A stretch of 64,000 nucleotides of DNA. Source: Halichondria panicea. Its lineage: Eukaryota > Porifera > Demospongiae > Suberitida > Halichondriidae. The notes under the pieces are model-generated. The model ran no database searches. It was not told the origin of the DNA and was given only the letters and a program-made list of their open reading frames with translations. Made by a program: the position numbers and the translations under genes. Every line of letters starts with the position of its first letter. The stretch's first letter is position 1. Positions 1 to 64,000 of the stretch are shown here, piece after piece. The stretch spans positions 4,242,990-4,306,989 of the forward strand of contig NC_087387.1 in the NCBI RefSeq assembly GCF_963675165.1, read 5' to 3'.

Positions 1-68
1 ATAATCATGAGAAGCCCAATATTTGCATACCATGCATTAAAGTGATTTACAGAATCTGAGCTACGATG

Positions 69-697
69 CAGGGCTCGCGCTAAAAATATTAGAATGACTG
101 TCAACATGTCAGTCCAATTAATGTTTTGATCTGACAACATGTAATTTTGCTCTGACATGCAAGGCTATACAATTTCTATATTCAAAATCATGCACACAAG
201 TCATTGGTTCTTGTGCATGAGGCTGGCAGCATGATCTTCGAAGTTGGACTCTCGAATATTCCTTGAGCCATCAATAAACTCGTTCAAGTTTCTTAGGCCT
301 GATAGCTTATCATGAAACGTTGTAGAGAAAGACCCACCAGCCAAAGAGAGAGAGAGACCATTCAGCCAGAGAGAGATAATAAACTAAGAACTTCAGAGAC
401 AGTTCGCTTGCTCTCAGCTAGCTAACTACATTCAATGTACAGCCATGAGGCAATTTGTAATTCTTGGTCATTTTCACTGATCCATTTATCCACACTTCTT
501 GTTCTGAGCTACAAGAACTCTGATAAGGGCTCTTACTAGTGCTAGAATAGCTAACCCCGGCCTATATAGCGATCTCTGGCTAGCTCTAGCTCTACATGTA
601 TGCTCCGACAAAATGTCTGACTAACACGTGCAATGATCGGACACGTGCACATAATGACCGGATTTTGTCAGGTGTCAGACTGTAATTTCGAGCCCTG
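69..697. mobile_element. hAT-like non-autonomous element (MITE)
   Basis: A 629-bp insertion with ends CAGGGCTCG and CGAGCCCTG. The same site in the second duplicated block (about 21607) lacks it. The pentamer cgatg lies on both sides (64-68 and 702-706), a likely remnant of the target duplication. No coding sequence is seen inside. The hAT assignment rests only on the CAGGG-type ends. Confidence 0.7.
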
Positions 698-748
698 ATG
701 CCGATGGCATAGAGTTCTTTCTGCATAAAGTCTTTTTATGTTACTTCG

Positions 749-1315
749 CTTACATAATTATGCCTTGGTGCGCATGTGCAAGCGAGTTATACGGTAGTGT
801 GTTTGTCTGCCTGTCTGTCTGTGGAGACTGCTACAGCTGCTCAAGGACCAATCAAGTGCAAGTAAGAGTTTCTATAGGCTTCTTGGATTTTAATTTGTGG
901 ATTTGCAAAATAATACTTCGTTCTCTAGTTTTGCTTACTTGGAATGGCATTGAAGCCTTTTCAGAAGAGTGCGTAGCAAAACTTGTTCACTGAGTGTTGC
1001 TAATCTACTTAGTCATTAGCTCTGCACTAGAACGCTAGCTAGCAAGAGTGAGAAGAGAGCTGCAAGGCTCTGCTCTTCTGATGCAGCCATTGATTTTAGT
1101 CTAGAACTTTTGGCATCGATCGTTTTTAACAACAATCATGGCCGATCATTACCCACTCTTCAGTTTCCCTGTGATTCTGGATTCTTCCTGCTTGCAGCAA
1201 AATTAATTAATGTAAAATCTTCATAATGTGTGTATAAAAGCTATTAGTAGCTTTATGTTATGTAGCTTTGGCATCTCCGAGGCATCAGCACCAGGTGCTT
1301 TCATTATGTCAGTAT
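749..1315 (+). repeat. Repeat family A (palindromic-ended), copy 1
   Basis: It starts with ATTATGCCT(C/T)GGTGCGCATG followed by a GYCTG-rich stretch, and ends with a box that reads on the minus strand GCACC...GGTGCTGATGCCTCGG. An equivalent copy occupies 21667-22206, so this insertion predates the dynein block duplication. Related fragments on the minus strand lie at 38630-38885 and 50040-50230. Confidence 0.6.
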
Positions 1316-1358
1316 TTACATGTATGTGGCCGGGAGATTCAATTAATTTTGATTTTAG

Positions 1359-4300
1359 GGCCAAGAGATAGTCGCTGAAAATGCTCTGGACATAGCATCA
1401 AAGGAAGGACACTGGGTTATCCTGCAGGTATGTTCAGATCTTTCGTTGGTTTTACAAAATATTCGTAAGGCAATTTTAATGGTGTTGCTGCTATGCATGC
1501 TTAAATGGAAAATTGCAAATGGAGGAAATCTATAATTATGTTTATGCCATCTCCGTAGAACATTCATCTGGTGGCCAAATGGCTCTCTAAACTGGAGAAG
1601 AAACTAGAGACGTACAGTGAGGGGAGTCACTCTGCTTATCGTGTCTACATGTCTGCTGAACCAGCACCCACTCCAGACTCGCATATCATTCCTCAGGTAT
1701 GCCCTCACATGTACAGTTGATGTAGTGCACTTGCAACGGTTAGAGAAAATTGCTGAACAGCAAAACCATGTGCTATTACGTAGATTACCATACTCATATC
1801 ATGTGTCTAGCTGAAATTTCGTACGTTAGAGTTAAGTTTACTGCCAGACACCTCTGTTGCAAGTGCACTGCAATCAACTGCACACTGAAACTAGCCTTCT
1901 TTTCTTTGTTTTTGTTACAATCGTTCAATAATATAAAAACGGTATTACTGATTGGAATAAAGATATGTTAAGAAAGAGGAGAGCCTGAATGGAAAGTCGC
2001 GTAACGGTAGAAGGGTGGTGTGACGGGTAATTTTTGTGGTGTTAAAGTTCGTTAAACTTTAACAGTGGTGATGCACTATATTACGTGCGTTTCGGTAAAC
2101 CACGCACTAGGTTTTTGTGAGGAAAATGTTCATCGAGGCCAGCTTGCCCACACATTTTTACACCACGAAAATAGACCTGTTCCCCTAGGTTCGATCAGCA
2201 GAGTCAAAACACCTGTTTCCTCCATACAGGGTTTACTTGAGTCTTCCATCAAGATCACCAATGAGCCCCCCACTGGCATGCTGGCTAACCTCCACAAGGC
2301 TTTGGACAACTTCACTCAGGTACATAAGTGTATTTAGGAACCACGGAAAAATTTCATTATGTCATCTGCGACCGTAAGCATAGTAGCTGGTTGTGACAGC
2401 CACGCAGAATGTAGACATGCACAAATCATGTTGCTTCGGTGGAGCATTACTGTAGTAATATTTATAGGAGACCCTAGAAATGTGCTCTCGTGAGAATGAG
2501 TTCAAGAGCCTACTCTTCTCGCTGGTATACTTTCATGCTGTACTGATTGAGAGGAGGAAGTTCGGTCCACAGGGCTGGAATAGACCTTACCCCTTCACTA
2601 CTGGTGATCTGACCATTAGCGTCAATGTGCTGTATAACTACTTGGAAGCCAATGCTAAGGTGTGTGTGTGTACATGTAGTAATGGCTATGTGACCTGCAT
2701 CTACAATTCATATTCTGCTCAAAACAGGTGTGCATAATTATTATGGTTGTCACTATAATAGTTTCATGATGCAATTCTAGACCCAAGATTTGTGATGAAA
2801 ATATTCTATAGCCTGAGTAACTTGATGTTTTGTTCATAATTGGTTGTCGTTAATTCATGATCAGGTCCCATGGACTGACCTGCGTTACTTGTTTGGTGAG
2901 ATCATGTATGGTGGTCACATCACTGACGATTGGGACGGGAGACTCTGCAAAACATACCTTGAAGTGTTCATGAAACCTGAGCAGGTGTGCTGGTGTTAAG
3001 TATTAATTTTTTTCTGTGTATGTAAAGCTGCAAGTCTTTCGCATGGGTGTAGGTAGGGTCCTTAACTGGGAGCTAATCAGTATTTAGGACGCTTGTACTG
3101 TAACTCATAAACTTTTTCTCAGCTTCATGGTGAGCTTCTGCTGGCCCCTGGCTTTGCCACCCCACCCAACCTCGACTACATTGGCTACCACAAGTACATT
3201 TCTGAAAACCTTCCTCCCGAAAGCCCCTACCTCTATGGCATGCACTCCAATGCGGAGATTGGTTTCCTCACAACCACATCTGAGAATCTTTTCCGCACTG
3301 TGTTGGAGATGCAACCTAGGGACTCATCCGGGGCTGGTGGCTCTGGTACCACTAGAGAGGAAAAGGTGTTTTGAGGTTGTACTGTGTATTTTTGTCATTC
3401 TCACAAGATGCATTTTTATTATCACTAACCAGCATTAAAAATAGTCTGTGGTGTGTCCAGCGCTAGAATCAGGGGATTTAAACCGATTTTACCGAACAAT
3501 CGCTTGTTAGATTGAATTTGCAAACTGCTAACTAAATCTCTATGTATATGTGTGTTTGTGTTTGGTGCTGATCTCTACACGCAGTAATAGGCGTGGCCAC
3601 ACTATTTAAGGGTTGTATAGCCAACATTTATTTGCTCGCATGAGCCCCTTTTTTCTCTGAGCACCCCACTATACAGGCTTTTCTAGAAACGCCCCTGATA
3701 GTGTCTAGTCAGTTTTTCGTTTTAATGTTTTAATCTGTATGCACTATTTAGGTGAAGTCGTTACTTGACGAGTGTCTCGAGAAACTTCCTGATAGCTTCA
3801 ATATGGCTGACTTACATGGCAAAGCAGAGGATAAGACACCGTATGTGCTGGTGGCACTACAAGAGTGTGAGAGAATGAACACGCTCACGAACGAGATTAG
3901 GAGAACACTCAAGGAGCTCGACCTAGGACTCAAGGTAAACAATTGCTTTATTGTTGGACACACGTCAATTTACTGCTGATAATTATTATACTGCTCCTAT
4001 AGTAAAGGTGTATGCATCAGTCAACGTTGTTTTTTTGCTTAGGGTGAACTGACCATTACGGCTGGTATGGAGAGTCTGGAGAATGCTCTTTTCTTCAACA
4101 CTATCCCCGAGAGCTGGACAAACCGAGCCTACCCTTCGATGAATGGTCTCGCTGCTTGGTACGTCGATCTCGGTCAAAGAATCCGCGAATTGGATAGTTG
4201 GGTGTCAGATTTTGGCATGCCTTCATGTGTCTGGCTGGCCGGGTTCTTCAATCCTCAGTCCTTCCTCACGGCTAATATGCAATCTATGGCTCGCAAGAAC

Positions 4301-4644
4301 GAGTGGCCTCTAGACAAAATGTGCCTACAATGTGACGTCACAAAAAAGAATCGTAATGACTTCAGCAGCCCCCCTCGTGAAGGCTCATAGGGCTGTTTAT
4401 GGAGGGAGCTCGTTGGGACACGCAAACCAGTCTGATTCAGGAGTCAAGTTTGAAAGAACTGACACCGAAAATGCCTGTCATCTTCATTAAAGCTATCCCA
4501 ATTGATAAACAAGATGTAAAAAATTTCTACCAGTGTCCTGTATATAAGACACGTATGACTTACGTATGGACGTTCAACCTCAAGACCAAGGAATCTCCAT
4601 TCAAGTGGGTCATTGCTGGAGTATGTCTACTCCTGAGTATCTAA
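1359..4644 (+). pseudogene. DNAH9/11/17-like: Axonemal dynein heavy chain 3' end, copy 1 (broken)
   Basis: This is the C-terminal part (end of AAA6 region and dynein C-terminal domain) of an outer-arm beta-type axonemal dynein heavy chain, the motor that slides ciliary microtubules. Exons read as 1359-1427, 1559-1696, 2230-2319, 2468-2659, 2865-2984, 3123-3365, 3752-3934 and 4043-4644, each with AG/GT borders and phase 0. Diagnostic stretches are [74 protein letters not shown] and MARKNEWPLDKMC. Compared with the second copy (22259-25547), the last exon has a 7-nt deletion after 4389 that makes an in-frame TAG at 4388-4390. It also has a 9-nt in-frame deletion near 4558 that removes Arg-Gly-Pro. 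The conserved DDWDR is DDWDG. A protein could at best end about 85 residues early. Upstream exons would lie before position 1. Confidence 0.9.
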
Positions 4645-4759
4645 ACACTCCATATATACCATACCATGCAGATATGAACTTTGGAACATATTAATACCGT
4701 AGTGACACTACGTATGTAGCTACCCGATCACTTGTATTATAATTATTGACTAAAAACTA
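4645..4759. other. Dynein copy 1 downstream flank
   Basis: Short AT-rich sequence downstream of the broken stop region, matching 25548-25690 of copy 2. No clear polyadenylation signal could be assigned. Confidence 0.4.
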
Positions 4760-5147
4760 TACCTTATTGTTACTATTGTAAACGGGTACTAATTTTAGTG
4801 AATTTTAGCGAATTTGTAATTAACGCTAAATTATATTAAGTACGCGCTAATAATAAAACGCAATTAAAAAGTTATGAATCTCACTTTTTTTTTATTGTCT
4901 TTTTTCTAGTGTACTTTCGTATAATGTAATGTACTTTTGAGAGTATGCTAAGCAAGCTAGCCCTTTCTTCATCTGTATCTGACTCCAAACTTTCAATCCA
5001 ACCTTAAAAGAATCATACTTGTATATCTTTTGAGATATATTGTGGTAATGAATTTACTACAAATCCGCCAAAATTAGTACCCTAAAAGCAGAGAAAAATC
5101 TGAAAACGCTAAAATTACTACCCGTCTATAATAGTAACATTAAGGTA
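4760..5147. mobile_element. MITE with about 39-bp terminal inverted repeats
   Basis: The left end TACCTTATTGTTACTATTG and the complement of the right end (TACCTTAATGTTACTATTA) form terminal inverted repeats continuing for about 39 bp, with CGGGTA inside each. It is absent from the homologous place in copy 2 (about 25697), so it is a clean insertion of 388 bp. It is AT-rich with no ORF. Confidence 0.75.
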
Positions 5148-5180
5148 CTCTTAATTCAAAAACTGCTGAAGGTCAGTTGT

Positions 5181-6024
5181 AATTATAATAATAATTATGC
5201 CTCGAGGCGTAGCCGCACGAGGGATACGGTAAAGCTGACTGTGTGTGTGTGTGTGTGTGTCTGTTCCAGCTGTAACTGCTCAACGGTTGCAATGCGACGA
5301 AAGCTAACAGCTTCTATAGGCTTCTAGCCACGTTCTCTTGGATTTTGATTTGTGGATTAGCAAACTAAAGCTTCTTTCTCGAGTTATGGCTAGTTTGACT
5401 CACATTGAAGGCTGTTGCAGTCTCTTCAGAATCTTTCATAGCATCATCTGTCCGCACAAACTTTCTATTCAACATATGAGTTGGCCTTGCACTAAAGCGC
5501 TAGCTTTTTGTTAGCTACAATACTCAAAAAATATCTGTTAAAACAGCTAGCTAGCAGTAGCCATTTGTGATCTCTTTGGACACACCCTTAAATTATTCCT
5601 GTGGAGTAATGCGCATGCGCGCTCATTCCCCACGTGTGAGAAATAATATCCAAGATCCAGATCCAGATCCTCCTGGCAGAATCATCTTTGTCTTGAAGGC
5701 CTGGTAAGCCACAAAACACTACCATATAACAATATAGATAACAATATGCATGTACACAGGTCTTTTCTTCTTAGATATTATATACACTGAACTACACAGA
5801 TCCTGGAAGAATCAATTTTCTTCTTTCTTGAGGTCCTGGTAAGCCACATAATACAGCAATAGATGCATGTAAATAAGTCTTTTCTTCTCAGTGACTTTAT
5901 ATAGATAAGCTAACTTTAATATTCATTATAGAAACTAATATAACACTCTAATACTTTTCAGCAAAAGCAAAAACATGGCGAGAGGCATTAGCACAGCGCC
6001 AGCTTGAACACTAGTTATTATTAT
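5181..6024 (+). mobile_element. Repeat family B element, full-length copy
   Basis: An 844-bp insertion beginning near ATTATGCCTCGAGGCGTAGC, followed by a GT microsatellite (about 5238-5260), and ending CGCCAGCTTGAACACTAG. The matching place in copy 2 (about 25728) is empty. Other copies are 54237-55066 (+), 40681-41822 (-) and fragments at 45776-45822 and 48684-48945. It has no coding capacity. The first about 50 bp form a palindrome-like hairpin, as in family A. Confidence 0.7.
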
Positions 6025-8081
6025 GACTTTTATAACTGCACTGTGGTGCGCTAAACAATGTTATCAACTATTAATAGTACCATAACTCAATGGGGATATA
6101 CTTAGCAGGACGGTATAATACTTTTATCAGGGCACACTTTTTTTATTTAACATTTTTCGATTAAAAAGTACGTATAACTATAGAATGTTTTGTGAGTACG
6201 CGATTTTGATCCCCTTCACAAGCGCAACGTACATGTGCAAAATGTACTTGTTCTATTCTACTACTGTATAGGGCGAAATTTTGAGGCACTTAAATTTTGT
6301 AAATTGGCCTCTAAACCCTCTAAACCATTTCGTTGAATGAATTTCGTGGGTTGACTGCTAACCGGAAGCACTCCCAGGCCACGCCTTTAATTGTTCACAT
6401 TCATGAATTACTGAATTTCGTATGATTACTAACCCACGATAACAGCGAAAATTAAGCCCCTCCTTCTGTGCGATGCCCGTCTACATTCCCACATGTGCTA
6501 GAATCAGGTATATAGCACGATTATTTGCGTGCATGGAGGATTGCAAAAAAAGCTAACGGTTTTCCGCTACATCAATTCAATGTATACACATTAATGAAAG
6601 TATCTCCCCAATGAAAATTTACCCCCCCCCATTTAATTATACATAATTATTCTAACACCCCAAAAATTGTTTGTTCATACCGACAGTATAACAATTATAT
6701 ATTGAATCAAGAGTCTTAATTTTCATGTGCAGTATTTCTGCATTACAAGTCAACAATTTAGCAACTTTTTTTATATACATCATGTATATTCAAGTTCTAG
6801 GCCAATGCACAAAAGGTATCATACTATAGGGGAAAACAAAAATTATAGCCAAACTAGGCTACTACAAAATAAAGGTCGCCCGTAGTTATGTATCGTCATT
6901 ATTTTTCTGTCGATAATTATAAATACTGTGTTTTGTACTTGCACGTATACTATAGGAGAGGCTGATTTCTTAAGACAACTTTTGAGGACAATGACATACA
7001 GAAAGACATACTACTATACAAATTTCCACAAGGGATCAAACTACACAAAAAGAGGATAAGTTGTTGGCAAGAGTGTTTGAACAAGCAGCGGTACGTCGCA
7101 TATCTTCTACTTTAGTTTAGAGTGATATATAGAACTTCACACAACAATAGCTAGATATATCAAAGAGAACAACTGACAAAACTGATCATGCATGCAGGGT
7201 ATAGTCTGGTACTAGTTTACAACAAATAACTATAACTTCAGACCAAAAACTTTTGAGGGAGACTCTGCTCCAGGAAACTCTAAAGACATTCCTACCATGG
7301 TAACTAAACAACTACGTGCACAGTAAAGTCTAAGTGTTCTAAAACAATAACTATAATACAAGTGACCATGCAAACGTACATGTGCATGGACAAAAAAGTG
7401 GTGAAATTAACAGCACAACACAATAATAACAATTCTACATGTGCCCATTTTCAGCTCAACACAGCATACTGTACCCCGTCCTGCAGAAAAGAAAATTGGG
7501 ATTTGAGATAGTAACATTTCTCCTCAAATTATACTACTGTAAAAGCGCGAAATTTTCAAGGATTAATGGTTGAATCAATTCCGTCCGTGGGTTGCTTACC
7601 ACTAAACAGGCAGCATCTTGATGTAAACTTCATATATATTAATTTTTTCCTGCGCAGAGTGGCTTTAAAGAGAAATAATTATGATAGCTATAGCAAAATT
7701 CAGTTAGTCCTTATAAAGTTCCTTAAGAATCTCACAAGAAAGAGAAAGGTTGCAATCCACTAGCTGTTATATTGTGTAATAAAAAACGAGATCTAGAGGA
7801 TCGACACATTTATTGTTATTACAAAACAGGCTTGAATAATATTATTATTTTATTAGGAATGAAAGCATAAGAGCAATGTCGAATGAATAGTAATCTCAGG
7901 GCTACTCCCAGGCCACGCCTTCCATCTTGTACAAAATATTTTCGATTAGGATTGCTAACCCACGAAAACAGTGAACATGCATTTCACGATATGCCACAAA
8001 CAAAACTTGAAAGCGGAAACGTGAGAGAGTGTACTTATCTTTGGTGCAACTAAACAACGTAATTCTGACCGTCACACTCAC
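6025..8081. other. Gene-poor spacer between dynein and ankyrin 3' ends, copy 1
   Basis: AT-rich intergenic sequence matching 25729-27988 with small indels. I see no coding exon, RNA gene or transposon ends in it. It separates the convergent dynein (+) and ankyrin (-) genes, so it should hold both 3' UTRs. Confidence 0.5.
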
Positions 8082-8473
8082 CTTATCTTTGAGATTGATC
8101 AGCTCCGTTTGAGAGGAGTAGCTCAACAATGGAGGAGTGATCATTCATTGTAGCGTACATCAATGGAGTACCTCCAACCTAAATAATTATACACGATTCT
8201 GAATTAAGTGCAATAAGTTGATAGTTATAATTATTAAAGGTACCCATGCAAATACCTGTTCAATACTAACTCCTAATTATAAGTGTGTAAAGTCTTATTT
8301 CTCAAGGCGCCAAATTTTTTTACCTTAATTGGTTTCTAGAAGCTACGTAGCGGCAACTAACGATTATAACTCACCTTGTCCTGACTGTTGACTTGAGCCC
8401 CCACAGAAACCAATAGTTCTACAACACTGAGATGGCCTTCTTGAGCAGCTATCATGAGAGGAGTGAAGCCATA
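8082..8473 (-). CDS. Ankyrin-repeat exons, class A (8375-8473) and terminal class D (8082-8178), copy 1
   Basis: Ankyrin repeats are protein-binding helix-turn-helix units of 33 residues. 8375-8473 is one 99-nt phase-0 exon with TPLMIAAQEGHLSVVELL and ending AQVNSQD(K). 8082-8178 is a 97-nt exon (VGGTPLMYATMNDHSSIVEL) that reaches a stop after GADQSQR. A 2-nt loss relative to the 99-nt pattern explains the stop: one frame over, the tail reads LINLKDK, a normal repeat end. It may serve as the real C-terminus. The copy at 27989-28338 has the same structure. Confidence 0.8.
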
Positions 8474-8589
8474 CTGAAAAGAAATTGCAAAAAATATTCA
8501 CAGACAGATTTCCAATAAACACTTTGTACACCGCACGTACTTATTCAGTGTAGCTATAGCTCAGCCCTGTTTGGGTAGCTAATTGCAGT

Positions 8590-9077
8590 GTACAGTATAG
8601 CCGGTAATTATCGGGGGGCAAAACATTCGCGGTTGAGCAATATTAATTTAGTCACTTTGTGGATAATATTTGTGTGGTTGCATGCAATTGCAGTTTTAAA
8701 TTCTCGTTCACAACAATCAGTAGAATTGCATGCATCACCGAACCTTTTGAAGTACTGTAATATGATTGTAGATAAACTAAATGTTATAGTTAGAGGGTTG
8801 AACAGTATGGCAACATAAGCTTGACCAAAGCTGAAGTGGCTACCTTTCATGTCAACCATAATTTCATCGAGTGTTAAACTGTGTATATATAATTATAATA
8901 GTGGCCCAAGCTAGAGTCAATGCGAACTGTAACCGAGTAATTTCAGACCTTTAGCCTTAACAATATAGCTTCGATTGCAGGTAAAGGTAGGCAAGGTCGC
9001 TTCATTTGTGGGTAAATATTCGTGGTCAGAGTTCCAACCATGAAAACCACGAATATATTGTCCCCTGGAAATTACTA
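8590..9077. repeat. Insertion specific to dynein/ankyrin block copy 1
   Basis: About 490 bp in an ankyrin intron with no counterpart in the second block (28738-28882). It contains CACGAATAT and TATTCGTGG in opposite orientation near 9017-9060, suggesting a foldback element. There is no coding signal. Confidence 0.35.
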
Positions 9078-10208
9078 TTTTGTGTTTGAGGACATTGAGA
9101 AGCTGTGTGCATGCCAAGTAATTAGCCTCCTTCGCAGGCCCTCTTTTTTGTTCTCTGTCAAGATAAAATACGGGACAAATTGGAAAAACAAAGAAGGAAG
9201 AGACAAGGAAAAAGAAGGGCCTGCCTTGCTAAGCCGCGTGACGGTAGACAAGTGAAAATGAATGTGGGCAGTCATTAGCTGGGCGGAGTCTAGGGCAAAA
9301 AGCTACAGATAGTACGCCAGAATCCAAGTGTGGAGACATCGTAGACGAGGGCTTACAAAAAGACTAATCTACATCTGATCTAAATTTAGCACAGTTTTTT
9401 TCTGAGTTCAGAACAGATAATTATTATTACAGCAGTACAGTAGTATACTCTAGTCTTTCATACTTCCTCTACTGACTATAAAAGGTCTCACGAAGTCTTA
9501 GATTCTACTGTTTATACACTGCTGTACATTCCTGATAAATGCGCTGAGTACTGTGTGGGAGGAGATTTATTGCGGTGTATACTCTCGCCCATGCTCATAA
9601 AATTGTGTCTACGCCAGTGGGGGATCATGCAACTTAGCAAGGCAAGCACTTATCGCTTCCTTCTTTCTTTCTTTCTTTCTTTGCTCCTCTAATTCCTCTT
9701 ATTAGTGTGACAAAGAACAGAAAAGGCGAGCCTGGCGAAGGAGGCTACTAAATAATGGTAAGAAAGATTAGCAGTTATTTTCTGATTTATTGGACACTTC
9801 TAATTACCCGGACACTCTTTTGGGCAATTTTCGTTGTTCTAATACAACGGACACTCCGGTGCTTTAATATCTGGACAATACTTTGAAAAGTTGAGTTACA
9901 TTCACAGACGGCAAGTAAGACTTAGAGTGCTGCAGTTAGATAGCTTTGAGTAGCTATAGTTTTAGATAGCTAGTGCAATTTATTCAGTCGCACACTGTTC
10001 TAAACTTAGCTAGCTCGCATGCAGCTGCTTGCTTGTTCTAATTATTCCGGACACTTCACATGCTCTATAAAAATATGTTCTAATTATACCCGGACAATTT
10101 CCAAAATAATTATTTTTTGCCGTCCGATAAATTAGAAGATATACGTTACTGCTCCCTTCCCCCTGTTTGAACTTTACACTGGGGGAACACTGCATATTTT
10201 AAACCCAC
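9078..10208. other. Large ankyrin intron with repeats, copy 1
   Basis: Non-coding. It contains a (CTTT)n microsatellite around 9660-9682 and a stretch at about 9765-10135 carrying repeated CGGACAC-type motifs. That stretch is absent from the second block (about 30830-30880) and so is probably another insertion. Confidence 0.4.
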
Positions 10209-10306
10209 CGTGTTTGGCGGTCAACAATGGCTCCAGCAGTGATCAAATGGTGAGCAACATCTTTGTGTCCATTGAAGCTGGCTGTCCAGAGAGCAGTCTC
10301 TCCGTC
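10209..10306 (-). pseudogene. Ankyrin class B exon, copy 1, with 1-nt deletion
   Basis: It reads DGETALWTASFNGHKDVAHH and LITAGAIVD, then shifts frame. The exon is 98 nt where all other class B exons are 99 nt and end VDLP-x-T. The lost base is in the GACCTACC region near 10219-10221. It corresponds to the intact exon 30939-31037. Confidence 0.75.
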
Positions 10307-10595
10307 CTATAATAGTATATGTATACAATTGTAATGCAATCACGTATCATCTCACTGACATATATGCAGTATGTGACAAGCACGTATATACTGGTTAGGC
10401 ACAGCAGTGTTGTTTGAAGGTGAATTTATACTCTCAATAACAGAATTTGAACATAAAGTGGACAAACGAGATAACATTGTGTCTAGTACCGTATAGCACA
10501 AAATTTTCGAAGGGCTTAATTTTTGCGGGTTAGCAATCCTACATGACAATTAAGTCAACAATTATATGCTATAACGTGCAAAGATTAAATTTATT

Positions 10596-10656
10596 AGTTG
10601 CTGCACTATCTTGAGATGTCCTTTACCACTAGCCCAGAGGAGAGCAGTAATACCTC
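10596..10656 (-). pseudogene. Ankyrin class C exon relic, copy 1
   Basis: Only the first part of a class C exon remains (ending at GHLKIVQQLI). The rest, including the splice donor, has been replaced by unrelated sequence, and one base is missing near the exon start. The intact counterpart is 31275-31373. Confidence 0.65.
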
Positions 10657-10954
10657 CTGTTAACCAAGTGCAGTGCATTAGTCATATAGTTGACAATTAT
10701 ACAGAGAGAGGGACGGAGTGAACGATTATACATAATTAAGATTTGCAAATCTCCCAAAACAATTATTTTGAAGTGAATGTATCCATGCATGCGTACAAAG
10801 AGACGCCTATTTCTAATACTTGACACAATCAAAAATCTTCTTAAACAGTTCGTACATGCATGACTTTAAGAAAGTGATGAGCACTTCACCAGCCTCCAAC
10901 TTTCTTGCATGTACATACAGTATATACACGTATACACTACAAACAAACACTCAC

Positions 10955-11291
10955 ATTGTCCTGACTATTGACTTGAGCTCCACCAGAAACCAGTAGTTCC
11001 ACAACACTGAGATGGCCTTCTCGAGCAGCTATCATGAGAGGAGTGAAGCCATCCTGTGAAAAAAGGGGACGGATTATCACAAACATAATTTTACTCATAC
11101 TGTACAAGCAGCTATACATGCGGAATAAAATTAGCAGAACAAATTGAATACATTCGTAGGCCCAATCAACATAGAGGTAAATAATGACTTGCATTGTTTT
11201 GACTGTTAACTTGAGCCCCAAAAGAAACCAGCAGTTCCACAACACTGAGATGGCCTTCTTCAGCAGCTGCAATAAGAAGGATGTGACCCTC
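10955..11291 (-). CDS. Ankyrin-repeat exons, class A (10955-11053) and A' (11193-11291)
   Basis: Two 99-nt phase-0 exons. 10955-11053 reads DGFTPLMIAAREGHLSVVEL and ends GAQVNSQDN. 11193-11291 reads EGHILLIAAAEEGHLSVVEL and ends GAQVNSQNN. The A' exon is followed by GCAAGT instead of a GT donor; a near-identical A' exon at 39738-39836 has a normal GTGAGT. GC-AG introns are functional in many eukaryotes, so this need not kill the exon. Confidence 0.75.
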
Positions 11292-11566
11292 CTGAAAATG
11301 GGGGAAACGATTAACTAAATAAGAGGTGTTAGCCGTTTTTTACAATTGAGCCTAGGGCAAACGACCAACTTGATAATCTGGGCCCTAATAAAGTTAACCT
11401 CCTACCGGAAGTGGATCGAGTGGTTTTGTTACTAACAAGGGTATTTCCCACCCACACAAGACCTGTAATGCACAGTCGACCCCAATAATATTATGGTGAA
11501 ACAAAAGGAGAGAGAGGCCAGAACACACAACAGCATAACTACAGCTACTTTTGCTTCACATGGTAC

Positions 11567-14500
11567 CCTGTAAGCTTGGCAGTGCGAGTGTTGTGCACTG
11601 TGGCCACTGGTCTCACAGTGATGCAGATCGACTGGTCTGTTCCCAGGGAGCTCACAAACTCCTCCCTTGGAGACACACCACTCATCGTCAACTGTAGGGG
11701 AGAAACATACATTTACAGTAGACTCTCGTTAATCCGGTCACCCTTGGGACCATGCAGCTTGGCCGGAATAGCGAGGTGGCTGTATTTCGGGAAATAGCCG
11801 CGGCTTAAAACGACTTTACCTCGAATATAATGACTAATTATGCGGTTTTTGTCTCGAAGATAATGAAGGATAATAAATCGTCCTGTTCTGTAATTCAATT
11901 TTATTTGCTAAACCACACCCAAAACGTCATATCTGGCCGTAATACATGTATAAAATTACATTGAAAACCTTGTTTGGGACAGCCAGCACTGGCTGGTATA
12001 CGGAATAGCGAGTGCCGTACCTCAGGGTGAGTTTTGTGCAGTAAACATAATTATAGCTAGCATTCCGTGCCAAGCCAAATGGCCAATATATCTGCATGAG
12101 GTGGCCGTACTTTAGAGAGCGAGAATCTACTGTATATATACTAGCATCTACTCTTGATACTAGATACATACAAGAGACACAAATAAGTTAATTTGTTATA
12201 GCTATACGATCGTCGACTGTGGAGAGAAGAAACAAATTGCGTACTATAGATGTACGTATGGGACAAAATAAATAAACGAGTTAAAGTAATGAAGCTATAA
12301 TATATTATACGATCCTAGCTAGAAGTTATCTATTACCTGGTCACCTACTTCAAGCTGTACATGAGAGTGCTAGCTTCTAATTTAAGGATTGTAAAAACAA
12401 AATAGCTCGCAACTAAATAGCTCATCTAGTAAGTGAAATAACTTTAATACCATTGCATGTTCACCTTAGTGATAAATTTGTTGTCAAGGAAGACGTTGGC
12501 TGGTCCAGCCAGGATGGTGTAGGGTGACGAGTTGGTAGCCTTAGAAGGAGTGAGGGAGAGTCGAGGGACAGAGCTGTACGCCAGCTCAGGAACCAGAACT
12601 ATCAGCACCTGTGTACAGTAGGTACCAATCCAGTGTTGTTGAGTGTATAGATATATACATTATCTGCTTTTAGTGTGGAAACAGAGTGTGCGGGGAAACT
12701 ATTTTAGAAAGTTACTTCAGGCCACCAATACATTGTGATTTTACTGTACTTACAATGCATACAGCTACGATTCCAAATGCTATACATCATACACAACCGG
12801 CCACCTTGTGCTCAGTAGTGTTAGCTGGATGGTTGTGGCTCTGTAGAACAATCCAGCAGTCACCTGTTTAAGTAAAATTACCTGTTAAAGTAAAATTAAT
12901 GTTGCAGGCGGGTTTAGAAATTGTTCCATGCAGGAGAGACTAGGCTTCCAGACCTACTTGATCATTACTGTAGTCCTATTTGGCATGAGTCATAGTCTAG
13001 TTATAATGAGCAGAGGGGGAATAAGCTCCTCCCTTTGGATTCGACCCTGTCTAGGTGGGGTCGAGAATAATTATACCGTATAGTGGGTAATTTTCTATGT
13101 CCAAATGTTCGCATGAACTACCAAATTAAATATTTGGTGTTATAAAAATATTCCTACAGCTAAGAATGGCGATGTGCGTACATAGAACCTACTGCGCATT
13201 AATTTTCGGATGATGCCCACAATAAAATTTCCATCATATACAAATAACCTGCTATATACGGTAGTCTCAGAGAAGCTCCTTTTATAACATCCAGCTAGAT
13301 CACAAAGCTGACTCAATTATTTATCAACTACAGTACCAAATATTTGGAACAGTTCCACAAAACCTCACTAATCGTCAGTGTACCTCAGCTACAGCAACCT
13401 CCAGACGATTGATCCTTTTCCCCTGATGACTCTACACAGCTTGCTCTAGCCAGTGACAGAGGAGCCATAACTCATCCAAACTCTTCATGATCAGAGCTGT
13501 TGCAATAGGAATCTTCCTGTGCGTATGGTGGGAACACAAGTGAACTACATGCATATAATAACAAAATAATGAAAACAACAAAATAATAAGCCTTGGATTT
13601 GAAAAATGAGTCTTTTTTGCACATGTATCTATACGCAGTGCAATCATAAGACTCACATTAATTGCTCGGGAAATGTGGTACCGTAAGCAGGTAATTTTCG
13701 TCGATGCCAAGTTTTTGTACGAACGACACATCGTATTTTAATTTAATTTTTGTATGGCTCAGGATAGTGACGTTGCGGTAGAATAACTGCGTAGTTTTAA
13801 TTTGCTCTTTAAACGAACATTTCCACCATACAAGCCGCTATACGGTAACACTCGGTAATGAATACAGTGGCTGATGTGTGTACCACCACTCAATCAGATT
13901 GTGTAGTTACAGTTGGCCAAAATAGGACAATGATTTTGCTGAGGTATAACAGAACGTCAAATTATAAAGACTTCACACACTAAAATAATATTATGTGAAG
14001 GTAAAAGCTGGCTCAACATAGTGCAAAAACAACATACAGTACACCAGTCCACACCTTGATGCGTTCAAGCTCCTCTTTACTACCAGTGGTTGTTAGTTCA
14101 TCATTGGATCTCTCCTTTGACGAGTATATCACATCAGTGATCACAGCCTTGCCCTAGCTCCCTGTGGAGAAAGCGAATTTTATAATTAGTCAAACAACCT
14201 CATGCAAATGATAGAAGCCATTTGGTGAGGTCTAATTTCATTGTAGTTTATAGCTAAGGCATGGGCCATCCGCAAAAAACTTTGCCATGCACCATACCAT
14301 AGAAGTGTATTAATTAATGACCACCCCCTATATATAGGCTATAAGTATAGCAAGCCAGACTCTGGATCGAGACTACCGTATAAGCTCTATTTAAGGCGCA
14401 ACATTAAAATAATTACGCTGGCAACAGTACATGTAGCTGTATTCAGGTGGAAAATTAGTTTTGAGGTTGGATGGCGTTTATTTAGAGGGCCGCCTTCTAA

Positions 14501-14959
14501 TTGCAGGTAAAAAAACAGCTTTTCCAACCTCCTAATACGGCCATCTTTACCAGCGTAATTATTTTACTGTGGTGCCTAGCTTATACGGTACCCTGTAAGC
14601 TAATGTGTAATCAAAAACCAACCCAACCGCTAGAAACATTCTGATTTAGACACTACACAACTCCAACTCGTTGTATTGCACTCACAGAACACAAGACACC
14701 CACAACTGAACACCCACCTGACAGAGTTCTGGTACATGGTCAACACTAGTCTGTCAGGTCAGAGGAGTCGAGTTAAGTTGAAGAATATGGCCTGGTATTG
14801 ATTGTATCTGGGCGTGGTAGGAACCTATTCTCTCCAGTAGATCTAGCAAGATGAACTGACAACCTTCTCTTGATCGTCGGCACGATCTTGGTAGACCACC
14901 ACAGAGTCGATGGGCGAGTCTCTCACTTTAGTCTCGATCACCTGAACACCTGAAGTGTC
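11567..14959 (-). CDS. DUF4140/DUF4139 domain protein (mucoidy inhibitor A-like), fragmentary
   Basis: Exons in order on the minus strand: 14959 to about 14856 (SPIDSVVVYQDRAD, the DUF4140 start), 14153-14055 (GKAVITDVIYSSKER then SKEELERIK, a coiled-coil start), 12608-12465 (ELAYSSVPRLS, then YTILAGPANVFLDNKFI) and 11691-11567 (SGVSPREEFVSSLGTDQSIC). This order matches the MuiA/F37C4.5-like family found in bacteria and invertebrates; its biochemical role is unknown to me. The DUF4139 start and most of the coiled coil, well over 100 residues, are not visible between 12609 and 14054. No C-terminal exon is seen before the ankyrin exon at 11291. A possible piece (KRINRLEVAVAE) lies near 13380-13425. 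The gene is either broken or has exons too diverged for me to see. Confidence 0.65.
11714..12133. mobile_element. pogo/Tigger-like MITE in DUF4139 gene intron
   Basis: The ends are TACAGTAGACTCTCGTTAAT and, on the other strand, TACAGTAGATTCTCGCTCTC. The CAGTAGA-CTC ends and TA flanks resemble pogo-type elements. Related but not identical elements lie at 29979-30426, 38222-38622 and 45056-45372. Confidence 0.6.
12609..14054. other. Intron or degraded interior of the DUF4139 gene
   Basis: Low-complexity and repeat-derived sequence, including two fragments starting with CCGTATAGTGGGTAATTTT-type and CCGTAAGCAGGTAATTTTCG-type ends (13076, 13681). Expected coding exons for the middle of the DUF4139 gene were looked for and not found, apart from the weak candidate near 13380-13425. 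Confidence 0.35.
14374..14590. mobile_element. Short MITE, 217 bp
   Basis: Near-perfect terminal inverted repeats: the left end TACCGTATAAGCT...AAAATAATTACGCTGG is mirrored at the right end ending AGCTTATACGGTA. There is no ORF. Confidence 0.75.
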
Positions 14960-16738
14960 CTAGATCGATGCTATTACAAGTCCAATGGCTGATATAATAT
15001 GATACTGGTATCACAGTTTACTGAGAAGAGGTTTCACTGCAACAGGTGAGTCCTAGCTTCTGTGAGTGAATGTGATTCTTAAGAATTTGGTAAAGAGTAA
15101 AGATCACTCCTGACAAAATCGTCATCGCTCTGCACATGCGCGTCAGCTGTGTAGATCTCGGTTGTAGTCAAGCTAGCCTCCTCAAGCTCAGTCAGTGGAT
15201 CAGAGGTATTCCAGATGCAATTCAGTTGTGTAGACCATGCAGAATGTTTCTAAGAACACAACATTTATGGCTCTTTCAAAAATGTACGTATCAAGTCCCC
15301 CATGATCAGTTTGTGAATTTGCGTTCTTGTCACTACCGTACTTCTTCGATTTAAATGAAGCCAGAGGTTGTTTCGTTTGGAGGTTGAAGAACTGTGTGAA
15401 GTCGTGGTGTCGCACATTTAGAGGATTGCATCTAGCGGCCTGGAATTGAGGCTATGGTTTGACCTCTATTTAGGACACGACATAAAAAAATGATTGTCAA
15501 CGCAGCAGTCGCTACTTTTTAGAGTGCCTAAGATCGAGAGTATCGCATATTTAGAGGGTCGCCTTAAATCGAATAAGTACGGTAGCCTCTTTCCAAGGCC
15601 GAGTGTTTTCTTTATTGTTGTGCTAGTGCCAGTACAAATACACACATAACGGGAAAAATTTGGTGAATAAGCCATTTGAACCAAATTCTCTCGGGCGTAG
15701 CTACTATCTCAATTACGTGTGTTCGCCGCTTAAATTTGGTGTAGAATCCGCCAAATCACTCTCCAAATTTCCCCTTATACAGTAGTTGCATTTTGTGCTA
15801 CGTATAATTATACCATCTTTCTTCTAATTACAGCGCCACTAAAAATTAATTATGATTTTCTAGTGGCGCACAAATAGAACATGAAAAACTGTAATTCCAG
15901 TTTGGCGCTTAGCAATAGAACGTAGAGTACTAGTAGCTGTTTCCATGAGGCTATCATAGATCAGTTGTACGTAGAGCCTCGACTATAAAGGCCGCGTTAT
16001 AATTTCATTTACCTAAGCACCAGCAAAAGTAAAAGTTACTTGGCGCTCAATTGGATAATTATTTTGTGAACTTGGCACTTCTATTAGAGTGCTGCTGTAA
16101 TTGAAGAAAGACGGTACGTACCGTACTCACCCGAAACTACACCCCCCCCCTTTTTGCATAACTCTTGTTTGGGGGGAGGGGCTTAACTGTTTCATAAATA
16201 CGCCCCTCTTTACTGCATGCACAAAAAGACATCCAGTGCATGCAGAGATAGAAATTTCTCATTACAGTAGTCTAGACCTTCGGACACGTTCTTGGTTCCA
16301 GACTGGATAACTGAATAAAGTCTGGCCACGCCCTCCCCAATTTGTCTCGAATTCCAGCCTCATTTTTCCAAAAAGAGGCTGAAATCCGAGACTAAACTGG
16401 ATAATCGAATGGAGATAAACTGCACACGGGAGTATGCACATGCAATAGATAAACATACCTGTGTCCATAGTAACATGCAGTTGTTAATTGCTCATGTGCA
16501 TTAAGGGACACGCCCCTTTCAGAGGAAATTGCCAAGCCGGATAATCGAGGTTCCAGATAATTAAACTGTATTGCCAAACTCATATTATTTTCTATATAAT
16601 AGGGCTCGTTATAATAAGAGTTGTTCATTTTTTCGTAGCGTAATTTTTTAGCATGTAACTTGCTGAACTGTAACAAATCAGGTAACTCAGAAGTGATGCT
16701 GATTTTAAATTCACAAAATAAATGTATATATTTCTCAG
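14960..16738. repeat. Repeat-rich spacer upstream of dynein copy 2
   Basis: No dynein exon (AAA1-AAA4) could be recognised here, although an intact gene should continue upstream. It holds MITE fragments (for example 15450-15590) and a TIR-like element at about 16263-16571 (ACAGTAG... to ...AATTAAACTGTA, with GGATAATCGAGGTTCCAG near the right end). Confidence 0.45.
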
Positions 16739-17664
16739 GATTCATGGGTTATCAACATTGTTGGGTTCTTTGAGGTGTTCTGTGATGTGGAGCCCAAGAG
16801 GAAGCTTAAGGCACTGGCTGCAGCTAATGCTGAGCTGGCAGCAGCACAGGAGAAACTCTCCAAGATAAAGGGGAAAATAAAGGTAGACAAGTTGTTCATT
16901 GACAACTACTTACAATACATGTACGCATGTATAATACGTCGTAATTATATTATAGCCACTAGAATGAATGTGAATGTGTAAGTTTATCCGCACTGTAGGA
17001 TTTAGATAACAACCTGGCTGAGCTGACGAAAGAGTTTGAAGAGGCAACTTCTGCAAAGCTGAGATGTCAGCAACAGGCCGAAGCCACTGCCGGCACTATC
17101 TCACTAGCTAACAGGTTCGTACATTTTTGAAAGCACTGCGGATGCTGATGCCTCGGTGGATGTGTCAAAGCTAATTTTTTTTCTAAATCCCACTCAAAAG
17201 CAATGTAAAATTGTTTACTGCTCAGCTTTCCCTTGTATTAAATTCGCTCTATTTGTTGCTGTATCTGTTTTACATTGTTTTATAGTGTAGGCCTAAAGGT
17301 TATTGTTACCTCCCTCTCTACAGACTGGTCGGTGGTCTTGCCTCAGAGAAAGTGCGTTTGGACGGAGTCTATTGAGAAGTTTAAACAAGAGGCAACGACA
17401 TTGGCTGGCGACGTGCTCCTAACGTCATCCTATCTGTCGTATGTAGGCTGCTTTGGACGCAACTATCGTACTGATCTACTGGAGACAAAATGGATGGAGT
17501 GCCTCAAGACTATACAGGTACGTGTGTTGTGTGAGTGTCAGTATGGTCAAGTATGTTCACATTGGATTGGATAGCCTGCCATCCCTATGACTGAGGATCT
17601 GGATGTCTTCTTTCTGCTCACTGATGGTGCCACAATCGCTCTTTGGAACAATGAAAAGCTTCTT

Positions 17665-18340
17665 GCAAATAGACCGAAAATAAAAATAGCCATTTGCAGT
17701 CTCTTCAGACTCGGTGCGTAGCAAAATCTGTTGGTAGCTGCAAAAGTGGGAAAAGAGCTGAAAAAAGCTGCACCTGCAGCAGCCAGTGGATTTTGAACTC
17801 CTTTTTAGCAACTATAGTGTCGATCATTTCCTGCATGCAGTATAAATGTTGCAGGCAAATGTTCAGGTGGAGGCATCAGCACCGGTGGTGCTTTTATTAC
17901 TAGAATATTTTGAGAGTATCAAACATGCTTCTGTGAACTTTGCGAGTGGTACAGTAGATTATCGGCCCCCCCATTATCCGGAACCTCAATTATCGGCTTG
18001 GCAATTTTTCTGAAAATCTGCTATACAGTATGCGCATTAGAGGACACACGTCCCTTGATGCACATACTGTATAGCAGATTATTTTCGAGGCACTAAATTT
18101 TCCACGGATTAATTTACCCAAACAACAACATTTCGAGGATTTTATTTTCGAGGATAGTGGTTCAAATGACACACCCCTACAGTAGAGAGGTTTCAATACC
18201 AGATGTAAACCAATTTTCGAGGCACTAACTTTTTGTTTTTCTGGGTCAATCCTCGAAAACTCGAAAATATCGTACCTCGAAAATAACCAGCTAGGCCTGT
18301 CTATGGATAATCGAGGTTTTACTCTAATGGCTTCGCTAAT
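17665..18340. repeat. Repeat insertions replacing part of dynein AAA5
   Basis: 17680-17905 resembles the right half of repeat family A (CTCTTCAGA..., ending GAGGCATCAGCACC...GGTGC). About 17950-18330 is a second element with TACAGTAGATTATCGGCC and GGATAATCGAGGTTTTACT ends. Together they sit where about 100 AAA5 residues should be encoded. Confidence 0.6.
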
Positions 18341-19731
18341 ATAAGATTGTGAGATTAAGATACACTGTCAAAACATGAACTTTTTATTTGTTTCCCCACA
18401 CCCAAGACCAAATTGGCCAATCCTCACTACAAGCCTGAGATGCAGGCCCAGGCCACACTCATCAATTTCACTGTGACCAAGGACGGACTGGAGGAGCAGT
18501 TACTGGCTGAGGTGGTTGCCACTGAGAGACCTGATCTCGAGAGAACGAAGGTGTGACACGTTAACATGTTGTATGTAAAATAGATTTTAGTACGTAATAA
18601 TTAAAACTACATCATGTATTATTATGCAACGATGATGGGGTCGTTTTGTATGAAGCCAAGATGTACAGCTACACTCAAATTGCGTATAGATCGATCAACA
18701 GCACTGTATGCCCTTTTAATCGTGAATGGCACTCTTGCGTTTAGTGGTTTAGACAGCATTTAATTCACACATCCGTTGTTTATTTAAAAGCCCCTAACTT
18801 ATTATTTACTATTTCTTTTTTGTGCCTATTATTACTGTGTGTTGCTGTTTTGAATATATACTCAGGCTGAGTTGACAAAGCAGCAGAACGACTTTAAGAT
18901 CAAGCTCAAAGAGTTAGAGGACTCTCTGCTTTCTCGTCTATCTTCTGCTGGAGGTAACTTCCTTGGTGATACGGCACTTGTGGAGAACCTGGAGACCACT
19001 AAGAGGACTGCTGCTGAAATAGAGCAAAAGGTATAGTGCTACATTCTCATACGTACTGTACCAGTTCTCACTCAAGGTACTTGCACACTGGTCTTTCTAA
19101 GCAGTTGTATATACAGTATGACACATTGTACGTGCTATGCATAGCCTAGTTCAATTCACTTTGCGCTTGTTGCTTGCAAGCTTTGTGAAGTCCTGTTTTT
19201 TTTACGCCTTTCTCTACTTCCATTACAGACATTCAGTGTGGTATTTCATAAAGCTATTGAGAGAGCTGAGGAATCTGATGATGTTAAGCAGAGAATACTG
19301 AACCTCATTGACAGTATTACGTACTCTGTGTTTGTGTACACCACCAGAGGCCTTTTTGAGAGGGACAAGCTCACCTTCACCTCTCAAGTCACATTCCAGG
19401 TACAAAGATGTTCACGTATTAGATTGTGTGCAGGTTTCAAGTCTAGGCTTAATATCTGATATTGTAGTATAAGCATTCCTTGTAAAGTTTACTCATGTAC
19501 CTAAATATACAATCTTGTGCATAATTATTATAGCGTAAAATAATACCGTACTGTATGCAGGTGCTTTTGATGAACAATCAGATTGATCCTTTAGAGCTGG
19601 ACTTCCTCCTGCGATTTCCTGCAGTCCCCAATGTGACCAGCCCCGTTGACTTTCTCTCTAACTTCTGCTGGGGAGGAATCAAGGCTCTGTCAAATTTGGA
19701 ACAGTTTAAGAACCTCGACAGGGACATTGAG

Positions 19732-20870
19732 GTGTGTACGCTGTCTACCTGCATGTTGTTTAATGTTGTGTGCTACGTTTATTTAGCAAAGCCAGTTTAC
19801 TACAACCAGCAGCTTTATACGTATGTAGTCTTCCCCCCGGAGAAAATAATTATAAGCAGGAGGATTTGAAAGCGGCTAAGCCATCCAGGGGGTGGAGCTG
19901 GAGGGGAATGTTCCCCCTCCGACCCCACTGGCATAGAAGGCATAGAATTTCATATACACGTTTGAATTGAGCTGCACTAGGTATAAAAACATAGGCTAGC
20001 TACATGTACCAGGATTCTGTTTTGACAGTCCTTTCTGTATGCTAAGGACCACACCTACTTTGTGTGGTAAAGGGAGACGCATTGCCCAACTTTCCTGCTT
20101 TAGGGGAAGAACTGATTTATGATTTTAAGCTCTCTATACATTTCACACACACAACTACATGTATGTACCGTATTTACTTGATTAAACACCTTCCTTGATT
20201 AAACGCCCACGGTAAAAGCTGTTTTTGTATAAACGCCCCTCTTAAATAATCGCCCATGTATGGGGCGTGGCACTGTGGGTGGAGCTGAATTAGCACGTGG
20301 AACCGCTGAAACAATGGCAGCGCATAGAATAACTGTTTATGATGGCAGAGAGGACACGGAGGGAGAAACACCACACCTACGACTTAAGATTGAAGCTGAG
20401 AGCTGTGGCAGTAGCCAAAAAGAGCATAATAACTGCTGATGAGCAAGAGTTTGAAGTAGACAAAATAATAAACGCCCGTTTCGAATAAGTGCCCATCTCG
20501 TTTAAACGCCCCCTCATACAGATGCTGCTAGGAAATAAACGCCTGGGCGTTTAATGAAATAAATACGGTATGTAACTTTGTGTTACAGTACAGATCAGAC
20601 GATAAGTTTAATGCGAGTAAACTAATCGCTTGCAAGGTACCCGCGAACACTCTATATCTCTGAGTAAGGTGCCAGTCATCTCAACCATAGTTTTGTCTGA
20701 GGTATATTCCTCGCCATTTCTTGAGTTCTTGAGGCTTCTTGTGTTAGCTTGCGGAGTGGCTGACCTGTACTGTACACTACGAATGAGGGACATGGGGCAT
20801 GTTGAACTAGTCCTGTCTGGCTTTGTGTATTGTCTACCATCTATTATAATTATTCTCTCATTCATTTTAG
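19732..20870. other. Long dynein intron holding a MITE
   Basis: Intron between dynein exons ending 19731 and starting 20871. The element 20166-20570 is described separately. The rest shows nothing recognisable. Confidence 0.5.
20166..20570. mobile_element. MITE of the AAACGCC family, copy 1
   Basis: The ends are TACCGTATTTACTTGATTAA and, inverted, GTTTAAT...AAATACGGTA. AAACGCCC motifs repeat along both arms. A second copy lies at 62531-62952. It is inserted in a dynein intron, and the AAACGCC direct and inverted repeats suggest strong hairpins. Confidence 0.75.
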
Positions 20871-21666
20871 GGTTCTGCCAAACGTTGGAAGAAGTTTGTG
20901 GATAGTGAGTGTCCAGAGAAAGAGAAGTACCCTCAGGAGTGGAAGAATAAGAATTCCCTACAGAAGCTCTGTATGATGCGGGCATTAAGGCCTGACAGAA
21001 TGACCTACGCTGTCACGTAAGCTTCGTTTTCTGACAACTAAAACTTAATTATTATGCCATTATACTATACCTGGTAGTTAGACATGCAGTCAATGCATGT
21101 CTAAACTAGTGAGATTTGATAAGGAAGCATAGAAATTTTGGATTGGACCATATAAAACATTGAGTGTTAGCCTAAAGGGTTTTAATTGAACATACAAAAT
21201 ATCGATTTTTAGCCCAGTTTTTCTTCTCTGACATGAGCGCCAAACATTTATTTTCCACCTTCACCACAGATTGTATGTTGAGGAGCAACTTGGTCACCGG
21301 TATATTGAGAAGTGAACCATCCCATTCGAGGTGTCCTACGAAGAGACCGGGCCTGCCACACCTGTGTTCTTCGTGCTCAGTCCTGGGGTGAACCCGCTTA
21401 AAGATGTAGAGGCTGTTGGGAGGAAGCTCGGGTTCACTCTAAACAATGGCAACTTCCACAATGTCTCCCACGGGCAGTTGAGGGGATAATCATGAGAAGT
21501 TACATTGAGGTTGTATGGTCGGGCTATAATAAATTTATTGTTCAGACATTAACTAGAAATGTTCGAAGCCCAATATTTGCATTAAAGTGATTTACAGAAT
21601 CTGAGCTACGATGGCATAGAGTTCTTTCTGCACAGAAGTCTTGTTATGTTTCTTCGCTTACATAAT

Positions 21667-21707
21667 TATGCCTCGGTGCGCATGTGCAAGCGAGGTATAC
21701 GGTAGTG

Positions 21708-21738
<31 letters not shown>

Positions 21739-22206
21739 GTAGACTGCTACAGCTGCTCAAGGACCAATCAAGTGCAAGTAAGAGTTTCTATAGGCTTCTA
21801 GTCATGTATTCTTGGATTTTAATTCATGGATTTGCAAAATAATACTTCGTTCTCTAGTTTTGCTTACTTGGAATGGCATTGAAGCCTTTTCAGAAGAGTG
21901 CGTAGCAAACTTGTTCACCGAGTGTTGCTAATCTACCTAGTCGTTAGCTCTGCACTAGAACGCTAGCTATATAGCAAGAGTGAGAAGAGAGCTGCAAGGC
22001 TCTGCTGATGCAGCCCATTGATTAGTCTAGAACTTTTGCCATGGATCGCTTTTAACAACAATCATGGTCGATCATTACCCAGTCTTCAGTTTCCGTGATT
22101 CCTGAATTAATTAATCATAATGTGTGTATAAAAGCTATTAGTAGCTTTATGTTATGTAGCTTTGGCATCTCCACCGAGGCATCAGCACCTGCGGGTGCTT
22201 TCATTA
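21667..22206 (+). repeat. Repeat family A (palindromic-ended), copy 2
   Basis: The best preserved copy: ATTATGCCTCGGTGCGCATG at the left with a following (GTCT)n run, and the box CACCGAGGCATCAGCACC followed by GCGGGTGC at the right. It lies in the dynein intron between 21477 and 22259. Confidence 0.65.
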
Positions 22207-25200
22207 TGTCAGTATTTACATGTATGTGGCCGGGAGATTCAATTAATTTTGATTTTAGGGCCAAGAGATAGTCGCTGAAAATGCTCTGGACATAGCATCA
22301 AAGGAAGGACACTGGGTTATCCTGCAGGTATGTTCAGATCTTTCGTTGGTTTTACAAAATATTCGTAAGGCAATTTTAATGGTGTTGCTGCTATGCATGC
22401 TTAAATGGAAAATGCAAATGGAGGAAATCTATAATTATGTTTATGCCATCTCCGTAGGACATTCATCTGGTGGCCAAATGGCTCTCTAAACTGGAGAAGA
22501 AACTAGAGACGTACAGTGAGGGGAACAGTGAGGGGAGTCACTCTGCTTATCGTGTCTACATGTCTGCTGAACCAGCACCCACTCCAGACTCGCATATCAT
22601 TCCTCAGGTATGCCCTCACATGTACAGTTGATGTAGTGCACTTGCAACGGTTAGAGAGAATTGCTGAACAGCAAAACCATGCGCTATTACGTAGATTACC
22701 ATACTCATATCATGTGTCTAGCTGAAATTTCGTACGTTAGAGTTAAGTTTACTGCCAGACACCTCTGTTGCAAGTGCACTGCAATCAACTGCACACTGAA
22801 ACTAGCCTTCTTTTCTTTGTTTTTGTCACAATCGTTAAATAATATAAAACGGTATTACTGATTGGATTAAAGAAAGAGGAGAGCCTGGAATGGAAGTCGC
22901 GTAACGGTAGAAGGGTGGTATGACGGGTAATTTTTGTGGAGTTAACGTTCGTTAAACTTTAACAGTGGTGATGCACTATATTACGTGCGTTTCGGTAAAC
23001 CACACACTAGGTTTTTGTGAGAGGAAAATGTTCATAGAGGCCAGCTTGCCCACACATTTTTACACCACAAAAATAGACCTGTTCCCCTAGGTGCGATCAG
23101 CAGAGTCAAAACACCTGTTTCCTCCCTACAGGGTGTACTTGAGTCTTCCATCAAGATCACCAATGAGCCCCCTACTGGCATGCTGGCTAACCTCCACAAG
23201 GCTTTGGACAACTTCACTCAGGTACATAAGTGTATTTAGGAACCACGGAAAAATCTTTATGTCATCTGCGACCGTAAGCATAGTAGCTGGTTGTGACAGC
23301 CACGCAGAATGTAGACATGCACAAATCATGTTGCTTCGGTGGAGCATTACTGTAGTAATATTTATAGGAGACCCTAGAAATGTGCTCTCGTGAGAATGAG
23401 TTCAAGAGCCTACTCTTCTCGCTGGTATACTTTCATGCTGTACTGATTGAGAGGAGGAAGTTCGGTCCCCAGGGCTGGAATAGACCTTACCCCTTCACTA
23501 CTGGTGATCTGACCATTAGCGTCAATGTGCTGTATAACTACTTGGAAGCCAATGCTAAGGTGTGTGTGTACATGTAGTAATGGCTATGTGACCTGCATCT
23601 ACAAATCATATTCTGCTCAAAACAGATGTGCATAATTATTATGGTTGTCACTATAATAGTTTCATGATGCAATTCTAGACCCAAGATTTGTGATGAAAAT
23701 ATTCTACAGCCTGAGTAACTTGATGTTTTGTTCATAATTGGTTGTCGTTAATTCATGATCAGGTCCCATGGACTGACCTGCGTTACTTGTTTGGTGAGAT
23801 CATGTATGGTGGTCACATCACTGACGATTGGGACAGGAGACTCTGCAAAACATACCTTGAAGTGTTCATGAAACCTGAGCAGGTGTGCTGGTGTTAAGTA
23901 TTAAATTTTCTTCTGTGTATGTAAAGCTGCAAGTCTTTCGCATGGGTGTAGGTAGGGTCCTTAACTGGGAGCTAATCAGTATTTAGGACGCTTGTACGTA
24001 ACTCATAAACTTTTTCTCAGCTTGATGGTGAGCTTCTGTTGGCCCCTGGCTTTGCCACCCCACCCAACCTCGACTACATTGGCTACCACAAGTACATTTC
24101 TGAAAACCTTCCTCCCGAGAGCCCCTACCTCTATGGCATGCACTCCAATGCGGAGATTGGTTTCCTCACAACCACATCTGAGAATCTTTTCCGCACTGTG
24201 TTGGAGATGCAACCTAGGGACTCATCCGGGGCTGGTGCCTCTGGTACCACTAGAGAGGAAAAGGTGTTTTGAGGTGTACTGTGTATTTTTGTCATTCTCA
24301 CAAGATGCATTTTTATTATCACTAACCAGCATTAAAAATAGTCTGTGGTGTGTCCAGCGCTAGAATCAGGGGATTTAAACCGATTTTACCGAACAATTGC
24401 TTGTTAGATTGAATTTGCAAACTGCAAACTAAATCTCTTTGTATAATTATGTGTTTGTGTTTGGTGCTGATCTACACGCAGTAATAGGCGTGGCCACACT
24501 ATTTAAGGGTTGTATAGCCAACATTTTTTTGCTCGCATGAGCCCCTTTTTTCTGAGCACCCCACTATACAGGCTTTTCTAGAAACGCCCCTGATAGTGTC
24601 TAGTCAGTTTCTCGTTTTAATCTATATGCACTATTTAGGTGAAGTCGTTACTTGACGAGTGTCTCGAGAAACTTCCTGATAGCTTCAATATGACTGACTT
24701 ACATGGCAAAGCAGAGGATAAGACACCGTATGTGCTGGTGGCACTACAAGAGTGTGAGAGAATGAACACGCTCACAAACGAGATTAGGAGAACACTCAAG
24801 GAGCTCGACCTAGGACTCAAGGTAAACAATTGCTTTATTGTTGGACACACGTCAGTTTACTGCTGATAATTATTATACTGCTCCTATAGTAAAGGTGTAT
24901 GCATCAGTCAACGTTGTTTTTTTGCTTAGGGTGAACTGACCAATACGGCTGGTATGGAGAGTCTGGAGAATGCTCTTTTTTTCAACACTGTCCCCGAGAG
25001 CTGGACAAACCGAGCCTACCCTTCGATGAATGGTATCGCTGCTTGGTACGTCGATCTCGGTCAAAGAATCCGCAAATTGGATAGTTGGGTGTCAGATTTT
25101 GGCATGCCTTCATGTATCTGGCTGGCCGGGTTTTTCAATCCTCAGTCCTTCCTCACGGCTATTATGCAATCTATGGCTCGCAAGAACGAGTGGCCTCTAG

Positions 25201-25547
25201 ACAAAATGTGCCTACAATGTGACGTCACAAAAAAGAATCGTGATGATTTCAGCAGCCCCCCTCGTGAAGGCTCATATGTACATGGGCTGTTTATGGAGGG
25301 AGCTCGTTGGGACACGCAAACCAGTCTGATTCAGGAGTCAAGTTTGAAAGAGCTGACACCGAAAATGCCTGTCATCTTCATTAAAGCTATCCCAATTGAT
25401 AAACAAGATGTAAAAAATTTCTACCAGTGTCCTGTATATAAGACACGTATGAGAGGGCCAACTTACGTATGGAGGTTCAACCTCAAGACCAAGGAATCTC
25501 CATCCAAGTGGGTCATTGCTGGAGTATGTCTACTCCTGAGTATCTAA

Positions 25548-27988
25548 ACGCTCGTATCTAAACGCTCCATATAATATTATACCATACCACGCAAATATGA
25601 ACTTTGGAACATATTAATACCGTAGTGACACTACGTAACTACGTATGTAGCTACCCGATCACTTGTATTATAAGTATTGACTAAAATTATACTCTTAATT
25701 CAAAAACTGCTGAAGGTCAGTTGTGACTTCTATAACTGCATTGTGGTGCGCTAAACAACGTTATCAACCATTAAGTACCATAACTCAATGGGGATATACT
25801 TAGCAGGTATAATACTTTTATCAGGGCACACTTTTTTATTAGCAGGTATATAACATTTTTCGATTAGAAAGTACGTATGACTAGAATGTTTTGACGATTT
25901 TGATCCCCTTCATAAGCTCAACACGTGCAAAATGTACTCTACTACTGTATAGGGCGAAATTTTTGAGGCACTTAAATTTTGTAAATTGGCCTCTAAATCA
26001 TTTCGTTGAATGAATTTCGTGGGTTGACTGCTAACTGGAAGCACTCCCAGGCCACGCCTTTAATTGTTCACATTCATGAATTAATTTTCGTATGATTACT
26101 AACCCACGATAACAGTGAAAATTAAGCCCCTCCTTCCGTGCGACGCCCGTCTACATTCCCACATGTGCTAGAATCAAGTATATATAGCACGATTATTTGC
26201 ATGCATGGAGGATTGCAAAAAAAGCTAACGGTTTTCCGCTACATCAATTCAATGTATACACATTAATGAAAGTATCTCCCCAATGAAAATTTACCCCCCT
26301 ATTTAATTATACATGCACGTACATGTAGAATGCCGTTAATTTGTAACTACGTGCACAGTTATCTATCGCTATACCAGTACTTAAGCTTCAAAAACGCATT
26401 CTCTTTATGCACGCCTGGCCTCTTAGGGCCCTGGATGCATATTCTAACACCCCCAAAATTCTTTGTTCATACCGACGGTGTAACGATTATAGTGGATCGA
26501 GAGCCTTAATTTTCGTGTGCAGTATTTCTGCATTACAAGTCAACATGCAATTCAACAACTTTTTTATGTACAGTCATGTATATTCAAGTTCTTTGCACAA
26601 AAGGTATCACACTATAGGGGAAAACAAAAATTAGTATATTATAGCCAAACTAGGCTACAAATTAAAGGTTGTCCGTAGTTATGTATCGTCATTATTTTTC
26701 TGTCGATAATTATAAATACTGTGATTTGTACTTGCACGTATACTATATAGGAGGCCGATTTCTTAAGACGACTTTTAAAGGACAATGATATAAAGAAAGA
26801 CATACTACTATAGAACTCCGTAATGGTATACTTACAAAAAAAGAGGATAAGTTTTTGGCAAGAGTGTTTGAACAAGCAGCGGTAAATCGCGTATCTTCTA
26901 CTTTAGTTTAGACTGATATATAGAACTTTATACAACAATAGAGAACAACTGACAAAACTGACCATGCATGCAGGGTATAGTCTAGTACTAGTTTACAACA
27001 AATAACTATAACTTCAGAACAAAAACTTTTGAGGGAGACTCTGCTCCAGGAAACTCTAAAGACTAATAAACATTCCTTAACAAAAACCATGGTAACTAAA
27101 CAACTAATTATAACCACGTGCACAGTAATTAAGTCTAAAACAATAACTATAATACAAGTGACCACGCGAACGTACATGTGCATGGACAAAAAAGTGGTAA
27201 AATTAACAGCACAACACAATAATAAAAATTCTACAATTGAAACATGTGCCCATTTTCAGCTCAACACAGCATATACTGTACCCCGTCCTGCAGAAAAGAA
27301 AACTGGGATTTGAGATAGTAAAATCTATAGCATTTCTCCTCAAATTATACTACTGTAAAAAGCGCGAAATTTTAAAGGAATGGTTGAATCAATTCCGTCC
27401 GTGGGTTGACTGCTTACTACTAATAACATTTTTATACAGGCAGCATCTTGAATAATAATTGTGTAAACTTCGTATGTATTTTTCATGCGCAGAGTGGCTC
27501 TAAAGAGAAATATAATAGTTATAGCAAGATTTATATAAAGTTCCTTAAGCATAAAAATAATCTGACAAGAAAGAGGTTGCAATCCACTAGCTGTTATATA
27601 GTTAAGAAAAAACGAGATCTAGAGGACACATTAATTTTATTGTGACCAAATTATATTATTCAATTATATTATTCAAGCCACAAAACAGGCTTGAATATAA
27701 TATAATTATTGGGAATGAAAGAGCAATGTCGAATGAATAGTAATCTCAGGACTATAGTAATCTCAGGGCTACTCCCGACCACGCCTTCCATCTTGTAGCT
27801 AATTAACAAAATATTTTCGATTAGGATTGCTAACCCATGAAAACAGTGAACCCATGAAAACAGTGAAAATTTCACGGTATGCCACAAACAAAACCTTTTA
27901 CTATAGTGAAAAGTCGGAAACGTGAGAGAGTGTACTTATCTTTGGTGTAACTAATTATAAACAATGTAGTTCTGACCATCACACTGAC
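25548..27988. other. Spacer between dynein and ankyrin 3' ends, copy 2
   Basis: Counterpart of 4645-8081 without the two insertions found there. It is AT-rich, with no exon, RNA gene or transposon end recognised. Both convergent genes should terminate here. Confidence 0.5.
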
Positions 27989-28338
27989 CTCATATTTGAG
28001 ATTGATCAGCTCCCTTTGAGAGGAGTAGCTCAACAATGGAGGAGTGATCGTTCATTGTAGCGTACATCAATGGAGTACCTCCAACCTAAAATAATAATTA
28101 TACATGATTGTAGCGAATGAAAACGTGTTCACACACTTACATTAACATGTGCAAACCTTATTTCTCAAGGCAGCCAATTTTTTTTATTTTTATTTTGAAT
28201 TTAAGAAGCTACGTAGAGGCAATTGCAAATATAACTCACATTGTCCTGACAGTTGACTTGAGCCCCTACAGAAACCAGTAGTTCTACAACACTTAGATGG
28301 CCTTCTTGAGAAGCTATCTCGAGAGGAGTGAAGCCATA
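27989..28338 (-). CDS. Ankyrin exons, class A (28240-28338) and terminal class D (27989-28085), copy 2
   Basis: 28240-28338 encodes YGFTPLEIASQEGHLSVVEL ending GAQVNCQDN. 27989-28085 is 97 nt and encodes VGGTPLMYATMNDHSSIVEL, stopping after GADQSQI (TGA). The 2-nt shortfall against the 99-nt pattern is shared with 8082-8178, so it predates the block duplication. It may be the normal end of the ankyrin gene. Confidence 0.8.
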
Positions 28339-28412
28339 CTGAAAAAAGATTGGAAAAAATATTCACAGACAAATTTTCAATAGAAATTTGTACATCACAC
28401 GTACTTAGTGTT

Positions 28413-28735
28413 TCCCCCACACGCTAAGTAGGCCTGTGCCAAACATTCAAATTTTTTACCTATTATTCGCACCTATTAATAATTAACACCTATTATTCAA
28501 CATACACAGCAGCGAAAAATAGTACCAAAAATGTAGTTTCAACATTGCATGATTGGACTACAATTAATTTACTGCCGTGTAAAATGTGGGCGTGTTGTGA
28601 GCTACTGCGCATGTGCAATTCAATGAATATCATTAAACTATTTTCACAGTGCCTATTATTTAAAAGACTGCTTATTATTCAAAAAATTATTCTGGAATAT
28701 TACTTTTGGCAAGGCCTAACGCTAAGCCCAGCCCT
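28413..28735. repeat. Insertion specific to block copy 2
   Basis: About 320 bp absent from copy 1. The left end CTAAGTAGGCCT and right end AAGGCCTAACGCTAAG are roughly inverted. It contains repeated ACCTATTATTC motifs. There is no coding signal. Confidence 0.4.
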
Positions 28736-29262
28736 ATTTGAATCTGTATACATGTAAGTCTTGTGTGTGCAGTACGTGTTGATAAGCTAATTGAATTTGG
28801 GGAAATTCCTGCATGCATGGGCACTGACTGTACAGATTCTCTCTATTGTGATCACACAATATTGTGCCACGTACTGCATGTGTTGACAACATTGAGAAGT
28901 CAAGCTGTGTGCATGCCAAATAAATAGCCCTCCTTCGCAGGCCCTCTTTTTTCTGTTCATTTTCTAAGGGATTAATAAAGAAAGAAGGAAGAGACAAAGA
29001 AAAAGGAGAGCCTGCATGCCTTGCTAAGCCCAAGTGAAAGTGGGCAGTCACTAGCAGGGCGGAGCCTGGCAAGGCCAAAAGCTACAGCATGCCTACGCAT
29101 ATTGCAGACTTTCACATAAAGTACACTAGAATCAAGTCTGGAGACATCGTAGACGAGGGCTTAATTACCTATTACCTACAGTAAATAATAGTTAGACACT
29201 GTTTACTTTGGGCTTCTACTTTGGGCTTCTACATCACGTAGAAACTTCCTAAACAGTGCACA

Positions 29263-29657
29263 TACCGTATATGCTCGATCAGAGGCCGCTCTTGTATAAA
29301 GGCCGCACTCAAATAGTAGCCTCCCTTGCTAGCAAAATGAAACATTTAGTAGCCGCTCTCAAATAAGCCTCAGTGAACTTTGACTCTAGCATTTCTGCAC
29401 CTGGCAGCCAAAAAAATTATTACTAGCAGCTAGCTACATGTACGTAGCTATGAGTAGCAGCTTGTTAGTGCTTCACAAAGACTTTCTCATGGCAGAGTTC
29501 AAGTTTATGCAGGTGAAAACAACTTTTGATGACAAACTAAATTATCTGGAGCTAATAAACGCCGCTCTTGAACAGTGGCCCCTCCTGAATTGTAGCCTCC
29601 TCTTCCAGCAAAATGAAACATTTAGTAGCCGCGGCTCCTGATCAAGCATATACGGTA
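29263..29657. mobile_element. MITE with TACCGTATATGCT ends
   Basis: The left end TACCGTATATGCTCGATCAG is mirrored by the right end CTGATCAAGCATATACGGTA. GGCCGC and AGTAGCC motifs recur on both arms. It lies in a part of the block not present in copy 1. Confidence 0.75.
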
Positions 29658-29978
29658 AGCATAATATTATTAGATCATAGCAACCATGAATCTCTATAGC
29701 CAATTATCATATTTGCTACATGATTGTCTGAGTGAAGTACTGTATAGCGGGACATTTTCGCTCAGCAGGAATGTTTTATGAGTTCTAATAATTATATTCG
29801 CGTTTCTATGCCAGGAAACCACACCCACCAATAACTTTGTAGGTGAAATACCGCTGCGTGGGAGTTTAATTATTGCATGCAGTTATAATTTTCGCATCTT
29901 CTGTCTACCCTCGAAAAACGCGAAATTTTGCACCTCACGAAAATGTTCTGCTGTACGGTACATGATTGTCAAAGTGAA

Positions 29979-30426
29979 GTACAGTGGAACCTCTATTAAC
30001 GACCACCTCCGAAGAGCAACAGCACGCTATATAACGGCCAAGAACTCAGGTCCGGACTAAAATGACTTCAATGTAAAGCAACCTCTCTTGGGAGCGGCCA
30101 CCTCTCATACAAACTTTGAAAAGGCTGTAGAGACAAGCAACAGCTAGGTTTTCACGATTGTGCAAAATAATGCTATATAAATTATCTCAACAATAATTTT
30201 CTGCTAATTCTGGGTGTGGCTGTCCATTCTGGGAAGTTATTTTCCATTGCTAAAGCTGATCAGGGGACTAGAAAGCTGCTCGTTATACGGAGGTGGCCGC
30301 TCCTGAAAGGTTGCTTTACATATTGAAGTGTCATTGTTCAATCCGGACATGTGCTCTTGGTTATTATATAGCGTGTGGTTGCTCTTGGGAGGTGGTTCGC
30401 TAATGGAGGTTCCATTTTGCACTGTA
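29979..30426. mobile_element. pogo/Tigger-like MITE
   Basis: The ends are TACAGTGGAACCTCTATTAA and, inverted, AATGGAGGTTCCA...CACTGTA, with GACCACCTCCGAAGAGCAAC inside the left arm. A close relative is 45056-45372. Confidence 0.75.
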
Positions 30427-30938
30427 CCTTTAATTACTCAACCAGATTTCAGGGAAAAAACTTTTCTGAGTTCAGAACGGACCCCACTTGACTACAGAAT
30501 AGATATTATTACAGCAGTAGAGGTATATAGTCCACTCCAGTCTTTCATACTCCTCTACTGACTAAAGGTTTCACGAAGTCTACTTTATACTTAGATCATA
30601 AAATTATGATAAATTCGTTCTAAGTACTGTGTGGGAGGAGAGTTATTGCCGTGTACTCTCGCCCGCACTCATAAAATGTTGTCTATACGTCAGTGGGGGA
30701 GTCAGTGAGGGATCACGCGACTTATCAAGGCAGGTTCTCCTTTTTCTTTGTCGCTTCCTTCTAAATTATTTGTTCCTCCAATTTCTCCTCTTAATAACAG
30801 AAAAAGGAGGGCCTGCCAAGGAGGCTAACAATAACAAACATAGCAAGAATTTTATCTACTGCCCTCTCTCCCTAGCCACAGTCTGGCCACCCTGTTTGAA
30901 CTTTACACTGGGGGAAACACTGCACGAAATCAACCCAC

Positions 30939-31588
30939 TGTGTTTGGCAGGTCAACAATGGCTCCAGCAGTGATCAAATGGTGAGCGACATCTTTGTGTC
31001 CCTTGAAGCTGGCTGTCCAGAGAGCAGTCTCTCCGTCCTATATAATAGTATATGTATACGTTGTAATGCAATCACGTATCATCTCACTAGCACATGCAGT
31101 GTGTGACAAATATGCACTTGTTAGGCACAGCGGTGTTGTTGTAAGGTGAATTTATACTCTCAGATATTTTTATTAACGAGACAACATTGTGTCTAGCATA
31201 TGAAATCAGAGAGGTGGCTGCTGTATATGATTATCACAAACTAAAGGACACTCCAAAGTGTCTAGAGCACTTACTTGTTCTTGTACATGAACATCTGCTC
31301 CACTGTCAATGAGTTGTTGCACTATCTTGAGATGTCCTTTACGACTAGCACAGTAGAGAGCAGTAGCACCTTCCTGTTAACCAGTGCAGTGTATTGGCAA
31401 TTATACAGACAGAGGGACACAGTGAACGATAATTATGATTATACGCAATTAAGTAAATTATGCAAATATGCCAAAATACCAACACTCACATTGTCCTGAC
31501 TGTTGACTTGCGCCCCCACAAAAACCAGAGCCAACACAACACTGAGATGGCCTTCTTGAGCAGCTGCCATGAGAGGAGTGGTACCATT
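30939..31588 (-). CDS. Ankyrin exons A (31490-31588), C (31275-31373), B (30939-31037)
   Basis: Three 99-nt phase-0 exons with AG/GT borders. A reads NGTTPLMAAAQEGHLSVV and ends GAQVNSQDN. C reads EGATALYCASRKGHLKIVQQ and ends GADVHVQEQ. B reads DGETALWTASFKGHKDVAHH and ends AIVDLPNT. The introns are about 116 and 237 nt. They are intact equivalents of the decayed exons 10209-11053. Confidence 0.85.
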
Positions 31589-31908
31589 CTGTAAGAAAGG
31601 GGAAGCTGTTATTATAATAGCAGTTCTTTATCTAGGACTGGAACCACTGTAGCTTTTAGCAATTTACAATTTTCATTTATATCTTTGCATGGAAAGATCT
31701 AATCTGGAAAATGACTGCACAACTGAATTCTAATTGCTATTCTTGTGCTATGACATTTGAATGCAGGGATATACAACATAGTCATTTTAAAACTAAGCGT
31801 GACTGACTATAAGTATAGGATATTATTAACCATTGTACTGACAGGTAGTGGAGGATATTATGGATGCATATACCCTCCGAGTATAGGTGTGGTATATCTG
31901 GCAGCACT

Positions 31909-32228
31909 ATAAAAGGACCTCCCACTAGCAACATTCAACCCACGATGCAGACTACAAAACGAGCAAGCCAGATTTTGCAGCCATCAAAGAGCTAGTTGAG
32001 CAACACGTTGACTCCTACAGATACTCAAGAGCCTCCTTGGTCCAAGAGTTGGCCATTCGACGTCCTTTACTGGAGTTGCAAGCTCTTCTTGTGTCTAAGC
32101 CACGCCCATGGACCGACCCATGGCTTAGCCATCTTGTTGTAGAGCAGCTTCTGTGTTTCTGCTGTTGCTTTGAAGTCTTAGTACCATCAAGCATGGCTCC
32201 TTTCTCTTGCTACTTTCCAAAAAACTAA
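31909..32228 (+). other. Unrecognised open frame after a TATA-like box
   Basis: ACTATAAAAGG at about 31909-31919 is followed by a frame open from about 31937 to a TAA ending at 32228. It includes FAAIKELVEQHVDSYRYS and ELAIRRPLLELQALL, which look protein-like. The frame has no ATG at its start and ends in low-complexity sequence. It could be an exon (AG acceptor at about 31936), a transposon relic or chance. Confidence 0.25.
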
Positions 32229-32785
32229 AAAAAAAACCTTGAAAACTGTGCATGCCTGGGGGGCTGTATGTTATTTCTATATACAAAATTAGCTGTTGAC
32301 CAATGAGTGGTGACGTAAGTGTGGTATAATTATACATATTAAGACTGGTAACAACAAACTATATTCTGGAGCCAACAGCGGGGAGGGAGGAGGTGTACAT
32401 GGCCAACTTAATAAATAAATGTTGGGCAAATTAGTATAGAAGTCAAGAAGTTGAAATGTGCTGTCCTAATGAAAAAAACTGTGCACATGCAAAGTAACGT
32501 GACATCCTGTCAATTGCACGTAAGCAACTCGCAATTGATAACGTTAGCGTACTTCCAACGTATATGTTTGCACTACTTGTGTTACTTTGAATGCATATAT
32601 AATTACGTACATGTATGCATGTTAGTTAGCTTTCTGGCTGTATGGGACATGTACATATTACGTAAAATGTGTACGCTACAAGAGATAAGTCAGTGACACC
32701 ATTCTGAAAAAGGGGTACCAGGATGATCAGACAGTGTTCCAGTGACACTTTCTATAATTATGTCATACAGCTGATATGAACCCAC

Positions 32786-32884
32786 CGTGTTTGGTAGGTC
32801 AACAATGGCTCCAGCAGCGATCAAATGGTGAGCAACATCTGTCTGTCCATTGAAGCTGGCTGCCCAGAAAGCTGTCTCTCCGTC
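32786..32884 (-). CDS. Ankyrin class B exon
   Basis: 99 nt, phase 0, reading DGETAFWAASFNGQTDVAHH and ending AIVDLPNT before GTGGGTT. Its closest relative is 55756-55854, within a wider repeated block. No adjacent A or C exon is seen within 1 kb. Confidence 0.8.
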
Positions 32885-32933
32885 CTATTTATAGAACGTA
32901 TATACGTAAATGATCATTACAGCATCATTTTAT

Positions 32934-34005
32934 CAAATTAATATGTGGTGGAACCTCCACCTCCGATAGACATGAATAATATTAGAATAACGGAACATTA
33001 TTTTTAGGAAAACACAATTATTTTGTCTCAGGTTGCTTTATTTTGAGTGTTATAATTATAGTGACGACACGTAGGATTTTAAGAACGTGTTGTAGTGAGT
33101 ATAATTGTTACTTGTGTGCAGTAACAGAGCTGATTCTCATGGGGCTAACCATGCATAGGTAAACGAACGAGAGGGATAGGCAACGCCTCACGTGATGCTA
33201 GGTAAATGCAGTGTGTGGCGTCACACCCTCTGCATGGTTGGAGGCTTGTTGCACTCAAGGATGTACACACCAGCTGCTCAATTTTCTCAGAGGGGCAATC
33301 TTTATGGATCCATTTTGAGTATACATACGCCCAATTTTTGCTCCTTAAACGCAACTAGCCTCATCCAACGGAAGTGCTGGGCATTGCCTATTCGTTTATC
33401 TGTGGTTTTATGGAGGTTCCTTTGTACATACATACTAATAGTTAGTAGGCACTGCAGTGTTGTTTGATGGTGAGCTGGTGCCTTTTAGTCAAGAGAGTAA
33501 ATAAAGTCAATTTTGCTCCAATCGCTATACACATACAAGCCAGCCATTTATAGCATTATAGCTTGTTTTCACGCTGTTTTGTGTTTTCCTCGGCCAATCC
33601 TAGCATATACACCGGTCAGGAAGGTTCGGATTAAAACTACAAATACTTTTATCTTTTCAAGAACGGACACCTCTCTATATACTCCGTATAACCATAGATA
33701 CACGAAAGAGAGGGATAGGCAACGCCCCACGTAATGCTAGGAAAATGCGTGTGACGTCACACCTTCTGCATGGTTGGAGGCTTGTTGCGCTCAAAAAAGT
33801 ACACACTGCTCGATCCTTATATCTGCTAATAGTTTTCTCGTAGGGGGCCTAAAAGCAAAGCGATCAGGCATCATGCACATATATACACCCAACACTATAG
33901 CTACAGCTGCTATGTTAGCTTTTTTCTTTCAGCTTGATTTGTGTGAAAAAACACCAAAATTGTAGGTGTACCTATCTCTGAAATGATTTTATAACATAAT
34001 AGGTT
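32934..34005. repeat. About 1.07-kb insertion with an internal direct repeat
   Basis: Absent from the homologous segment at about 55905-55916. Inside, a segment of about 120 bp at 33158-33275 (AGAGGGATAGGCAACGCC... to ...GGAGGCTTGTTG) is repeated at 33700-33790. GGAACCTCCACCTCC near the left end hints at a nested pogo-like MITE. There is no convincing ORF. Confidence 0.5.
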
Positions 34006-34321
34006 TCACAGAATTAATAACTGCATGGAACAAAGTGTATTTCCCAGCTCATAATGCAGTGAAGTAGTTGCAGCAACATGGAATGTTTGTCCGAAGTCCA
34101 GTACCTCTCTTGCTCTTACTGTATATATGGTAATGTAGTTTGAAGTGCTCTAAGACACAGGTTATAGGTATTAGAAAGTGGAACACAAGTATTTTTCTCT
34201 GTCTTGTGTGATCGAAGATATGACATTTAAAGGATTTGGGACTAGACCTGTTATGGCTTGTAGAGAGCACTGACATCCCTTTTGGATATACTACCTCTCA
34301 ACAAAGACCACCGCTCTATAC

Positions 34322-35167
34322 GTTATAGTTATAACACGGGCACGAGGGATGTATGGAATATATTGCACTGAAGCACGAGGGCGCCAGCCCCGAGGGCTGA
34401 GTGCAATATATGCCATGCAGCCCGAGTGCACGTGTTATAACTAGTTTATATCCCAAGGGCATAGCAACATAACACTGTCCTAGTAACACAATATAAACAG
34501 CACAAAAAAAAACAGAGACAACTCTAGACACAGCTCCATCTCTTCTCTCTTCTAGACGCCAGTATCTGCAGCGTATAAGATTGGCATGACCGACGAATGG
34601 CTTGACACAAAATTGTTGGAGTTTCAACTGAAATCTGCAAAACAGCCCCACCCCACTTCTGGTGCTGCAAAACAGCCCCGCCCCACTTACTGCTGCAAAG
34701 AAACAGCCCCACCCCTACTCAGTGAATACTAGCTGCTGGTCTACGCTCGGCCTCATATAAACCAAGCCAAGAAAGCTCGCTTCTACACTGCTGCAAAATA
34801 GCTCATGCCCCCAGCAAAAAGAGCCACTTCTAGTGCTACGGTGAAGCAGAATTGACATCAATCACGATGTCGAGGACTAGGTCGATCTAGGAACACAGAA
34901 TCTTCCACAAAATGAATCTTGGACAATCTTAAAACCTGCATGGTTGCAAAAAGAAACTCCAGCAGTGCTGAACATTCATTCCTGCATGGCTGGACATACT
35001 TTGATACTCATGCGTATTAATTTAATTTAAATTTAATTGTCTGTCTAATTGCCAGAGGGGCGTTTTGCGGTCAGTGCAATATGACTTTGCGGTCAGTGCA
35101 ATATGACTTTCAGCAGTGCAATATGCTTCATATTGCACTTGGCAACAACGTAGCAACGGGATATAAG
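34322..35167. mobile_element. Palindrome-ended insertion, about 845 bp
   Basis: Absent at the homologous site (about 56230). Positions 34328-34441 form a large imperfect palindrome (GTTATAACACGGGCACGAGG at the left, GTGCACGTGTTATAAC at the right, with ATATTGCACT/AGTGCAATAT in both arms). The right end repeats GCAATATG and ends near AACGGGATATAAG. GCCCCACCCC/CTGCTGCAAA short repeats lie at 34640-34720. Confidence 0.65.
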
Positions 35168-35504
35168 TAATAATACAATGCAGTGTTTATCAGTCTCTTA
35201 ATGTTCATGTTTTCTGATGCTCTGATGCTCTGTATCACTTCTTTGCTCTTTGCAGTGAGGCTAAGGGTCAGGAGGTTGTCAATGTTCAGTTTAGCAGTCA
35301 TATTTAATGTATCGAACAGGCATTAGTGTGTGGAGTGAGTGCTTTGAGCAAAGTATTGCAAATGTATAGTATAATACACTGCACGGTGCCATATTTTAAG
35401 CATGAAGACTCTTGCATATAAAGTCATTTTGGCTTCAAAACGATTGTCACACTTTTTTCTGCTACAGCGGTGCAGACTGTCTGATACTCTTCTGATACAC
35501 TAGG

Positions 35505-36104
35505 CAGGCCTTCATACAGAAAAATTTGACTGAGGGGGCGAACCGATTATCCATGTATGGCCGTCTAGGGGGGGTCTGGGGGCATGCCCTCCTAGGAAAT
35601 TTTTGTGTTGAAACTGTCGTATATCGCATCTGGTGCATTCTTAGAAACTGTGGTGTCAGTGTTAGGATTACTATGGTTTTATTAATACAAATAGTATTGT
35701 GAAATGTAATAAAAATGCAAAAATTTAATTAAACTACCTTAGTTTCAATTGCCTGCACTGAATGGTACTATGAGTTATCAGATAAAAGCCATAGCCTGAG
35801 CGACACAAGCCTTTCTAGCTCACTGAATGAAAGTAGCTCTTGAATCGCCCTCTGTACTTGCAAATAGTGACTTATAGAAGAAATTGTGGACATATAGAAC
35901 AGAAAGAGTAGACGAATAGCAGTTTAATTAAAGTAGCTTCGTAAAAAACTCATTATTGTAATAATTATTGTTGTTATGAATATTAAGGCAGAGCTCTTTG
36001 TTTGGTTGGTGTGACACAGGCAGTGTGTCATGGCCTATATTTTCAATACAAAATTTACGGGGGGGGGGCGAGCGCCCTCTGTGTCCCCCCTCTATGAAGC
36101 CCTG
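35505..36104. mobile_element. CAGGCCTTCATA-ended element, 600 bp
   Basis: The left end CAGGCCTTCATACAGA is mirrored by the right end TCTATGAAGCCCTG, and CTAGG flanks both sides (35500-35504, 36105-36109). G- and C-runs lie just inside each end. An inverted copy is 39266-39635 and a partial copy is near 56580-56745. It is non-coding. Confidence 0.65.
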
Positions 36105-37154
36105 CTAGGTATGATAAAAAGCAAGCTCACGCTATTTAGCCCTCAAACGGGTTTCTGGTTGTTACCGTTTTCTTGTCTGTTCCCTACAACATTTTAATTA
36201 AGCGCACTTATTTTACTGGAAGTAGGCGCGTATTCCACAGAAAGTGGACGGCATTATTCTAGAGGAAGTGAAAAAAATTCACAGGAGGTCGCAAAAGATG
36301 GAATGAAATGCTTAGTGAAAGTGACAAGAAGACACAATAAAAAAAAAGGAAGCATCGAATTCACTTTAGCAGTCGTTTGACACTTTCTGTTGAGTATTTC
36401 AAGGTTGAGGTTTTTATTGCCCCGGTGACTGCGCATGCAAATGATAACTTGCCTCTGGCTATTATACTAGGAGTACGCATGCCTGCACATGGTCTGTTAT
36501 GGACCTAATCGACACTTGGGGGCATAGGAGAGTCTCCCTGATTAACCGTTGTAACTATCTTGTATCGTTCATTTATTTTATCCCTTTTTCTCTGAGAGAC
36601 TAATGTGCATGTAGGTCATAATACTTTGGTCTGCTTGTTGGTGTGGTATCGCCTCATGCCAAAGAAAATTAGCAGCTGGTAGATCCCTTTTTCGGGAATA
36701 TGCAAAGCGTGATAGAAATGACACAAATTCCCTAATGCTTGGTGATTACCCCGAAAGTATTAGTTGTTTATCAAGTGAAGGTAAGGATTATGTGTGCATG
36801 AATGTGTGTACTCTCACAAGCCGAACTTACTGAAGAAGCACCGCGGCAAGCTACACAACATAAAGCTGCTAGCTAATATTGCTAATGACATGCATGATAA
36901 ACAATTTTGCATCTGGCTATTAATCACAGGGAATTTTGAAGAGTGGAGAGTGGGAAATGATCGCGAGTGATTTTTAAAGATAGAGCACATTCTTCATTTG
37001 AGACAAGAAAAAAAGACAAAAAAGTGATTGAGGCGCAAATAATTTCCGAGGCCACTACCGTTTTTCCAATCCCTATATGATACAACTAACCTAGCTGATT
37101 ACATACCGTATAGCGGGTATAATTATTTTGAGGGTATAAATTTTCACGGATGGA
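36105..37154. other. Gene-free stretch
   Basis: No exon, RNA gene or clear transposon termini recognised, apart from a TACCGTATAGCGGGTATAAT-type repeat end at 37104. Confidence 0.35.
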
Positions 37155-37362
37155 CCTCTACAAAGGATTTTGCGGAGTTTATTTTCGTAGTGGTCTGAGT
37201 TCCAGCCTTTTGGCGTATGCGCACATCAACATGCAGCTGTATACCTCCACACCGTTAGCCTCTACAAAGGATTTTGCGGAGTTTATTTTCGTAGTGGTCT
37301 GAGTTCCAGCCTTTTGGCGTATGCGCACATCAACATGCAGCTGTATACCTCCACACCGTTAG
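37155..37362. repeat. Perfect-looking 104-bp tandem duplication
   Basis: Units 37155-37258 and 37259-37362 are identical as read, each beginning CCTCTACAAAGGATTTTGCG. The near-identity indicates a very recent event or an assembly artefact. Confidence 0.9.
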
Positions 37363-37718
37363 CCTCGAATCCAGGCCTAGCCTAATAGAATCAGTGAGGC
37401 ACTATGTCCTCCACCTCTAGCAGAATGTTTGCTGTGCATAGCCATAGGCACTGCAGTTTTGTGTGTAATGGTGAACTTATACAGCCTCGTTTCCAACAGA
37501 AGGAAAGTCAATTTTTCTCTTCCATTCTATTAATTAAAAACGAGGCTAAACAAGTAACACACCGACTGAATTTGAATAGTCACTGAATTAAAGAGGCAAA
37601 CTTTGACAATAATTTATCGTGTCTATATAGTTTTATAATTATAGCTGTACATCACCGATACATTTTCTCCACGCAATTATTTTAAACTACATGTACAATG
37701 CACAAACCAATTGCTTAC

Positions 37719-37817
37719 TTTATTCTGACTGTTGACTTGAGCCCCCTCAGAAACCAGTAGTTCCACAATACTGAGATGACCTTCTTGAGCAGCTGCCATG
37801 AGAGGAGTGAAACCACC
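37719..37817 (-). CDS. Ankyrin class A exon
   Basis: 99 nt, phase 0, reading GGFTPLMAAAQEGHLSIVEL and ending GAQVNSQNK before GTAAGC. Normal acceptor CAG. Confidence 0.8.
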
Positions 37818-38221
37818 CTGAAAATGGAGTTTACCAAGATTATCACGGTCAGTATTCGGGTGGTGCTCATACCATTATGTATACCGTGCCTTTGCAAAAA
37901 TACGCCCACCTAACTTTATATAAAGGTTTGGGGAGGGCATGGCCAAACTAGCTAGAGATAATAAACAAAAACTATCGATATGAAAGCACTGCAGGTGCTG
38001 ATGCCTCGGTGGAGGTGGAGGTGCCGAAGCTGCTACTATACACACATTATAATAATTATCATGATGCATGCGCATGCAGGCAGAATCCAGAATCACAAGG
38101 AAATTCTAGGAGTGGGTAAATGATTGACCATGATTAAAATTGTTGTTAAAAACGTTTGATGCAAAAAGTTCATTGATGACTGCATCAGAAGAGCCATGTA
38201 GCTCTCTTCTCACAATAGCTA

Positions 38222-38622
38222 TACAGTAGAACCTCGCTAATCCGAATAGAGCGGGACCAGACCCCATCCGAATACATGAAATTTCCGGATTAACAGATGT
38301 CATTAATTGATTATGAATATCATTAACGAAGACACTTTTGTACATGTATTATGATATTAGAAGGGAAGCTGCTATAGCTAGAATAGTCTTTATCTCTCCA
38401 ATACAGTGAGTCTTGTGAGCTCTCTCTTCGTTTTCTTTGCAGTGGCCATTGTCTTGAGCAGTTTATCAATAAAATTATTGCTGATTCAGCTAAGCAATTT
38501 ATGTTGCGCATGCGCAGTAATCCATTCTACTGACAGCCTCTCCTCTTTTTCAGTTTACCACTTTGTCTGGATTTGCGAGGTTTCGGATTAAAGGGGTCCG
38601 GATTAGCGAGGTTCTACTGTAT
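38222..38622. mobile_element. pogo/Tigger-like MITE, about 400 bp
   Basis: The ends are TACAGTAGAACCTCGCTAAT and, inverted, ATTAGCGAGGTTCTACTGTA, with CCGGAT motifs following each. It is flanked by TA. A family A fragment in reverse orientation (38630-38885) follows directly. Confidence 0.8.
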
Positions 38623-38629
38623 AGCGTTT

Positions 38630-38885
38630 TAGTGCAGAGCAGTAACACTCGTTGAACAAGTTTTGCTATACGCACTCTTCTGAAAAAGCTGCAATGGCAT
38701 TCCAAGTAAGCAAAACTAGGCATAACTCGAGAACGAAGCATTATTTTGCAAATCTACGAATTAAAATCCATGACTAGAAGCCTATAGAAAATCTTACTTG
38801 CACTTCATTGATCCTTGAGCAGCTGTATAGCAGTCCACACAGACACACTACTCGCTTGGGCATGCGCATGCGCACCAAGGCATAA
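38630..38885 (-). repeat. Repeat family A fragment
   Basis: Reverse-complement of the left half of family A, ending at the palindromic CATGCGCATGCGCACCAAGG box. Confidence 0.6.
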
Positions 38886-39265
38886 ATATGGATGATTCGA
38901 TCGACATTGAATGTCTGATGTCTAATTAGCTTTTCAGTTACTTCCTGGTTCTTCACCAGCACTCAGATTGGCACTAGAGCTTTAAATTCTGAATTTCATT
39001 TCTTATTAATAATATTATTATAAAATTTGTAATGACCAAAAACATCGTTTGGTTCAGATTCGCTTATAATGGAGCTAGTTTTTAAGTTTATTTATCAGAT
39101 TACTATCTAATACCGTGTAGCGGGTAAATTTGGCGATTAAATTTGAGCAAATCAAGGTGACGGTCGCCGAAATAAAAAATACCCTGTTTTAGCTTGATAG
39201 TCAGTGCGTCTCAGTATTACGCACGAGATCAATAATGCCATGCAGCATGATCGTCAACTAAATTC

Positions 39266-39635
39266 AGGGCTTCATATAGAGGGGGGGCACGGGGGGCCGA
39301 GCCTCCCTGGCGCAATTGTAAATTTTGTATTGAAAATATAGGCCATAACAACACTGTCTGCGTCACACAAACCAAACAAAGAGCTCTTCCTTAATATTCA
39401 TAACAACACAACAATTTTGACCATAATTATAACACTGACACCACAGTTTCTAAGAATGCACCAGATGCGATATACGACAGTCTAAATCACAAACATTTCT
39501 TGGGGGGGGGAATGCCCCTAGCCCCCCCCCTAGATGGCCGTGTATGTGTCAGCACACGGATAATTGCCTCGCCCCCCCATTTTTCTGAAATGTTGATTTT
39601 CCCCCCCTGTCAATTTTTCTGTATGAAGGCCTGCC
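39266..39635. mobile_element. CAGGGCTTCATA-ended element, inverted and shortened copy
   Basis: Reverse-complement relative of 35505-36104, with CAGGGCTTCATA at the left and TATGAAGGCCTG at the right, and several G/C homopolymer runs. Confidence 0.6.
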
Positions 39636-39737
39636 AATAATAGGCCAAATTTACCCGCTTGACTATAAATGGAATTGGTGGCACAAACTTATTCGTAGTC
39701 TGATTGAAAAGGTACATAGAGGCAACTAATGACTCAC

Positions 39738-39836
39738 ATTGTTTTGACTGTTAACTTGAGCCCCAAAAGAAACCAGCAGTTCTACAACACTGAGATGGCC
39801 TTCTTGAGCAGCTGCCATAAGAAGGATGTGACCCTC
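39738..39836 (-). CDS. Ankyrin class A' exon
   Basis: 99 nt, phase 0, reading EGHILLMAAAQEGHLSVVEL and ending GAQVNSQNN, with a normal GTGAGTC donor. Exon and flanks to about 40070 match 11184-11560, a separate duplication. Confidence 0.8.
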
Positions 39837-40247
39837 CTGAAAATGGGGGAAACAACTAAATAAGAGACTTTATCCATACAAATTGAGCTAATAGCGCATG
39901 GCGCAAACGACCCAATAAGTTCTGAGGGTAAAAAAAAAGGTATTCCCACCCACGCAAGACCAGTGATGCACAATCCACCCCAAACCTAAGAAACGGGTAC
40001 GTACACATAATTATGGCGATACAAAAAGGAGAACACACAACAGCATAAATTATTACTTTTGCTCCACATAGAAATCAAGATAGCACATAACCTAACTGAG
40101 TCCATCTTACTGACCATGCCCAAAATATCCAAACATCGTATATAATTATAGAGCATAACCGGCCGAAAACAACACGTACAGCATCAGGCATAATCAAACT
40201 CTCGTGGCTCCCCCAATAATTTTGCTCCGATAGTAATTATGACTCAC

Positions 40248-40538
40248 ATTATTCTGACTGTTGACTAGAGCACCCACAGAAAGAAGTAGTTCCACAACAC
40301 TGAGATGGCCTTCTTGAGCAGCTGCCATGAGGGAAGTACTAGTGACATCATCCTGAAAAAAGAATTCACATGAAAGACAGTTTTTCAGCAAACCACATGT
40401 GCATTGTGTATTATAATTATATGTAGGAAATCAACCCACCGTCTCTGGTAGGTAAGTAATGGCCCCACCAGTTACCAAATAGAGAGCGACATCTTTGTGT
40501 CCATTGAAGCTGGCTATCGAGAAAGCAGTCTCTCCATC
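40248..40538 (-). CDS. Ankyrin exons B (40440-40538) and long class A (40248-40352)
   Basis: B is 99 nt, reads DGETAFSIASFNGHKDVALY and ends ITYLPET. The A-type exon is 105 nt, reads DDVTSTSLMAAAQEGHLSVV and ends GALVNSQNN. It is two codons longer than the standard 33 near its start but still in frame. The intron between them is 87 nt. Confidence 0.8.
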
Positions 40539-40680
40539 CTATTAATATTATATACGTAGGTCTAGTACAACAATCACGTTATCATAATTATTGACAAATT
40601 TAATATATGCTGCAGTGTGTGACCAATAACTTTAAGACTCTGTAGGCACTGCAGTGTCAGTTCACCATTTACTATAATAA

Positions 40681-41822
40681 CGAGTGTTGCAAGCGTGCGC
40701 TTGCTAATGCCTCTCGCCATGTTTTGCTTTCGCTCAAAAGTATTAGAGTGTTATAGAAGAGGTAAATAATTTGCAATGTGCTTTGATTGTTTCACAAGAA
40801 AGGGGTGTCCACATGCAGTTAATAGTATATACTGATCGTCCTAAATGGCCTCTAGCCAAACAGTGGTAGCAACTTTTGTCAAAGGCATATAGTCAGTATA
40901 GTCTGTGAGATACGTACGTACAATTCAATCACAGAATTAAATCAACGATACTGAAGCAACTGCATGTTATTTAATATTTAAATGGCCTGTAGCCAAACAG
41001 TGGGAGCAAACCTTTGTCAAAGGCACAGACAGTATAATATATAAACAAGCAGAAAGTGTGTATCTATCTAAAGACTTGTGTACATGAATGTATCTATCTA
41101 AAGACTTGTGTATATGAATCTATTGTTTCTAGTCTATATGGTATCATTTGTTTTGTGGCTTACCGGTATGCCAGGACCTCAAGAGAAAGAAGTAAGTTGA
41201 TTCTGCCACTGCAACATGTGGGGATGAGCGCGCATGCGCATTGCATCCACAGGAATAATTAAAGGGTGTGTCCAAAGAGATCAAGTTCACAATGGCTACT
41301 ATAGCTAGTTGGGCGTGGCCCCACTCTGGACGTGAACGTTCGCGTCCAGAGTGTGGCCACGCCCAACTATACAATGGCTAGCAGTTTTACTCTATGTTTT
41401 AACATATCTTTTCTACGTTCGCGTCCAGAGTGTGGCCACGCCCAACTATACAATGGCTAGCAGTTTTAACCATATCTCTATGTTTTAACATATCTTTTCT
41501 GACTCTTGTAGCTAACAAAAAGCTAGCACTTTAGTGCAAGGCTAACCCACATGTGTTGAATAGAAAGTTTGCGCGAACAGACGATGCTATGAAAGATTCT
41601 GCAACAGCCTTCAATGTGAGTCAAACTAGCCATAACTCGAGAAAGAAGCTTTAGTTTGCTAATCCACGAATCAAAATCCAAGAGAACGTGGCTAGAAGCA
41701 TATAGAAACTGTTAGTTTTCGTCGCATTGCAACCGTTGAGCAATTACAGCTGGAATACACACACACACACAGTCAGCTTTACTGTATCCCTCGTGCGGCT
41801 ACGCCTCGAGGCATATAATTAG
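40681..41822 (-). mobile_element. Repeat family B element, reverse copy with internal foldback
   Basis: It runs in reverse from GCTTGCTAATGCCTCTCGCC (family B right end) to CGTGCGGCTACGCCTCGAGG (family B left end). It contains extra material: a TATCTATCTAAAGACTTGTG duplication near 41065-41110 and an inverted and direct duplication at 41309-41480. Confidence 0.65.
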
Positions 41823-42586
41823 CCTAGTTTTAGTGTTTGTTAGTTTAAACGTTATTTTGCAGGGGGGTCAAATTTATTTTTGTTAATTTTGCTCAGAAGC
41901 AGAGATAAATCTCAATGCCCTCGAGAACAAGCCGCTCATGATATCGAGGCTAGTATAATTATACAAGAGCAAAACTTTTGATTGTATCTCTACTTTAGAG
42001 TAAAATTGGCGAAAATATAATTTAACCCCCCCCCCCCTGCAAATAACGTTTTAAACTAACAGACACAAAAAACTGGGATTGAAATAGTCTGCAAGAGTTT
42101 CAATTAGTGACCTTAATTAGCTAAGGTCAAGTGGTTCCAGCCTCCTCAGCTTGGGGTCTATATCATAGCAACTGGATGTCGTTTAACTAATATTATACAC
42201 TCTGTATTTCTCACGAACTTTTTTTTTCTGTTGAAAGTGCTCCTTTTCTAGTGGTGGCTATCGCAAGAACCGTTTACTTTTAGCCAAAAATTCTTTTACC
42301 GTGCAATAGCAGACAGTTTGAAATTTCATTCACTTTCATGCATGAATTGTGCACAAAATGCTACTGGGCGTGGCTAAATGGGACCCCGAATGTGATGTCA
42401 CAGGCAATTAGTGCTTATTAAATTCCTTGCTACTTTATCTGCTATTGGGGTTCTACCGTACCAGAAAATACTACAGCACCAAACATAACCAAAGTCTTAA
42501 CAACAACACTATCAATGACCAGATTTTATTACGCTGGTCTTATTAGAGAAGACGGTATGCGTGTACCTACACTCTAAATAACTCAC

Positions 42587-43056
42587 ATTGTTCTGACTGT
42601 TCACCTGAGCCCCCTTAGAAACCAGTAGTTCCACAACACTGAGATGACCTTTTTGAGAAGCTTTCATAAGAGGGTTAGTGCCATTCTGAAAAGGACGTAA
42701 AATAATTATAGATATCTGCGTATATATGAAATGAACCCACTGTGTTTGGTAGGTCAACAATGGCTCCAGCAGTAATTAAATGGTGAGCGACATCTTTGTG
42801 TCCCTCGAAGCTGGATAACCAGAGAGCAGTCTTTCCATCCTAATTTTTGAGTGGGTAAAAGTGTTCAAAATATGTAGCTAACACAGGCAGTGGGTTGTTG
42901 GATAAGTGTCTCATATTTAAGTTATTGGCACATTATTATGTTGAAATAACAGCCTACCTGTTTCCGTATATTAACACCTGCTCCACTGTCAATAAGTTGC
43001 TGCACTATCTTGAGATGTCCTTTACCACTAGCCAAGTAGAGAGCAGTAGAACCTTT
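42587..43056 (-). CDS. Ankyrin cassette C (42958-43056), B (42741-42839), A (42587-42685)
   Basis: A full C-B-A cassette of three 99-nt phase-0 exons separated by introns of 118 and 55 nt. C reads KGSTALYLASGKGHLKIVQQ ending GAGVNIRKQ. B reads DGKTALWLSSFEGHKDVAHH ending IVDLPNT. A reads NGTNPLMKASQKGHLSVVEL ending GAQVNSQNN. Acceptors are AG and donors GTAGG, GTGGG and GTGAG. Confidence 0.85.
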
Positions 43057-43290
43057 CTGTTAACCAGTACAAAAATTCAGTTGGTAATAATACGGAAAGA
43101 CAGAGTGGAAGACATAAAAATAAGACTAAATTGACAATAACATTATCAAGCGGAGGCATCCGTGCATGTGTATTAATCATGGTGGTCCTTTGAACATGCA
43201 TGGGTGCTGACTTGCTAAAATCAATCTTTAAATTGCCCAAAGGACGAAAACTTAACATTATCTCGTTAACTATACTATGCACAAACAAAT

Positions 43291-43370
43291 TGAGCCCCCT
43301 TAGAAACAAGTAGTTCCACAACACTGAGATGGTCTTTTTGAGAAGCTATCATAAGAGGGTTAGTGCCATT
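43291..43370 (-). pseudogene. Truncated ankyrin class A exon
   Basis: It keeps NGTNPLMIASQKDHLSVVEL through the line before GAQVNSQ, but the last about 19 bases and the donor site are deleted, so it cannot splice normally. Confidence 0.65.
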
Positions 43371-43698
43371 CTGAAAAAAGGACGTAAAATAATTGTAGAT
43401 AACTGCATAATTTTCGAGGCGCTTAATTTTTGCTGTTTTCAAGGGTTAGCAATCCTACACAAATACTTCGCTAACGAAAGACGCTCCATTTGATCAAATA
43501 GGGTGACATTTATTCAACGAAACGCTTTTAGTTTCAAGAAAACCTTAAAAATTTCACGCTATATTATGGTATAGCAGTCTGTCCATACTGCGTATACATA
43601 TCCCCTGAAGTAAAGACAAACTCAAGAGAGTCATTCACAGAAAACGAAACAACATTGCATGTGTCTAGTTTGAAATGGACGGCTATAAATAATTACAA

Positions 43699-44330
43699 CT
43701 ACAGCACTGAGGTGCTAACCCTCGGGTGTTCACATGAATAATAAAGATCTTTAGATCATGTTTGTCATAAATACTGCAATCTGATTGGTTAGAGGAAATG
43801 TTCTATCCAATTTAGAAAATCATGTACTTCAATAGAAAATCATGTAGCAAAGATTTGATCAAGATAAGATAATAATCATAATAAAAGTACATAATAATAA
43901 TAATATAATAAGCAATACTTGACGTCAATGAGTGTTTCTTTGGTATTGTTTCCTTTCTTGCTTGTTCTACTTCTTTACTTGACTTTGGGGGAGCGAATTT
44001 TCTTGCTTTCTTTGCCACTGGAGCAGTAAGTAGGTTCTCACTGGCTGTGGAGGAGAGCAAATAGTCTACGAACCTTCGTCTTGCAGGTCAGAGAGAGCAG
44101 AGAGCAGATAGGAAGGTGGGGCTGGTTGCTGCAGCAGATATGGAGGTGGGGCTGGTTGCTGCAAAGACAGAGCTGGAGGTGTGGCTGGTTTGGAAGGAAG
44201 CAGGGAAGGGTGGGCTGGGTTTCAGTAGTTCGAAACCGTGTAATAGGGGAACTCAAGAAAGCGTTCGGCACAGGAGGAGGCTCAGAATCCATTGTTTGTG
44301 CGTTCAAACCATTGTTGTCAGGCGTATGAG
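43699..44330 (-). other. Possible exon of a transposon-type protein
   Basis: About 43925-44065 on the minus strand reads SENLLTAPVAKKARKFAPPK and then SSKEVEQARKETIPKK, which looks like real protein. The ARK-x-x-IPKKT style motif is one I associate with N-terminal parts of recombinase-type transposon proteins. Just upstream, in a different frame, QQPAPPPYLL-type repeats occur (44090-44200). It is probably a relic, with repeat ends on both sides. Confidence 0.3.
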
Positions 44331-44351
44331 CGTTGTTGCTATGATCTAAAA

Positions 44352-44490
44352 TGCTTAGACACTGTTTAGAAAGTTTCCACGTGATTTAGAAGCCCTCAGG
44401 GCTAGTAGAACCCTCACTGCGTTCGGGATTCTACAGAACGCCCTTTGGGCTTCTAAATCACGTAGAAACTTCCTAAACAGTGTCTAACTA
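44352..44490. repeat. Foldback palindrome, about 140 bp
   Basis: TTAGACACTGTTTAGAAAGT at the left pairs with CTTCCTAAACAGTGTCTAAC at the right, with GATTTAGAAGCCC/GGGCTTCTAAATC inside. A rearranged fragment of the same sequence lies at about 29190-29257. Confidence 0.75.
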
Positions 44491-45055
44491 TTATATAGTA
44501 ACCGAAACAGTGTTAATTAGAACTAAGCAGCAAGTAACAGGAGCTATAGAGACATGCGGAAACTTTTGAGAACAGAGTTTTAGCAGTCATGCATGGCTAG
44601 GATCACAGCAAAAAAAAACCTGGAGTCTTAGAAGTATGGCTCCTGTGAGGTAGATTCATTTAATTATTAAAGAAGCAACATCACCTCAGCCAAATAAGTG
44701 TCTCAAATTAAGGCCGCATGTTGCTTGTAAGTCCTGTAGCCAAGTTCAAGCTTCTTAGCTTTTATTTGATGCTTTAACATCAAAATGTGCAACAACAAAA
44801 ACTTGTTGTGTGAAGGCTATCCATGCTGTAAAAACAAACCACTATGGCATCAAGGTAAGCAGACTCAGAATTACACAGACAAACAAACCAACAAACTACT
44901 ATACCTGCTGACCGCAGCAGGGCCTCAGGTATAATTATCTTCTTAAAAGGAATCTACTCCAAAAGTGCATGGAGCATACTGCCATTGAGGTGTGTGTGTG
45001 TGTGTACAGCTATAATTATGTTTGGTTTATTTTGTACAATAATTATTATTGCTGT
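44491..45055. other. Gene-free stretch
   Basis: No exon recognised. 44870-44940 resembles the right end of the CCTCGGGT element (ACAAACTACTATACC...). A (TG)n run is at about 44993-45004. Confidence 0.35.
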
Positions 45056-45372
45056 TACAGTTGAACCTCCATTACCGACCACCTCCGAAGAGTAACCACA
45101 CACGATAAAACGGCCAAGAGCTCAGGTCCGGATTGAAACTACAATGATTGCAATGACTTCAATGTAAAGCAACTTCTCAGGAGCGATCACCTTTCTACTC
45201 TGTATAACGAGCAGTTTTCGAATCCCCCTATATAGCTCGTCTCTACAGCGTTTTCAAAGAGTTAGAGAAGCGGTTAGCATAGCTCCAATATTCATTTGCA
45301 GCATGCAGGAATTGATTCAGAGCACACACCTCTGTTCCCCAATGGTGTTCGTTTTATGGAGGTTCCACTGTA
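45056..45372. mobile_element. pogo/Tigger-like MITE
   Basis: TACAGTTGAACCTCCATTAC at the left pairs with TTTTATGGAGGTTCCACTGTA-type sequence at the right. The left arm shares CGACCACCTCCGAAGAG with 29979-30426. Confidence 0.75.
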
Positions 45373-45429
45373 TTATTTTTGTATGAGCAAAATTACGTTA
45401 CGAAATTAAGGTACTTCCACGAAAAAATT

Positions 45430-45825
45430 AAGTGTGGTTCGAAATTTCACGCTATACAGAATATCATCCCGACAAAAAGAGACACATGCATATAATGACG
45501 GCACCGCGGGTGCATGCTGATGCCTCGGTGGATGTGTCAAAGCTACATAACATAAATCTACTAGCGATTGCTAATACACACAGATATCATAATTTTCTTA
45601 CGGTAATTTTGCTGCATATAACCACAGGGAAACTCAAAGAGTGGGAAATGATTGACCATCCCCTCAGCTGCACAGCTAAGATGCTTTATTCATTGTAAAA
45701 AGTATGTATCCAAAAAGTTAAGGGAGTTTGGAATTCCTTCTACAGTAACAAACGAGTTTTTGGCTGACATAATTATTATGCCTCGAGGCGTAGCCGCAAG
45801 AGGGATACGGTAAAGCTGACTGCAG
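45430..45825 (+). repeat. Dispersed repeat with GCACCGCGGGTGC box
   Basis: The ATGACGGCACCGCGGGTGC box is followed by TGATGCCTCGGTGGATGTG. The same segment recurs at 50600-50900 and 59560-59850. A family B left-end fragment (GCCTCGAGGCGTAGCCGCA) adjoins at 45780. Confidence 0.55.
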
Positions 45826-46016
45826 TGTGTGACAAATAGTTTGTACATTATTGTGTACATTAATTATAGGCACCGAAAAAATCATGCCTAGTATGAAAAA
45901 AGGATAGCTATAATTATAAATGGTTTGTATACTTATACAGCCCCAAAGCGATACCGTAACGATGTACACAAATACATTTAAGAGCCCTACATACATTGCA
46001 CAAACCAATTGCTCAC

Positions 46017-46294
46017 TTTATTCTGGCTGTTGACTTGAGCCCTCACAGAAACCAGTAGTTCCACAACACTGAGATGGCCTTCTTGAGCAGCTACCATGAG
46101 AGGAGTGAAACCATTCTGTGAGAAAAGAATATCACGGACAGTGTTTCACTATAATTATGGTACATGGATATTCAGTTAATAGGATATGAACCCACCGTCT
46201 TTGGTAGGTCAACAATGGCTCCAGCAGTGATCAAATGGTGAGCGACATCTTTGTGTCCATTGAAGCTGGCTGCCCAGAGAGCAGTCTCTCCGTC
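46017..46294 (-). CDS. Ankyrin exons B (46196-46294) and A (46017-46115)
   Basis: Both are 99 nt, phase 0, with an 80-nt intron between. B reads DGETALWAASFNGHKDVAHH ending IVDLPKT. A reads NGFTPLMVAAQEGHLSVVEL ending RAQVNSQNK. A decayed class C exon appears upstream, split by the retrotransposon at 46749. Confidence 0.85.
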
Positions 46295-46689
46295 CTATTA
46301 ATAATTATAGTACTAGTTAACAATCACGCATACCGTACATGTATGAGAGAGTGAATATTTCGAGGCGCTTAATTTCTGCTATGTTCGAGGGATAGCAATC
46401 CTCCACGAAAATTAGGTCCACGAAATACTGACAGACGCGACATCTTTGCATGACCAAAATAGCGTGAATTTACGCTTTTGGAGACACTTTCACACAAAAA
46501 CCCCGGAAAAAATCGTGCTACGTATATATGCATGGTATAATTATCATCCCCACAAAAGTAAGCAACACAGTCATGCATAATTATGCAGCGTGTGACAATA
46601 GTTGTTTGCAGGCACTGCAGTATTGTGTAATGGTGAACATAATTATGTCACCTACTGAATTTGAACACAGGTATAGAGTGCTTGTTAAA

Positions 46690-46747
46690 GTGGACAAAGT
46701 CAAATTGTCAGATGCTCCACTGACAATGAGTTTCTATCTTGAGAAGG

Positions 46748-46748
<1 letters not shown>
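46690..46748 (-). pseudogene. Decayed ankyrin class C exon at the retrotransposon edge
   Basis: GATGCTCCACTGACAATGAG and CTATCTTGAGA align with class C exon sequence (plus strand CTGCTCCACTGTCAATGAG...ACTATCTTGAGA). The exon then meets the poly-T run at 46749. A possible remainder, GGGAGCAGTAATACAACC (about 47977-47995), lies on the far side of the retrotransposon. The alignment is modest. Confidence 0.4.
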
Positions 46749-46781
<33 letters not shown>

Positions 46782-47965
46782 TTCGGCAAAGCCAGGATAC
46801 AATAAAAATAGCAGAAGCTAATAAGTTAGTACCCTAAAAAAAAAATATATATATATATAGTGTAACTACCTATTCAAAGAATGCTAAGTACTACAGGGTC
46901 ATTAAGCATAGATTTAAATAATTTTAAGGGAGTACAAGTGCTGATTATAAGTTCACGATTTGCCATAATCCTGTTCCACAGTTCAATGGTCCTTGGGAAA
47001 AAGGAGTTATTATGGACCGATGTTCTGCATGATACTGGAGTCAGAGAAAGATTGTTAACATATCTTGTATTGTATGTTAATTGTCTCTTCTTAGGTGTGT
47101 CCTCATAGTAACTTATATTATACATAATTTTGAATAAATGGTGCAGACTGGCCAATGCCCTTCTCTGACCCAGCGTTGGTAGTTCTGCTCTTTTCAAAAG
47201 TTCCAAATAGCTGATAGAGTAATCCCACTGTTTTAGGCAAACCTTTAATGCAAACTTCTGGACTTTTTCCATATCCTTGATAATGCATTTTAAGTGTGGG
47301 TTCCAAACAATTGAAGCATACTCTAGTTTTGGTCTAATGAAAGATTTGTATAATTTCAGCATAACAGAAGGGGGAGAATGAGTTGCGAAGATTCTGTGTA
47401 GCAGTCCAACAAGTTTTCTCGATTTTTTACAAAGTGCCTTAGTGTGGGAATGCCAAGAAAGATCTGATGAAAATTGTATTCCTAGATATTTGAACGTCTC
47501 CACATGCTCCAGGAAAAAGCCATTGACTGAAAATGTGGGTGGCTCGATGGACCTACTTCTCTTGTTTGATATTAACATCACTTTACATTTTGATGCGTTG
47601 AATTGAAGGTGTTTGCCAGACATGAAAGCAGCAACACTGTTTATGTCTTCCTGAAGTGTATCGTAGTCTTTAATCGATTTAATGACTCTATAAATAGCCA
47701 TGTCATCTGCAAACATATTTAGATGGGTGTCACTTGAGACTACATCAGAGACATTATTAATGTACATGATAAAGAGCAATGGGCCTAAGACTGATCCTTG
47801 AGGCACACCTGACATAGCATGGAGAGTGGTAGACGCTTGCCCATTCACAACTACAAATTGCTCTCTCTTCAATAGGTAACTTTTAAGCCACTTCAAGAGG
47901 TAGCTGTTTATTTCAAGTAAGTGAAGAAGTCGAAGTAGTGGTAAATGTGGTACTGTCTTTACGCA
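46749..47965 (-). mobile_element. Non-LTR retrotransposon (CR1/jockey-like), 5'-truncated
   Basis: A 340-residue open frame (47896-46874 from the first ATG, open further upstream to about 47960) encodes the C-terminal half of a reverse transcriptase. VPHLPLL starts the fragment, GVPQGSVLGPLLF is at residues 30-42, the catalytic FADD box is at 62-65, FKYLGI at 135-140, and a thumb/C-terminal region follows to the stop. The endonuclease and the first RT blocks are missing, as usual for 5'-truncated copies. A run of about 28 T at 46749-46776 is the poly-A tail on the minus strand. The frame is undamaged, so the insertion is young. No convincing target-site duplication was found. Confidence 0.85.
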
Positions 47966-48648
47966 TGGAAGTATAATAATAGGGAGCAGTAATACAACCC
48001 CTGAATAGTGGGCGTGTGCTACGTATGACTCAGTTCTGAACTAGAGCACTGAAGTGCTAACCCTCGGCTGTTGACACGAATAAATAAAACCAGAGGAGTG
48101 TTCAGTTATAGAAGCAACAAACTACAATTCTACTTTTGATAGAGATCTACCTCGACAGGGTTTCATCTAGGTTTGGGGGGGGGAAGTTCACCCCCCCCCC
48201 CCCTGCTCAAGTACCCTCGCAAAAATAAGCCCATCTTGAATAAACTTGATTTGATTATATATGCCCACCCAGAATGAAGAGTGTGCATGCGCAGTTATAA
48301 TGCTAATGCCACATGTTTAGTACATGTTCGCGGTACACGCTTAATCAGCGAAAACCACGAACATTTATACCCTCAAAATTTACCCGCTATATGGTATAGT
48401 CATGCATTCATTGTTGTTGTCAATGCAATGTCACACTAATATTATATACTATAATTATTATATAATGTATTGAAATGAAACTCCAATTTAAGGATTGTCA
48501 TAGAGCTAAGTGTAAGCCTCGATTTGAAGCCGCAGGTGGGCGTATATTTGAGTGAAACTCACTGCTAGCAATTTAACGTAAGTATAAACTTTTTGCAGAA
48601 AAGGGTGGGCGTATTTTCGCGAGTACCTATACACTCTAAATGACTCAC

Positions 48649-48683
48649 ATTGTTCTGACTGTTCATTTGAGCCCCCACAGAAC
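48649..48683 (-). pseudogene. Ankyrin class A exon stump
   Basis: Only the 3' end of the exon (the VGAQMNSQNN-type end plus the GTGAGTC donor) remains. The rest is replaced by the family B fragment. Confidence 0.55.
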
Positions 48684-48945
48684 CATGTGGGGATGAGCGC
48701 GCATGCGCATTGCATCCACAGGAACAATTAAGAGTGTGTCCAAAGAAATCAAGTTCACAATACCTACTATAGCTAGCAGTTTTAACAGATCTTTTCTGAC
48801 TTTTGTGTTATAAAATTATAATGAGATTGTGACTGTTAGTTTTCGTCACATTGCAACCGTTGAGCAGTTACAGCTGGAATACACACACATAGTCAGCTTT
48901 ACTGCATCCCTCGTGCGGCTACGCCTCAAGGCATAATTAATTATT
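48684..48945 (-). repeat. Repeat family B fragment truncating an ankyrin exon
   Basis: Reverse family B sequence (ATGTGGGGATGAGCGCGCAT... to CGTGCGGCTACGCCTCAAGG). It begins directly after about 35 bp of a class A ankyrin exon (48649-48683: donor end, AGCCCCCACAG). Confidence 0.6.
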
Positions 48946-48961
48946 ATTAGCCTAGTTTTTA

Positions 48962-49095
48962 GGGATCACGAGTCACAAAAGCAAATATCGTATGCCGGTC
49001 CATGCCGGCCTGCCGGTCCACGGTGGACATACATACATACACCACCCGGACCACGTGCATGACTAACTAAGGGACTCGCTTCGCTCACCCCAATA
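48962..49095 (-). mobile_element. Helitron-like 5' end fragment
   Basis: Reverse-complement of 56766-56900, running from CAAAAGCAAATATCGTATGC to GGGACTCGCTTCGCTCACCC. It carries a leader-like end and a few codons only. Confidence 0.5.
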
Positions 49096-49540
49096 ATTAG
49101 TCATTTCTAATAATTATAAATTATTGCTCCAATAATTAAGTACTTGGGGGTAAAGACGTGGCCTAGCCACCAGTCATAGCCCATCGGACGAAAGTTCTAC
49201 CCCCAAGGATTTGAAGCATGAACACATGTACAGATCAAGTGAGCGCTATGGAACGAAGTAAAGATGTTGGGAAGGATTGACGAATTGTCCAACCCCCTGC
49301 ATTAGCCTGTAATTATTGATTGAGGCAAAGTAATACCAATAGGGAGCAAGATCAGTGTCAGCAGAGAGTTGTACAATAGTAAGGTCCTCGAATGAGCGGA
49401 TCCTGGCGCTATGACCAGCGTAATGTAAGCCCCCCAGGAAAGTGCCTTACGAAATTGCGAGGGCAAATCGAGTGCAGGGCAATGTGAGCTCACCGCGTGA
49501 CTCCATGTCAGAATGGAATTCGCTACTGATGCATGTGTCG
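49096..49540. other. Gene-free stretch
   Basis: No exon, RNA gene or transposon termini recognised. Confidence 0.3.
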
Positions 49541-49544
49541 CTGT

Positions 49545-50000
49545 ATAGAGCAGTAAATTATAGAGCAGCCACAGCAGGGCAGTATAGTATAGAGCAGAGC
49601 AGAGCAGTACATTATAGAGCGCAATATAATTATTATAGAGCAGAGCAGTATATTACAGAGCAGTATATTACAAAGAAGAGCAGGGCAGTATATTATACAG
49701 CAGAGCAGAGCAGTATATATAGTACAAGCCGTATGGGCACCGGGCAGGGGGCAGAATATTATAGAGCGGTATATATTATAGAGCAGAGCAGTATATTATA
49801 AGCCGTATAGGCACCGGGCAGGGCAGGGCATTAGGGAGCATAACAATAGATGGCATAGGGCACAAACGCAGGGCGTATGGTAGCGGGGCTCACATATGGC
49901 ATAGGCCATTCATTAATGGAAGCAAATAATTATGGCGTACAGGGCATACAGGCAGGGCACACAGGCAGGGCATATGGCATAAGCAATAGCAATAACAGAG
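49545..50000. repeat. Degenerate minisatellite of AGAGCAG/GGGCA units
   Basis: Irregular repeats of TATTATAGAGCAGAGCAGTA-like units (49545-49800) grade into GGCAGGGCA and GGCATA units. The apparent open frames across it are repeat-derived. Confidence 0.7.
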
Positions 50001-50039
50001 CATTATGCGGGTGAACAAGTATAATGAAGCAAATGAAAA

Positions 50040-50235
50040 TTCATTTTGCTACACCCTCTTAGTAAACGAACTATAGGCACAACTCGAGAACCACGCACCA
50101 TGCCACAATCCAAAATCTTGGAAACATGACCAGGAGCCCACAGATAATCTCCAGTTGCACTTGCGTGAGCAGCTGTAGCAGGCTACACACAGGCGCACTA
50201 CCAACTACCTCGCTGCGCACCGAGGCATAATAATT
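50040..50235 (-). repeat. Repeat family A fragment
   Basis: Reverse family A left half, ending CTACCTCGCTGCGCACCGAGG and CATAATAATTA. Confidence 0.55.
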
Positions 50236-52218
50236 AGGGCAGGGCAGGGCGTACGATAGGGCAATGGTAGGCGCAGGGGCATAGCAAGCTGGGGGCGGTA
50301 TTTAGACTCACTGTGTCAGCTCAGGGAATGGAGGTGGTCTTGCTCGAAGTGGCTTGGAGGCCAGGTCTATACATGGCGAGGGGTCTTTGTGTTACATCTA
50401 ATTTTTGTTGTTGTTGAGAAGAGTGTGGAAGCCAGGGTGAGATACTTCAGGAAAGGCTTTACTCAGATAGCTGGTATAGCAAAGGCAGAGACCTCAGCAC
50501 CAGGTAGTGAGCTAGCTGAGAGCACATGCCCATATAAGATGGGTGAGGTCTTTAATGTAATGATAGTAGGCAGGGCAGCATGGGAGGTACATCGATTATT
50601 AACTACCTCACGCTATGCGTAGAATATCATCATGCATGCATAATTATAATGACGGCATGCACCGCGGGTGCTGATGCCTCGATGAATGTATCAAAACTAC
50701 ATAACATAAATCTACTAGCGATTGCTAATACACACAAATATCTTATGGTAATTTTGCTGCATATATAACCACAGTGAAACTCAAAGAGTGGGAAATGATT
50801 GACCATCCCCTCCTACACAGCTAAGATGCTTTATACGTTGTAAAAAGTATGTATCTAAAAAGTTAAGGGAGTATGGAATTCCTTCTACAGTAACAAACAA
50901 GTTTTTAGCTGACATAATTATTTGGTAGACATGAAAGCAGCACATACTATATGAAGGCTGAGTCTACTCCATCTCAGTATCATGACCGTCTTGAAAAATG
51001 TAAGCCAATTTGGAATTCATGTGAATCTCCTTTCACCCCGTCTTCAAGATGGACCTCGGTTTTTTCTTCGCTACAAGTCTTCTGTTGTGTGCCACAATAT
51101 GCGCAAAGATGTTCGAGAATCTGTTGGATTACGGTCAACCTCAGAAATGTTCACTGGATGTGTTTTAACTACCATAAACTCTGCATTCCTCATGAACTCC
51201 CTTGTGTACTTTATACTAGATCTACCCAGCCAAAAAGAAGCTAGACACTTTTTGGCAAGGGCATGACAGCTAGATGGGTGGGGCTCCCTAAACACCAGGA
51301 AGGCTGAAAAATGGGTGGGGCTCACTGCTTGGACATTGACAAGTTGGTTCGTAGTAGAGCTATAAGCTTAGCACTGGGGACAAGCTATACCACAAGCTTG
51401 CCGTTTCTTTTCAATACTTTTGAGACAAGGTGAGGTAGCTTAGGTAGTGATAAATCCTATTCTTCTGTTGTCCCACGTAATTATGGTAAACATGGGACAC
51501 AATGAGCAATACACATGTGATTCTAGCTGACTAAACTGGAATTCATCTGGAATAAATTTGCTCTCATGCATTGGCAGTAGCAACCCTGAATGGTGATTCC
51601 TAGAGTGGTATAATGGATCATCCAAGCAACCCAAGAAAACACCCGAGTTCCACTTTGAAGATCAGCTTTTAGTACTGCACCTATTAGAGGAACCATCTCG
51701 GGGTCCTCCTCACAGACACACCACAGTCTTCTACTGCAATCGGAACCCAACAAACCATATCAAATGTGTTGGGCTCACCTTAATCTCCCAGTAGTCTACT
51801 GTTATTGGAACCCAAAAAGCCATCTCCAATGTGTTTTTGTCACCCCCACAGTTGCCTATCTCCACGCAGTCAACTACAAAACATGCGCCTTATTTCGAAG
51901 AAGTTATGGTATCTATTAATATACAACATGCAGCTAGGGAATGGTGTGAAAAGATTGACAAAAGTTAATGTCTACGATTAATTGCTGCGCATGCTCTCAT
52001 GAAACAGTGCAGCCTTGTATAGCTCTTTCCCCACTTTTGCAGCTAGCGTTCTAGTGCAGAGCTAACTATACGAAGCAACACTATGAACAAGTTTTGCAAC
52101 GCACCAGGCATAATTATCAGTATTATGTATTAAACTTTCTGGCCGTACGTCTACTATTATAATGTTATGTATACATGACGTATGTATGTGCTAAACATGA
52201 TGTATAGAATGATAAAGA

Positions 52219-52826
52219 CTAGAGCACTAAAGTGCAAACCCTCGGCTGTTGACGTGATAATAAAGAAACCAGAAGAGTGATAATGCAGTGCATGTAGCAT
52301 GTATGAATAGCAGAGCACAGCAACTCAAGAGCAATAAAACTAAACTAACAACGTACATGCATGAGACATGCACTATGGACTGGGATCACAGCAAAGAAGC
52401 CTGGAGTCTTCTAGACTAAGAGAAGTATGGCTCCTTCCAGGCTGGAGTACGTATAGGATCCAGAGTCAGTCAACAACCAGTCACAATTCTACTTTCTTGA
52501 CAATTGTTCCTGGTACGGAATCCCTTCAGCTGAAAATACATAATCAAGCCTTGACTACGTATTTTCAGCTGAAGTGATCCCGTACCTTGACTCAAGGCCA
52601 CGTGGCAAGTTTAAGCTTCTTAGCTTTTGCTCGCTTTTACTCGACAAAGAAGCTTTAACATCAAAATCTGCCACTATTTAAACCAAGATATTGTTGTGTG
52701 AAGACTACCTATGCTGCAAACGCAGTGCTATGGCATCCAGGTGAGTAGATATACTCGTTACAAACAAACAAACAAACAAACAGACAGACTACTATAACCC
52801 GTGGCCGCCCACGCGCCTCGGGTTAA
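52219..52826. mobile_element. CCTCGGGT element, filled site
   Basis: 608 bp from CTAGAGCACTAAAGTGC to GCGCCTCGGGTTAA, absent at the matching place in copy 2 (about 61161). The left end has a GAGCACT/AGTGC hairpin followed by ACCCTCGGCTG. The right end has a hairpin (TAACCCGTGGC / GCGCCTCGGGTTA). An inner palindrome around CTTCAGCTGAAAATAC lies at 52512-52588, and a (CAAA)n run at 52765-52785. Related copies are 63094-63491 and left-end pieces at 43699, 48041, 53328, 55118 and 61657. Confidence 0.7.
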
Positions 52827-53749
52827 TAATTAGGATATGTTTACATTTTTACTGCATTTTGGGGTAACTGTCTGTATTAAGAAAATCTACGAAGTACCCG
52901 TAATAATTATGACCTAATCACCACTCACACTGTAACGTTTGACACCGAAGATCAAGACAATAGTACATGAGAGAATATACGAACATGCAACCAGAAAACA
53001 TTTGAAGAAAAAAAATTCGTAATCTAATTCAGAGGGCACACTCTCCTACTGGAAGAGGGACGCCTTTGTTACAAAAAAAAAAGATGTCCCACCCACACAA
53101 CATAACCGAAGAACTGCCAACTCTCTATAGCCTAAGAAAGAGGTACATATACCCCCATGCATGGCGGAACAAAACAAAGAGAGGAGGAAAAGCCAGAACA
53201 CATGCACAACTGCCACACATGAAAATCAATACTATATACACATGGCCCAAGTCAATCATAATTAATTTTTATACTGCCCATGCCCGAAACATAACGAGGC
53301 GTTTATTATAGCCCTAGCTAATTTAACTAGAGCACTAAAGTGCTAACCCTCGGCTGCATGACATAAATAGATGTATACAAACCATGCAGAGGAGTGTTCA
53401 GTTACACACAATAAAAAAGCAACAAACTACAATTCTACTTTTAATAGAGACCTGTAAAAAGGATCACCTCAGCTGCAAATGTGTAGCTCTACCTAGAATA
53501 AAGGTTGCGTGTAGAGCTAATTACACGGTAATTACACAGAAAGACAGAGTGAAAGACACACTAAATCGACAATAATATATTATCAAGCGGAGGCATGTAT
53601 CCGTGCATGCGTAGTGGTCCTTTGAACATGCATGCATGAGTGCTGACATGCTAAAATCCATCTTTTAAATTGTCCGAGGGACGAAAACTTAACATTTCCA
53701 AAATTTCTGACAATGAACTGCAATGCATGCACTAACAAATTATACTCAC

Positions 53750-53999
53750 TTTATTTTGACTGTTGAGTTGAGCTCCCTTAGAAACCAGTAGTTCCACAAC
53801 ACTGAGATGGCCTTTTTGAGAAGCTATCATAAGAGGGTTAGTACCATTCTGAAAAAAAGACGTAAATATAGATAACTGCGTATATAGGAAATCAACCCAC
53901 TTTGTCTGGTAGGTCAACAATGGCTCCAGCAGTGATCAAATGGTGAGCGACATCTTTGAGTCCAATGGAGCTGGCTATCCAGAGAGCTGTCTTTCCATC
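53750..53999 (-). CDS. Ankyrin exons B (53901-53999) and A (53750-53848)
   Basis: Both are 99 nt, phase 0, with a 52-nt intron. B reads DGKTALWIASSIGLKDVAHH ending IVDLPDK. A reads NGTNPLMIASQKGHLSVVEL ending GAQLNSQNK. Paralogous with 62084-62335. Confidence 0.85.
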
Positions 54000-54236
54000 C
54001 TATTAGTAGTAAACATAAAATTAATAATTATAGTAACAATCACACATGTATACAGGATAGAATTTTTGAGGCGTGCCATTTGATCAAATGGTGTGAAATT
54101 TATTCAATGAAACGCTTTTAGAGGCACTTTCACGAAAACTTCAAAAATTTCGTGCTATACCATATAGCAGTCTGTCCATACTGCGTATAATTATATACAA
54201 TGTATCCCCTGAAGCAAAGACAAACTCAAGAGAGTC

Positions 54237-55066
54237 ATTATGCCTCGAGGCGTAGCCGCACGAGGGATACGGTAAAGCTGACTGTGTGTGTGTCTGTGTA
54301 TCTGTGTGTCTGTGTGTCTGTTCCAGCTGTAACTGCTCAACGGTTGCAATGCGACGAAAACTAACAGCTTGTATAGGCTTCTAGCCACGTTCTCTTGGAT
54401 TTTGATTCGTGGATTAGCAAACTAAAGCTTCTTTCTCGAGTTATGGCTAGTTTGACTCACATTGAAGGCTGTTGCAGTCTCTTCAGAATCTTTCATAGCA
54501 TCATCTGTCCGCACATACTTTCTATTCAACATATGAGTTAGCCTTGCACTAAAGCGCTAGCTTTTTGTTAGCTACAAGACTCAGAAAATATCTGTTAAAA
54601 CAGCTAGCTAGCAGTAGCCATTGATCTGTTTGGACACACCCTTTATTATTCCTGTGGATGTAATGCGCATGCGCGCTCATTCCCCACGTGTGAGAAACCA
54701 AGATCCAGATCCAGATCCTCCTGGCAGAATCATCTTTGTCTTGAGGGCCTGGTAAGCCACAAAACACTACCATATAACAATATAGATAACAATATGCATG
54801 TACACAGGTCTGATATTATATACACTGAACTACAGATCCTGGAAGAATCAATTTTCTTCTTTCTTGAGGTCCTGGTAAGCCACATAATACAATAAATAAC
54901 AACAATAGATGCATGTAAATAAGTCTTTTCTTCTCAGTGACTTTATATAGGTAAGCTAACTTTAATATAAAATTCATTATAGAAACTAATATAACACTCT
55001 AATACTTTTGAGCAAAAGCAAAAACATGGCGAGAGGCATTAGCACAGCGCCAGCTTGAACACTAGT
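54237..55066 (+). mobile_element. Repeat family B element, full-length copy
   Basis: From ATTATGCCTCGAGGCGTAGC, through a TGTG/TCTGTG microsatellite, to CGCCAGCTTGAACACTAG. It is very close to 5181-6024. A perfect 26-bp palindrome (55068-55093) abuts its right end. Confidence 0.7.
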
Positions 55067-55117
55067 TGACAGATGGTTTTAAAACCATCTGTCTATAGTT
55101 TGAAAAAGAGGCTATAA

Positions 55118-55580
55118 CTAGAGCACTGAAGTGCTAACCCTCGGCTGTTCACATGAATAATAAAGATCTTTGTTGCCCAGTGAGTGGGCGGATCAAAGCA
55201 ATCCAGTGCTCAGTATATGGCATGTTGCATCACTGCCATGGCTACCATATATTGCACTGCATTATATGCACTTGCACTGTGTGTAAATTTCTTTCAGAAA
55301 TATCCGTTTGGGACTTATGCCCCAACATCCCACCCAATACTCAGTTGGTCCCTTTTATAGGCTACTACCTTTACAACTACTAGTGGGAAGAAAACCTAAA
55401 AAATTTACTATGGAATTCAGCAAAACTAATGAATACACTAAATTCCTTCAAAACACATGTCTTTTATTACGATTTATATGACCAGTCAGACGAGTTTAAC
55501 GTCATTGGGCAACAAGTTAGTTATTGCCGGCGCCCTCGTGCAACATGCCATATATTGCACTCTGGCTGGGCAATAACTAA
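55118..55580. repeat. Repeat with ATATTGCACT motifs
   Basis: It begins with a CCTCGGGT-element left end (GAGCACTGAAGTGC...). From about 55165 to 55580 it is bracketed by GTTGCCCAGTGAGTGG and, inverted, GGCTGGGCAATAACTAA, with ATATATTGCACT inside both arms. It is similar in style to 34322-35167. Confidence 0.5.
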
Positions 55581-55593
55581 TTACATGTTAGCT

Positions 55594-56745
55594 AGCTTTC
55601 TGGATGTATGGGACATGTACATATATATTACGTAAAATGTGTAAGCTACATGAGAGAAGTCAGTGACACCATCCTGAAAAAGGGGTACCAGGATGATCAG
55701 ACAGTGTTCCAGTGACACTTTCTATAATTATGTCATACAGCTGATATGAACCCACCGTGTTTGGTAGGTCAACAATGGCTCCAGCAGTGATCAAATGGTG
55801 AGCAACATCTGTCCGTCCTTTGAAGCTGGCTGCCCAGAAAGCTGTCTCTCCGGCCTATTTATAGAACGTATATACGTATATGATCATTACAGCATCATTT
55901 CACACAATTAATTATAACTGCATGGAACAAAGTGTATTTCCCAGCTCATAATGCAGTGAAGTAGTGGCAGCACGATGGAATGTTTGTCTAAAGTCCAGTA
56001 CATCTCTTGCTCTTACTGTATATAATTATATGGTAATGTAGTTTGAGGTGCTCTAAGACACAGGTTATAGGCCGGTATTAGAAAGTGGAACACAGGTATT
56101 TTTCTCTGTCTTGTGTGATGGAAGATATGGCACTTAAAGGACTTGGGACCAGACCTGTTATGGCTTGTAGAAAGCACTGACATCCCTTTTTGATGTACTA
56201 CCTCTCAACAAATACCACCACTCTATACGTAATAATTATTAATAATACAATGCAGTGTTTATCAGTCTCTTAATGTTCATGTTTTCTGATGCTTTGATGT
56301 TCTGTATCACTTTTTCGCTCTTTTGCATTAAGGCCGAGGGTCAGGAAGTTGTCAATGTTCATTTAGCAGTCATATTATTTTAATGGCATTAGTGTTGGGA
56401 GTGCGTGCTTTGAGCAAAGTATAGCAAATGTATAGTATAATACACTGCACGGTGCCATAACCATTTTAAGCCTGAAGACTCTCGTAAGTCATTTTGACCT
56501 CAAAACGATTGTCACACTTTTCTTCTGCTACAGCGGTGCAGACTGTCTGATACTCTTCTGATACACTAGGCAGGAGGCAGGCCTTCATACAGAACAAATT
56601 GACAGGGGAGGGCAAAATCAACATTTCAGAAAAATGGGGGAGCGAGGCTATTATCCATGTACGGCCATCTAGGGGGGGGTCTGGGGGCATGCCCTCCTAG
56701 GAAATGTTTGTGCTTAGACTGTTGTATACCGTATCTAAGTAGCTT
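55594..56745. repeat. Segmental duplicate of 32620-36000, shorter form
   Basis: Aligns with 32620-32930, 34006-34321 and 35168-35640 without the two large insertions at 32934-34005 and 34322-35167. It contains the class B ankyrin exon 55756-55854. Confidence 0.7.
55756..55854 (-). CDS. Ankyrin class B exon
   Basis: 99 nt, phase 0, reading AGETAFWAASFKGRTDVAHH and ending IVDLPNT. The usual first residue Asp is Ala (GCC). Confidence 0.8.
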
Positions 56746-56765
56746 CGTAAAGAACTCATTATTAT

Positions 56766-57215
56766 TGGGGCGAGCGAAGCGAGTCCCTTAGTTAGTCATG
56801 CATGTGGTCCGGGTGGTGCATGTATGTATGTCGTGGACTGGCAGACCAGCATGGACCGTCATACGATATTTGCTTTTGGGACTGGTGATCCTTACCAATT
56901 TCTACGTGAGTCGATAGAAGAGAATAGTCTAGCGACAACGAAACAAGAAAGATTAGCAAGAAGGAGGGAGCGAGAGTGACACGCAAGATCCCAAGAACAG
57001 CTGAAAAAAGGGAAAGTAGACTTGCTAGACGCAGAGAAAGAAGAAGTGAAGGTAACCAAGTCAGAGGGTTCTGCTACCATAAGTATTTGCTTGTTGTAGA
57101 AACTCGACAGGCAGAAATAGATGCCATTAGAGTCACCCAAACATTATTAAATGAAGCCAGCATTATTGTTCATTACAGAGACTCCAGAGGCCAGACAAGC
57201 ACGTCACTTCTACCT
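56766..57215 (+). mobile_element. Helitron-like relic, 5' end (forward)
   Basis: The leader GGGCGAGCGAAGCGAGTCCC is followed by an ATG at 56851 opening MDRHTIFAFGTGDPYQFLRE and ending in basic RLARRRERE before a stop. After a frameshift it resumes as RTAEKRESRLARRRERRSE up to a GTAAC donor near 57051. The Arg-rich RLARRRER repeats and the inverted partner at 58612-59213, which has a Helitron-type domain, support the call. It is degenerate. Confidence 0.5.
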
Positions 57216-57334
57216 AGCTAGCTGCTACCGTAGATACCATGGCAGTGTATCATTATGTGTGGGAGTGATATACCATCATGTGGGAATGTAGTACATAAAC
57301 TCTATACGTACATGTCAATGGGATATGAACTCAC

Positions 57335-58095
57335 ATTGTTCTGCTTGTTGACTTGAGCCCCCATAGAAACTAGTAGTTCCACAACACTGAGATGGCCTTC
57401 TTGAGCAGCTACCATGAGAGGAGTGGTACCATTCTGTGAGAAGGGGTATACCAAGGTTATCTAAACTCTATACGTATATTATCAGACAGTGTTCACTCTA
57501 TACGTACATACATACAGAGTAGGATATGAACCCACCGTCATTGGTAGGTCAACAATGGCTCCAGCAGTGATCAAATGGCGAGCGACATCTTTGTGTCCAT
57601 TAAAGCTGGCTTCTAAGAGAGCAGCCCGTCCATCCTATTAATAGTACGTAAAGTCACGTTTTAACATCACATATCGACAAAATTAATAACTGACAGACAT
57701 TCAGTGTGTAACCAACAATTTGTAGGTACTGAAATGAAACAAATCGTGCCTAGTATGAAAAAGAATAGCTATATTATAATTATAATGAAAGCACCGATGT
57801 ATCAAAGCTATACATAACATAAAGCTACTAGCTATCGCTAACACACACAGGTATATTTTACTGCTGTTAATCACAGGGAAATTCTTCAAAGAGTGAGAAA
57901 TAATTGACCTATGGTTGATGCTAAAAAGGATGCCAACAGTACAAAGTCTAAAATTAATAGTTGCTGCATCAGTACAAAAGTGTCTAGAGCACTTACTTGT
58001 TCTTGTACATGAACATCTGCTCCACTGTCAATGAGTTGCTGCACTATCTTGAGATGTCCTTCATGACTAGCCAAGTGGAGAGCAGTAGCACCTTT
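57335..58095 (-). CDS. Ankyrin cassette C (57997-58095), B (57536-57634), A (57335-57433)
   Basis: A complete C-B-A cassette with introns of 362 and 102 nt; all exons are 99 nt and phase 0. C reads KGATALHLASHEGHLKIVQQ ending GADVHVQEQ. B reads DGRAALLEASFNGHKDVARH ending IVDLPMT. A reads NGTTPLMVAAQEGHLSVVEL ending GAQVNKQNN. Confidence 0.85.
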
Positions 58096-58611
58096 CTGTT
58101 AATCAGTGCAGTGTACTAGTTATAGTTGGCAATTATATGGAGAGACAAACTAATACCCTATATAAAGAGGTGCAACATTTCGCGTTTTTTGAGGGCAGGC
58201 AGAGCAGTTAACTAAATTAAAACTGGGGATAAACTCCTACGCACTGGCATGCAAGCTATTGGTGGGTGTGGTTTCTTGGCATAGAAACACGAATATTAAA
58301 AGCCACGCTATGGGTAAATAGCGAAAATGTGCACTCGCGAGATTTTTCGCTACACATGCAGCATGTAACAAATAGTTTGTATATTATTTAAATAGTTGTA
58401 TATTATTCGTATATTATACAGTTTATAATAATTATTATAGGCACTGAAAACATCATTAATCTCGGTACTCAAAGAAACATAATGATGCTATACCCTTGCT
58501 AGCTACACGTAAAAACAACATATATACCCATTACCGCAACGCTCCTTGGAGGGTGAGCCAGACCATGACTGATGACTGTTATTATAGGGTTAGGCATCCC
58601 CTTTAATTAAC
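58096..58611. other. Gene-free stretch
   Basis: AT-rich sequence with fragments of TTTTCGC-type repeat ends. No exon recognised. Confidence 0.35.
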
Positions 58612-59213
58612 TAGAGGAATGCAACCCCACTGGTTAAAAAAACTAGGGTGACGCAAGCGCCATGGGGCAAGCAACGCATCCAACTCTGCTGAAAGATATT
58701 GTGCAAATGACACCACATCTTGTGGCAGGTTGATGACATGGCCTGCATATTCATATTGTCCAAGTGGTAATCCATAGATTGACATTATTGGCACGACTGC
58801 AGATATAAACAGCATCTTGGATTGAATAGTAGATTGTTCGAATAGAGGCATGTCGGGATTCACTCCGTATATGCCTATGCCTGCATGTATTGCTTCAAGC
58901 GTGCCTGTGTGGCCTCTAGAGTCTCCGTAAGCGTAATGAACATTTGGCCACTTTCTGCTGGCTTGTGCACTTTCTACACAACATTTATTTATGTTAGGCA
59001 AACACCTGCAGAACCGTTGGAGTCAGTTACCTGCTCCTGTGTGCCCTGTATCTTTCTCTGGGTCTAGCAATCCTCCTTTCCCTCTTTTTGAGGATCCTCC
59101 TTATCGCTAGTTTTGTCGCTATTCATATCTTTATTGAGCTAAAGTTATTGACTCACGTAGAAATTGGTAAAGGATCACGAGTCACAAAAGCAAATATCGT
59201 ATGCCGGTCCATG
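58612..59213 (-). mobile_element. Helitron-like relic (DUF6570-type region)
   Basis: On the minus strand a leader with MDRHTIFAF (near 59211) and a basic RERRIARPRERYRAHRSR segment with a GTAAC donor are followed by an exon. That exon reads NVHYAYGDSRGHTGTLEAIH, MLFISAVVPIMSIYGLPLGQ and YEYAGHVINLPQDVVSF, then LSAELDALL. The pattern, an 'I-S-PIMSIY' line followed by 'GHVINLPQDV-SF...ELD', is that of the DUF6570 region preceding the helicase-like domain in Helitron Rep/helicase proteins. No Rep or helicase motifs remain. Confidence 0.6.
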
Positions 59214-59216
59214 TAG

Positions 59217-62200
59217 GGGCAGGGGCATAGCAAGCTGGGGGCCATATTTAGACTCACTGCATGTGTCAGTTTGGAGGTGGTGTTGCTCGAAGTGGCTTGG
59301 AAGCCAAGTCTATACATGGCGAGGAGTCTTTGTGTTACGTCTAATTTTTGTTGTTGTTGAGAAGAGTGTGGAAGCCAGGGTGAGATATACTTCAGGAAAG
59401 GCTTTACTCAGATAGCTGGTATAGCAAAGGCAGAGACCTCAGCACCAGGTAGTAAGCTAGCTGAGAGCACATGCCCATATAAGATGGGTGAGGTCTTTAT
59501 GTAATGATAGTAGGCAGGGCAGCATGGGAGGTACATCGATTATTAACTACCTCACGCTTTACGTAGAATTTCATCCCAACAAAAAGAGACACATGCATGC
59601 ATAATTATAATGACGGCACCGCGGGTGCTGATGCCTTGATGGATGTGTCAAAGCTACATAACATAAATCTACTAGCGATTGCTAATACACACAAATATCT
59701 TTGCTGCATAAAACCACAGGGAAATTCAAAGAATGGGAAATGATGGACCATCCCCTCAGCTACACAGTTAAGATGCTTTATACGTTGTAAAAAGCATGTA
59801 TCCAAAAAGTTAAGGGAGTATAGAATTCCTTCTACAGTACAAACGAGTTTTTAGCTGACATAATTATTGGTAGACATGAAAGCAGCACATACTATATGAA
59901 GGCTGAGTCGACTCCATCTCAATATCATGACCGTCTTGAACAATGTAAGCCAATTTGGAATTCATGTGAATCTCCTTTTACCCCGTCTTCAAGATGGACC
60001 TCGGTTTTTTCTTCGCTACAAGTCTTCTGTTGTGTGCCAGAATATGCACAAAGATGTTCGAGTATCTGTTGGATTACGGTCAACCTCAGAAATCTTCACT
60101 GGGTGTGGTTTAACTACCATAAACTCTGCATTCCTCATGAACTCCCTTGCCTTGAGGGTGCATGTACTTTATATTAGATCTACCCAGCCAAAAAGAAGCT
60201 AGACAGTTGTTGGCAAGGGCATGACAGCTAGATGGGTGGGGCTCCCTAAACACCAGGAAGGCTGAAAAATGGGTGGGGCTCACTGTTTGGACATTGACAA
60301 GTTGGTTCGTAGTAGAGCTATAAGCTTTGCACTGGCGACAAGCTATACCACAAGCTTGCCATTTCTTTTCAATGCTTTTGAGACAAGGTGAGGTAGCTTA
60401 GGTAGTGATAAATCTTATTCTTCTGTTGTCCCACGTAATTATGGTAAACATGGGACACAATGAGCAATACACATGTGATTCTAGCTGACTAAACTGGAAA
60501 TCATCTGGAATAAATTTGCTCTCATGCATTGGCAGTAGCAACCCTGAATGGTGATTCCTAGAGTGGTATAATGGATCATCCAAGCAACCCAATATCACTT
60601 CCTTTCATTGGTTGGCTTGCCTTCTGGGCGGGGACGAAAATGTGGTGTTGGAAAAAGAAGTAGAAAACGATTAGATAAGAAAACACCCGAGTTGCACTTT
60701 GAAGATCAGCTTTTAGTACTGCACCTATTAGAGGAACCATCTCGGGGTCCTCCTCACAGACACACCACAGTCTTCTACTGCAATCGGAACCCAACAAACC
60801 ATATCAAATGTGTTGGGCTCACCTTAATCCCCCAGTAGTCCACTACAAAACACGCATTATTTCGAAGAAGTTATGGTATCTATTAATATACAACTAGGGA
60901 ATGGTGTGAAAAGATTGACAAAAGTTAATGACTATGATTAATTGCTGCGCATGCTCTCATAAAACAGTGCAGCCTTGCAGCTCTTTCCCCACTTTTGCAG
61001 CTAGCGTTCTTGTGCATGCAGAGCTAACTATACAAAGCAACACTATGAACAAGTTTTGCAACGCACCAGGCATAATTATCAGTATTACTTTCTGCTACTA
61101 TTATAATGTTTATGTATACATGTATGTATGTGCTAAACATGATGTATAGAATGATAAAGATAATTAGGATATGTTTACATTTTTACTGCATTTTGGGGTA
61201 ACTGTCTGTATTAAGAAAATCTACGAAGTACCCGTAATAATTATGACCTAATCACCACTCACACTGTAACGTTTGACACCAAAGATCAAGACAATAGTAC
61301 ATGAGAGAATATACGAACATGCAACCAGAAAACATTTGAAGAAAAAAAATTCGTAATCTAATTCAGAGGGCACACTCTCCTACTGGAAGAGGGACGCCTT
61401 TGTTACAAAAAAAAAAGATGTCCCACCCACACAACATAACCGAAGAACTGCCAACTCTCTATAGCCTAAGAAAGAGGTACATATACCCCCATGCATGGCG
61501 GAACAAAACAAGGAGAGGAGGAAAAGCCAGAACACATGCACAACTGCCACAAATGAAAATCAATACTATATACACATGGCCCAAGTCAATCATAATATTA
61601 TACTGCCCATGCCCGAAACATATCGAGGCGTTTATTATAGCCCCAGTTAATTTAACTAGAGCACTAAAGTGCTAACCCTCGGCTGCATGACATAAATAGA
61701 TGTATAGAAACCATGCAGAGGAGTGTTCAGTTACACACAATAAAGAAGCAACAAACTACAATTCTACTTTTAATAGAGACCGGTAAAGGATCCCCTCAGC
61801 TGCAAATGTGTAGCTCTACCTAGAATAAAGGTCGCGTGTAGAGCTAATTACACAGTAATTACACAGAAAGACAGAGTGAAAGACACATTAAATCGACAAT
61901 AATATTATCAAGCGGAGGCATGCATCCGTGCATGCGTAGTGGTCCTTTGAACATGCATGCATGAGTGCTGACATGCTAAAATCCATCTTTTAAATTGCCC
62001 GAGGGACGAAAACTTAACATTCCCAAAATTTCTGACAATGTAATTGTTGAACTGCAATGCACGCACTAACAAATTATACTCACTTTATTTTGACTGTTGA
62101 GTTGAGATCCCTTAGAAACCAGTAGTTCCACAACACTGAGATGGCCTACTTGAGAAGCTATCATAAGAGGGTTAGTACCGTTCTGAAAAAAGAGCGTACA

Positions 62201-62340
62201 ATATAGATAATGCGTATAATATAGGAATCAACCCACTGTGTCTGGTAGGTCAACAATGGCTCTAGCAGTGATCAAATGGTGAGCGACATCTTTGTGTCCA
62301 TTGAAGCTGGCTGCCCAGAGAGCAGTCTCTCCGTCCTATT
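59217..62340 (+). repeat. Segmental duplication block, copy 2
   Basis: Paralogue of 50280-54060, starting GGCATAGCAAGCTGGGGGCC. It includes the repeated GCACCGCGGGTGC box (about 59614), the preserved unrecognised frame 59927-60202, and the ankyrin pair 62084-62335. It lacks the 608-bp insertion found at 52219. Confidence 0.75.
62084..62335 (-). CDS. Ankyrin exons B (62237-62335) and A (62084-62182)
   Basis: Both are 99 nt, phase 0, with a 54-nt intron. B reads DGETALWAASFNGHKDVAHH ending IVDLPDT. A reads NGTNPLMIASQVGHLSVVEL ending GSQLNSQNK. Confidence 0.85.
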
Positions 62341-62530
62341 AATAAGTAATATACTGTACATGCATGAGAGAGCGAACACTTCTGCTGTTTTCGAGGGTTA
62401 ATTAGCAATCCTCCACGAAATACTTAGCTAACGGATAGACGGGACATCATTGCATGCATGACCAAATAGCGCAAATTTACGCTTTTAGAGACACTTACAC
62501 ACAAAAACCCCGAAAAAATCGTGCTACGTA

Positions 62531-62952
62531 TACCGTATTTACTTGATTAAACGCCATCCTTGAATAAACGCCCATCTCGTTTAAAAGCCCAGGGTAAAAG
62601 CTCTGTCTTTGTCAATAAACGCCCATATATGGGGCGTGGCACTGTGGGTGGAGCTGAAATAGCACATGGAACCCCAGTTGCAAGCATGGCAGCATAGAAT
62701 AATAATACTTCTTATGATGCATCGACGGCAGAGAGAGAGATACCGACACAGAGGGCACTCCTATGACACTTAAATTTAAGCTGAGAAATAGATTTAAGCT
62801 GAGACAGCAGCCCAAGAAAAGAGCACAATAAATGCTGCTGTGCAAGAGTTTTGGAGTAGACATAACAATAAACGCCCTCCTCGTTTAAACGCCCCCTCTA
62901 AAGACTTTGATCTGAAATAAACGCCCGGGCGTTTAATCAAGTAAATACAGTA
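62531..62952. mobile_element. MITE of the AAACGCC family, copy 2
   Basis: TACCGTATTTACTTGATTAA at the left, inverted as GTTTAATCAAGTAAATACAG at the right, with AAACGCCC motifs on both arms. Same family as 20166-20570. Confidence 0.75.
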
Positions 62953-63093
62953 TATGCACGGTATAATTATCATCCCTACAAAATTAAGCAACACAGTCAT
63001 GCATAATTATGCAGCGTGTGACAATAGTTGTTTGCAGGCACTGCAGTATTGTCTAATGGTGAACATAATTACGACACCTATACTCAGTTCTCA

Positions 63094-63491
63094 ACTAGAG
63101 CACTGAAGTGCTAACCCTCGGCTGTTGACATGAATAAATAAAACCAGAGGAGTGTAGAAGCAACAAACTACAATTCTACTTTTGATAGAGACCGTTAAAG
63201 GATTACTTCAGCTGCAAATTGTAGATCTCATTGCACCTCGAGTAAAGGTCGCGTCTTCAAGCTTCTTAGATTTTTAGCTTTTGCTCGCTTTTATACGACA
63301 ACGAAGTTTTAATATCGAAATTTGCCACAATTGAAACTAACATTGTGTGGAGGCTATCCATGCTGTAAACGCATGCAGTGCTATGGCAGCCAAGTGAATG
63401 AGTATAGACTAGCTCACATGTCACACACAAACAAGCAAACAAACAAATCAACGGACTACTATACCCATGGCCGCTCAAGCGCCTCGGGTAA
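63094..63491. mobile_element. CCTCGGGT element, shorter copy
   Basis: From CTAGAGCACTGAAGTGC to GCGCCTCGGGTAATA, with (CAAA)n near the right end. Same family as 52219-52826, without the inner palindromic part. Confidence 0.6.
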
Positions 63492-63605
63492 TAAAGGAAT
63501 TCAATGACCAGATTTTATGACACTGGTTTAAAGAAGCCGGTATGCACGTACCTACACTCTAAAAAGGACGTAAAAATTTTATAAGTAAATAACAAATCAA
63601 CCCAC

Positions 63606-63934
63606 CGTGTTTGGTAGGTCAACAATGGCTCCAGCAGTCATCAAATGTTGAGCGACATCTTTGTGTCCATAGAAGCTGGCTACCAAGAGAGCAGTCATTC
63701 CATCCTAATGTTTGAGTGGGTAGGATTGTTTTACAAAAAACAAAATTGTGTATCTAACACACAGGCAGTGTTGTTGAATGAGTGTCTCATCTATTTATGT
63801 TATTGGCACATCATTATGTTGAAATAACAGCCTACCTGTGTCTGTATATTAACACCTGCTCCACTGTCAATGAGTTGCTGCACTATCTTGAGATGTCCTT
63901 TACCACTAGCCGAGTGGAGAGCAGTAGAACCTTG
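63606..63934 (-). CDS. Ankyrin exons C (63836-63934) and B (63606-63704)
   Basis: Both are 99 nt, phase 0, with a 131-nt intron. C reads QGSTALHSASGKGHLKIVQQ ending GAGVNIQTQ. B reads DGMTALLVASFYGHKDVAQH ending IVDLPNT. The array evidently continues beyond the window. Confidence 0.85.
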
Positions 63935-64000
63935 CTGTTAACCAGTGCAGTACAAATAAATGTTCAGTTGATAATTATACGGAAAGACAGAGTGAAAGAC

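What the first reader, a model, noticed from the sequence alone, without database searches (positions are those of the whole stretch)
27989..63934. Ankyrin gene built from interchangeable 99-nt phase-0 exon cassettes (C-B-A)
Seen: about 20 intact exons on one strand, nearly all exactly 99 nt, each one 33-residue ankyrin repeat starting at the DG-x-TPL register, all phase 0-0. They fall in three classes: A (EGHLSVVELLVS-GAQVNSQ), B (GHKDVAHHLITAGAIVDLP) and C (GHLKIVQQLIDSGADV). They recur in the order C-B-A at 42587-43056 and 57335-58095, and partly elsewhere, with introns as short as 52-118 nt. Inference: the array grew by tandem duplication of an exon triplet. Because any exon can be skipped, lost or gained in frame, the locus could yield many protein variants by alternative splicing or by copy-number differences between individuals. 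This is my best candidate for an undescribed system.
Basis: partly seen in the sequence, partly recalled or inferred. Interest (0 to 1): 0.8.

Follow-up and report, generated by a model that had tools for sequence, protein, structure and literature searches.

The report
Ankyrin receptor genes with exon-per-repeat arrays
The window holds most of one gene of a small cluster, each predicted to join a membrane leader and a death-domain-like head to a long ladder of ankyrin repeats coded one per exon, whose likely binding surface changes most; this looks like an inherited recognition-receptor family, while the idea of many splice variants is untested.

Summary
On the minus strand, 24 of 26 candidate array exons of one gene are usable and phase 0 (23 of 99 nt, one of 105 nt), in three classes. 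The array runs 27 kb beyond the window (43 usable of 45 candidates). Four such 5' ends and six 3' ends lie in a 0.5-Mb cluster on one contig. Capped genome searches found close B and C matches only there.

The C-B-A cassette is not supported as growth unit: after collapsing copied blocks, five triplets remain and C-B and B-A distances do not correlate. Better units are a B-A exon pair and large blocks: an 11-exon, ~14-kb block is repeated with 11 mismatches in 12.2 kb aligned.

Amino-acid changes concentrate at repeat positions 1, 3, 8, 11, 12 and 32; the six positions randomised in designed ankyrin binders (recalled) are enriched (p=0.004).

Best reading: a germline-diversified, probably immune, receptor family. 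Combinatorial splicing is neither supported nor excluded; no transcript data were available.

The parts
63836..63934 (-). array exon, class C, 99 nt (gene d)
   Evidence: AG/GT borders, open
63606..63704 (-). array exon, class B
62237..62335 (-). array exon, class B
62084..62182 (-). array exon, class A
57997..58095 (-). array exon, class C
57536..57634 (-). array exon, class B
57335..57433 (-). array exon, class A
55756..55854 (-). array exon, class B
53901..53999 (-). array exon, class B
53750..53848 (-). array exon, class A
48649..48747 (-). remnant of a class A exon (10 bits), not usable
46196..46294 (-). array exon, class B
46017..46115 (-). array exon, class A
43272..43370 (-). broken class A exon (stop, no donor)
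42958..43056 (-). array exon, class C
42741..42839 (-). array exon, class B
42587..42685 (-). array exon, class A
40440..40538 (-). array exon, class B
40248..40352 (-). array exon, class A, 105 nt
   Evidence: acceptor 6 nt upstream, in frame
39738..39836 (-). array exon, class A
37719..37817 (-). array exon, class A
32786..32884 (-). array exon, class B
31490..31588 (-). array exon, class A
31275..31373 (-). array exon, class C
30939..31037 (-). array exon, class B
28240..28338 (-). array exon, class A, next to last
27990..28085 (-). terminal exon: truncated ankyrin repeat with in-frame stop; six copies on the contig
52948..64000 (-). window part of a ~14-kb block (52948-67269) repeated upstream at 77668-91143 in window numbering; 11 exons each
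8083..11291 (-). 3'-end fragment of another copy: terminal exon (8178), A (8473), B with lost donor (10306), broken C (10657), A (11053), A with GC donor (11291)
46874..47896 (-). reverse-transcriptase fragment inside an intron of the array
   Evidence: Pfam RVT_1 E=2.3e-17

Best explanation
The array is the 3' part of one of about four tandem paralogous genes. Shown in sequence: four loci have, in order, a ~140-residue leader with a hydrophobic stretch ending in a 2A-like motif, a death-domain-like exon and a ~210-residue unnamed module; in the three genes read through (a, c, d) a multi-ankyrin exon, the run of single-repeat phase-0 exons and a short terminal repeat with the stop follow. Inferred mechanism: the exons are spliced through to one long ankyrin solenoid (43 single-exon repeats in the window's gene) that binds ligands on its finger and inner-helix face; the death-domain-like head passes the signal on; the 2A site lets part of the product lose its membrane leader during translation, giving membrane-bound and cytosolic forms. 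The repertoire is diversified in the germline: B-A exon pairs and multi-exon blocks are copied or lost without breaking the frame, and changes on the binding face are kept or favoured while the scaffold is conserved. The likeliest role is innate recognition of microbes or self.
For: Anatomy: the 5' exons lie upstream of the window and are conserved in the other loci at 89.6-96.8% nt identity to gene d, except gene c's unnamed module at 79%. A spliced model of gene d reads 2,224 aa with no stop.

2A: exact pattern 25 times in the genome against 0 for the reversed pattern, four of them at these loci, in frame in four of four.

Head: a profile of 10 family members hits the PIDD death domain at E=4.5e-5 and FADD at 0.036.

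Constraint: 97 of 105 candidate array exons in genes a, c, d are usable; of the other 8, one is a terminal exon and 7 are broken or remnants. Class pN/pS 0.61 (A), 0.80 (B); 5' module dN/dS 0.22-0.82.

Surface variation: 81 of 217 tree-counted amino-acid changes fall on six positions set beforehand (p=0.004), and the classes share the profile (Spearman 0.46-0.48).

Turnover: 11-exon block with 11 mismatches in 12.2 kb; 3' exons nearly identical between paralogues, many 5' ones not.
Against: No transcript, protein or ligand data. Pfam gives the death-like exon of gene d no hit up to E=0.1; two of three relatives scanned reach Death only below the curated cut-off (0.016, 0.029); the four paralogues alone reach PIDD only at E=0.026; no fold was predicted. 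In class A, changes at positions 1, 3, 8, 32 do not clearly exceed fourfold synonymous changes (3.0-7.5 per nt against a mean of 4.25 over only 4 codons), so selection for change is supported in B and C only. The prior-set test misses p=0.05 in class A alone (0.059). dN/dS reaches 0.71-0.82 in some pairs. The immune role rests on analogy. The fresh block could be two haplotypes misassembled. Gene b's array and the fragment at 4127644 were not read.
Confidence: 0.6

Rival explanations
1. Combinatorial splicing locus: cells choose subsets of the symmetric exons, so each gene yields many proteins.
For: 97 of 105 candidate exons in three genes are usable and keep the frame if skipped.
Against: Phase symmetry follows from single-repeat exons and is no sign of skipping. 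Borders look ordinary by eye (not scored). Several B-A introns are only 51-63 nt. No transcripts were available.
Confidence: 0.15
2. Plain long scaffold protein: arrays grow and shrink neutrally, variation at positions 1, 3, 8 and 32 reflects the weakest structural constraint, and the protein has a structural or housekeeping role.
For: pN/pS below 1 in classes A and B; class A surface changes not clearly above synonymous ones; paralogues keep a near-identical 3' block.
Against: In B and C, changes at these positions exceed mean fourfold synonymous changes several-fold (2.5-4.5 against 0.62; 1.5-3.0 against 0.17); class C overall pN/pS is 1.56.
Confidence: 0.2
3. Decaying cluster: gene d and its neighbours are pseudogenes broken up by transposons.
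For: 7 of 105 array hits are broken or remnants; two of six 3' ends lack an exact 2A-type 5' end; a reverse-transcriptase fragment sits in an intron.
Against: Leader, death-like exon and module are open in four of four loci, and the 2,224-aa model has no stop.
Confidence: 0.08

Closest known systems
Sea urchin NLR proteins with N-terminal 2A-like signal sequences (Roulston et al. 2016, PMC4981915; abstract and passages seen)
   Same: D(V/I)ExNPGP at or near the N-terminus, following a hydrophobic leader, in an expanded receptor family whose head is a death domain.
   Different: No NACHT or leucine-rich repeats were found in the exons tested here; the binding part is an ankyrin array; the leader is about 140 residues, against 26 reported there. 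The words ankyrin, Porifera and Amphimedon do not occur in that text.
Expanded NLR families: death-NACHT-LRR genes of the sponge Dysidea avara (PMC12909245, abstract start and passages) and NLR-B30.2 of zebrafish (PMC4852459, passages)
   Same: Large receptor families with a death-type head, or with small repeats on single exons, exon shuffling and selection on the recognition domain.
   Different: No ATPase domain found here and the repeats are ankyrin. 'Ankyrin' occurs 0 times in the Dysidea text; 2A could not be searched for in it (one search returned an error).
Canonical ankyrins ANK1-3 (PMC5135030, passages)
   Same: Long ankyrin array plus a death domain. Exon borders at repeat borders in ANK1 are recalled, from no call.
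   Different: ZU5-ZU5-UPA not found; the death-like exon is N-terminal; genes are clustered. That paper found no repeats joined to that cassette in nine sponge species.
Large natural ankyrin arrays (PMC7314423, passages)
   Same: Long arrays of similar 33-residue repeats, up to about one hundred, are known.
   Different: That survey treats proteins, not exon arrays; this head architecture is not in the passages seen.

Membership tests
Ankyrin repeat proteins | 33-residue repeat with helix-helix-hairpin signature, in tandem | tested here: met
   Multi-ankyrin exon hits PF12796 at 8.3e-26 and PF00023 at 2e-22; array exons fit the same 33-residue register.
Canonical ankyrins (ANK1-3) | ZU5-ZU5-UPA cassette between repeats and a C-terminal death domain | tested here: not met
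   No ZU5/UPA match in the five 5' ORFs of gene d scanned; the death-like exon is N-terminal. Unseen exons in long introns are not excluded.
NLR (NACHT-LRR) receptors | NACHT ATPase followed by leucine-rich repeats | tested here: not met
   No NACHT or LRR match in the same five ORFs; the unnamed module has no Pfam hit up to E=5.
2A-like translational recoding sequences | D(V/I)ExNPGP motif in frame | tested here: met
   In frame in four of four loci; 25 in the genome, 0 reversed.
2A-like translational recoding sequences | Ribosome skipping and signal-sequence activity | not testable with these tools
   Needs a translation or cell reporter.
Death domain superfamily | Six-helix death fold | tested here: inconclusive
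   Profile of 10 relatives hits the PIDD death domain at 4.5e-5; Pfam Death 0.016 and 0.029 in two of three relatives, below cut-off; none for gene d itself; no fold predicted.
Hypervariable alternatively spliced exon arrays (Dscam type, recalled) | Regulated choice among homologous exons in transcripts | not testable with these tools
   Usable exons are frame-symmetric but no transcripts are available.

The most novel reading that the evidence does not exclude
A two-level receptor system: germline block-copying keeps remaking arrays of single-repeat exons whose binding face is under diversifying selection, regulated splicing then draws different repeat combinations from each gene in each cell, and a 2A leader splits every product between membrane and cytosol: an ankyrin-based counterpart of variable receptor repertoires, probably in an early animal.
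Probability: 0.12. Interest if true: 0.88.

Novelty: new variant of a known kind. Interest (0 to 1): 0.55.

Why it matters
If right, this is a receptor family that couples a translational-recoding leader and a death-domain-like head to an ankyrin ladder that can gain or lose repeats exon by exon without losing frame. It would give a natural counterpart to designed ankyrin binders, with a readable record of which repeat positions evolve fastest, and a testable case of how animals without antibodies keep recognition genes changing.

Tried and rejected
Triplet (C-B-A) as the growth unit: not supported after collapsing copied blocks, though only five independent triplets remain. Array as a free-standing gene inside the window: rejected, since the array and the 5' exons run on upstream. 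Canonical ankyrin or NLR identity: not met in the exons scanned. Death domain by Pfam on gene d: no hit; supported only by a wider profile. Unnamed ~210-residue module: no Pfam match but 124 genome matches, so a family of its own here.

Ankyrin arrays on relatives of the head: 9 kb downstream of the module at one locus on C4 and one on C12 gave no hit above 5 bits with the iterated profile of these exon classes (2 relatives looked at). Structure prediction was not used: its stated rule admits window proteins and loci fetched by other tools, and the wanted head lies in genome-fetch loci; nothing was sent. The species was not identified: no sponge genome note among the 25 of 29 papers listed gives 131.46 Mb; 'an animal, probably a sponge' is inference. 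Literature: (ankyrin repeat, 99 bp, exon, phase 0) found 0 papers; the listings showed no title or abstract start describing this architecture. That is all I claim about absence in print, for an open-licence library. One search was for the designed-ankyrin positions; no passage seen lists them, so that set stays recalled.
Full report
WHAT IS IN THE WINDOW. The window lies at C11:4242990-4306989 of a 131.5-Mb genome in 39 contigs. The other two are a broken A exon at 43370 and a remnant at 48747. The terminal exon at 28085-27990 is a truncated repeat with a stop: TGA in three and TAA in one of the four copies read. It occurs six times on C11, six of eight genome matches.

THE WHOLE LOCUS. With a B-class query, 53 matches have E<1e-6, all at C11:3.85-4.33 Mb on the minus strand; the best elsewhere is 4.7e-6 at 65% identity. 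With a C-class query, 23 have E<1e-6, all in the same stretch; best elsewhere 3.3e-5. Only 150 candidates were scored in each, so these are lower bounds; class A was not searched genome-wide. Four exact 2A-like motifs in this stretch (3930332, 4098249, 4226477, 4350983) mark four 5' ends. I pair them with four of the six terminal exons and name the genes a-d; d is the window's gene. Genes a, c and d were read through. Of gene b only 9 kb at the 5' end was read, so its pairing with the terminal exon at 3953857 is inferred. The terminal exons at 4251078 (window 8178) and 4127644 have no exact 2A motif before the next gene; the first is a short fragment with broken exons, the second was not read.

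Upstream of d's array lie, from the start: an exon with a ~142-residue leader, a hydrophobic stretch and GDIELNPGPG; a death-domain-like exon; a ~210-residue module; a linker; and a multi-ankyrin exon ending in phase 0 at a repeat border. The start codon is assumed. Leader, death-like exon and module are present and open in four of four loci; linker and multi-ankyrin exon were seen in the three loci read there. Identity to d is 89.6-96.8%, except gene c's module at 79%. A spliced model of d reads 2,224 residues with no stop. In it a 16-nt micro-exon is inferred, and the linker's acceptor is the first of ten in-frame candidates.

HEAD DOMAIN. Pfam gives nothing on d's death-like exon at E up to 0.1. 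A profile of the four paralogues reaches the PIDD death domain at 0.026. With six more relatives from this genome the match is 4.5e-5, then FADD at 0.036. Two of three relatives scanned hit Pfam Death at 0.016 and 0.029, below the cut-off. So I say death-domain-like. It has 150 matches in the genome, the scoring limit. Of the 25 exact 2A motifs, 14 stand before such an exon: the four here, nine of 19 other sites read, one of them a distant relative (C13), and C2:209545, whose domain lies 1 kb on. Three others look like retrotransposon leaders by recall, six are unresolved, and two were not fetched.

ORDER AND GROWTH. Genes a, c and d hold 19, 35 and 43 usable array exons, 97 of 105 candidate hits. 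Of the eight others, one is gene a's terminal exon and seven are broken or remnants. Over 100 exons of 28 bits or more, B-A occurs 30 times against 16.4 expected and C-B-A 9 times against 2.8. Of 22 B-A pairs under 300 nt apart, most introns start alike (GTGGGTTCAT or close). Distances among B and among A exons of these pairs correlate at r=0.36 (p=0.01), and r=0.36 in 18 non-redundant pairs (p=0.03). For C-B-A, all nine correlate strongly (r=0.64-0.84), but five independent ones do not for C-B or B-A (r=-0.48, -0.26), and C-A is 0.58 with p=0.14. The freshest event repeats 52948-67269 at 77668-91143 (window numbering), 11 exons each in the same order, with 11 mismatches in the 12,204-bp aligned part. 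About 830 bp present in one copy only matches another place at 92% and looks like an insertion. Exons 28338-32884 of d are 0-4% different from their best matches in c and a; many exons further 5' match best within d, largely because of the fresh block, with exceptions such as 37817 and 46115, 2% from exons of c.

SELECTION. Class-wide pN/pS is 0.61 (A, 35 unique exons), 0.80 (B, 26) and 1.56 (C, 14), from genes a, c, d and the fragment. By changes at first and second codon positions, the leading codons are 3, 24, 8, 1, 32 in A; 3, 8, 1, 32 in B; 11, 32, 3, 1, 30 in C. For the six positions randomised in designed ankyrin libraries (set recalled; PMC8229355 passages say only that such positions lie on the concave surface), pairwise tests give p=0.059, 0.038 and 0.012 for A, B, C, and tree-counted changes give 81 of 217, p=0.004. 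Positions 8 and 32 are not in that set and are post hoc. Changes per nt at 1, 3, 8, 32 exceed mean fourfold synonymous changes in B (2.5-4.5 against 0.62) and C (1.5-3.0 against 0.17), not clearly in A (3.0-7.5 against 4.25, four codons). Pairwise dN/dS of the 5' modules is 0.22-0.82; gene c's death-like exon and most of its module dropped out because the extraction anchors failed or cut short.

READING. The anatomy is that of a receptor: leader with 2A, signalling head, long recognition solenoid. The leader is closest to that of sea urchin NLRs, shown by others to act as signal and recoding element (PMC4981915, abstract and passages). The solenoid is encoded so that repeats can be gained or lost in frame, and the arrays show that this has happened between paralogues and, if the assembly is right, very recently within d. 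That is a germline change; that it also occurs by splicing is not shown. The immune role is inference from family expansion, head type and surface variation.

LIMITS.

Noticed in passing
window 702-4766 and 21609-25697 (+): Two copies, 94% identical, of a stretch that holds dynein heavy chain C-terminal coding sequence (Dynein_C E=1.1e-73 tested at 24954-25547); each lies tail-to-tail with a 3' end of the ankyrin family, as if a ~20-22-kb unit had been duplicated together.
   Followed up: partly
window 37155-37366: Two-copy tandem repeat of 104 bp with 100% matches, suggesting a recent event.
   Followed up: no
window 58603-59001 (-): 132-aa ORF inside an array intron that resembles a Helitron helicase by recall; no Pfam match.
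   Followed up: no
G000, 25 places listed: 2A-like motifs in front of death-domain-like exons on eight contigs besides C11, hinting at a genome-wide class of 2A-led death-domain genes.
   Followed up: partly
G000:C12:1.0-1.7 Mb: Ankyrin hits inside single open frames of up to 4,555 aa: a second, intron-poor style of giant ankyrin genes in the same genome.
   Followed up: no
L007, C11:4364130-4366988 (+): Open frame of at least 953 codons (cut by the end of the piece) with a protein kinase domain, upstream of gene d.
   Followed up: no
L046, C4:6785600-6794600: Downstream of a close relative of the head, no exon of these ankyrin classes but several ORFs that look by eye like partial death domains.
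   Followed up: no
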